Below, in pieces: positions 1 through 64,000 of a stretch of 64,000 nucleotides of DNA (position 1 is the first letter of the stretch; every line of letters starts with the position of its first letter). A model generated the notes under the pieces. The model ran no database searches, was not told where the DNA came from, and saw nothing but the letters and a program-made list of their open reading frames with translations. A program made the translations under genes and the position numbers. Origin of the DNA: Antedon mediterranea (taxonomy: Eukaryota; Echinodermata; Crinoidea; Comatulida; Antedonidae); the NCBI RefSeq assembly GCF_964355755.1, contig NC_092670.1:41155795-41219794 (forward strand), in the 5' to 3' direction.

Positions 1-56
1 TTTGGAAAATAAATTAAATCTTGAATTCAGAGGACAACGCTTCTTGTGACTGAATA

Positions 57-3000
57 AAGCTCTGTATACACTATCATTGTATCAAACTTTATGTAACCAA
101 AAAAATGTGATGTGCCCATATATATATGGACATGATGTCATATCACTACAATATTTAAACATATCACTATCATATTTGGCTGGGGTAGCACTAACATTTC
201 ATTTTGTTTAGCCATTTGGCGAAAGTCAAAATATTTTTTTTAGTCAAATCAGTTTATCTATAGCCAAAATGGCTAAAGTCAAATTTTTTTATTTAGTCAA
301 ATGAATCGGTTTATAGCCAAAATTTAAAATTTTTGAAATATAGTGGTAAAAACATTTTAGTCAATTTATCTATGTCAACAGGTCTATACACTGTTCCCTG
401 AACATTTTTGTAAGGCATTGAGATAAAGAACCATGCCTAAATCACTGTATGATTAAAAAAAATATTTTTTTTGTATTTTTTTTACATGATCAAAACAATT
501 GTTCAAATTTTTTTTAATCATACAGCATTTATACAGTTATCAATTTAATAAGAAACATTTTACAGTTTTCTGAAATCCCCTGAACGATATGTTACTTTTG
601 TTTTTTACGCTTGGCTGGTCATGTTTGCATGTGACGGCTTCCATGGCGTACCAGGCGAACATCGTGTCCTAGAATCACTCAGAATCACCGCCGCGCAGCG
701 GGTTAATGTTTTTAAATTGGGTATGCTCAAAAGAGGTGCGAAAGTGCAGAACCGCCGGCCTAGGCCTACAAAATTATGTACAACAACGCAACGGTATATC
801 GTATGCTAAAAATATTGAGGAAAATTCCTAGCAAACGAACACTCGTATCGTTGTTAAACGTAAGATAATATAGGCCGTGCCAAAACACAGAGTACGTCTT
901 TCCATCCCTCAAGGCTGCGCCAAAGCGTCTGTCAGGGCGAGAAATTTATCCGATTATTATTTATTTACACAACAACACAGAAGCCGGCGGCCGGCCCCGC
1001 TCATTCAGATGCACGTGTGTGTTTAGCTAAATCCCCGTTAGACTCTACCATTTCCCGCATGTTGTTTTGTTTACACTGACGCACGAGGGAAGTTTATTAA
1101 GGCTAAAATATGAAACTACATTAAATCGGAAGACTCTAAAATGCATACATTTTTGATTTCAATAAGATTAAGACGTCATTCATCGAAGATACTATGTTTC
1201 TTTTTAATCTGAAAAGTACACCCCTATCGAAAAATAGACAATCCCGGTAATTAGCCGACCGTCGGCTACGTAGTCGATCGTTTGTGCAGCGCACAACACG
1301 TGATAGTTTGGGTAGACTTCATCATCCATGTGTCGTGTAACGTCTGTCTCTCTGTGCAGTCTACCTCTGCTAACTCCACCTTTTTGAAATAACAAATAGT
1401 CCAGTCAAAAATCACCCTCACCATGGTATAAGAACGTACCCTAATAAAATTTCATCCGTAGGTTCTACGTATATAGGTAATAACATTTCTTGATGTTGCG
1501 TCTTGCAAAACTTGGCATTTTACGAGAAATTTAGACTTTTATACCCAATTTATAACCGCCTCATGTCGTATTATTGTGTACAGCGAATGCGACGAAGCGT
1601 GACTGAAATTACGAGACGCCGTTAGCGCCCGTTGAAAAATGCATTAACAAAGCTAAAAACCTACAAAACTAATAGTTTATACAATGATTTAAATATAGTT
1701 TACAATAAATTGTATAATAAAATACATAACATATAGATAAAACTCAAATATAAACTAAAATATTTACAGATATGTGTTTAAAAATGTACAAATCAAAATG
1801 GCCTTCCATAAAATAAAGTGCGCCCTCACGAGTCATACTTTTATCGGACTTGTATGGAATGGTTATACAAGGCATTAATATACGAAACCCGATGCGATTT
1901 GTTAGTTATTGCCTCTGCAAGAGGCAGAGATTATATTTTCACAAATATATTTCTATTTTTTATCATGGAAAAAAGGATTGTATATATTTAAACACATTAC
2001 AACCTCCAGTCTACCATCATGATGGATTAAGTGAATTGTGCCGTATTGTATATCTGCTAAAGCGTAATAATCTCCTAGTTATCTACCTAGTTTTATTCTG
2101 GACATTCTTTTTTTTTCACAGCATTACTTGTGTGGATATCACAATGCATTATATATTCGCGATTATAGTCAATGTTAATTTGAGTAAGAATCATTTTTAT
2201 ATGACAGTCCATTTCGCGTATACGATTTAAATTAATAAAGTCGTCTGAAATATTTTCTTATTGGTTATCCGCAACGAAGTTAATCCTTGTGATTGTTAGT
2301 TTTGTTTAAGTTTCTTTGAATTGATTCATCCATATCGTATGATGTGTGAGACAATTTCGTCTTTTAGAAAATGTAATCCTGCCACCGAATATTCTTTATG
2401 TTCGAGACGTCTGACGGATAACTTTTACGTTTAATTAACTAATCTTCATCTTCACTTTTTGGGACAATAGCCTACATCTTCGTTTAAAACGTCATTTATA
2501 AGCAATTGAACAAGCCAACAAATTAAACTACAGTGTTCTTCCAAGCTTTATAAATATTATTCAAATTCATTAAAATGCGTCGGACTCGGCGGAAAACAAT
2601 ATTTGAAATAAATGCATATAAAAAGTTTTTTTTGTGGACTTTACTTTCTCGTCCCAAGTTAGAACTTTCAGGTCAGGCCGTGGAGATGAACCAATCGTTT
2701 ATGACATGCTTTTGTGTATAAAATGTCCAATAATAATTATCATTGTAGGACTACTCTCCACCAAAAAAACTTTATATTAGAATGTATTTATTACGTCACG
2801 TCTTAAAAAAAGGAGAATTGGGTAATACTGTATGTTGTCGTTTCTCGCGAATCTTACATCACACTCCCACATCTCACTATCTTTTATTTAGTGAAATGTG
2901 AATGGTGGAAAAACGGGAAAATACGGTAACTTTAGAATACTTTGAATTCTGGAAGACGACGACTTCGAACTTAAAGAATCGTCATGAATGACGTTTATTG

Positions 3001-4377
3001 GCTCAAACTTCACACATCGGTACGATGTGGAGGCTAGACGGATTCAGAGAGGATCAAACCGGCAACTCCTCCTCATTGGCAGTGGGGGAAGTGGTTGGTG
3101 GCGGCGGGTGAAAAGGGAAAATGAAAAATGTTGATTTAGACGAATCCCGACCAGCCCCTTTGATACCGGCTCTAAATAATTGTAGGAAAGTGAAAGGCCT
3201 ACTTGAGGTAGTATCTTTCGTATAGGCCTACGCGTAATTGATTATCCTTAAATGATTGGTTCTTACTCTAATTAAGATTATAATCGCGAATGGCAGTTCA
3301 AAATATGCAATGCATTGTGATATCCACGCAAGGAATGCTGTGGAAACAAAAATGTCCAAAATAAAACCAGCAGAACTAGTAAATCATTATGCTACAGCAG
3401 ATATACAAATATACACTTTATCCATCATGATGGTATACTGGAGGTTGTAATGTGTTTAAATATATACAATCCTTTTTTCCATGATAAAAAATATAAATAA
3501 ATTTGTGAAAATAAAATATTCTGCCTCTTGCGTAAAAAAAAGGCAATAACTAATAAACCGCATCGGGTTTCGTATATTTATGCCTTGTATAACCATTCAT
3601 ATACAAGTCCGATAAAAGTATGACTCGTGAGGGCGCACTTTATTTTATGGAAGGCCATTTTGATTTGTACATTTTTAAACACATATCTGTAAATATTTTA
3701 GTTTATCTTTGAGTTTTCTCTATATGTTATGTATTTTATTATACAATTTATTGTAAACTATATTTAAATCATTGTATAAACTATTAGTTTTGTAGGTTTT
3801 TAGCTTTGTTAATGCATTTTTCAACGGGCGTTAACGGCGTCTCGTAATTTCAGTCACGCTTCGTCGCATTCGCTGTACACAACAATACGACATGAGGTGG
3901 TTATAAATTAGGTATAAAAGTCTAATTTTCTCGTAAAATCCCAAGTTTTGCAAGACGCAACATCAAGAAATGTTATTACCTATATACATAGAACCTACGG
4001 GTGAAATGTTATTAGGGTACGTTCTTATACCATGGTGAGGGTGATTTTTGACTGGACTAAAAGAGATGCCTGGTACAACGAAACAAGTTGACGAAAAATG
4101 GAGCTTGAAGTAAACAACGTGATAACGAACAAAATAAATGCTTGGAGATCGACAAATGGACCTTTTAGTTGGACTTTATGCTTTCGCCAAAATGATTATT
4201 TAATTATCTATTTTATCATATGACATCGCCAAAATGGCTAAAGTAGCCGTTTTATTTTTCGCCAATCTAGAAACGTTTTCGCCCATGGCGACTTGGCGAT
4301 CGGCCAGTGCGAGCCTAGTTTGGGCACATCACACTTCCTTTGTCAAACTAGTTTGATAGTGTATACAACGCTTAAGG
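57..4377. mobile_element. Composite inverted-repeat element, outer ends
   Basis: The left end (57-120) and the reverse complement of the right end (about 4310-4377) share a terminal sequence containing TATACACTATCA and TGTGATGTGCCCA. Inside each end is a second similar stretch with GCCAAAATGGCTAAAGT-type words (about 205-275 and 4180-4270). A third copy of the outer end, without the rest, lies at 56313-56412 in an Argonaute intron, so this is a dispersed family. No transposase frame is visible, which fits a non-autonomous DNA transposon or nested insertions in the GALNT intron. The exact ends and the target duplication are not certain. Confidence 0.5.
1398..4059. repeat. Long inverted repeat, ~800-bp arms
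   Basis: The segment 1398-2200 is matched by the reverse complement of 3249-4059 almost end to end, starting at the shared word AGTCCAGTCAAAAATCACCC. Matching blocks include the ACGAAGCGTGACTGAAATT region and the GTGGATATCACAATGCATT region. Small indels and substitutions separate the arms, so it is not a recent perfect palindrome. The ~1.05-kb spacer (2201-3248) shows no convincing coding sequence. The structure sits inside the outer ends at 57 and 4377 and would form a very long hairpin if transcribed as part of the GALNT intron. Confidence 0.8.
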
Positions 4378-4474
4378 TTGTTTATAATCAAAATTATTTT
4401 TAAAAGAAATCATAATTAGCCAAAAAAATATGTCCTGTCAAATAAAGCAAATTTTAAGATTTGATTTCAGGTAC

Positions 4475-7400
4475 CTGATTTTTTGGCTTGTATTTGGCAC
4501 ATTCACGAAGAACAACACTAGAACCTTTATCCATGACTGAGCCTGATGATTCTAAACACTTTCCTAGCCCAAGGTTCATCAACTGAAAAACATTTATACA
4601 TCACATTATACCACATTATTTAATCTGTTTCACATTGTTTCATTATTATCACTATCGGAAAACAAGGATTGGATGAAGCAAACTGCGCTTAAAGATGTAT
4701 TGTCCTCCAAAACAAACAAAATAAAGGTAATGTACAATAAAATCTAACTTTGAATAGGCCAGTTTTATTGGGTAAATAAGTGCATTACTATTATGTGATA
4801 TTAAAAAGGCCTATTAAAAAAAACTGGTTTCATTATTTTTCACAACATCTTTAATATCAAATCCAATAAACTGTCACACCTGTTTTATAAACTGTCACAC
4901 CTGTTTTATAAACTGCCACACCTGTTTTATAAACGGTTACACCTGTTTTATAAACTGCCACACATGTTTTATAAACTGCCACACCTGTTTCATAAACTGT
5001 CACACCTGTTTTATAAACTGTTACACCTGTTTTATAAACTGCCACACATGTTTTATAAATTGTCACACATGTTTCATAAACTGTCACACATGTTTCATAA
5101 ACTGCCACACCTGTTTCATAAACTGCCACACTTGTTTTATAAACTGTCACACCTGTTTTATAAACTGCCACACCTGTTTTATAAACTGCCAAGCATGTTT
5201 TATAAACTGCCACACCTGTTTCATAAACTAAACTGTCACACCTGTTTTATAAACTGTTACACCTGTTTTATAAACTGCCACACATGTTTTATAAACTGCC
5301 ACACATGTTTCATAAACTGTCACACATGTTTCATAAACTGCCACACCTGTTTCATAAACTGCCACACCTGTTTTATAAACTGCCACACCTGTTTTATAAA
5401 CTGCCACACCTGTTTTATAAACTGCCACACCTGTTTCATAAACTGTCACACCTGTTTTATAAACTGCCACACATGTTTTATAAACTGCCACACCTGTTTT
5501 ATAAACTGTCAAACTTGTTTTATAAACTGCCACACATGCTTTATTCATGTTCCGCCTAAATCATAATAAATTACCAACTCAATTTTACTCCTATTTTCAA
5601 AATTGTAATCATTCTTACAACACCAGATCTTCAACTGCAAAAAATCTGATATACGAAAAGCATACCATATTACTTAGAAGAACATCTTTTATTTACAATG
5701 GACCGTATATATGGAACAACTTACCGCTCAATCTAAAAGCAATAACCATCATAAATACATTTAAAACAAAATACAAACAAACACTTTTTTCAAACTATTT
5801 AGAACATTAGTAATTCACAATTGCCTTAAGACTGTTTTTTTTTTCTTTTTTGTGCCTTTTGTTTAATTTTATTTGTCAATTTGACGAAAGAAAGAAGTTT
5901 ATTTTTGTTCTCTCACTTAAATTAAATAATTAAATATATTAATTATCTGGAGGACCAAACTTAAAGCCTTGGCTTAATGCGTCCTCCTCACACAATTGTT
6001 TTTATTAATTTATGTTACTGTTCTATATTATTGTATTGTGTGAAACAATAAACTTGAAACTTGAACTTTATAAACTGTCACACCTGTTTTATAAACTGCC
6101 ACACCTGTTTCATAAACTGTCACACCTGTTTTATAAACTGCACACCTGTTTCATAAACTTACCTGTCCTTTTTGTTTTGGTACCATTACTTTCTTCTTAG
6201 GTCTTACAAATGGCTTAGGATTGCTATCAGTTGGTAATGCTAATTCAGGATAGACGTTATCTAGGTACCATTTAAATGGCTTACACTGTAATCGTTGCCT
6301 TAAGGCCACTCTGCTGCTTATATCACCATACTGAATTTTACGTGCATTAGGCTTAACATTATAAAAATGTTCCTGCAATTTCAATATATGTAAAAGAATC
6401 AATATTTGACTTTAATCTATTTTATACATGAGCAGTGTTGCAGCAATTATTACTGTAAATTAATGTTTCCATCTTACCTTGAATATGTTCAATCTTAAAT
6501 TGAATGTGAATAGTTTTGAATACATTATTATGTTGCAGGCCTTGTCTTTTGAAAATTACATGTGTGCTACAAATTGCACTCCTTAACACATTCAGGGGGT
6601 GCTGTATGTGTGCTGTTTGTATCTTGGTAGGTAGAAGATTATCAAATTTAAGTGTGTTGTAAATCACACTTCTCAAGGGCAGTTTAGGAGTGTTAGGTGA
6701 GTGATCGAACCCCCACATCTCAACAAGACAAGGCCTGCTTTTGAACGTCACATGTCTACTTGCTTATATATACAAGAATCTGTAATAAGTGAGGAATAGT
6801 AATGCTAAAACAATTCCTCATACCTTGTATTCATCCATCCAAACTTCAGCAACTCGAATCGAATTCTTTGTTGTTGTGTCGCCTCCTTTTGGTGAGCCAT
6901 ACGGACGACGTTTGCGAAATACGTGACCGACCCGAGAACATGGAATTATCTCAAGTATACCTCCACATTGCCATATCTGTTGATGAAGAATTATAAAAAG
7001 ATATATTCAAAATATCTAAACAAAAGGTATATATAAAGATTTCTACTGTATAATGAAATATATAGATATATATGATCTTTAAAATGAGCCAAACTTACTC
7101 TGAAAGAGATTTCCAGATTTTCCCCACCCCATATATCCATGCCGTCATCATAAGCACCTAACTCATAGAAATATGATCTATCCATTGCAAACAGTCCACC
7201 AGCCATTGTTGGAGACCTGTCATAAGCACAAACAAATTATAGAAAAGAGGGATAATTTTTTGATAATTAATTTTTACAAATTTTAATGTAGCCTTTGTCA
7301 CAATAATAACTAAATTACATGACTAAATTTTGTAATTCATTTGTTTCAAAAAATAAACTCATCTAACTGGCCGAATAAGAGACTGTTTTTTTTTTAATAA

Positions 7401-10400
7401 TCCAATCACATATTATCCCACTTAAAGTGTAACCCCCAGTTAAATCTACCCTTCACCAAGGGTGACGTCGTGTAAACTCACCTAACTGGCCGAATAAGAG
7501 ATTGTTTATTCCTATAATCCAATCTCATATTATCCCACTTAAAGTGTAACCCCCAGTTAAATCCACCCTTCACCAAGGGTGACGTCGTGTAAACTCACCT
7601 AACTGGCCGAATAAGAGATTGTTTATTCTTATAATCCAATCTCATATTATCCCACTTAAAGTGTAACCCCCAGTTAAATCCACCCTTCACCAAGGGTGAC
7701 GTCGTGTAAACTCACCTAACTGGCCGAATAAGAGATTGTTTATTCTTATAATCCAATCTCATATTATCCCACTTAAAGTGTAACCCCCAGTTAAATCCAC
7801 CCTTCACCAAGGGTGACGTCGTGTAAACTCACCTAACTGGCCGAATAAGAGATTGTTTATTCTTATAATCCAATCTCATATTATCCCACTTAAAGTGTAA
7901 CCCCCAGTTAAATCCACCCTTCACCAAGGGTGAAGTCGTGTAAACTCACCTAACTGGCCGAATAAGAGATTGTTTATTCTTATAATCCAATCTCATATTA
8001 TCCCACTTAAAGTGTAACCCCCAGTTAAATCCACCCGTCACCAAGGGTGACGTCGTGTAAACTCACCTAACTGGCCGAATAAGAGATTGTTTATTCTTAT
8101 AATCCAATCTCATATTATCCCACTTAAAGTGTAACCCCCAGTTAAATCCACCCTTCACCAAGGGTGACGTCGTGTACTCAAATGTGTCTGCATTAATGAT
8201 ATCAATGATTGGTACTGTGACAGTCGTCCTGTCCTTTTGTATTTCTGTTAACAATGGTTCCAGCCATTTCACATTCACCTACAACATGAAACATTAATGG
8301 TTTGAATCATTAATGTTGAACCAATTCTCGTAAGGACAAGCAAATAAATAAATGACATGCTATTGATAGTTGTATTCATAATTACAAGCAATTACCTGGA
8401 TTGCCTTGATGTAGTTACTGAATGCCAATATGGATAGTATTATTTATTGTACCATTTGTTAGAGTTGTTATCATTAAAGAGATAAACACATGTTTCTATA
8501 TTTAGATGCAAAGCATACATTTGAAATACAAATTGTTCTTTGTGGAAAGGCTTTATGGATTTCAATTAAATTTTAAAATAAATATTTTATAGATAATTCC
8601 TTAATTTATGAGTTTTTTATATGCATAAAACATTTAAAATCTTATAAAATTTGTAATACAACATTACAACAGATTTTCAGAGCAATGGCCGTCTAAAAAC
8701 ATAAGCACCTGACCCGTAGCATTAGCCGCGCCAACCATACGTCCTCTAATTAATATATTGACACCACAACTTACCTCGCAATGGCCGTCTAAAAACATAA
8801 GCACCTGACCCGTAGCATTAGCCGCGCCAACCATACGTGCTCTAATTAATATATTGATACCACAACTTACCTCGCAATGGCCGTCTAAAAACATAAGCAC
8901 CTGACCCGTAGCATTAGCCGCGCCAACCATACATGCTCTAATTAATATATTGATACCACAAATTACCTCGCAATGGCTGTCTAAAAACATAAGCACCTGA
9001 CCCGTAGCATTAGCTGCGCCACCCGTAGCATTAGCCGCGCCAACCATACGTGCTCTAATTAATATATTGATAGCACAACTTACCTCGCAATGGCTGTCTA
9101 AAAACATAAGCACCTGACCCGTAGCATTAGCCGCGCCAACCATACATGCTCTAATTAATATATTGACACCACAACTTACCTCGCAATGGCTGTCTAAAAA
9201 CATAAGCACCTGACCCGTAGCATTAGCTGCGCCAACCATACGTGCTCTTATTAATCCCTCACGCTTCTGGTTATGGATAACACGTACAAGTGGTGCTAAA
9301 TTACTCCCAACGTAATCATCTAATTGCTTCTTCAAATCAACTTTGAAAACAGAAAAAATATTAATAATCATTTACAATTTAAATGATGATGGATTGCTGA
9401 TAAAGAAATTCACAATTGAAGATATCACAATGACCGCAAGTGTAGACTAAAAATCATTTTGAAAATTTTTCTTTTTTTTTCTATGGAAGTGACTTTATTA
9501 AAACTACAAAATAACATATTCATAGTCTGATTTTATTAATCTTCATTTTTCATGTTTTTGGGGGCCAATATATCTTTAACAATATGTTGACAATGATGAT
9601 AATGTTAATAACTTGTATACAACTAATATTATTAATATGTTGACAATGATGACAATGTTTACTTGTTGCATACAACTGTACTAATAACAAAACGTTGACA
9701 ATGTTAATGCTTAAGCACCTAAAGGGCCCGAAACCGCCCTGCGTATTAACCTAAACCGCCCTGCGTATTAACCTAAACCGCCCTGCGTATTAACCTAAAC
9801 CGCCCTGCGTATTAACCTAAACCGCCCTGCGTATTAACCTAAACCGCCTTGCGTATTAACCTAAACCGCCCTGCGTATTAACCTAAACCGCCCTGCGTAT
9901 TAACCTAAACCGCCCTGCGTATTAACCTAAACCGCCCTGCGTATTAACCTAAACCGCCCTGCGTATTAACCTAAACCGCCCTGCGTATTAACCTAAACCG
10001 CCCTGCGTATTAACCTAAACCGCCCTGCGTATTAACCTAAACCGCCCTGCGTATTAACCTAAACCACCCTGCGTATTAACCTAAACCGCCCTGCGTATTA
10101 ACCTAAACCGCCCTGACTTTTATACACGATGTAGCTCTCGTTCTACGAAGCCTAGCAACAAATCAAAAACAGTGACTTAATGCTTGGAAAATCCCCTTTT
10201 AGAATATGACATCTTTTGTAGCTTCTTTTATTTATTTTATTTATTTCAACTTTATTTATAGAGGGTAACCCTTCCAGCTGAACCCGCAGGTCAGCTGATA
10301 TCCAGGGGCCCTCTTCTATTTGACAAAGCGACGTAATTTCCGTTCAAAGTTCAGAGGTTGGATCTATTGTTTTTGTTTGAAAAAATCATTCGCTGGAATC

Positions 10401-13400
10401 GCATGAACGCGCAGCAAGCTCCCGATTTCTTAGAGAAAGAAGGGTTTTTTAGTCAAAATAACGATTTAGATTTATCTGCCAATAGTGATATCGATGTTTC
10501 ACAAATAAATAGTATATTATGCTATTGAAATTAGTAAATTTTAGGTCATAATTTATTATTTCAAGCCTAGCTAGGCCAGCCTTCAATTGGGAGAAAACAT
10601 GCAGCCTGTCAACCAGGCTACGAATGAGATAGGCTAGTTTGTCTAGCCCAGGCCTAGGCCTAATACCATCAATGAGATATGCTAGTTTGTCTACCCAGGC
10701 CTAATACCGTCAATGAGATAGGCTAGTTTGTCTAGCCCAGGCCTAGGCCTAATTATACCGTCAATGGTCATGATTATAATGTCAAATGTTGACAAAATTT
10801 ATGTTACCAGAAAGGTAATTTAGTATTCTTTTAAATAAATACAACTTGTAATGCAAACTTTTATGAACAAGAAAAAAAATTGTATTTTGTTTGTAATTAA
10901 TAGTCTCTGATTTCGGGTGTCACGAAACCTAAGACCACGAAAGCTAAGACCCCCTAAGACCTAAGATCACGAAAGCTAAGACCCAAGACCTAAGATTACA
11001 AATATTTATCTTTCGCACCTGCCTTGTATTTTAACTTAACTCCCAACATTTATTCTGAATACCACACCTTAGAATTGGCACTTTTATGAAAAAGAATCAC
11101 ATAAAAAGTAACAAATAAATTTTTAAATTGATGATTTTACAGACGTTTTTCTCGCACACAAACTGTTTGCGAATTTCGCATGACTAGCCTACAGTACAGT
11201 AGCAGTAGGCCTACCATGTTCAATGTTTTTGTTTCTATGGAACGTCAACAGAGCAAAAATTATATAGAGGGCTGAAAACTCTGTGGAGTCCATCTACAGT
11301 GTGGATGGAACAATGTAAAATTGTAATTATAATAGTATAATCATGCAAGTACGAAGAAATAAATACTGGCAAATAAATTTTAATTTAAAAATCATGATTT
11401 GTTTCGTTTTCTTTCTGTTTTTATACTTGTACTATTATTGTTGCTCTTTTGGCGCTCCATAGAAACAAAAACATTGAGCATGGGGGGAGCTCGAGGAGTT
11501 ACAGTATATAAAGAAACATGTCTGTAAAATCATCAATTTAAAGGATTTATTTATTTGTTTTTATGTGTTTCTCCATCTGAAAGTACTTATTTTATTTATT
11601 TTATTTTATTTTTATTTTATTAATTTTAGCAATTAAAACAATACACAGACTTTGAGTGTGCCAAGGAGTGGCAAAAGAGGTCGAAGGACCACTGTCGCCA
11701 TAAGGCGTGCCACACCAGCACTCAAAGCATACAATAAAACATAAAACAATGTAAATAAGTAATATAAATACTATGATTATATACATTATAAATCCTAATT
11801 TTAAAGTGTGGTATTCAGGATAATGTTAGTCAACAAATTTGGAGTCAAAATACAAGAAAGGCAGGTGCGTAAGAAAAACATCCTCTGAACCATGGAGTCT
11901 TTACTCCATGTCTGAACCAACACAATGGAGTAAATATATACCAACAAACAACCCGTCAAGTTTGTTTGTTGTAAAGAAAAAATATACATTTACTCAACGG
12001 GCAAAAATAATGTGAGTTTATCTATGTTTTGCGGTAGTATTTAATTATATTTATGGTAATAAATGAAACCTACTGTGTTTAAAATTATGTATGGATAATT
12101 GTTTTTAAGCTGTAGTATATCTTAGAATTTGTAATCTTAGGTCTTGGGTCTTAGCTTTTGTGATCTTAGGTCTTAGGGGGTCTTAGCTTTCGTGGTCTTA
12201 GGTTTCGTGACACCCCTCTGATTTCTTATATATTTAAATAATTGTAGAGGAAGAAATATACTGTACAACATTACATTATTGCTTTAGGTGCTAAGGGGTT
12301 AATAACTTGTATACAGTACAACTGGTATTAACAAAATGATGACAATGCTTTAGGTGCTAATGGGTTAATAACTTGTATACAATACAACTAGTATTAACAA
12401 AATGATGACAATGGTGATATTTTGCATACAACTGATATTAACTAGATCAACAGGTTGACTTACCACGATCGCTAAAATCATCTACTAGAATAATCTCTTG
12501 TAAAAGAGAGTGTGGTGTTCGATCAAGTACGCTATATACAGTACGTAGTAAAGTTGACCAGGCTTCATTATAAAAACAAATAACTATGCTTGTTTTTGGC
12601 AATGTAGTTGGGTAACTTAAACTTGAGCACCTGCAAAAAGATTAAGCCTTAAGTGTTTATAAAAACCTTTAAGTTTGGTAATAACAGAATAAACATGATT
12701 AAAATGACAAAAATGATAATTCTTATAAGATCATGATAATGCAAGATACTTTATTCATCTTTGTAAAAGAACAAAGAAATGTTGGTTGATAGAAATTCCA
12801 ATTAAAAAGATATCTACTGTATAGCACATAAATGATTTAAAAAATGACAAAAAGTAGACTACAGTAGAGTAGAATTTGGCACTGAGCAAGATAAGATGCA
12901 CTGGAAATATGTCAATAAATTAGGTAAAAAAAGTCTCCAGAAATGATCAACCAACCATATATTATTTATAACTACAAAGTAATGAATGTTGTAGTCTGAC
13001 CATGGACCTAATTTATAGGTCCATGGTGATCAACCAACCATATCATTTATGACTACAAAGTAATGAATGTTGTAGTCTGTCCATGGACCTAATTTATAGG
13101 TCCATGGTGATCAACCAACCATATCATTTATGACTACAAAGTAATGAATGTTGTAGTCTGACCATGGACCTAATTTATAGGTCCATGGTGATCAACCAAC
13201 CATATCATTTATGACTACAAAGTAATGAATGTTGTAGTCTGACCATGGACCTAATTTATAGGTCCATGGTGATCAACCAACAATATCATTTATGACTACA
13301 AAGTATTAATGAATGTTGTAGTCTGACCATGGACCTAATTTATAGGTCCATGGTGATCAACCAACCATATCATTTATGACTACAAAGTAATGAATGTTGT

Positions 13401-16400
13401 AGTCTGACCATGGACCTAATTTATAGGTCCATGGTGATCAACCAACCATATCATTTATGACTAAAAAGTAATGAATGTTGTAGTCTGTCCATGGACCTAA
13501 TTTATAGGTCCATGGTGATCAACCAACAATATCATTTATAACTACGGTACAAATTAATGAATGTTGTAGTCTGTCCATGGACCTAATTTATACTGTAGGT
13601 CCATGGTGATCAACCAACCATATCATTTATGACTACAAAGTAATGAATGTTGTAGTCACTCTGTCCATGGACCTAATTTATAGGTCCATGGTGATCAACC
13701 AACCATATCATTTATAACTACAAATTAATGAATGTTGTAGTCTGTCCATGGACCTAATTTATAGGTCCATGGTGATCAACCAACCATATCATTTATGACT
13801 ACAAAGTAATGAATGTTGTAGTCTGTCCATGGACCTAATTTATAGGTCCATGGTCTGTCTAATAAATCTCTTTCCTAAGTTGAACTTGGCTGCTTCCTCA
13901 AATTATACAAATTACTGTGGAAGATCGGAAGACACATTTCCACTAATTTATGTGTTATTTCATTAAAAATGATATGAAAGGATTTTAAAATTTCAAAAAA
14001 ATATTTTGTAAGAATCCTTTAAATGTGAATGAACAACACAGCAAAAATTAGATTCAAATACCTAGTAGAACTTAAGAAATACATAAATGAAATTTTAGTA
14101 TAAAACCTCTGTAAAATTATGATCATCTGGATATTATCACACAGTGCAAATTTAATGTTTAAAATGTCACAATTACGATTACAATATTCTAATAACAAAA
14201 GAATAATTACTCACAAATCAATATGATGATAAAACTTTTGGTGGTGCTGATAATATATTTAAAAAATGATTAAGCTAAAAGACTTATGACTAATATATAG
14301 ATCATGTATTTTCCAAGGTTTTACTATTCATTTATAGATTTCTAGCCAAGATTTTAATTTATTCTAAAATCTCAAACTCTGTATACTCAGTCACTATCCA
14401 ACTAAGTATATGAAGAAATCTATTTTTGTTTTCAGTTTGTTATGTCAATTGGTTTTTTAGGTCTTCTACTATAGACACAATCTTGATAAAAACAACACCT
14501 CTAGGGTATTCTAGATACGAAATGATTTCTGTATTCTGTGATTTTGTCACTATATATTTTTTAATTGAATTTAATAATCAATATTGCAAATAATTCTTGA
14601 TATATAATTATGGATAATAAGAATATTTAAGAAGGAAATCATTAAAAATGGATCAATTTTAGGAAGCATTAATGTGGCAGATGTTATATTAATGCTTGTA
14701 TTGTATCATGTGACATGTAGTTAAAGTTTAAAGAGAAAGTTGTTTTGTTGTTGTGATCTCTGTTAACATTTAATCTATTTTTTATATTTTATAATCAAAT
14801 ACTTCATTATCTAGAATTCATGTCTGTACCTGAGCTTTGTTATTAGCATAGCACTCTAGCAACTTGCCACAATCCTATTTTATCAAATACTTCATTATCT
14901 AGAATTCATGTCTGTACCTGAGCTTTGTTATTAGCATAGCACTCTAGCAACTTGCCACAATCCTATTTTATTCTGTTTTATTAAAAAATACCATTTCACT
15001 TATTAAAAAGATTGAAAACATAACAATAAAAAAGATCACAATTTATACACTTTTACTAGATTAAATTTAGTCTGCTAAAGCAACTTTTCATTAATTAAGT
15101 AATATAGTGAGTCCCCACAGTGAACTAGTATATAGAGAGTACAGTACTGTATTTAAGTAATATAGTGAGTCCCTACAGTGAACTAGTATATAAAGTACAG
15201 TACTGTATTTAACATAGCAAGTCCCTACAGTGAAATAGTATATAAAGTACAGTACTGTATTTAACATAGCAAGTCCCTACAGTGAAATAGTATATAAAAT
15301 ACAGTACTGTATTTAACATAGCAAGTCCCTACAGTGAAATAGTATATAAAATACAGTACTGTATTTAACATAGCAAGTCCCTACAGTGAAATAGTATACA
15401 AATAATGAATGTTTATGAGTGCAATGATACAAATAATGGCAAGAGGTGAATGATGAAAGGTTATATCAACGAGGCAAAGCCGAGTTGATATAACCTTTCA
15501 TCATTCACCAAGTGCCATTATTTGTACCATTACACGAATACAAAACATTCATTATTTGTTTTATATAACATCTAAATAACAAACAAAAATGTTTCAAAAA
15601 GTACTATTTAACGATCGTTGAATAGTGCGTACTATTGCACGCCATGTGACCCACATTCGTCCAATCAAATGACAGGAATTTATATAGGTGTTATATAATA
15701 TATAAAATACAGTACTGTATTTAACATAGCAAGTCCCTACAGTGAAATAGTATATAAAATACAGTACTGTATTTAACATAGCAAGTCCCTATAGTACTGT
15801 GATAGAGAATTTAATACAGCAAGTCCCTACAGTGATTTGATAGAGTGTTTAATACAGCAAGTCCCTACAGTGATTTGATAGAGTATTTAATACAGCAAGT
15901 CCCTACAGTGATTTGATAGAGTATTTAATACAGCAAGTCCCTACAGTGATTTGATAGAGTATTTAATACAGCAAGTCCCTACAGTGATTTGATAGAGTAT
16001 TTAATACAGCAAGTCCCTACAGTGATTTGATAGAGTATTTAATACAGCAAGTCCCTACAGTGATTTGATAGAGTATTTAATACAGCAAGTCCCTACAGTG
16101 ATTTGATAGAGTATTTAATACAGCAAGTCCCTACAGTGATTTGATAGAGTATTTAATACAGCAAGTCCCTACAGTGATTTGATAGAGTATTTAATACAGC
16201 AAGTCCCTACAGTGATTTGATAGAGTATTTAATACAGCAAGTCCCTACAGTGATTTGATAGAGTATTTAATACAGCAAGTCCCTACAGTGATTTGATAGA
16301 GTATTTAATACAGCAAGTCCCTACAGTGATTTGATAGAGTATTGGGACATTTTCAAGCAAGCAATTAACTTGTTTACTAGGTTTTAATACATTACAATAT

Positions 16401-17818
16401 ATCTCTCTGGTTTAATCATCAAGTTTTTAAAACCTATCTTTTATCGGCTTAGAAAATTGTAGTTGGGTATTTAATTATGTTATTGTATAGTGTACATTCA
16501 AATACTGTATGTATGTATATATGTAGGGGAATCCAAAGCATGCAAAATAAATACTGTATGTATATATGTAGGGGAATCCAAAGCATGCAAAATAAATTAT
16601 AAATATGGTGAATCAATAGTAACATCTGTTACATAATAATATGTTGAGTGAGCTTTTATTTTTGGAGGTAGTTGAAGGAGATGGTACATTATAACAACCA
16701 TGAGTGGAATAATGTATTCCATCTGTGTATATACACCGTCACTGGCTGTTGTTAAAGTTCTGTCTCCTCATCTAATATCCCAAAAACCAAATGATGCTAA
16801 TTGTAAAAAAGTTTATTTTAAAATTGAAGCTTTGACGTCAATACATGCTAGAAGAACAGTAATAATAGGATTTACTTTATTATTTTGTTGTATTCATTGA
16901 AGAGTAAACAAGGTCATTAACTTTAACATTCTGAAATCTTTTAATGTGAACAATTATCAGGAAACTGCAACAGATGGAATTAAACAAATAAAAAATATTC
17001 CATCATTTTGAATTTGTTTAAACATACAAACAATCCATTTTAATTATGGTTAAAATACCAGTAAAGTATACATGTGTAAAAAAAAAGTATGTAAAAAACT
17101 ATTATCATTCAAGAATAGATTTCTACAAATTTCAATCTCAAATAAAATACAAAAAGCAAAATCTACAGTATTCTGTTCTTAATTACTTAAGGTGTATCAT
17201 TTAGGGAACACAGTGAAAATAAGTTGCATTTTGTACTTTTCTATGTTTTTATCCTTGTTTGATCCACTTGATCAACAGAATGAATAAATAAAATAAAAAC
17301 CTTACTTTACAATTTTGTCTTATTTGGTAATTGGTGTTTACCAATCAGAAATTGAAGTAAGATGAATTAAAAAAAACTCACATAGAATTTCTTGAATCTC
17401 GGATATCACGGTGATTTCCTATCCTACTGCTTATGAATTCATTAAATGCATGTTTTCGGTAACCCTCCTCTCGTAATTTACGGTCCTCCTCTGTCCTTAT
17501 GAGTCCAAGCTCAGCCTCTTTCAATGGCGCTGAATTGTCTTTACTTCGATTTTCTCCATTATCAACAAATTTGTTATGATTATTATTTACTTTATATCTG
17601 CTATTTAGACCAGTTTCTTCCTTTAAATCTGTCCATGGTTCATTTTGAACAACGTTCTCAAACTTACGCCTCTTTGGTACAATCCTATTGTGACCACCAT
17701 GTTGGTAATTAGAATGGTTTTGATTATCTGGATTTGTTGAATATATATAAGTAATTGTGGTCGTCACTATTGCTAACAAACAACCATTTAAGAGGTACTT
17801 TTTCTTGCATCGAACCAT
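4475..17818 (-). CDS. GALNT11: Polypeptide N-acetylgalactosaminyltransferase, GALNT11-like (3' end off window)
   Basis: Type II Golgi enzyme that starts mucin-type O-glycosylation by moving GalNAc from UDP-GalNAc to Ser/Thr. Coding exons in transcript order: 17818-17382, 12630-12464, 9340-9180, 8278-8067, 7216-7099, 6976-6824, 6372-6163, 4582-4475. All junctions keep phase, giving 522 codons. The start MVRCKKK is followed by a hydrophobic anchor (about residues 10-27), a stem, then [13 protein letters not shown], the metal motif DSH in [18 protein letters not shown] and [17 protein letters not shown]. The last visible exon ([13 protein letters not shown]) opens the ricin-type lectin domain; the remaining lectin exons and stop must lie left of position 1. 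The stem-end [18 protein letters not shown] and the RKRRPYGSP block resemble GALNT11 more than other paralogues; the subtype is from memory of the family. Introns carry exon-derived arrays and transposons. Confidence 0.88.
4860..6162. repeat. 21-bp minisatellite split by a LINE end
   Basis: Units of 21 bp (plus strand AAACTGCCACACCTGTTTTAT and variants TGTCACACC, CATAAACTG) run from about 4860 to 5540 and resume at about 6065-6160. The array abuts the 5' splice site of the GALNT exon ending at 6163. On the minus strand the donor context ACAGGTAAGTTTAT resembles the unit ACAGGTGTGGCAGTTTAT, so the array may have been seeded at the donor. Open frames across it (7-residue periodic peptides on both strands) follow from the 21-bp period and are not genes. 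Confidence 0.9.
5545..6066 (+). mobile_element. 5'-truncated LINE 3' end
   Basis: A frame at 5547-5810 reads YNTRSS, then [14 protein letters not shown] and FKTKYKQTL before a stop. This is the usual C-terminal tail of non-LTR retrotransposon reverse-transcriptase ORFs in marine invertebrates. It is followed by ~250 bp of untranslated sequence ending in AATAAACTTGAAACTTGAA, a typical LINE 3' terminus. The fragment interrupts the 21-bp minisatellite, with CTTTAT at both edges as a possible short target duplication. The rest of the element is missing, as expected for abortive reverse transcription. Confidence 0.8.
7357..8175 (-). repeat. 117-bp array of GALNT exon tail plus splice donor
   Basis: Seven units with a 117-bp period (starts 7357, 7477, 7594, 7711, 7828, 7945, 8062). 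Each holds the last ~107 bp of the 212-bp coding exon (ending IRPV), the donor GTGAGT and a few intronic bases. The unit at 8062-8175 is the real exon end; the six further copies lie downstream in the intron. The unit is 39 codons, but reading through a donor meets an in-frame TGA, so use of a later donor would truncate the protein. Copies are nearly identical except the outermost, which has GATGAGT in place of GGTGAGT. Confidence 0.95.
8675..9258 (-). repeat. 96-bp array of GALNT exon tail plus splice donor
   Basis: Six units, mostly 96 bp. One is 117 bp because of an internal 21-bp duplication near 9020. Each repeats the last ~76 bp of the 161-bp exon (AANATG through FLDSHCE), the GTAAGT donor and ~20 intronic bases. 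The real exon is 9180-9340, so the copies are intronic. The unit is 32 codons and stays open through donor and intron. A later donor would therefore give in-frame duplications of the DxH metal motif without a frameshift. The copy nearest 8680 lacks the donor. Confidence 0.95.
9727..10122. repeat. 22-bp minisatellite
   Basis: About 18 copies of a 22-bp unit (CCTGCGTATTAACCTAAACCGC), almost invariant, in the GALNT intron between 9341 and 12463. I see no exon or splice-site sequence in the unit. The near-identity of copies implies recent expansion or homogenisation. Confidence 0.95.
10240..10320 (-). mobile_element. LINE 3'-end remnant
   Basis: On the minus strand this reads GGATATCAGCTGACCTG, then AGGGTTACCCTCTATAAATAAAGTTG and an A/AAAT-rich tail. 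This is the usual 3' terminal region of a non-LTR retrotransposon. No coding portion remains. Confidence 0.5.
10915..12215. mobile_element. Non-autonomous TIR transposon, Mutator-like
   Basis: The ends are inverted copies about 90 bp long with roughly one mismatch, beginning GGGTGTCACGAAACC and containing repeated CTAAGACC words. The element is flanked by a perfect 10-bp direct repeat, CTCTGATTTC (10905-10914 and 12216-12225). Long terminal repeats with a 9-10-bp duplication are typical of Mutator-like elements; the family call is inference. Inside are nested inverted blocks (about 11053-11072 with 11803-11820, and 11113-11155 with 11512-11550) and a minus-strand LINE-like A-rich tail near 11585-11710. 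No transposase frame is present. Confidence 0.75.
12945..13855. repeat. ~81-bp minisatellite with internal palindromes
   Basis: About 11 copies of an ~81-bp unit in the GALNT first coding intron. Every unit has a strong palindrome, CCATGGACCTAATTTATAGG followed by TCCATGG, and a weaker one bounded by GACTACAAAG and TTGTAGTC. Copies vary by small indels near 13300, 13540, 13590 and 13650. A related palindrome occurs alone at about 34020-34065, outside any array. Confidence 0.9.
14795..14972. repeat. ~87-bp tandem duplication
   Basis: The block from ATCAAATACTTCATTATC through CCACAATCCTATTTTA occurs twice head to tail, at about 14797-14883 and 14884-14970. The copies are essentially identical. 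It lies in the GALNT first coding intron and has no coding content. Confidence 0.85.
15100..16345. repeat. Two related minisatellites interrupted by a hairpin element
   Basis: The first part (15100-15400 and 15695-15800) has a ~52-bp unit with GTCCCTACAGTGAAATAGTA and TACAGTACTGTATTTAACA. From about 15800 to 16345 the unit shortens to 38 bp (CAGCAAGTCCCTACAGTG plus ATTTGATAGAGTATTTAATA) in about 14 near-perfect copies. The shared CAAGTCCCTACAGTG core shows that the second array evolved from the first. A hairpin insertion separates the 52-bp copies. Confidence 0.9.
15402..15690. mobile_element. Hairpin MITE-like insertion in a minisatellite
   Basis: The stretch around 15410-15560 is a near-perfect palindrome: AATAATGGCAAG, GGTGAATGATGAAAGGTTAT and ATCAAC face their reverse complements across GAGGCAAAGCCGAG. 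Array sequence resumes at about 15690, so the whole 15402-15690 block looks inserted. The region beyond the palindrome (15590-15690) may belong to the same element. Confidence 0.6.
16346..17381. other. Intronic sequence, GALNT first coding intron
   Basis: AT-rich intron. The only structure seen is a short tandem duplication at about 16500-16590 containing GTAGGGGAATCCAAAGCATG. Short open frames here have no recognisable protein features. Confidence 0.6.
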
Positions 17819-19404
17819 CTTTAGCAATTTTAAAAACTACTTTTTCTCAATTTCATTGTCCAAATATTAAATATAGTGCCTAACAAGTTTTTAGCATTTT
17901 AAGATCTGAAAACAATTAAATAATAAAAAGTTTCTGTATAACGAAATAGCGATTTTAAAATACAATTGATAGGACTATGGTTAAATGATAAAACTAGCAT
18001 AAAATATGGCCATTGATATGATCGCCCTTTTCTTAAACAATGATCTTCGGGCAAATTTGAAACGTCACACATTTTCAAATTAAGATAATTACATACAATT
18101 ACATACAATACAACGTCAATGTAGGCCTATATATATATTATATAGTAGTAGTAGTCAGTGGCAGTGCCTAACTAAAAAGTAAAATGGTAAGAACTAAAAA
18201 GTAAAATGGTAAGAACTTTAAGATTAACTTTTTTTATTTTTATCAAACATATTTCATTCATTATTTATTTGGTCAATTCAGTATAAAATAAAAAACATAC
18301 AATCAGAAAATATTTGTTAATAGACTGCAGACAAAAATATAATAATATACCTACAGATCTCTGGACAGCAAAATATTATAGGAGGCCTAGAGAAAGGTAC
18401 TGACTGGCACTGCATTGATCCATGAGTCGAGGAAGCCCGTCCGCTGCAGCATGAGTACAGCATGCAGTAGAGAGTAGCCTAGTTAAGTAGCCTAGCAGCC
18501 TAGCTAGAAGCTAGCCTAAATCTGGGAATAGTCCAAAAATTACTTATTATAGGCCTTAGATAATATATAAATATGAAGAAAAACAAACCATGAACATTCT
18601 TAGCCATCATCTTCAACACGATGCCACGTAAACAAAGGTTTGTGATGGTGTGTTGTTTACGATGATCATCACACCACATTTTGTTTTGGTGTGTGTGAGA
18701 GTGAAACAGTGTTGCCAGCGATAAAATTTAAATTATGCCGTAGCGCGCCTGTCTCAAATAATGCCAGATTGGGAAAAATAATGCCAAATCCCCAAAATGT
18801 GGCTCTAATCAAAGAATATATATATATATATATTCTTTGCTCTAATTTAAAAACGAAACGCCAACTGACACGTGGGCCAAACATTTTATCCCATGTCGTT
18901 AGAAATTTAAATTTTTAGTTTTGTGTGTAATACTAATAACTATTATAATTCCCAATATCTGGGTTGCGAAAATGGTAATTGCAAATGTCACCAAACACCA
19001 CCTGCGACATCCACGGAAATTTTGAATTTTTTAGCTGAAATATGTTTGGAAATTTCATAAAAAATATATTAATGTCTTCAAGACCTCAGCCCCGCCATGG
19101 TTGGAAAATTGGGGAAAATAGAGCTGCTCGATGGCCGGAAATGGCACTTAATTTCAAATGAAATAATTAATATATTTATTAGTGCCTCCAGGATCTTAGC
19201 CCACCATGTTTATATAGTTGGTGTTCCGAAAATGACACATAATTTAAAATAGGAAATAAAAATGTATGTGTCTCCATGACCTCAGCCCCACCATGGTTGG
19301 GGCTAAGGTAAGAAAATTTGGAAAAATAGAGCTGCTCGATAGCCGGAAATAAGAGTCTCTAGGACCTCGGCCCACCATGGTCACCTGGGGCTGAGGTAAG
19401 AACA

Positions 19405-21565
19405 TTTGGAACAAGGCCATACACATGGCTGCAGTCGCGTGCTAAACTTAGTGTTTACCGACCAACCGACCGACATAGTGAGCTGTGGAGTCGCGTTGCA
19501 CGCGACTAAAAAATAGGGCTGCTACGATGCAAATGGAACTGAATTTGAAATATGGAAAACAAATTCTCTAGGAGAAAATGTTTTTGGTTATCCGCACTTC
19601 GCGGATAACCCCATGTTATTGTCAGGAGATGTCGTATAAGGTTTTCGGTGCTGTCCAAGTTGTGCAGCGTAACATACGCATGATTATACAATTTAAAAAC
19701 ATTTATCTTAAATTCAGAACCAAAAGAGATTTATTATTGAAACTTAAGAAAATGATAATTCATATCAAGGGTAAAATTTCTATGGCGTAAAATGGAGTGT
19801 TAAGTTGCACCCAAAATTACGCGCGCACGCGCGTTTAAAATTTTAAAATGCGAACAATCAAATATAATAAGTGACTAGTGACTAATCTAGTAACTATATC
19901 GTTTGGATTCTCTCAGCTATACTAGCTGGGGTTCGAATCTGTATGCATTTTTAAAAATAAATATAAAATTTTTTTCTTTTATTTTGAAAGAGAGATATTT
20001 AGAGAGTCAAGTTAATTTAGGATAATAAATGTAAAAGATTAACAACATCAGAATCCAACAGTGTGGCGTGTTGACCGCCGCGAATGACTAACAATTTATT
20101 TTTTGTGCTAAACATAACATTTACAACATCAAAAATTGAATAAAAATCTTCTAATGTAAAGATCAACAACATCAACATTCAACAGTGTGGCGTGTTGACC
20201 GCCGCGAATGACTAACAATTTAATGTCAGAAAAAAAGGAATTACAATTTATATCTCCTCTTTGGTATGTCGGCGTTGTTATGCAAATGAGTTTGTGCAGG
20301 TGTAGTGGAAAAGATGATATTGAGTCATTCGCGGTCAACACGCCACACTGTTAAATTTTGATTTTTGTGCTAAACATAACATTTACAACATCAAAAATCG
20401 GGTGGCGAAAGCCACAAAAAAGTAAAAGATGTTATGGTGTGCTCTCCCTGCCTCAGCACTAAGGCCAATTGAAGCCAAATGTGGTCCTTCAATTTTTGTA
20501 CTCTTGGGTGGGCTTCTTTTCTAGATGGTCTTTTCGAGATTACTTTCAAACTAAATGAAATGAGGGGATCTGCTAGGTTCCTGCCCGGAGAAATTGTTTT
20601 TTTACAAGATTTGAATAATCTTCTAATGTAAAGATCAACATTCAACAGTGTGGCGTGTTGACCGCGTGACTAACAATACCATCTTCCCCACTACACTTGC
20701 ACCAACTCATTTGCATAATAACACACGACATACCAACTGTTCAATATTTGTATAGGGGTAGCAATCGATGGGTTGGTTGGATGGCCAGGCTTGTTCAGGC
20801 TGCTATTTTTCATCATTTATTTCATTGTAGGCCTATCAGTTGTTTTGATTTCTCATTATCAATTATTCACTTACAGTAAAATGTAGTACATGGTTTGAAA
20901 TCCTTTTCGTTTGTTCAAAGTTAAAAATTCACAACAAATTTTTATTACAATAATGCATATGTATTTCATAAATAGAGAGAATACACTAGCCAGGCCAGGC
21001 ATCTTTACACATTTCTATTTATTTTTGCCTAATTTTCTGACATAACTTAGGTGTTCTTAAAATTGAGGTCGCCAAAAATAAAATTACAATAATGCATATG
21101 TATTTAAATAAATAGAGAGAATACACTAGCTAGGCCAGGCGTCGGCATCTTTAGACATTTCTATTTATTTGTTCCTAATTTTTCTGACATAACTTAGGTG
21201 TTCTTAAAATTGAGGGCGCCAAACATAAAATTTACGAGATCGGAAAGAGGCGAGTATACCCAAAAAAAAAAAATGATGGTGTTCTCCCTTGCCTCTAGCA
21301 CGGTAAGGCTCTCTCTAATCTGTGAACCCCAAACACAGAAGCTCGCATAGCTTAACTCTTTTCCACCGACCGGCATGGTGTTTGAACCCACGATAATCGT
21401 GTTCCACGACGCTCTACCGACTGAGCTATCCGGCCCTCTGGTTTATAGCAAGATTAAAACTAGATTCGGGAGGGAGGTCACCTCACTGAGCTCACTATGT
21501 CGGTCGGTTGGTCGGTAAACACTAACTTGAGCACGCGACTGCAGCCATGTATATGGCCTTGTTCA
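19405..21565. mobile_element. Possible transposon bounded by inverted ~90-bp ends
   Basis: GAACAAGGCCATACACATGG through GTGAGCTGTGGAG (19408-19490) is matched in reverse complement at about 21480-21565. The ~2-kb interior holds repeated words and SINE-like pieces but no transposase. It may be one element or two unrelated copies of a dispersed repeat in opposite orientation. Confidence 0.35.
21260..21440 (-). mobile_element. tRNA-derived SINE
   Basis: On the minus strand this reads ATAGCTCAGTCGGTAGAGC (A-box) and, about 30 nt later, GGGTTCAAACACC (B-box), a clear RNA polymerase III promoter of tRNA type. A non-tRNA body (GAGCTTCTGTGTTTGGGG) and a homopolymer near 21263 follow. The acceptor stem does not close properly, so it is a SINE head rather than a functional tRNA. 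A partial relative of the body occurs at about 20430-20480. Confidence 0.7.
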
Positions 21566-22208
21566 ATTTGATTTGATTAACAATATACATTTTATAGTTT
21601 TTTTAATGACACTGGTAGCATATACACCATCAATTCACTGCAGATATTATAAATACATCGATTTTGCTCTTTTATTAAATTTATACGAATCGAACATTTT
21701 ATGAATATTTAAGTTTAATATTATCATTCTTTCTATTGGTATTAATATAAAAGAAGGCAAGCACGCCATTGTTTGAGAAAGTCCTGTTGCCTTGCCCAAC
21801 CAGGCATATTTATTAATGGAATAATTCGTTAATTACCATAATTACTTTCTCAATGAAACACTGATTATAATGAAAGGATCTATAAACGGAGTGGTACTGT
21901 TACTGTAAATGGAAAGTCAGTATTAAAGCATGTAGGGAATTTACGGAATTCGATTTCATCTTGATACAGGGTGCCTCTATCCCTCATATTTTGACATCTT
22001 AATGAAGTGCGCCATCATGTACACCCAAAGTATAAGAAAGAATACAGTGCTTCAGTACGTGTACAGACGTTAAAGGCGGTATACATTTCAAAAGTCAACT
22101 TTAGAATTTGTTTTGCAAAATAATTCTGCGTATATTCAGGAAAGTGTGTAAGCGCATACACACTTTAAAGCCGCATTGGAAATATATCGAATAATAAAAC
22201 GTTGTAAA

Positions 22209-24354
22209 ATGGAGGTATGTAAAAAAGTATAAACAATTTATAGTTTAAATGTCAGTGCATTTTGGGTTAGTTTGGCGTTTAATTTATATGGCTGATGCGA
22301 TGCTTAAAACGATTTTATGATTAGTTTTAATTTTAACTCAGCGTACGTATCGCTTTCAATTCAATAGACGTATCCTATTTGTGATGAAATAAAAATAGAT
22401 TATTAGAACTATTTTACTCAGGTCTAATATGTACTTTTCACTCAGTGCGTACACATTTGTTAGTAATTTAGTTCTGATGATCTAAGTAAATATTTTTCTA
22501 TTTTGAACTTAGTGTGGTCCAGAAGCTTGTTTCTTTGACGATTCCAATAATCGAGATCAGACGATACTTCAGGCGTTGCATTACGCGCGGAGCGAGAGTA
22601 TACTTACTGACGTCATACTCTGTGCAGACGACCGCCAGATTCCATGTCATCGAATTATTTTGGCGGTTTCTAGCGATTATTTCATGGCGATGTTTTCATC
22701 AAATTTCAAAGAAAGTAAAATGACGAAAATTGATTTGACGCATTTGAATGGACATGTTCTATCTATTATAATAAATTACTTTTATTCTTCTATACTAAAG
22801 TTTCCAAAATCTTTGGTTCGAGATGTTTTGGAGACTTCAGATCTCATCCAAGTTTCGCCCGTTGTCGAACACTGTACGGAAGTCATACTGAAGGAGATGG
22901 AGATTGATGAATGTTTGGAGATCTTTCGATATGCAGATGATAGAGTTTCTTTACAGGATTTAAAATCGGGCGCGCTCAAAATGATACTGGACCACTTTGG
23001 TTTCATAACAAACAAGGACGCTTTTTTAGAGCTTTCGGCTGAAAATGTTTTGGATATTATATCTAGTTCCTCTCTAGTTGCTACCGAAGAGGATGTTTTT
23101 GACTCTGTGATCACGTGGTTTAACCAAGATGACAATCGAAGGAGAGGGCTACTGACGATTCTTGAACATGTTCGATTTAATTTGATGTCTGACGAATATT
23201 TATCAATGATAGAACAATTTCTAACAAACGATCTAAATATATCATTGAGATCGATTGAATATGCTAAAGAATTCCAATTGTCTTCATCGATAAAGAAGCA
23301 TCAGTTGCTAACCAGTAATATGGAGGAACGACGGTTCCACCAGGACGTAGTGGTCCTTTTTAAGATGTTGCATGAATCTAGTGAAACCATCAGAACTGAA
23401 ATGTCTTTTGCCACACCAGAGGTCATCAGAGAAACTTTACAACAAGGCGAGTTTGATCAGGAGATAGTCGAGTTTGCTCAAGTATCTCTTACAGAGGATA
23501 AACCAGTTAGAATATCTGATGACGTCAAGGCTATCACTCGGTTTGGAAGGAGTGTATTTGCTTGTACTTCTACGCGGGTTGAAGTCATTGATCCTGCCAC
23601 TGGCGTCAGGAATTCTACAGATATTCCTCTGCCTACAGACTTGACTTGGTGCCCAATGACAGCAGAGACTTTGGAAGGCTTAGTTTACGTTGTGCATGGT
23701 GGACGCGATGGCAAAGCAAACTCTATAGTTTGTTTTGATAAATGGCGTAAAGTGTGGGATACATGTAGTAGATTTCCTATTCAAGTGACATCTCCAACTC
23801 TAGTATCATTTGGTGGAGAATTGTTTTTATTTGGGTCAGACAACTTTGGAACGGTCGTGCAATCATATGACCCATGCACCGACAAATGGCACAAAGGGAG
23901 TTCTTTAAATGGATGTCACTGTTTTTCTGGTGGGTGCCCATTGGTACCAGTAGACGAGGAAGAGTCACCTAGTATCTGCCTAACTTGCGTGGATCACATC
24001 CACACGTATAACCCACATTCTGATTTGTGGGAGAATACAGACTCCTGGGGTCACCTTGCTACATCTGAGGAGATTTCAGGTCCTCTTATGCACTGTGTAC
24101 CAGTCATGTGTAATGGCAACTGCTTCTTGTACTTTGATGACACATCACCAGAAGGTCAATTAGGGTCAAATTTATCAGTTTTAAGATTATCACCATACAC
24201 AGGCAACTGGACTGCATGTCAATTTGAATTTGAGGGTCAGTCTGTTATGGAAGAGAAGCGGGTAATAGATGGAAGTATTGAGCAAAGACAAGTCCGGCCT
24301 ATACCGGTAGGCCAATTTGAAATTCTTAAATGTATAACTATTTGTCGAAAATAA
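22209..24354 (+). CDS. BTB-BACK-Kelch protein (KLHL family)
   Basis: Probable Cullin-3 substrate adaptor. CDS: 22209-22214 (Met-Glu), GTATGT intron, then 22513-24354; 615 aa. The start is inferred because the frame runs in phase 0 from the acceptor at 22512 through CGPEACFFDDSNNRDQTILQ with no ATG before the BTB fold; the next ATG would remove half the BTB. The BTB domain (about 25-135) shows LTDVILCADDRQIPCHRIIL and SSDYFMAMFSSNFKES. The BACK domain (about 140-245) contains LDIISSSSLVATEEDVFDSV. The C-terminal half (about 300-600) has weak kelch repeats with few classic GG pairs. The main body is one exon, suggesting an ancestral retrocopy. An AATAAA at 24662 could end the mRNA. The exact KLHL member is not identified. 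Confidence 0.85.
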
Positions 24355-25104
24355 TGTATAGGGAATACAAAGATGAAACTAGTTTATTTGTAAATGACCA
24401 AATTATGATGTTTTTGATTTCATTATACTGTACTGATGAAATTTACTCCAATAATATGATATTGATGAAACAATACTATAATCCTAACTGTAATAATCCT
24501 AACTGTACATTGCTAAAGTGATTTGATAATTACAACAATACATAATACAAGATAGGCATACCATTGACTTTATTTTATATTGTTATATTTTCAATTGGGA
24601 ATTGAAATTGTATACATAAAAGATTATTCAGTTTTTTACTGATATATTAATATTTGCTGATAATAAATGTTTATAAATACAGTACATTTTATTGTGGTTT
24701 GCTTATTCCAAAAAACTGTTACTTACTTACTCCATTCAATACATAATCAGGTCATAAACCTGGCATGGACATTTTACAAATAAGTTGGTTCAGTTGCACT
24801 TGAAAGCACTTCATTGCTGTGTGCTTATTAACTGTTTGTTTTAATGTTGTATAACAAAGTTGTAAATCTACATGGATGTATTACATAATAAGCTGGTTTA
24901 GTCAAACATGTCTTTTGGAAGCATTTCCCATAAACCATAGTGCAACTAGTGATAATGACAACAGTAAAAACATGCTAGATCTTCCAAGGCCATTATGTTA
25001 CAAGTTCTTTGATTTCTCTTGAGCCCTCATGATGCTGCTGTCATAACAGTTTATAAATTCAGACCAATGATCAATTACTAAAACACATAAAGTCTTGCTT
25101 ACAT

Positions 25105-31872
<6,768 letters not shown>

Positions 31873-31899
31873 GAGCTATTCAATATGGTAAGGTGACAG

Positions 31900-34800
31900 A
31901 TTTTGCCAACGTGGATCTAAAATTTGGAAAGTGATGCAACTTCCATTCAACAAGAAAAGAACGAGGTCGGTCTTTTAAAAAACAGGCACACACGTGTTTG
32001 CGCCATCAACTTTGATTTAGGTCACGCTATTATTGGTGGCGCTCATTCATTCAAAACAACTCATCATTTTTCTTTTCGGGTCGGGGAGAAAGGTACGGTA
32101 CGTGAAGTTGCGACGTTTTGGGGAACTACCCTTTTGGACCAAACACAGCTGACACCACCACAAAAGAAACTCCTACCACATTGAATGTGTAATCGTATGC
32201 TGGAATCAGTGATCATGGATAATAACCGTATTTAGAATTAAAAAAGGTATATTATTTGTATTATTTTGATGTTTAAAAGCTAGGCCTCACAGGCCTAGCC
32301 CTAGCCTATCTAAACTACAACAAGGCACTTTATAAGGGATTAGGCCACTGTAGCCTTACTATATATAAAAATGATCTCTCTCTCTCCTGGGTATCCCTCT
32401 CCTGCAGCCTGCTGAGAGAAGGCCTATCTATAAATATAACTGCCCTAAATAAACTGTTCTGCATCATACCATTGATTATTAATATGGTTCTGGTAGTCAT
32501 ATAGATAGTGGTTGTTAATTTGAATTGTTCTGATATTTTAAATTTTAAATCTCGTCTTTTGTAACTTCAATCATATTTTTTTTGATTGCAATAAAGCTTG
32601 ATTGAATATAATATTCAATAGGGACAAAGGGTATAGGTAGCTACTACTATTACACATAGTTTAACGTTATAAATTCTATGAATTGATTAAATATTGTACG
32701 TATTATAATATTAATAGGATATGAATGAACCTTACTCTGGAGTTGATATATTGAACATTTTTAATATAAATGTTTACACCATCTTTATCGTGATATTATA
32801 ATCTGTGTTTATCTTCATTATCCATTAATTAGCATGCGAAGAACCAGCTGCTGCTTATGTGTTATAGGCCGCTATCAATATCATGTATGGTATGCATTTT
32901 ATAGGCAGTTTTAATATTTGATGCACATTCTAATGTTTAAATTTAATCATTTATTCATTCGCTAATTAAAAATCTACCATCAATTATCATGGAAAGGGAA
33001 ACGCATTGATGGCCCTAATAAAATGCGGGTATGGGGGTATCTAAGAAACAAAGAATTAATCGAATAGTGTATTAAATTAAAATAAAAACAATAAATAAGT
33101 AACAACGTACGATACGGTATGTTACCAAATAGGGATTACTTGCGATTTAAAAAAACAATCAACTGTTCTTATAAAAATAATTCAACATTCATATTATAGT
33201 ACAGTTTAAAATTATATAGAAAACGCGTGTACTGTGTTGGATAACTGATTAGGTTTATATCTGAACTGGTGTACTTTGGACTGTTAAACATACCCAGCTC
33301 TCAATACCAGCATGCTTCTATGTTAATGAGCATTACACAATGTAAAAAAAAACAAAATTGACACACAGAGCTATATTAATACATAATTTGTACAAAAGAA
33401 CGATCCATTATTTGGTGTTAATTACGTTATCTCATACTAGCCATTATAACCATTAGTATTAATTACAGCAAACTCTCCTTACTTCCGAGTAATTTTAATT
33501 ATACTGTACTATTTCCCATTTCTAACAATATTATACATTATAGTACACGCATACTCTGCACCATGGAGTAAAGAATTACTCCATGCTCTGCACACACGTT
33601 GTAGAATAGAAAGACCATGTCCTAATATTTGATTAGTCCACCACCAGTGTTATATAATGTATCTAATACGACATGCCTCTGTGGATTATCTGTCTGGCTT
33701 TGTTACGTGGCTCATGCGTGACGTTAGATCGAATTAGGGTTGGCCAGGATTTGAACTTATCAGTTTTTAATATTTGAGGTGGAAAAGGTCATCAACAATA
33801 AGCTTATATAGTTGTACTGACGTGATATCGTACACCAGTGATCTTCATAGACCACACAATTTAAACTTTAAAAAAAGAAGAAAATATGGCCAATAGTTTA
33901 GTGTCATTGAATAATAGTCATTGATTGTTCTTGTTCACCGATACAATGTGCTTCTGCGGAAATATATCATTACAATGTGTGTTACGAAAACAAAGACATC
34001 GAAAGCAGAAGTGTTTAGTATGGACCTAAAATTAGATTAATTTATAGGTCCATGGTTATTAGTAGTCCGGTCTTTTTATTGAGAAGTTTGTGGGGTGACT
34101 CTCTCTAGAACTAATCAATAACGGTGCCAGTCATGGGGTTTATGTTCGAAAACAAAAAGCCGCAAACTTGCTCAAGTACATGCTCTATTTTATTGATACC
34201 TGTTTTTGAGATTTGTCTAAATATTACCCACTCTCAGAACATTTTATTGAGAAGTCCAACATAAACACTAGAATTTCCAGTTTAAATCAATTCTAAGAAT
34301 GCCAATATATTATAATTTGGAATCATTCGTTTGTCATACACAATATCCAGAACTAAAGTGAAACATCATCACAAATGTTGAAAACATTTCATTCGACGAC
34401 CTGTTTAGTTATTTGACTTTTCCAATGAATGTTGATGCCCTCGCTAATTTCCAAATTTACGTATCAATCTCGTTCAGTGATTGTGGGCAACTTTGTTCCG
34501 TAAACGATTACATTTTTTGCCAATGTGTTAATTTAGAAGATGGTTTGTGCACATAAGATTGTATTTGAGTATTCAGACTAGTTAATTTATTATTATAGGT
34601 CCTAATCAAGAATAAAAGAAAGAAACGAGAATCATTGTTTGCAGCAATATAGCAGTAGTCTTACTTCGTAAGTGGGTCAGGTGGGGTGAATGGTACACAC
34701 CTTTATTATGAAAATATGTATTGTTGTTGACAATGAATGTGATATAGTCGACTGCACACGTGATTCTCATTCAAGTACACATATCCATTAAATATATGGA

Positions 34801-36100
34801 ATTATATAAGGTGGTTCGGTGCCGGATATACAACACTTGAACTTGTAGAATACCACCGGTACAAGACAGTACTCAAGGAGTTTTACAATTATTTTACAAC
34901 TCCTCCCTGGTACTAATCGCACGAATGACATCATGAGTAGACTATTACACAGTGATTACAAACACGGAGATAGCTGCCGTTTATTACCGCGACAAATATT
35001 TTCACTGGCTTCTGAGTTGTAAAAACTATTAAGTGAGTTGTGCCAATTTTTTCAAAACGGAAACACAATTTTTTCTATTATTGGTCTTAAGTTGGATGCG
35101 TTTTAGATTAGACCACGTTCATATTTCATAATCTATACACCAGATCAGAAACGGATTAGTACAATAACACCATCTTACAATGATCCGTTTATTGTATATT
35201 CATCACCTTGACTTATATTTGTTAAGTACCGGTTTAGAGATACAGTAATAATATTATGGTTGTTGTATACCATATAGTACGTGGTTTTATTAGAATGTCC
35301 GTTTCGTATCAGGATTTTAATGATGTCATTCTAAGGAGATCAAGCGTACAATAATCGTCCATTCATTATTCACATACAATGATTCAGAAGCAGCATTCTA
35401 CCGTCGCGAATCACAGTGATCAGCACACCGTGTCATCTTGTCAGTGACTCAATTTAGACTAGACTCACCGGGGTAAGCTGATTTTATGATCACAACATTG
35501 GTATCTGGAACCAACTTACCCGATAAAGCGGCTCCCTTGTTGATTAGTAGAGTGTTGCCAGTTCGTTATATTGTCATTAGTGTATTCTATATACAGTGTG
35601 ACGACTTTTAATTAATACAATATTTTACTCTTTTACTATAGGATAGACTTTATTGAAAATAGATGCAACCATTCCTTGAACAGCTTATCCAATAAATCTT
35701 AACTGAAATACAGGTAACACAATCTTTTTTTAAAAATAATATTCCAAAAATGTACTCATATTGTTCATTACCGTACTACTGTACTATATTTATGTTGAAA
35801 ATCCATGATGCAATGAATCTAAACAAGACTATACACTGGGAACCTTTTTTTTTGTTTAAAAACAAGATTTCAAAACGTTTGTGCGTCTCTATTGTTCAAT
35901 TATACTACTGTATTATATTTATGTCGGAAATCCATTGATGCAATTATAATGAAAGGATATTTATAAACTGGAACCTTTTTTTTTGTGTTTGAACGATTAT
36001 GGTTACAGGCTGAGAAGCCTATCACGCACATCATGTGAACAGTCACAGGATTAGTTTACTTCAACTGTTGCTTTGGCATTTCCTAATAGAATATTCGATT
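31900..36100. other. Intergenic region
   Basis: Lies between divergent GARS and the sulfotransferase-like gene. A palindrome CCATGGAGTAAAGAATTACT plus CCATG sits at 33560-33582, resembling an ATGGAGT inverted motif at about 11890-11930. A second at about 34020-34065 (TGGACCTAAAATTAG / TATAGGTCCATGG) resembles the unit of the 12945-13855 array. A donor-like CAG/GTAACA at 35711-35714 and the acceptor at 36154 suggest a 5' UTR intron of the next gene. The open frame at 31924-32184 shows no protein signature. Confidence 0.5.
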
Positions 36101-36160
36101 ATGTTTCTGTCTGAACCACCACATTGTATAAACCTTTGTGCTTTTGTTTTTCAGAAAACT

Positions 36161-37045
36161 ATGGCTTCAGTAAATGGACATGCAGAGCCATACATGAACG
36201 GACACGCGAACGGAGTGTCCGAAGAGCAAAACCGAGTTATGTTATGGACAGTACCGCGATCTATATCTACAGCGTTCGAACGATGTATGGGTGGTTTGAA
36301 TAATGTTGAACTCATTCATGAACCGTACGTGACGGCTTACTATTTTGGGCCTGAAAAACGTTACCAACATGCACCGTTTATACCAACGGATGAGGAATAC
36401 ACATATAGCGGTGTTCAGAAAAAACTAGAATCTAAATATGAAAATCGTGATTCTATATTCTGTAAAGATATGGCGTACGCATTGGATGACAAATACGAAA
36501 CGTTACCTATCGGGTATAAGCACACATTCTTGATACGAGATCCTACTAAAGCGCATACCTCAATGTATAAACTGTGTACTAAACCATGGTTACTGAATTA
36601 TAGTTTGATTGATTTAGTAATGCCACAGGGATACGCATTTAAACAACTCTGGGACTTGTATGAACACGTGACAGACGTACTAAAACAAGACACGATTGTA
36701 ATAGACGCGGACGATTTACTTCGTTATCCAGAGCAAGTTATACGAAGATACTGTATAGCGACTGGGTTGCAATTTAACGATGGAATGCTAGAATGGAAGT
36801 CAAACGTAGATATAACGCAGAATTGGTCTAGTAGTCTTAAGCTATTGAATTATGTCGGTGTGTATGAAAGTGCTATGAAAAGCAACAGCTTCTTTCAGGA
36901 TTCTGCCCGCCAAGAAAAGAAGAAAGACATCGACGTGTCGTCTCTTCCAGAGGACATTAAAAAAGCGATTGAAGTTTCCCAACCGTTTTATGATAAATTG
37001 TACCGCGTACGACTAATTCCCGAGGACTTAGAAACCGAGGTCTGA
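36161..37045 (+). CDS. P-loop sulfotransferase-like protein
   Basis: 294 aa in one coding exon. The start MASVNGHAEPYMNGHANG follows a polypyrimidine tract and CAG at 36154, so an intron probably splits the 5' UTR. The upstream part of the frame (36035-36160) has no ATG and is likely intron. VMLWTVPRSISTAFERC (residues 26-42) fits the 5'-phosphosulfate-binding P-loop of sulfotransferases, and HTFLIRDPTKAHTSMYK fits the 3'-phosphate-binding region. The family is broad in marine invertebrates and is sometimes annotated as branched-chain-aminotransferase-like because a plant fusion protein shares this domain; no aminotransferase domain is present. Substrate unknown. The N-terminal NGHA-rich stretch is low complexity. 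Confidence 0.82.
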   Translation: MASVNGHAEPYMNGHANGVSEEQNRVMLWTVPRSISTAFERCMGGLNNVELIHEPYVTAYYFGPEKRYQHAPFIPTDEEYTYSGVQKKLESKYENRDSIFCKDMAYALDDKYETLPIGYKHTFLIRDPTKAHTSMYKLCTKPWLLNYSLIDLVMPQGYAFKQLWDLYEHVTDVLKQDTIVIDADDLLRYPEQVIRRYCIATGLQFNDGMLEWKSNVDITQNWSSSLKLLNYVGVYESAMKSNSFFQDSARQEKKKDIDVSSLPEDIKKAIEVSQPFYDKLYRVRLIPEDLETEV

Positions 37046-37946
37046 AGAGGAGGACTTAAAAACAATGTCTAATGAATCAGAAATTTAAAGTGATTTCACC
37101 TAATACCTAAGTATAATATTTATATTTCGGTTAAAAGGGTTATAAATGATTTTTTGATATTTTATGTTAAAATTGAGCAAGTGAAAGCCGTCAAACAAGT
37201 AAACATATACAAATGATGCATAACGCTTTCCGGATGTTACATATTCCCCAGTGGTATCAATGTTCAGTAGGCCTTAATGCAGTCGCCATGGTAATGCTAT
37301 AAAAGTCCATTAGTGTCAACTTTAATGTAATCAATATTTTGTTTTAATGAACACACATTAATAGACAAATCGATATTCAACTCATTTCATAATGAAAATA
37401 ATACGTCATCGCTAAATCCAGAAACCATGACACTTACCGTAAGTCGTGGAAAAGTTCTTTAAAAAAGTCAATTGGGAATGTCAAGAAATGAGGGTCAGGT
37501 ACTTTCATGTCCCGTCATTGTAATCGTGTACATACAGTATCATATAATATAGACCTGTTGATATTCAATACAATGCATTGATTGCGCGCACCAAATATTA
37601 CGTAATATACAATTGCGTTACAACGAAAATGTTCTTATGTTATGAAGATGATTTGACCACATGCACAGATAAAGAAATATACACAAATGTATGCAATTAC
37701 GGCAAATGACAAAATGGTGCTTATTTTCGTACAACTGCCTACTCGCATTTTTATCCACGTACGTACGTTCTTCAGTCTGGTTGTTAGAAAGAAAGTTATT
37801 ACGATTATTGAAAAATACAAAGATCAAATGAAACGGCAGAGACTAATTAATAACGATAAAATTGATACAATAGAAGTAGGCCTACAATCAATAATGTTAT
37901 TGATTTGTCACTGCTTCTCCAATACATCGATCCCCCACCCACCTAA

Positions 37947-38087
37947 AGCGTGGTTACCACTAGAGACGCAACGCAAGGACGTACGCGCAAAGCAAGCGAG
38001 TTGACCAATGACAAGCCACTGTTTAAATATTCTATCGCTTGTGATTGATCAAATTACTTACGTTACGTCGCTAGTGGGAACCAAGCT
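37947..38087. mobile_element. MITE copy 1
   Basis: A 141-bp element with imperfect inverted ends AGCGTGGTTACCACTAG and CTAGTGGGAACCAAGCT, flanked by TAA on both sides (37944-37946 and 38088-38090). Sub-terminal sequence is rich in ACGCAACGCAAGGACGT words. A 3-bp TAA/TTA duplication points to the PIF/Harbinger superfamily. A longer relative is at 44617-44796. Confidence 0.75.
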
Positions 38088-38519
38088 TAATTTCTCACCC
38101 TTTAACTGAACAAGCTAAAAAGATCGAATCTTAATGTTTTTAAGCAATTTACTTTAAATATATTTAAGAAAAAAAAAGCCTGAGTGCGGTTAGGCGCTTG
38201 AGGTATAGATGCTTGTGATTGCGCAATAATCAATTCAGACAACTCATTTTATTTGCAATTTAATATAATAAAACAGTAATGGATTATTTATTGTGTAATT
38301 TTATCAATAATATATTAAATTATAAACTGTTGAAGCAATGTAATAAGAAAAATCTAAAGCGACTTTGACATTTATAACAATTAGCCTAAATTTAACAGAT
38401 TATACCTTCATGTTTTAAATAGGTTTCATAAATAAGATGTAACAGTTATGCTGAAATCCAACAATATATTTTCAATTGAACAAATTTATTTTACGATTTA
38501 AACATACTAAGTTACTACT

Positions 38520-38760
38520 AGGTACTACTCTTCAGGGCGAACATCATAGGAAGAATGTTCACGATTTAGACATAACTGTACTATAGGTTAAGAATAATTT
38601 CAATTCAATAAAGATAAATGTCTTTCTGGGCTCCATGCAGGACATCACAGGAGGACAATTCACGATTTAGACACACTTTGGTTAAGAATACATTCAATAA
38701 AGATAAATGTCTTTCTGGGCTTCATGGTGGACATCACAGGAGGACAATTCATATATTTTA
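38520..38760. repeat. Tandem duplication, ~118 bp
   Basis: Two adjacent copies contain GATAAATGTCTTTCTGGGCT and GACATCACAGGAGGACAATTC, separated by a GATTTAGACA segment. A diverged third copy may precede them (GGGCGAACATCATAGGAAGA). Intergenic, no coding content. Confidence 0.8.
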
Positions 38761-39211
38761 TAAACTTGTATGATTTTATATTTTTTATGATTAATGTTTT
38801 TTTTTACTTTTTTTAAAATTTGGTGATTAGCTCGTATTTTGCAATACTGTCACGGGTTCACGGTGTTAGATTACATGTACCAGTACATTATAGTATATCA
38901 ACAAATTAGACAGCGTTTAGAACAAAAAATATTTTAAATCTGTATATTTATGATTCACTTAATTATTAATTAAAACAGAAATTGTTGTTTTCATAAACTA
39001 TTCATGTAGACCTTATTTCCTGAGCAATATTTTTCGATGATATTATCTAATTTTACAATACAAAATATAATATATTTTTTGCAAAATGCTTTGACGGAAT
39101 GTAGTAGTAATATATTGAGTGGTATGAACTAGCAAACTGAGGGAAATTGCCGCCATGCATTTGTACTATGTATCTATAAAATGTAGTTAATGTGATTAGT
39201 TATATTAGAAT

Positions 39212-40145
39212 ATAATGATGAACATAGGAATGTACCTATGTTCTGTTGATGAACATAGGAATGTGCCTATGTTCTAATGATGAACATAGGAATGTACATA
39301 TGTTCTAATGATGAACATAGGAATGTACATATGTTCTGTTGATGAACATAGGAATGTACCTATGTCCTATTGATGAACATAGGAATGTACATATGTTCTG
39401 TTGATGAACATAGGAATGTACCTATGTTCTGTTGATGAACATAGGAATGTACATATGTCCTATTGATGAACATAGGAATGTACCTATGTTCTAATGATGA
39501 ACATAGGAATGTACATATGTTCTAATGATGAACATAGGAATGTACCTATGTTCTGTTGATGAACATAGGAATGTGCCTATGTTCTAATGATGAACATAGG
39601 AATGTACCTATGTCCTAATGATGAACATAGGAATGTACATATGTCCTATTGATGAACATAGGAATGTACCTATGTTCTAATGATGAACATAGGAATGTAC
39701 CTATGTTCTGTTGATGAACATAGGAATGTACCTATGTCCTAATGATGAACATAGGAATGTACATATGTTCTGTTGATGAACATAGGAATGTACATATGTT
39801 CTGTTGATGAACATAGGAATGTACCTATGTCCTAATGATGAACATAGGAATGTACATATGTCCTATTGATGAACATAGGAATGTACCTATGTTCTAATGA
39901 TGAACATAGGAATGTACCTATGTTCTGTTGATGAACATAGGAATGTACCTATGTCCTAATGATGAACATAGGAATGTACATATGTTCTATTGATGAACAT
40001 AGGAATGTACCTATGTTCTAATGATGAACATAGGAATGTACCTATGTTCTGTTGATGAACATAGGAATGTACCTATGTTCTAATGATGAACATAGGAATG
40101 TACCTATGTTCTGTTGATGAACATAGGAATGTAATTATGTTCTGT
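39212..40145. repeat. 31-bp palindromic minisatellite
   Basis: About 30 copies of a 31-bp unit, GAACATAGGAATGTACCTAT plus GTTCTGTTGAT. Each unit contains a self-complementary core: GAACATAGG faces CCTATGTTC across a 5-6-bp loop. Variants alternate GTACCTATG with GTACATATG and GTTCTGTTG with GTTCTAATG or GTCCTATTG in a higher-order pattern, suggesting expansion of multi-unit blocks. There are no unique spacers. Confidence 0.95.
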
Positions 40146-40600
40146 TGATGACCAAAGGCTCAGATAGCTACCACAGTACATTTTCCCACATTAATGTTAT
40201 CACATTATAGTGTGTATCAACGTATGCTTGTTTGTCAATGTAAACTAATGAATTAAATTACAGAAATTAACAAATACTTGTGCCGATTTATTTGTTTGGA
40301 AATAAGAGTGAATGCATTGTGAAAATAATTATCGACTTATTCAAAAGGGACTTATTACTTTTATTCAATTATTCTTATAAAAGAAAAGCAGGTCAGATTT
40401 GGAATTCTGCTGCACAACAACAAATGCTGCATTACCAATAAGCCAACAAGATAACGTGATCTATTTAGCTGGTATGCCACTAGATATTAAAGGAAGAAAT
40501 TGACCAAAAAATAACATTCTTCAGATATTTTAAATTTTAACGTTCAACTTTAGCAGCCACTGATTAGACATGGTTCATTAATTTCTGCATCACATAATAA

Positions 40601-41390
40601 GCCCCTTTCTCACAGATGTGCCTGCAATATACCGGTATTATGCTGGCGTCGTGCCGGTATCGTTACCGGCATATACCCATTCTCATCGGACTATCGTGCC
40701 GGAAATATAACCGGTATATACCGACTTTCTGTGAGAAAGGAGTCGGGCATATTCGGCCAATAAAAAGAATTATTGAGGGCGTCCTTTATTGTTATTATTT
40801 TTGTTTAGCGATATATGGCGGCGAATTTTAATTTTCAGATTATTATCTTCCTTTATAGCACATTTATGCAATACATGCTATGTACAGTATATTGTGCATA
40901 TTATACAGGTACAGCAATTAATTAGCCGTCATCGGTAATCTGTAAAACACCTTTAGAAGGCTGTAGGTTACAAGGCGACGAATGGTCAGGCACCAACAAA
41001 GAGCTATGGCCTAGGCCTATTTATAGATTATGCTACAAATTTCTTCTTGTCCCCTTATTTAAAGCAGCTCCCTTATCTCATTATCCCTCCAGTTCGACAT
41101 TATTATTGTTAATTGAATTGAATCGGCGCCAAAGTGATACACTTGACCGCGCAAGGTGGCAAAGCATTGACGGGGAATTAAATATAACCCCGGAATATAA
41201 CGGCGTTACGTTCTCACAGAATGCCCGTCTGGCATTGCGGGGAATATCCCTAGAATATTACTAGGTCTAAAGCAGGTCATGTCGATGCCGGCATGATGCC
41301 AAGACGACCCGTTCTCACAGAAAACCATACCGGCATGGTAATGGTATATTCCCGCAATATTCATGGCACACAGCTCTGTGAGAAAGGGGC
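40601..41390. mobile_element. TIR element built from two MITE-like modules
   Basis: The ends are inverted: GCCCCTTTCTCACAGA at 40601 and TCTGTGAGAAAGGGGC ending at 41390. Further copies of the TCTCACAG/CTGTGAGA end motif occur at about 40729, 41213 and 41312. The modules 40601-40742 and 41211-41390 each look like a short palindromic MITE rich in CCGGTAT words. Between them (40745-41200) is unrelated AT-rich DNA. No transposase is present. Confidence 0.65.
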
Positions 41391-41549
41391 TATACTGTAG
41401 TAACAGGGACAAATACAGAATGAGAGATGAGGAGGAGGGCCTATTTTGGCATCCCGTATCACCTTTCAAAGAGGTATATGGCGGCAACTCCCTACTCCTC
41501 TAAATCTACCTCTGAGTATAATTGAATAGATTATACATTGAATTGAATT

Positions 41550-44500
41550 TCACCTGTCAACAGTGGATAATTTCACTGTCTTTTTGTCGTTCAATAAACT
41601 TTGTTTACGTTGTCTAATAATCCTTGTTATTGGTTCCAAAAGAGCTTTTGGGTTTCTGTACGGCATTGTGTGGTCTGCACCATTCAGTAAAATGTGTTTG
41701 CTTCCAGGGTGTAGGTTGCTTATTAGGTTCTGCTGAGCCTTGGCCCAGGCCTACAAAATAAGTTATAAAATGTGTTTACTTCCAGGGTGTAGGTTGCTTA
41801 TTAGGTTCTGCTGAGCCTTGGCCCAGGCCTACAAAATAAGTTATATAATGTGTTTAGGGTGTAGGTTGCTTATTAAGTTCTGCTGAGCCTTGGCCCAGGC
41901 CTACAAAATAAGTTATATAAAGTTGATATTTTCTCATTCTGCTAGACTATACAGATCAATCAAAACAAAGTGAGGTGTGTGTAGTATTATGATCCTGATT
42001 ATTTCCATTCAAAGTACTCGACTTGGTTAAAATTCAAATATTCAAAAAATGCAACATACTTGACCGAAATATATAAAAGATGAACTATATTGTGTTGCTT
42101 GTGCAGCAGTGCATACTTACCTTATTCAATGTGTTTGGTAATTGTTCATCATAGTAGTTACCAGTTATGACTGTTACTCCGACATGTTTAGGAAATGGTT
42201 TGATACGCCAAGCAGTCCTAATCAGAAAGGAACACTTGATTGTCATTCACAAATACACATTTAAAACAACATTATATTTGGCAAAGGTAAAATGAACTCA
42301 CCGAATCTGGGACAAACTTTCATTAATAAAGTAGTGTTCATCCACAACTGTACTCAGATGATGTGGTTGGCACATAAGGTATTTCTGTAAAATATCCAAA
42401 AACATATGAGCTAAATAAAAGAAAAATAACGCTAAAAAATAAGGGTCATTCTCAAGTTAAATTAATTAAAGAGAACTGTGAAAAATTAAATTGTATTGAC
42501 CTACCTGTCTATACTCCACATCCTCTGGTAAATCAGAGTTTTTGATTGGCTGATTCATTAAGTTTAAAAGAAGGCCGATTCTTGAGGCACCAATAGCAGC
42601 TGAGAGTTGAAGTGATTGATATGATGGTATTAGATGATCAAACCTACAAATAAATGGATTTAAATAAACTGTTAACAAACTACAGAATTTGTGGTTAAAC
42701 CCATTTAGGTTACTAAATCAATAAACGTAAATCAGTACTTACCAGAATTTTCCCCAAATACCTTCATCAATTCCGAACAAGCCCTCAACTAATGGATCAA
42801 TCAAAACAAGATCTGAAATTTCACTAAAAAGAAAAAAAAGGACATAAATTACATAAAGTTACTATTAAGGATATAAAACTTTACTTTAATGAATGGTATT
42901 GGTCATGTTAGACTCACTTTTCATATAACTGTGTGTAAAACAACTTTACTTTAATGAATGGTATTGGCCATGTTAGACTCACTTTTCATATAATTGTGTG
43001 TAAAACAACTTTACTTTAATGAATGGTATTGGCCATGTTAGACTCACTTTTCATATAATTGTGTGTAAAACAACTTTACTTTAATGAATGGTATTGGCCA
43101 TGTTAGACTCACTTTTCATATAATTGTGTGTAAAACAACTTTACTTTAATGAATGGTATTGGCCATGTCAGACTCACTTTTCATATAATTGTGTGTAAAA
43201 CAACTTTACTTTAATGAATGGTATTGGTCATGTCAGACTCACTTTTCATATAATTGTGTGTAAAACAACTTTACTTTAATGAATGGTATTGACCATGTCA
43301 GACTCACTTTTCATATAATTGTGTGTAAAACCTGGCAATCAATGATCCCAATTCAGAGCCTACAAAAATGAATGGTTGAGGTTGGTCACTGCTGACTGTT
43401 AGTAACTGGTGCAGATCATCAGCCATCCTACAAAACAAAAACCAACATTTATTACAAGAATGTTGGATGTTATCAAATCTGTTTTTTAGAAACATAATCC
43501 CAACATAAGCTGTGCTATGTATTCATTTGATATGTTCATGCACAAATTGAATGCAAGTTTGAAATATTGATGTGAGTAGTATAAACAAGAGTGTTTATAT
43601 GTTTACACTAGGCCAAGAAACACTTTAAAATAACTCAAGACCTGAGAAATAGATGTTTGAACAAAGCTAATGAAGATGTAAACATTTACATCAGGAGGAT
43701 TAGACAAATTATATACATATGTGAGCCTTTAATACTGCGTGCAGTCATGTTTTTATATTCTTTGCTATATTGACTGACCTTTCAACAGTAAATTCCTCAG
43801 CTCTACTATCACCCATGAGAGAATTGTTACCATCACTTGAATTCTTTTGGAAATAAAAACATAAGTATCTTTCCAAATTAATTATTAATTTATACATATT
43901 TTAAAATCTATTATTATATGATTGAAAACATAAAGTGAAATGATTGTACTGTAATTCATTACCCTTGGAGCACGCTCACTGAAACCAATTCCTGCTCTGT
44001 CATATACACATACCTAAGATAAAAACACAAATTAATTAAAGCTAAAGAAGAACATCTAAGAGGATACAAAATTATATCAATTTGAAAATCAGGAAGTCTG
44101 CCTTCGAATATTAAAAACCACAGTGATAGAGATAAAAAAAATAAATTGTACAATGAATTTTACATTCAAATTTATACAATACAAAACAAACTTGTTTACC
44201 CTTGCAACCTTTGCTAACTGTGGCAGTATAAAGTACCAAACAACTTACCCTTGCAACCTTTGCTACTGTGGCTGTATAAAGTACCAAACAACTTACCCTT
44301 GCAACCTTTGCAAACTGTGGCTGTATAAGGTACCAAACTTACCCTTGCAACCTTTACTACTGTGGCTGTATAAAGTACCAAACAACTTACCCTTGCAACC
44401 TTTGCTAACTGTGGCTGTATAAAGTACCAAACAACTTACCTTTGCAACCTTTGCTACTGTGGCTGTATAAAGTACCAAACAACTTACCTTTGCAACCTTT

Positions 44501-47500
44501 GCTACTGTGGCTGTATAAAGTACCAAACAACTTACCCTTGCAACCTTTGCAAACTGTGGCTGTATAAAGTACCAAACAACTTACCTTTGCAACCTTTGCA
44601 AACTGTGGCTGTATAAAGCGTGGTTTCCACTAGCGACGCAACGCAAGGACGTAACGCAACGCAAGTGAATTGACCAATCACAAGCGATGGCTTATTCGCT
44701 TGTGATTGCTAACTGTCTATAACTTCGCTTTTCATTGGTTAACACGCTTGCGTTGCGTTTACGTCCTTGCGTTACGTTCTAGTGGGAACCAAGCCTTAGG
44801 TACCAAACAACTTACCCTTGCAACCTTTGCAAACTGTGGCTGTATAAAGTACCAAACAACTTACCCTTGCAACCTTTGCAAACTGTGGCTGTATAAGGTA
44901 TCAAACTTACCCTTGCAACCTTTACTACTGTGGCTGTATAAAGTACCAAACAACTTACCCTTGCAACCTTTACTACTGTGGCTGTATAAAGTACCAAACA
45001 ACTTACCCTTGCAACCTTTGCTAACTGTGGCTGTATAAAGTACCAAACAACTTACCTTTGCAACCTTTGCTACTGTGGCTGTATAAAGTACCAAACAACT
45101 TACCTTTGCAACCTTTGCTACTGTGGCTGTATAAGGTACCAAACAACTTACCCTTGCAACCTTTGCAAACTGTGGCTGTATAAGGTACCAAACAACTTAC
45201 CCTTGCAACCTTTGCAAACTGTGGCTGTATAAGGTACCAAACTTACTCTTGCAACCTTTACTACTGTGGCTGTATAAAGAAACAAACAACTTACCCTTGA
45301 AACCTTTGCTAATTGTGGCTGTATAAAGTACCAAACAACTCACCATTGCAACCTTTGCTAACTGTGGCTGTATAAAGTACCAAAAAACTTACCTTGGCAA
45401 CCTTTGCTACTGTGGCTTTATAAAGTACCAAACAACTTACCCTTGCAACCTTTGCTAACTGTGGCTGTATAAAGTACCAAAAAACTTACCCTTGCAACCT
45501 TTGCTAACTGTGGCTGTATAAAGTACCAAACAACTTACCCTTGCAACCTTTGCTAACTGTGGCTGTATAAAGTACCAAACATCTGAGCTCATTCCAGTAG
45601 GAGATTCCAACAAAACTAAAAGACAAACTAGATTTAATTCGTCACTATGACGAATTATAGGTTATATGCATTGATTTAAATAAAGATACAGTAATTGATT
45701 TTTAAAAGATATATTGATTGATTAATTTTTTCAGAATCTTTAATTATTTATAATATATGATAGGACCTTGCTAACGCGAACACCATAGCCGGTATCACAA
45801 TCCGATCAAAGATCCATATGCGTATAATGTCATAAACCACATTTGTTGTTACATAATAATAAAGACATAAGTTAATTTTTATCTAGATTTAATTATAAAT
45901 CATGTGTATAATCTATACACTAAGAAATAAATTTGAACAAACAATACGGATAATAAAAAAAAATCTTATTTCGTTTCCCAAGGTGAGACTCGATCTCGGT
46001 ACCTTGAACGCCATAGACACGAGCACAGACCATCGAGCCATACACAACTGACTAAAAGTCGTAGAAAAATTCTTCCGTGTATTTACTATGCAGTAACCAC
46101 TTTGGTGCAAATAGATTATTACATACCGAAATGAATTATAATTTTTTACTATGATGACATCTTTAAAATGTAAACAAATGATGCACTTTCAAACTACATA
46201 CTTTTAACTTTAATATATGAACTTTTGAAGGAAGAAAGTTAATGTTAAGTTTGTTATTTTGGCCTAAGAAAATGTCATAATTTGTTTGATTGTCGAAATT
46301 AATTTTTGTAAATTTAATATGCCATTAATGATGACTTAATCGACTTTTGTTCTCTTAATTTCATAATAAATCATACATATGATACATACACTTCAAGAAA
46401 ATGAAATAAAAAATCGGTGTTCCCGAGCATTCTAACGATATACTGTATATTAATTTTAAAATTTAGCATATTTTCACCATTTTGTTAACTTACACGTGCG
46501 TAGCCTGTCACTTTTGACGTGCTCGTATAACGCTGTTTCGCGTTGAAAAGTGAATAAAATATGATGATATTATTAAAGAAAGGTTATACAACAGTAATCG
46601 GACAAAAACAGTGCGCATTAACGTTTGACGCGCAGTGCGCGTGCAATAATCTGCGCACTCATGGCAATTTTTTAAACGCTTAAAATTGCCTGAAAAGTAC
46701 TCTAATTTCATCGAAAATAAATTCTGACAATTTTCAACATTTTAAGCGCGCGTACGCATGCGTTATATGCGCTACGCACGTAATTGTATTGCCATATGAT
46801 GAAATATGACCTGAAATTTATGAGTACCAAATTTTGTTTAATTGTGATTCATGCTTGTGAAGATATGATTACAAACGTGATTTCGTTAAATCGCGCGTAG
46901 ACCGCGTAATTTTTGATTGCGCATCGTGAAAACATAACCACATCGATTCCTGGCCATAAGGAATATACTCTGAAAAATTGACTTAGTTAGATGAAACTGA
47001 TATCAAGATAATTGACGGACAAATAGTGCTAAGGAAAGAATAAATAAATAAATAAATAAAGAAATAAATAAAGATTCTGACAGAATCAAGAGGTTATATG
47101 CATGAATATAACTTTAAATCTAAGTGTGTATACTTAAGTAACACAGTTGGTGGACCTGTGCCATTACATAACAACAACTTCTGTCCCCATTTAATATCAT
47201 ACATAACTTTAAATCTAAGTGTGTATACTTAAGTAACATACCAGTTGGTGGACCTGTACCATTACATAACAAAAACAACTTCTGTCCCCATCCAATATCA
47301 TACAATTCACCTCCTATAATAACAAAAATGTTATATTAACATGAAATCATTAAAGCATTTACACTATGTAATCCTAAATTAGTTTTATATCATATTTATC
47401 AAGTCCTTTAAACTAAATTAGTAACTGTGTATATCTGTACATACCAGGTGGCATTAAGTACTGAGCTTCCCGAATTAAGGCAGCATGGTTTAAGATTGCC

Positions 47501-47915
47501 GGTAGAAACATCAACAGTACAATATATTTGCCAACGTTCAGCAGTTTCCAGAAAAAACTTGATGAAGTTGGCTGTTGTGTATTTTCTGAAGCAGGCTGAA
47601 AAAAGGATGCTTTACATTTTATTTGGTAATAATCAATGTAGTCTAAAGTCTATTAGGGATAGAAATAGACCAATTGTAATGTGCAATGTATTTAGAATGT
47701 CAGTATAACAGTCTAAATGTATTTTATGTGTAGTTAGAATGGTATTATTTTAATATTGTAATTTTTGACTAGGGTTAGTTTGTAGTTTCATATTTCTTAG
47801 TAAGACTTCTTACTTCATCGTTGTCCTCTTTCTTCTCCTCTAAATTCACAACTTGTTTTGGTTTCTCAGATGCAACTCCGTCACGGCCAGCCTTTCTCCT
47901 CCTGTCTGTTGGCAT
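41550..47915 (-). CDS. Membrane-anchored alpha/beta-hydrolase-fold protein, probable pseudoenzyme
   Basis: 412 aa, 12 exons in transcript order: 47915-47814, 47595-47445, 47313-47242, 45615-45539, 44013-43963, 43843-43779, 43427-43308, 42823-42743, 42643-42505, 42384-42302, 42217-42121, 41750-41550; 1239 nt with consistent phases. The acidic N-terminus (MPTDRRRKAG) is followed by a membrane segment near residues 58-78 (VGKYIVLLMFLPAILNHAAL). The hydrolase fold shows VCVYDRAGIGFSERAP, then PFIFVGSELGSLIARFY where relatives have VGHSLGG, then VLIDPL and NGADHTMPYRNP with the C-terminal His. Residue 198 (Glu) sits where the nucleophile Ser normally is, so catalysis by the usual triad is doubtful. 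Three introns and the last acceptor carry exon-derived tandem arrays. I do not recognise a named orthologue. Head-to-head with TDP2. Confidence 0.88.
41690..41910 (-). repeat. 78-bp array of acceptor plus exon head
   Basis: Three copies (starts 41691, 41769, 41847; the last with a short deletion). Each includes the 3' splice site TTATTTTGTAG and the first ~58 bp of the last hydrolase exon (AWAKAQQNLISNLHPG). Only the copy at 41750 and below continues into the rest of the exon; the others lie upstream in the intron as decoy acceptors. Each extra copy reads into an in-frame TAA, so skipping to an earlier acceptor would truncate the protein. Confidence 0.92.
42880..43327 (-). repeat. 65-bp array of exon tail plus splice donor
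   Basis: Seven copies with a 65-bp period (CTCACTTTTCATATAATTGT starts at 42913, 42978 and so on). Each holds the last ~23 bp of the exon 43308-43427 (codons for YTQLYE), the GTGAGT donor and ~40 bp of intron. The functional donor is at 43307-43306; six intact donor copies follow downstream. Confidence 0.95.
44195..45590 (-). repeat. ~48-bp array of exon tail plus splice donor, ~25 copies
   Basis: The unit (46-49 bp) contains the last ~39 bp of the exon 45539-45615 (encoding WYFIQPQLAKVAR), its donor GTAAGT and ~8 intronic bases. The real exon is the copy at the high-coordinate end. About 25 copies fill the intron to 44195; nearly all keep AAGG or AAAG before GTAAGT. Variants lacking one codon (GCTACTG for GCTAACTG) form sub-blocks. 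A MITE at 44617-44796 splits the array. Confidence 0.95.
44617..44796. mobile_element. MITE copy 2, inside exon-derived array
   Basis: A 180-bp relative of the 37947 element: ends AGCGTGGTTTCCACTAG and CTAGTGGGAACCAAGCCT, with a palindromic interior containing ACGCAACGCAAGTG and CACTTGCG-like inverse words. It is flanked by TAA on the left and TA(A) on the right. It interrupts a 48-bp unit, so it postdates expansion of that array. Confidence 0.8.
45640..47080. mobile_element. Unclassified repeat-rich intron insert with SINE-like piece
   Basis: The hydrolase intron between 45616 and 47241 holds a tRNA-like segment on the minus strand at 46050-45975: an A-box-like TGGCTCGATGG and a B-box-like GATCGAGTCTC, then an A-rich run. 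It also has a CpG-containing block (46500-46920, GCGCAGTGCGCGTGC, GCGCGTACGCATGCG) and an (AAAT)n tail at 47036-47075. These suggest one or more retroposed insertions. Boundaries are unclear. Confidence 0.4.
47105..47320 (-). repeat. ~99-bp duplication of an exon tail
   Basis: The exon 47242-47313 has a second, diverged copy of its last ~55 bp plus following intron at about 47144-47196. The copy has lost the donor: the real junction CCAACTG/GTATGTTAC is CCAACTGTGTTAC in the copy. It looks like an aged two-copy version of the exon-tail arrays. Confidence 0.88.
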
Positions 47916-48254
47916 GATCTGATGTAGTAAAATTATATTTCTGTTAAACATTTAAAATGGAATTCAATATTTTAATTCATGAAAATAGATTTATCATATA
48001 TTCATCAACTGTCTGTCAAAACTAATTACACTCACTTCCTTAGTCAAGCAAAGAAAATAAAACCCATTCCTTTCTTTTAAAAATCAGAATGATCAAGTGA
48101 GTTGTTTTTATACATTGAAACAAATTATTAACTAGAGGGTGAAACCTCTGCCTACTGTACAATTCCCCTACATAAAATGTCCCCGGAATATATATATTTT
48201 TTAAATATTTTTTTTTTATTAGTTCTAAGTGTAAATAGGCTAACTTCACACTAC

Positions 48255-48915
48255 AAAGTTGTGGATGAGAGTTTGGTGTAATGGTTATGTATCCAGCCTC
48301 TCACAGTTGAGATAACTGAGTCCCACAGAGATTTTTTTTTAAATTATTTTTTTATTTATTTTTGTTTTTGTTTTTTGTGGACCTTGATCTTTGACCCTGA
48401 CCTTTCAAAATTTAACCACAATTATATGATGAGTCATTTGTCGTATTCGATTTAGACTTTCACCGTTGAGTACAGTTTTTCCGTTGAGTACTTCTTTAAC
48501 GGAGTATTTTGAGCGTTGAGATTGTTCTTAACGAAAAAGCTTTCGTTGTCAACGTTTTCTATTCGAAGGACTTTCTGTTGAGCACAAATTTACAATTCGA
48601 ATACAAAAAGTACTCAACGAATCTTTACGTTGACAACGAAAGTTCCCAATCGAATACGACAATTGATCATTGTGGCTAAGTTTGGTGAGATTTGGATAAA
48701 AACTGTGGTCTCTAGGCAGTAAAATAGTTTTTTTGTTAGTTGTGACCTTGACCTATGACCTTTTCCCCTCAAATTCGAACTCGTCTGAGCTTTTGAGGCA
48801 TAGATCATTGTGGCCAAATTTGGTGAGAATCGGATAAAAACTGTGGTCTCCAGGCTGTTCACAGACACACACACACACACACACCCATACAGGGGTGAAA
48901 ACATAACCTCCATGG
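48255..48915 (+). mobile_element. tRNA-derived SINE-like repeat
   Basis: TTTGGTGTAATGGTTA (A-box-like, 48271) and TAACTGAGTCCCA (weak B-box) are followed by a body with two copies of CATTGTGGCTAAGTTTGGTG / CATTGTGGCCAAATTTGGTG and of GATAAAAACTGTGGTCTC. A (CA)n run at 48864-48882 and CATGGCGGAGGTAAT end it. This arrangement is typical of marine-invertebrate SINEs. A MITE-like element (48438-48662) is inserted in it. Confidence 0.5.
48438..48662. mobile_element. Small TIR element nested in a SINE-like repeat
   Basis: A 225-bp element with perfect ~14-bp inverted ends, TTGTCGTATTCGAT and ATCGAATACGACAA. Sub-terminal CGTTGAGTAC words occur in both orientations (48467, 48481, 48610). Non-autonomous; superfamily not assigned. 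Confidence 0.65.
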
Positions 48916-49110
48916 CGGAGGTAATTTAGCATAATTTAATGTTTTTACTTTTTATACAGTATTTGTTATTAATTAATAGACCTAATTTAGACTTAAGAAT
49001 AAGATTGTGTGAATAAGAAAGAATAATTAACATTTGATAGTGACTTTGTCATTTTACAGTGGATGGATTCTAGAATATTCAAATTAACTTTATAATACAG
49101 TATACACTAC

Positions 49111-49999
49111 TATGGAACGCCGTTTACGCAACATTTCAATGATATAAATTTTATGACGGGTTATGTGAATGAAATGCATCGATATGAATTGAATGGCGCG
49201 ATATATGAATGAAATGTTTTGAATTTAATGCTTTGAATTGAATATTTTGAATGAAATGTTTTGAATGAAATGTTTTGAATGAAATGTTTTGAATAAAATG
49301 TTTTGAATGAAATGTTTTGAATGAAATGTTTTGAATGAAATGTTTTGAATGAAATGTTGTGAATTGAATGTTTTGAATGAAAGGTTTTAAATGAAATGTT
49401 TTGAATGAAATGTTTTGAATGAAATGTTTTGAATGAAATGTTTTGAATGAAATGTTTTGAATAAAATGTTTTGAACGAAATTTTTTGAATGAAATGTTTG
49501 AATTGAATTGAAAAGTCAAACTATTGGCGGCGTATGTCATTCCCGATTCCGCGATTTTTTTCTCAACCTCTTAAGCCTGGGTACCCTCTGGGCCTCATTT
49601 CCTTTCCACGCTGCCTAGAATCCTAACAGACCTGGCTTTGGAAATATGCATTCCACTGTTTCAGGTCTGTTAGGATTCGCGTGGAAAGGAGATGAGGGTA
49701 CCCAGGCTTAATTGCCTAAGAGGTTGAGAAAACAATCGCGAGCGGGAATGACATACGCCACCAATAGTTTGACTTTTCAATTCAATTAAAACATTTAGTT
49801 CCAAACATTTCATTCAAAACATTTCGTTCAAAACATTTCATTCAAAACATTTCATTCAAAACTTTCAATTCAAAGCATTCAATTCAAAATAATTATTTCA
49901 TTCATATATCGCGCCATTCAATTAATATCGTAGCATTTCATTCACATATCTCGTCATAAAATTCATATCATCGAAATGTTGCGTAAACGGCGTTCCATA
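49111..49999. mobile_element. Foldback element with minisatellite arms
   Basis: 889 bp. The left end TATGGAACGCCGTTTACGCA and the right end TGCGTAAACGGCGTTCCATA are perfect inverses, and inverted similarity continues inward for most of ~420 bp. The flanks carry a 6-bp direct repeat CACTAC (49105-49110 and 50000-50005). The left arm holds about 20 copies of a 14-bp unit (GAATGAAATGTTTT); the right arm has far fewer copies of its inverse. The centre has a second inverted pair, AAGCCTGGGTACCCTC near 49573 and its inverse near 49695. The long open frame at 49151-49540 comes from the 14-bp repeat. Confidence 0.85.
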
Positions 50000-50386
50000 C
50001 ACTACACTAGCCTAGCAGTCACAGCTGAAACCCTCGTCCCTGGTGGCCTGGGCCGACGTGTACTGAGTCCTGGCTTACTTAGTCTTGTTTAAAACTCTCA
50101 CTCATCAACCAAAACACCAACCAGATCAGTGCTAAAAACAAAAAAGCTCACTACTACTAGCTTTCCACTTCTGTTCTACACTAACTTACTTCTATATATG
50201 GAGTAAATTCAAACAAAATCGGATGATATCACCGTATATATTTAAAAAATGTTTTTTTCTTATTAAACACCACTGCCACACACACACAACAAGCATGTTT
50301 TTTATACGACGATCCATCCGCCGCCACCAATTTATTCAAGCGTGACAATCACTGGAATCATCGAAGCGTGAAAGATTATATCCAGC

Positions 50387-53300
50387 ATGCAGGTTAACAA
50401 CCACAGTACACAAGTTGGAAAAACCACCACCACGAGCGAGTCGAGTAGAACGCGAGGAAAAAGGATGGCTAGGTCAACTGCTGAAGAAATTGATGATGTT
50501 GCAGGCCTTTTTGCAGAATTTTGTGTCGTAACTGGAGCTTCGGAAGGTGAAGCACTTGAATATCTACAAAAAACAAATTGGCAAGTCGTGGTAAGTATAA
50601 AGCCAGCTAAAATCGGATAAAAACATCACTCACTCAAATCTCCATTATGAATTTGCATTAAATTAGTGATCGTATTGGTCGGCACACCTGTGGGGTGTCA
50701 TGACATTTTAATAATACACACACGTCATAAGTAGATTTTTGTTATTGGAGGAGGACTGTGCATGGGTCACATGATATTATAAATGACAACTTCTATTGCA
50801 CTTTTAATGATGTCATCGAGAGTGCAATGTTGTTCCATTGCTCTCAGTCTCATATAACCATTCATATGTATACTATCGGGTATACTAATGCGTCTGATTT
50901 ATTTCTACTCAAAAAATACAAAAAAAGATGGCCGGCACACAAGATTTCTGAGACATAATCTGTTCAGAATATGCTAATTTTAAATACTAATGTTATTCTA
51001 TGTTTTGTTATTGAGGATGCAATCAACCTATACTTTGATACAGTGGCAAACCAACCAGATGATGATGAGAATGGAACAAGCTCAAATTCAAAAGACAGGT
51101 ATTTAATTCAGCTTTTAAAACAAGATTTTGGATCAAACAACAAAATAAATTTTGAAAAAGATACTGGCATGTGCATGTCTTTTATTTTTACAGTCTCAAA
51201 GTTGAAGGCAGTAAAGAAAAAGAAGACAAAAAGATAAAAATGATAACATGGAATATTGATGGTCTTGATGACCGGAATTTAATAGACAGAACAAAAGCAG
51301 TTTGTAGTATAATAGAGAGGTATATCAAGTGACTCATTTTAACATACAGGTGACCCTTGTACTCCTAACCAATCACAATCAACTAAATGCAGTTTGTAGT
51401 ATTATAGAGAGTGATGACTCATTTCTATTAACATACAGGTGACTCTGGTACTCTCAACCAATCACAATCAACTAAATGCAGTTTGTAGTATTATAGAGAG
51501 TGACTCATTTCTATTAACATACAGGTGACTCTGGTACTCTCAACCAACCACAACAATGTAGTTTAAACCATTCAGGATCTTCTTTCTTGAACAGTATGAT
51601 AGAATCGGACTGGGTTCATGTTGAACATCTATCTCTAGTTTGTTTTATCATAAAGCTTGTTTTTTGTTTACCTATAAATTGTATATCTTTACTAATTATT
51701 GTATATCTTTACTAATTATTGTATTTATTTCATAAGACTTGAACCAGATATCATCTTTCTCCAAGAGGTCATAGTTGAAACAGCATCTCACATCGAAAAA
51801 CGATGCCAAAAATACAAAGTGCTACCAACAAGTGATGCTGCATACTTCACTGCTATGATGTTGAAAAAAAGTAGCGTTTCAATTCTTTCAAGTATTGTTG
51901 ATCCATTTGAGAATACAACGATGATGAGGGCGCTTCACAAAGTCAAGGTTTATCATTTTATTTTTTACTAATTTTAACATTAATGCTACTTTACAAATAT
52001 TTGATAACACAGTAGGTCTACAGTTCAACGTTTAGCTACACCAACAAAGTATTTCTGACAAATGTACAGTATTATTATATGTTGGGTACAATTGTTTTTG
52101 CTAGGTGAAATGTGCCGGAATAGAGTTCCTTCTGTTGAATTCTCATCTTGAAAGCACAAAAGATGCAAGTGGTAAACGCAAAAGACAGTTTCAGATGGCA
52201 CTTCAAGAAATGTGCAATTCTAACGATGGTACTGTTGCCTTGTTTGGAGGGGACACCAACCTACGAGACAGTGAGGTAAGTGAACACCAACCTACGTGAC
52301 AGTGAGGTAAGTGAACACCAACCTACGAGACAGTGAGGTAAGTGAACACCAACCTACAGGACAGTGAGGTAAGTGAACACCAACCTACGTGACAGTGAGG
52401 TAAGTGAACACCAACCTACGAGACAGTGAGGTAAGTGAACACCAACCTACAGGACAGTGAGGTAAGTGAACACCAACCTACGTGACAGTGAGGTAAGTGA
52501 ACACCAACCTAAGAGACAGTGAGGTAAGTGAACACCAACCTACAGGACAGTGAGGTAAGTGAACACCAACCTACGTGACAGTGAGGTAAGTGAACACCAA
52601 CCTACGCGACAGTGAGGTAAGTGAACACCAACCTACGCGACAGTGAGGTAAGTGAACACCAACCTACAGGACAGTGAGGTAAGTGAACACCAACCTACGT
52701 GACAGTGAGGTAAGTGAACACCAACCTACGTGACAGTGAGGTAAGTGAACACCAACCTACGCGACAGTGAGGTTAGTGAACACCAACCTACAGGACAGTG
52801 AGGTAAGTGAACACCAACCTACAGGACAGTGAGGTAAGTGAACACCAACCTACGTGACAGTGAGGTAAGTGAACACCAACCTACAGGACAGTGAGGTAAG
52901 TGAACACCAACCTATGAGACAGTGAGGTAAGTGAACACCAACCTACAGGACAGTGAGGTAAGTGAACACCAACCTACGAGACAGTGAGGTATTAGTGAAC
53001 ACCAACCTACAGGACAGTGAGGTAAGTGAACACCAACCTACAGGACAGTGAGGTAAGTGAACACCAACCTACAGGACAGTGAGGTAAGTGAACACCAACC
53101 TACGTGACAGTGAGGTAAGTGAACACCAACCTACGTGACAGTGAGGTAAGTCATAATGAACACAGTCCTCTGACAAACATACAGTGTACACAAGATGCTC
53201 AACATAAACAAATCTTGGGATTAGTAGCTGACCAACCTTCCACTCCACGTACTTGGTGCATAAAACAGGCAACAAGTCAGTGTATTTAGAAAGATATTTG

Positions 53301-53652
53301 GAAAGACTATTAAAATAATAAATTTCATCATTTTAAAAATAGTTTATTAATTTAACAATGATTTTAGGTGAAAAGTATTGGAGGGTTACCTGGAGGAATT
53401 GTTGATCTATGGGAAATGTTTGGAAGTCCAGAAGAATCAAGATACACATGGGATGTCAAAAGAAACAATAACCTAGATTGGCAATTTGCAAGCAAACCAA
53501 GAATAAGATTTGATAGATTGTTCCTGAAACAAGCAAAGCAGCAACAAGTTCATCTGCAAACTTTTAAACTCATTGGAGACCAATGGATTTCAACAGTTGA
53601 GCGATTTCCAAGTGATCATTTTGGCATTTACTGCGAGTTTAAAGTAAATTAA
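50387..53652 (+). CDS. TDP2: Tyrosyl-DNA phosphodiesterase 2
   Basis: Repairs topoisomerase II lesions by cleaving 5'-phosphotyrosyl bonds between protein and DNA; nuclear, EEP phosphodiesterase family. Exons 50387-50590, 51016-51098, 51194-51319, 51737-51947, 52105-52275, 53368-53652; 1080 nt, 359 aa. The ATG at 50387 opens a short basic, Ser/Thr-rich leader. A UBA-like domain follows (about 28-85, EEIDDVAGLFAEFC...NWQVVDAINLYFD), then a variable acidic linker. The catalytic domain keeps all four active-site motifs: TWNIDGLD (N116), FLQEV (E148), GGDTNLRD (D258) and SDHFG (H349). Length is close to vertebrate TDP2. The intron after exon 5 is almost wholly a 31-bp array made from the exon 5 tail and donor. 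Convergent with Argonaute. Confidence 0.97.
51295..51545 (+). repeat. ~90-bp duplications of TDP2 exon 3 tail
   Basis: The exon 3 end (AGTTTGTAGTATAATAGAGA then G/GTATATC) recurs at about 51391 and 51480, followed each time by ACATACAGGTGAC and CCAATCACAATCAACTAAATG. Both copies read AGAGAGTGA where the real junction reads AGAGAGGTATA, so the duplicated donors are lost. Confidence 0.88.
52255..53152 (+). repeat. 31-bp array of TDP2 exon 5 tail plus splice donor
   Basis: About 29 tandem copies of a 31-bp unit: ACACCAACCTACGAGACAGT, GAG, GTAAGTGA. The first is the true end of exon 5, encoding the catalytic GDTNLRDSE. All the others lie in the intron and nearly every one keeps GAG/GTAAGT. Variants are confined to the RD codon region (CGAGAC, CGTGAC, CAGGAC, CGCGAC), alternating in blocks of about three. 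A 31-bp period is out of frame, so only the first donor preserves the protein. Confidence 0.97.
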
Positions 53653-53659
53653 TTTGAAC

Positions 53660-54435
53660 CAGTGCTAAACTTGACTTTGATTTTGTAAATTAGAGTGAAC
53701 CAGGTGTAATAAGACGTGATTTCCGTTTCTTTTATTACCTCTTTATTGTTTGTGATTATTATATCAAACCAGTTACTTACAAAAAAAAACCATATTTGTC
53801 ATAAAACTAAAACAAATATAAATAAATATAAATTCAAATATATTCTAAATAAATCTTGCACAAAATGTTTAATATTTGGTATTTTCAGGGAAGGAAACTG
53901 TTGGGCGACATGTTTATGAAAATGAAATGATTATGCTATAAAAATGCTTGTTAAAATCAGGTAACCTGGATTATTTAAATCGGGTAACCTGGATTATTTA
54001 ACAAATTGTACATGTTGTATTATTACTACTAATTGATTTCCACTAGCTTTTTATTTGCAAAAATTATATTATAAAGTTTAGTATCAGATTATAAGCACAT
54101 GCTAAACCAAAGACAAGCTTGTACTCAACCACCTTGTATGTAACATTTATACTTGCAATCATTATTGTTATATGGTTATAAGTCATTTTTGATATTTAAG
54201 CCCTTAGTCAGGCTTCTCATATAAGTTGGTTTTTCTATAAAAGGGGCAAATATTGTCAAGAGCAAGTCTACTGTAATTAAGAAAGAGGGGTTTTCGTTCT
54301 AATCCACTGGCTACAGGCTTGCTATCAAAACAATAAAATAATATTCTTCTGCCAAACATTTGGACACCTTCTTCTTTTAATTCCTTCTGAGTTTGCATTT
54401 CTTATTTTTCTTATATTACAGTTAAGTATGTACAC
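53660..54435. other. Convergent intergenic region, TDP2 and Argonaute 3' ends
   Basis: AT-rich. AATAAA at 53821 and again near 53849 could serve the TDP2 mRNA. A short direct repeat (GGTAACCTGGATTATTTAA) is at about 53960-54000. No coding sequence is seen. Confidence 0.5.
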
Positions 54436-54439
54436 ATTC

Positions 54440-54885
54440 CGTTTAGTAGAGCACTAAATGAACTTAATGTTACGCATAATACATGCGACTATTTTGTTTT
54501 ACGTCTATTTCAACAGTGTTGTTCATTTTCTTTTAATGTACGTACACATTCCGTTTAGTAGAGCACTAAATGAACCTAATGTTACGCATAATACATGCAA
54601 CTATTTTGTTTTACGTCTATTTCAACAGTGTTGTTCATTTTCTTTTAATGTACGTACACATTCCGTTTAGTAGAGCACTAAATGAACCTAATGTTACGCA
54701 TAATACATGCGACTATTTTGTTTTACGTCTATTTCAACAGTGTTATTCATTTTCTTTTAATGTACGTACACATTCCGTTTAGTAGAGCACTAAATGAACC
54801 TAATGTTACGCATAATACATGCGACTATTTTGTTTTACATCTATTTCAACAGTGTTGTTCATTTTCTTTAGTTCTTCACTTGTTA
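54440..54885 (-). repeat. 112-bp array spanning the Argonaute stop codon
   Basis: Four units of 112 bp. The first in transcript order (about 54780-54885) carries the real last codons, ending SRMYYA and TAA at 54808-54806. The next three repeat the same end-of-CDS, stop and 3' flanking block (54440-54770) in what should be the 3' UTR. Copies differ by only a few bases. The open frames on the plus strand are by-products. Confidence 0.9.
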
Positions 54886-57800
54886 TTTTAGGCTGGTCAC
54901 TGCCTCCGCTGTTTGTTGTGCTTCCAGAGTCGCTAAACAAAATAAAATAAATGTAGTCACACAATTGTTTCCATTAATGTACACATTGTGTATTATTTTT
55001 ATTCAACTTTACTTCTTGAATGAACCAAGTAATGACATGACTAGCAGTGCAAGTACATACCTGAACCTGAGATCACTGTATAAAATATCTCTAGCTCTGA
55101 AAGCAGCGTGATGTGCGTAATAGGCTGGACTTGGAATGGACGTACTCCGTGTACAGCGGGCATATGTATAACACATTTGATTGGTAAATTCTTCGAGCTG
55201 ATTTTGTGTGAAATCATTATCATCCCACAACACGTAATAATGAGCTGGACGACTTGTTCCCTGTCATTCAGAGAGAAATGTTGTATTTTTTACTTGTCAG
55301 TGAAAATAAGTCGACCAATGAAGAAATTTGTCTATTAATAACTACCAAATATACAGGCAGTAATCATTGTCCAATTGGATCATAATGATTATAATCATAA
55401 TTATCAATCAATAACTTCATTATCATTTACCTGTATTCCAGCATGGCTGCAAAGGAAAAAGTCCCAATTGACAGGGTGTGTAATATCCCTATCGACAATG
55501 GTTCCTGCCGGTACATTGCGACCACGTCCATTCTGTAGAATTTATATTTAAGTTTTTATTTCAATTGGTGGCCTTTTTGTGTAGAATTGTGTAATTTACA
55601 AAATAGCTTGAAATTAAAGTGTGTTTACCTCATCTCTCCTGTCTACACAAAACAGGCGAGTGTGATGGCGTTTCTGCACGGTCAAAAATGTGATTCCTGG
55701 TTTGTATTCTGAATGCAATGATGAACAAGCCCTGCGAATCGCCATTAGCTCACTGTCCAAAACCTTGTTTGAAAAAAAAATATAAGATCAAAAGAAAACA
55801 AAGTTTGGAAAATTAACATAAATTGGTCACCTGAGAATTGACCCAATACCTACTTGCTGAAACTGCCCTTCACTAACACCATCTCTGTACATGATTATTT
55901 TCTTTGGTTGAACTCCTGTGCACTTTTTAAAATTAATGAGTAATTCTGTCACCATTTTGTCTAAATCTTCAATAATTTCTTGTCTATGTGCTTGAACTTT
56001 GACCTTAGCATCATACTTGAATGTATGTTTGTCCTTACTACCAACCACCTATAAATAATACACCAAGTGTTAGGGTTAGGGCATCAAGTGTTTTATTTTC
56101 ACTGAATATACAAATAAAAACTTTAAACAATTTTAGATAACATTATTTGACCAATACAGTAGTCTGTTTTTGTTGCAAATTTAATCAAAACGAACAATTC
56201 TTACGGCAGCTATTGACGGTCTGTGAAAATCTCCAGGAGACGGGTGTGTGACGTCAGCACCAAGGACTAAGGCTGGTTCTCTCATAACAGAAGACCTTAA
56301 AGTATTTAATTCAATATTAAGCTCTGTCTACACTATCAAACTTTATGTGACAACAAAATGTGATGTGCCCATATATAGACATGATGACATACCACAATAT
56401 TTGGGCATATCGTTACCATATTTGCTTTTAACTATTATTACAGATTGACTGTATCTGGCACAAATCAAATGAAAACTCACAAAAATGAGCGACAATCTAT
56501 AATCGATTGAATTTTATAGTATTTGGTAAATCTGTGGTAAAAATGTTGGGTTAAAAAAAATTCATGAGGCAAAACTCTCCCTTAGCAAAAATGGTCCACA
56601 GGCCTGTCAAGAGTGTCAGCCCAGAAAACACACAATTGTAATTTGATTATATTAACTGCCCAGCAAATACAACCCAAGGGTACTATTAGGTCATTTACAA
56701 CAAGGTCACCTGGACAGCTCATGAAAATTCTACATGCATGGTTTTCAGCAAATTCTGTAGTGAAGTGTCTGTCACACTCCAGCTGGCCTCTCATGTGTGT
56801 CAAGATAAATAATCAGAACTCGTAAATTGTTTAAAACAGACCAAGATTTATTACCCGGAGTTTTTCAAAAACCCGGGTGAAATGGACTGATTCTGCTAAG
56901 TGAGAGAAATGCCTAATGTGTAATTTTGGACGCCTGTCTAATAATGGAACTTTATAAATGACACTCTGAATAGTAGTATTGTACTCAAATGTATGGATTT
57001 ATCAAAGAAAAGTAATACATTACATTTGATTGATGACATTATTAATGCCTCCAAGTTTAGCATTGATTTTTAAACAGATGTTCTCCATTGTGCGAGGGCT
57101 TGCTTTCTTGGCATTTTTCAACTGTATATTTTGTGTTGCTATACCAACTTGAGCATCACCAGCATTTTTTATGTCACCTAGAAAAATATAATAAACAATC
57201 GCCTTTAATTAATCAATTGCAATGTAGTTTTTACAGCCAATAGTAATTTTGATACCATGTTTTGTACTACTAATATACGAATTAAAGTGAAAACTTATTG
57301 AGAAAAACAAAGCTTACAAACAAAATAGAAAGTTAAAATTATTAAAATTGTAGGTGTTTGTACCTAACAACCCAACCCAATTTCCACAACCGTACTGCAG
57401 GGCTATCTACATACTGAACATGACAACCAGAAATAACAACTTACCATAAATATCGTTACCTTTACCAGGTAACACAATAAATATAAGCTGAAGACCTTGA
57501 TGTTCTTGACAGTAGAACTGAAACATTTTTACAAAATCCACATTATGTGGACTTTCATACTGAACAAAACTGGCGCTTGCCATTGGCATTCCTATCTTAG
57601 CTGATGTACCTGTCAACACATCATGCATGTTACTGCAAAAATACAATAAATAACACAATTAATATCTATATTAGTAAATTATACATACAAACATACAGGG
57701 GTAAAATATATCTCAAATAAGCAACTTTATGTCTATTGTTATGACTGTATATACAGCTTTGCTGATTTTTAAACCATATATCTTTTTATCTATTTTGTAC

Positions 57801-60800
57801 TCATTTTCAAATTAGCTTGTTAAAAATTGCCAATCATTGAATAATTGTGCCTATTAAACTCACTTTAAATCGTCATAACGGCAAAAGCGTTCATTTTCAA
57901 AGCATAGGATGCCCCAAATCTTCACACTTACAGCATTATGGAATTTCCTTCCCTGTAAATTCCAACTGCCTTCCCTGGGTTTTATTTCCTAAGTATAACA
58001 ATAAATGTTTGAATGGACCATTTTGTAGTTTTATTTAAGTTATTCACTTCCGTAGAAATAATAATAATGGTTTTACAATATAAAAAAAAAAAACTTTTAA
58101 ATTTAACATTTAATTTAACTACCTGTAATTTTGTTAAAAATCCAATTTTTCCTATTCATCCCGATAAGCACTTTAATAACTATTATGTGACATTAAAATG
58201 TATACTAAGATAGAAAACTTACAGCTTGTTTGTACTTGATGTCTGGTGGCGCAAGTACTCGTCCAGGGATTTTTAACAGATTTGGATCGATTGAAATTCC
58301 AAATGATTTCAGATAAGGATCACCAGAGTGGTTTGCTTCTTTGATCTTGAAAAAAAAATCATATCATACCATATATGGCCATATCAGAAATGTATATAAT
58401 GGCAGGCATTTAAGATATCCATATACGTGAAACACAAATAAGCCAGGTAAGATGAATACAAAATACAGTACGGCAAAATCAAATTGTACATTCAATGAAA
58501 ATGAAGTCTTACCCAGTTTTGAATCTCTCTTAGTCTGTCTGGTGCTGGAATTGCAGTTTTCTGCAAGAATGAAAGAATATTGCTATTTATTATGTCATGG
58601 TCTGCGGATTTGATGAATATTGAATTCACTATGTAGAGCCTGTGTGCCAATCAATGATAATATTACTATATCTTGGACAGCAGGATATAGAGTATGTTAT
58701 ACATACCTTTATCATATCTGATGTCTGCATTGGGGTCAATTTTCTTCTACATGGTTGATTTGCAACGACATGGCACATCTAAAAACAAAATGCTCAAAAC
58801 CTTATAAATAAGTTCATTTTAAATTATATTTGTTCATATTTTTGTACAGTGTCTTCCAGGCCTTAATTTAAAATATTTATTATTTGAATATTCATCGGCA
58901 GAATGACCAATAAAGTTAAGACTGCTTATTTAGTTACACAAAACAATTACTGTATGTAATACGTTCCTGAATTTCTGTTATTACCTCAATTGGAATGTAC
59001 GTCTTTTTATCTGGCTGCCCAACATGCAAACATGGAAGTCTTGGATACCTAGTAAAAAAACATAAAAATTCATTCAAAAACAGTTTTAACAATGTATTTT
59101 AAGTTTAAAAATAATATAATTTTGAAATGTGTAAATCACTCACCTAAGGCGAATTCCATATTTGTCAAAAAAGTATTTGGCAACAACACACTCTGAAGTT
59201 CTTCCTTTATCATCTGTCAGTGGAAAGCTGAGAAATATAAAATAAAACTCATCACAATATCATATTCATTGGTATTTATTCATAAAACAAAAAGAAGGCA
59301 AAATTACAAATTATTGATTTAAAAGTCTAATCAAATATGGAGCAGAACTTCTGCAGATATGGCATTTGGTATGGCATTGAGTTTCAACAAACATGTGTCT
59401 ATACCTAGTATTATAAGGAGAATGGTTGTAAGATGTCTATGCCTAGTATTATAAGGAGAATGGTTGTAAGATGTCTATGCCTAGTATTATAAGGAGAATG
59501 GTTGTAAGATGTCTATGCCTAGTATTATAAGGAGAATGGTTGTAAGATGTCTATGCCTAGTATTATAAGGAGAATGGTTGTAAGATGTCTATGCCTAGTA
59601 TTATAAGGAGAATGGTTGTAAGATGTCTATGCCTAGTATTATAAGGAGAATGGTTGTAAGATGTCTATGCCTAGTATTATAAGGAGAATGGTTGTAAGAT
59701 AAAAAAGCATTTAATGAGATGAAAGGGCATCAACAACCAGACTGTTACCAGTAACAAAAACATAGTATACAGGTTTGCTTACGTCAATTTTTGAGCCTCC
59801 TTTGCTGTGACCCCAATGACCCTGAACTTGCGTTTGTATGATGGCTCTCGTCGTACTTCAATCTGTAATCCTTTAAGGAAAAAACATATCTTTAGTCTCA
59901 TGATATGCCAACCCTCAAGATATAGTGCCATTACATTTTTCTAGTAAGTATGCCAACCCTCAAGATATAGTGATACTACATTTTTCACATTGAACAATGA
60001 ATAATTCTGTGTTGCCTAAAACATTATGTACTGCTGTGTTGCCTACCTTTGATGATCTTTTCAAACTGTTTTCTTTCAGCATCTCTCACAGGCATGCCAA
60101 TAGAATCTCTTCTCATATTTAGAACCTCAACCATAAAATCTAAAACAGGACCAGGCTTGTAAAATGCAGTATTGGAAACTATGAAAAACAACAATAAGTT
60201 AACTTGATTTATAATGATCAAGGACAAATATTGTCTACAAGTACAGTAATCATAATCCTACAAATTCAAATGAAAAGATTCAAAAGCACTACTGTACTTA
60301 TATTATCTATGGATATTACTAATTTATAAAAAAAAGTCATACCATCAATGTTAACACTCATTTTGTAATCTTTCCATGCTGCTGGTCTCATACTTTGAAA
60401 GAACCCCTTGTGCAGTTCTAAGCCTCCTCCGAGGTTAAAATCATCATTTTGTCGTGGTTCACAAAATAAAGAACGACCAACTGGTGTGAACCTATAAGAA
60501 CAATATTGTATTATTGTACTTAAAGGGGGGTTCCGGGTTTAAAATGAATAGTAAAAAATGTAAAATATATTTGTTTGTCTCTTGAACGGTAAAAGTTTCA
60601 ATTTATATAAGCGCCCAGTGAAGCAGAACGAAGGCTGTGAAATAAGGCCAGATTACAAGTGCAGCTACGGCGATATGACACTGTGTTACAGAATAGGAAA
60701 TTCGTGAAATGGTCAATCTTCCGACGAGTCGTTATCAATAACCATATCAATTACTTTTGTAAAATTATACTTATCTGATGTAATTTTAGTCGGTCTTCCC

Positions 60801-63800
60801 ATTTATAAAGTCAATGTTCTATGAAAATTCATCAAAACAGTGAAAAATTAGATATGTTTGCACTTTACGTTTGCCGATTTTCGCACTGACTTAGGGAAAG
60901 CCTTCAAAATCAATGAAGTGTAACGTATACATTCCTGCTGAGCGAGGAGAGCGAGACGACGATACACGTGCTCTACCTGCCCATGCCTGGCATCGTCACG
61001 TGATAAGCAGATACAGTATACAATACCAAACTGGTCGGGTCGAGTCTCCCCCTTCTATAATTACAACATGAACGATGTACAGTATTTGATTGAAGGTCGA
61101 CTCGACCTACCGGAATGGTATAGATAATATAGTTCGAATGAGAGAGTTGGAATATTTGTAAACATAAGTATTGCTAATTTTAAGAACTGTAGCCTAGTAA
61201 AAGGCCTGGTAGTATCAATTCGCATAGGGTCTACTACACTAGCTAGCTCAATTTTTAACTGGGCCGGATCGGCTAGGTCTCCTTCCTACTACCTGGTCTA
61301 CTTGCTTGATGCAGTAGTATCCGCTTTTTTGGAGAGTAAACTAGGCCTATTTTAGGCCTACTTAGACGATCGGGACACCATACAACATGCGGACGGCGAT
61401 ATTTACAGCCGATTTTGTAGAATGTTTTAGGTTTAGATTGTTTAGGAGTTTGGTTGATAGGATGGGTTTGGAATCCACTGAGTTTTGTTATTGATGGGCC
61501 AATCGTTTAGTAGTTAGTAGGCTAGCTAGGCCCATTGTATTATTGTACTTAAGTACACCTACCCACTAGAAGTAAGCTGGAATTGTTAATATTAATATGT
61601 CTGTACATAATAGCTCTAGAACCGTTATATAAACACAATGCAGGTTATCTTTACCTCATTGATGGATAGTAACGCATAATGACATCCATCGCCTGCAGGG
61701 CAACATACGGCGTAAAGTTCAACTTTCCACTCAGATACTGGTGCAGATCATGCAGATCGATTGTTGCCACTTTCTTTAATGTTACTTTGGCTTTTAATGT
61801 ATTGCTGCCCTCATACTTTTTCTCCACATTTAAATCAACCTAAATAATTCATTAAAATAAAAAAAGTAGTGTTGTTTATCATGGTGCATTAAAAATGTAA
61901 AGCTTAAGTTGTTTGTGGTTGGGTAAAATTTAAGCTGGCACAAAACTACAGGGTCCCATATTTTTCTTATAGTTGTGACAGAGATTGCCTTCTATCAAAT
62001 TAAACTATCCATAACAGGTTCCTGTAGTGATTATATCATTGATTTTGAGATTCTTCAAAATTGATCATGACAAAATAAAGTTTTTATAATATTTTACTCG
62101 TCCTTACACGATTTAAGTAGTCTTGGACAATCAGACGACAAAAGGCACAGAAACCAGCAAGTGAATTAATACTAATATAATAAGTTTCATTGTTTATCAA
62201 CTCAAAATAGACTAGAAAATGTTCAACAAATATTCTAAACTGAAATTAACTTATAAGTTCACCAATGAACAACAGCACTACGGTGTTAATAACAAACAAA
62301 GAATTAACAGGAAAGAAAAGACTTACTTGTGCTCCAGTAAACCTGAGTTCTGCTGGACTATAGACACATTTACGACCATCAAAAACACACTTTCCTCCAG
62401 CAAAAATGTTTCTATTGGTATTTTGTATCTCTTCAAAGATATCTCTATGTAATTGAAAAAGCCATCATTTCAATCTTAAAAGATCAAATTAAAGAAACCG
62501 TCTATGGCCTGTAATGGTTAAACCAGAGAGGTATAAAACTCCATGGTTTAACAGTAAGACCTACAAGTGTCATATATCAACTAACCTAAGTTTTTTCTTA
62601 GGTAGTTTTTCTGGTTGAGTGCTCATGTCATATTGGAAAATGATGACATCCGTTGGAAACTTGACTCTAAAATGATTGCTGTACAGCTGTATGGGTCGTC
62701 CACTAGTGCCATAGCCACGCCTCTTCACTAGTTGCAAAACTAAACAAATACATTAATTGACAATTTTTTAATAACAAAATCTTTAAACTTTGCCATCTTG
62801 GCTAATAAAATTGTCACACTATTATTAGTGTTAACATCTTTCTATAAATAAAATTAACAAAAGATAGAAAAAAAGATATGAAGCAAAAATTTGGAGAACA
62901 ATTTTGGCTAGGATGCATTTATTATTTGTTTGGTTCATTGGCCTTAACAAACCAAATTTGATGTGAATAACCAAGAAAAGTATGTACTACCTTGATCAGT
63001 CCTAGCAGGAGAGATCACCTTCTGACCACCACTGGTAACTGGTTTAGGTGTAGTAGGACCGGTCAAGCTAACTGAAGTCACTTTTTGACCACCACTGGTT
63101 ACTGGTTTAGGTGTAGTAGGACCGGTCAAGCTAACTGAAGCCGTAACTGGTTTAGGTGATGTACCACTTAAGCTAACTGAGGCTAATTTCTGCTCCACTG
63201 TCTGATGACCCCAGGCCACTGGTAGAGGCCCACTGATTGAGGCTTCTTTGGGTCTTTCCACCTGCTCCTTAGGTCTTGCACCACTTGTATGTGCCAACCT
63301 GGTAGTTGATTCCTGAGTAATACCAGCGGTAGAAGACAGTTGGGGTTCTGGTAGAGAGGCACCACTCTTTGGTTGTTGAGAATCTTCCTTTCTTTCAGAT
63401 GCCTCAACATTTTGTGGTTCAAGTTTTTGCTTGGATTTACCAACTGTTTGTTCTGCAGAACTTTGCCTTCCTCCTGAAAAATATAATAAATAAATCAAAT
63501 ATAAAAAGATATCTGCCACTGCAATAAAATCATATTGCAAAACAATTTATACTTCAATTGAGGAATTCGAAATTGCACACACAATCAAATAATTGAATTC
63601 CACAATAACATTTTAACAACCCACACTTCACTCATGGCTTGCTAGCCAATAATGGTAGGTATCATTCAACATGTTTCCACGTACAGGTAGTAGCTAGGTA
63701 CACTACCAATGGAACCATGGAGATAACTAACTAATCTAGCTAGGCCTCGTCCTTCTAAGCCTACAATAGGCCTGTAACTTAACTGTATATACCACTTTTG

Positions 63801-63952
63801 CCGAGCGGCCTGCCTACTTCTACACACACATTTGGCCTAATTGTTTTGAGACTACTGTATATTATTATATATATAGGATAACGATTGAATCTACTTTAAT
63901 AGAGACTACCTGAGCCTCTACCACGGCCGCGATCCTTCTTTTGTTTTGTCAT
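54806..63952 (-). CDS. Argonaute protein, slicer-type
   Basis: Small-RNA-guided RNA-binding protein. 22 exons in transcript order: 63952-63910, 63473-62991, 62739-62586, 62444-62327, 61839-61655, 60491-60343, 60178-60047, 59870-59783, 59227-59144, 59048-58985, 58778-58707, 58560-58513, 58345-58223, 57988-57864, 57632-57445, 57177-57024, 56295-56205, 56048-55854, 55763-55629, 55532-55431, 55260-55061, 54932-54806; 3060 nt, 1019 aa. The start [15 protein letters not shown] leads a ~175-residue Ser/Thr/Pro-rich tail with [15 protein letters not shown] repeats. N domain, linker ([15 protein letters not shown]), PAZ ([19 protein letters not shown]), MID ([10 protein letters not shown]) and PIWI follow. 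The DEDH tetrad is intact: D751 (LGADVTHP), E791 (HRQEII), D823 (YRDGVSEG), H918 ([10 protein letters not shown]). It is clearly AGO not PIWI clade, but diverged from vertebrate AGO1-4 and with a longer N-terminus, as in siRNA-class Argonautes of other invertebrates; that role is inference. The acceptor at 56296 was chosen by frame and family length. Confidence 0.96.
56313..56412. repeat. Dispersed repeat, relative of the 57-120 terminal sequence
   Basis: GCTCTGTCTACACTATCAAA through TGTGATGTGCCCATATATAG and CACAATATTTGGGCATATC matches the element end at 57-170 and, in reverse, 4310-4377. It begins ~18 bp upstream (intron side) of the acceptor for the Argonaute exon 56205-56295. Confidence 0.8.
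59395..59702. repeat. 38-bp minisatellite in Argonaute intron
   Basis: Eight near-identical copies of TGTCTATGCCTAGTATTATA plus AGGAGAATGGTTGTAAGA. No exon sequence is included. It lies in the intron between 59228 and 59782. Confidence 0.93.
60492..61654 (-). other. Argonaute intron with GC-richer unexplained block
   Basis: The block 60640-61440 is less AT-rich than its surroundings and carries inverted words (GGTCGGGTCGAGTC near 61033 and GGTCGACTCGACC near 61096), CACGTG motifs near 60965 and 60998, and many GGCCTA words. I see no coding frame, exon or clear transposon ends. Confidence 0.4.
63010..63150 (-). repeat. Coding 63-bp repeat in Argonaute exon 2
   Basis: Two full 63-bp (21-codon) copies and a partial third encode [20 protein letters not shown] and variants. 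Copies are nearly identical at the DNA level, including synonymous sites, so the N-terminal tail length is probably polymorphic. Confidence 0.85.
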
Positions 63953-64000
63953 CTTTGTTATTTTTAATTCAGTTTCTTGTACAGAAATCAAAGGTTTGTG

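What the first reader, a model, noticed from the sequence alone, without database searches (positions are those of the whole stretch)
4475..54932. Window-wide class of splice-junction-anchored tandem arrays
About nine arrays begin inside a coding exon. Donor-type: 8675, 7357, 42880, 44195, 47105, 51295, 52255. Acceptor-type: 41690. Stop-codon-type: 54440. They occur in four unrelated genes, with units of 31, 48, 65, 78, 90, 96, 99, 112 and 117 bp, and in nearly every case the extra copies sit on the non-coding side. One explanation is survivorship: tandem duplications across a junction are tolerated because splicing hides them. Another is that splice sites or co-transcriptional structures seed expansion. 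Either would be a general way this genome lengthens introns and creates new splice sites.
Basis: partly seen in the sequence, partly recalled or inferred. Interest (0 to 1): 0.9.

Follow-up and report, generated by a model that had tools for sequence, protein, structure and literature searches.

The report
Exon-edge tandem repeats hidden in introns
In this animal genome the last stretch of some exons, together with the splice signal that follows, has been copied 2 to 29 times into the intron; the same kind of repeat ('mirage') was already described in amphioxus, and outside this window it seems no more common than the genome's general load of tandem repeats would produce.

Summary
The nine arrays are real: seven span a splice donor, one an acceptor, one a stop codon, in four genes (GALNT, an alpha/beta-hydrolase, TDP2, Argonaute). 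Splicing at the exon-proximal site gives proteins that match solved homologues without extra sequence (tested for GALNT and TDP2), so the extra copies are inferred to be intronic or 3'UTR. The phenomenon is not confined to the window: CCT7 has three donor-spanning arrays, and one myosin junction carries 1, 2, 3 or 8 copies in different paralogues. However, in conserved exons picked without regard to repeats, 2 of 114 donors and 1 of 116 acceptors are spanned, against 1.4% (CI 0.9-2.0%) expected from local array density. Genome-wide, tandemly repeated consensus donors show no clear excess over dinucleotide-matched words. The window (5 of 52 donors by the same test) is a repeat-rich, selected outlier. 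Extra donors change no faster or slower than the rest of their units, and breakpoints scatter around the junction. Best explanation: random tandem duplication, kept where splicing or translation termination hides it; seeding by splice sites is not needed. These are 'mirages', known in amphioxus. New here: a different genome, very high copy number, a stop-codon form, and a copy-number series.

The parts
8682..9255 (-). GALNT donor-spanning array: exon 9340-9180, donor 9179; unit 96 bp = 76 exonic + 20 intronic, about 6 copies
   Evidence: first-donor protein aligns to GALNT1 without insertion
7354..8176 (-). GALNT donor-spanning array: exon 8278-8067, donor 8066; unit 117 bp = 110 exonic + 7 intronic (GTGAGTT), 7 copies
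47100..47304 (-). Hydrolase donor-spanning duplication, about 101 bp x 2; donor 47241; the second copy has lost its GT
   Evidence: not listed by TRF
44196..45581 (-). Hydrolase donor-spanning array: donor 45538; unit 48/49 bp, about 43 exonic + 6 intronic, about 28 copies, interrupted near 44620-44800 by an inverted-repeat insertion
42877..43331 (-). Hydrolase donor-spanning array: exon 43427-43308, donor 43307; unit 65 bp = 24 exonic + 41 intronic, 7 copies
41688..41917 (-). Hydrolase acceptor-spanning array: authentic exon starts at 41750; unit 78 bp, 3 copies, extra copies upstream in the intron
51293..51553 (+). TDP2 donor-spanning array: donor 51320; unit about 90 bp, 2-3 copies, later copies lack the donor
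52253..53151 (+). TDP2 donor-spanning array: exon 52105-52275, donor 52276; unit 31 bp = 23 exonic + GTAAGTGA, 29 copies, 27 with an intact AGGTAAGT
   Evidence: found only at this locus in the genome
54422..54869 (-). Argonaute stop-codon-spanning array: unit 112 bp, 4 copies; extra copies lie after the first stop codon
   Evidence: Piwi domain; Argonaute homology of the preceding exons

Best explanation
These are minisatellites ('mirages') made by ordinary local tandem duplication whose unit happened to cover an exon edge. Duplication is frequent all over this genome. Copies inside coding sequence are mostly removed by selection, but a unit across a donor is silent if the splice machinery uses the exon-proximal site, which gives the shortest exon; a unit across a stop codon is silent because translation ends at the first stop. 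Once silent, the array expands and contracts by slippage or unequal exchange, carrying identical spare donors as passengers. Shown: anatomy, uninterrupted first-donor proteins, spare donors evolving like the rest of the unit, copy-number differences between paralogues, and a sampled frequency matching array density. Inferred: actual splice-site use, the duplication mechanism, and selection as the filter.
For: First-donor proteins align without insertion at the array junctions: GALNT, TDP2, CCT7. Sampled frequency: 2/114 donors and 1/116 acceptors against 1.37% (bootstrap CI 0.89-1.95%) for non-exonic windows weighted to ancestral copies. Donor columns of the copies are neither clearly more nor less conserved than the rest of the unit. 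The intronic part of each unit varies but is never under 6 bases, just enough to keep the first donor whole. At one myosin junction, ten paralogues have 1 copy and three have 2, 3 and 8; single-copy relatives of the 2- and 8-copy loci keep about 27 bp of exon sequence in the intron. The unit across the acceptor would read into a stop codon if the first acceptor were used.
Against: In the window donors exceed the local expectation (5/52 against 3.3%, P = 0.03) and arrays cluster by gene (rough permutation P = 0.004), which plain randomness does not predict unless duplication rate varies locally. Donors outnumber acceptors overall (7/166 against 2/174, P = 0.10), which is unexplained if both are equally hidden. 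No RNA data were available. The sample is small: the true donor rate could lie between 0.2% and 6%.
Confidence: 0.72

Rival explanations
1. Splice donors, or co-transcriptional structures at them, seed tandem duplication, so junctions are mutational hot spots.
For: Three of five donors in one stretch of CCT7 and seven donors in three window genes carry arrays; gene clustering P = 0.004, with approximate donor counts per gene. A myosin paralogue whose intron flank resembles the other subgroup has the same breakpoint as the array-bearing subgroup, which could mean recurrence.
Against: No excess in the unselected sample; repeated consensus donors are not clearly commoner genome-wide than matched words; breakpoints are not fixed relative to the GT. 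Shared myosin breakpoints can also come from gene conversion or descent.
Confidence: 0.13
2. The arrays are functional: spare donors act as decoys, alternative splice sites or U1 docking sites, and are kept by selection.
For: Most spare donors are intact, e.g. 27 of 29 exact in TDP2.
Against: Donor columns are no more conserved than other columns; two arrays have lost the spare donors; most paralogues of the myosin gene have no array; in the GALNT 117-bp and TDP2 31-bp arrays use of later donors would give a stop codon or a frameshift.
Confidence: 0.05
3. New introns are being created here by tandem duplication of exonic AG|GT sites (Rogers model) or by mobile introners.
For: Units contain AG|GT, and tandem duplication is a published route to new introns (PMC2891723; PMC4974935, abstract only).
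Against: The units contain 6-65 bases of intron, so the intron came first; first-donor splicing already gives the complete protein; the TDP2 unit occurs nowhere else in the genome, unlike an introner.
Confidence: 0.04
4. Assembly artefacts (collapsed or expanded reads) create the arrays.
For: Long tandem arrays are error-prone in assembly.
Against: Copies differ by point changes and indels, one array is interrupted by an insertion, and several paralogues show the same unit with different copy numbers. Exact copy numbers may still be wrong.
Confidence: 0.03

Closest known systems
'Mirages' of amphioxus (Adh3, globins BflGb6/BflGb9, troponin C, PGBD5; PMC3087553, PMC3902484)
   Same: Minisatellite-like tandem repeats whose unit spans an exon-intron boundary, at donors or acceptors, units of about 10-160 bp, extra copies in the intron, many copies with intact AG/GT signals; splicing reported as undisturbed.
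   Different: Different animal genome; up to about 29 copies; a stop-codon version; several per gene; copy-number series across paralogues. Splicing and polymorphism not tested here.
Internal tandem repeats changing gene structure in human segmental duplications (De Grassi and Ciccarelli 2009, PMC2812944; outline read only)
   Same: Minisatellite expansion differing between recently duplicated paralogues, as in the myosin series here.
   Different: By its section headings, half of the variable repeats there modify the protein; here the reading is that the copies are spliced out.
Intron gain by tandem duplication (Drosophila PMC2891723; potato RdRp PMC4974935; Rogers model)
   Same: Tandem duplication involving AG|GT sites.
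   Different: Those duplications lie in coding sequence and create a new intron; here the unit spans an existing intron edge and no new intron is evident.

Membership tests
Mirage (exon-intron boundary minisatellite) | Tandem unit spans an exon-intron boundary | tested here: met
   Eight arrays in the window, three in CCT7, one myosin junction, one kinesin acceptor
Mirage (exon-intron boundary minisatellite) | Both 5' and 3' intron boundaries can be affected | tested here: met
   Acceptor cases at window 41750 and kinesin C5:31795497
Mirage (exon-intron boundary minisatellite) | Normal mRNA splicing is not disturbed | not testable with these tools
   No RNA data; protein homology only supports exon-proximal splicing
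Mirage (exon-intron boundary minisatellite) | Copy-number instability between alleles or cells | tested here: inconclusive
   Paralogues of one myosin junction differ (1, 2, 3, 8 copies), but alleles were not available
Intron gain by tandem duplication (Rogers model) | A new intron arises inside formerly exonic sequence | tested here: not met
   Units include 6-65 bases of pre-existing intron; first-donor proteins are complete
Introner | The same element is inserted in many genes | tested here: not met
   The TDP2 unit is found only at its own locus; tested for this one array only

The most novel reading that the evidence does not exclude
Some genes (TDP2, the hydrolase, CCT7, a myosin family) are true hot spots where donors recurrently seed tandem duplication, so that splicing or transcription itself shapes mutation at exon ends.
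Probability: 0.12. Interest if true: 0.75.

Novelty: new member of a known kind. Interest (0 to 1): 0.4.

Why it matters
An intron with 29 nearly identical consensus donors 31 bases apart, of which only the first should yield the right protein, is a natural test of how the spliceosome chooses among equal sites: first transcribed, or shortest exon. The acceptor arrays can tell the two apart, because there the shortest exon needs the last site. The myosin paralogues give a ready copy-number series for such a test. The findings also extend mirages to a genome other than amphioxus and give a first, rough frequency against a neutral background.

Tried and rejected
Genome-wide word-pair counts are dominated by a few large satellites, so only the absence of a clear donor excess is taken from them; listings are truncated, so distinct arrays could be compared only on parts of the genome, and single-word counts were not obtained. 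The Argonaute donor called at 63018 was rejected: a donor further on fits the reading phase of the next exon, so the 63-bp repeat there looks wholly coding. The original amphioxus Adh3 paper and Gao and Lynch 2009 are not held, so they are known here only through citing papers. No echinoderm paper on such arrays was found. A 'first-come' rule was considered to explain the excess of donors over acceptors; it was set aside as a general rule because two acceptor arrays exist, but the donor excess remains unexplained. About six ways of counting were looked at in all (TRF overlap, uniform window test, word pairs at two spacings, breakpoint position, gene clustering, donor against acceptor), without correction for multiple tests.

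Full report
Observation. Tandem Repeats Finder and direct reading confirm the arrays. Gene models were made from open frames, conserved peptides and splice motifs: GALNT, a glycyl-tRNA synthetase (GARS, recognised by eye), an alpha/beta-hydrolase and Argonaute on the minus strand and TDP2 on the plus strand, with Pfam or PDB support for GALNT, TDP2, the hydrolase and Argonaute. Seven repeats span a donor, one an acceptor, one the Argonaute stop codon. In each donor case the unit is the end of the exon plus the first 6 to 65 bases of the intron.

Which copy is used. Splicing at the first donor gives a GALNT protein that aligns to GALNT1 and a TDP2 protein that aligns to TDP2 with no insertion at the array junctions. 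The same holds for CCT7 outside the window: 257 residues align to human CCT7 without a gap across two array junctions and up to a third. In the 117-bp GALNT array the first extra unit would add a stop codon, and the 31-bp TDP2 unit would shift the frame; the 96-bp GALNT unit is open and would add 32 residues per copy. At the hydrolase acceptor, using the first acceptor would run into a stop. So the exon-proximal site is inferred to be used at both donors and acceptors. This is homology, not RNA evidence.

Outside the window. The genome has 354 Mb in 18 contigs, of which the eleven largest seen hold 353.5 Mb (lengths). Conserved exons were collected by Pfam searches with myosin, aldehyde dehydrogenase, chaperonin and kinesin families, that is, without regard to repeats. 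CCT7 has three donor-spanning arrays (90 bp x 3.7, 85 x 2.1, 87 x 2.2). A kinesin exon has an acceptor-spanning 70-bp array. At one myosin junction, ten of thirteen paralogues carry one copy and three carry 2, 3 and 8; the three single-copy loci closest to the 2- and 8-copy loci keep about 27 bases of exon sequence in the intron just after the donor, either a scar of contraction or the seed of expansion.

Frequency. With one rule for all sites (34-bp window, at least 27 matches to a copy within 230 bp), 2 of 114 donors and 1 of 116 acceptors outside the myosin cluster are spanned. Non-exonic windows in the same segments, weighted so that each array counts as one ancestral unit, give 1.37% (bootstrap 0.89-1.95%), i.e. 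1.6 expected in each class. In the window the figures are 5 of 52 donors and 1 of 58 acceptors against a local 3.3%. The rule misses two degenerate cases in the window, so it is conservative; the same loss applies to the controls. The window is repeat-rich (14% of non-exonic windows outside these arrays have a copy, against 5% in the sample) and was chosen because of the arrays. Genome-wide pairs of the consensus donor AGGTAAGT at 20-50 and 51-81 bases number 372 and 499, within the range of dinucleotide-matched or reversed words (103 to 1990). These counts are dominated by a few long arrays and are only a coarse check.

How the arrays evolve. Donor bases of the copies vary about as much as the rest of the unit, so the spare donors look like passengers. 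Breakpoints lie anywhere in the unit (exonic fraction 0.28-0.94, mean 0.66, KS P = 0.13), but the intronic part is never shorter than 6 bases, as expected if the first donor must stay whole. Arrays cluster by gene (rough permutation P = 0.004, with approximate donor numbers per gene) and donors outnumber acceptors (7/166 against 2/174, P = 0.10). Local differences in duplication rate may explain the clustering; the donor bias is not explained.

What it is. [quoted passage not shown] PMC3902484). The anatomy here meets the definition; undisturbed splicing and allelic instability could not be tested. The arrays are not introners (one array tested) and not new introns of the Rogers type, because the units contain pre-existing intron. 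The stop-codon array in Argonaute is the same logic applied to translation.

Organism. About eleven chromosome-sized contigs would fit some crinoids, but that is from memory only; a literature search did not settle it.

Verdict. A real and well-defined structure of a known kind, best explained by random duplication filtered by splicing. The claim of a general, splice-site-driven process is not supported by the unselected sample, though the sample is too small to exclude a few-fold or local effect.

Noticed in passing
G000 contig C3, about 19.6-25.1 Mb (loci L024-L030, L032, L033, L035-L038 are examples): A large cluster of closely related myosin head genes, about 20 or more copies over some 5.5 Mb on both strands.
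   Followed up: partly
window 44620-44800: A roughly 180-bp insertion with long inverted repeats at its ends interrupts the 48-bp hydrolase array, like a small non-autonomous DNA transposon.
   Followed up: no
window 63015-63140: A 63-bp direct repeat inside the amino-terminal coding exon of Argonaute, encoding [20 protein letters not shown] twice: a coding repeat, not a junction array.
   Followed up: partly
window 49206-49503 and 49788-49889: Two arrays of the same 14-bp unit in opposite orientation (TGAATGAAATGTTT and AAAACATTTCATTC) about 280 bp apart, like an element with repeat-rich ends.
   Followed up: no
window 12944-13854: An 11-copy 81-bp array whose unit ends in a palindrome (CCATGGACCTAATTTATAGGTCCATGG), in a GALNT intron.
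   Followed up: no
L011, L034, L041, L048, L064, L069 (e.g. L069 1336-1406): A dispersed 21-bp tandem motif, about GTGATATGCCCAAATATGGTA, recurs in many unrelated loci.
   Followed up: no
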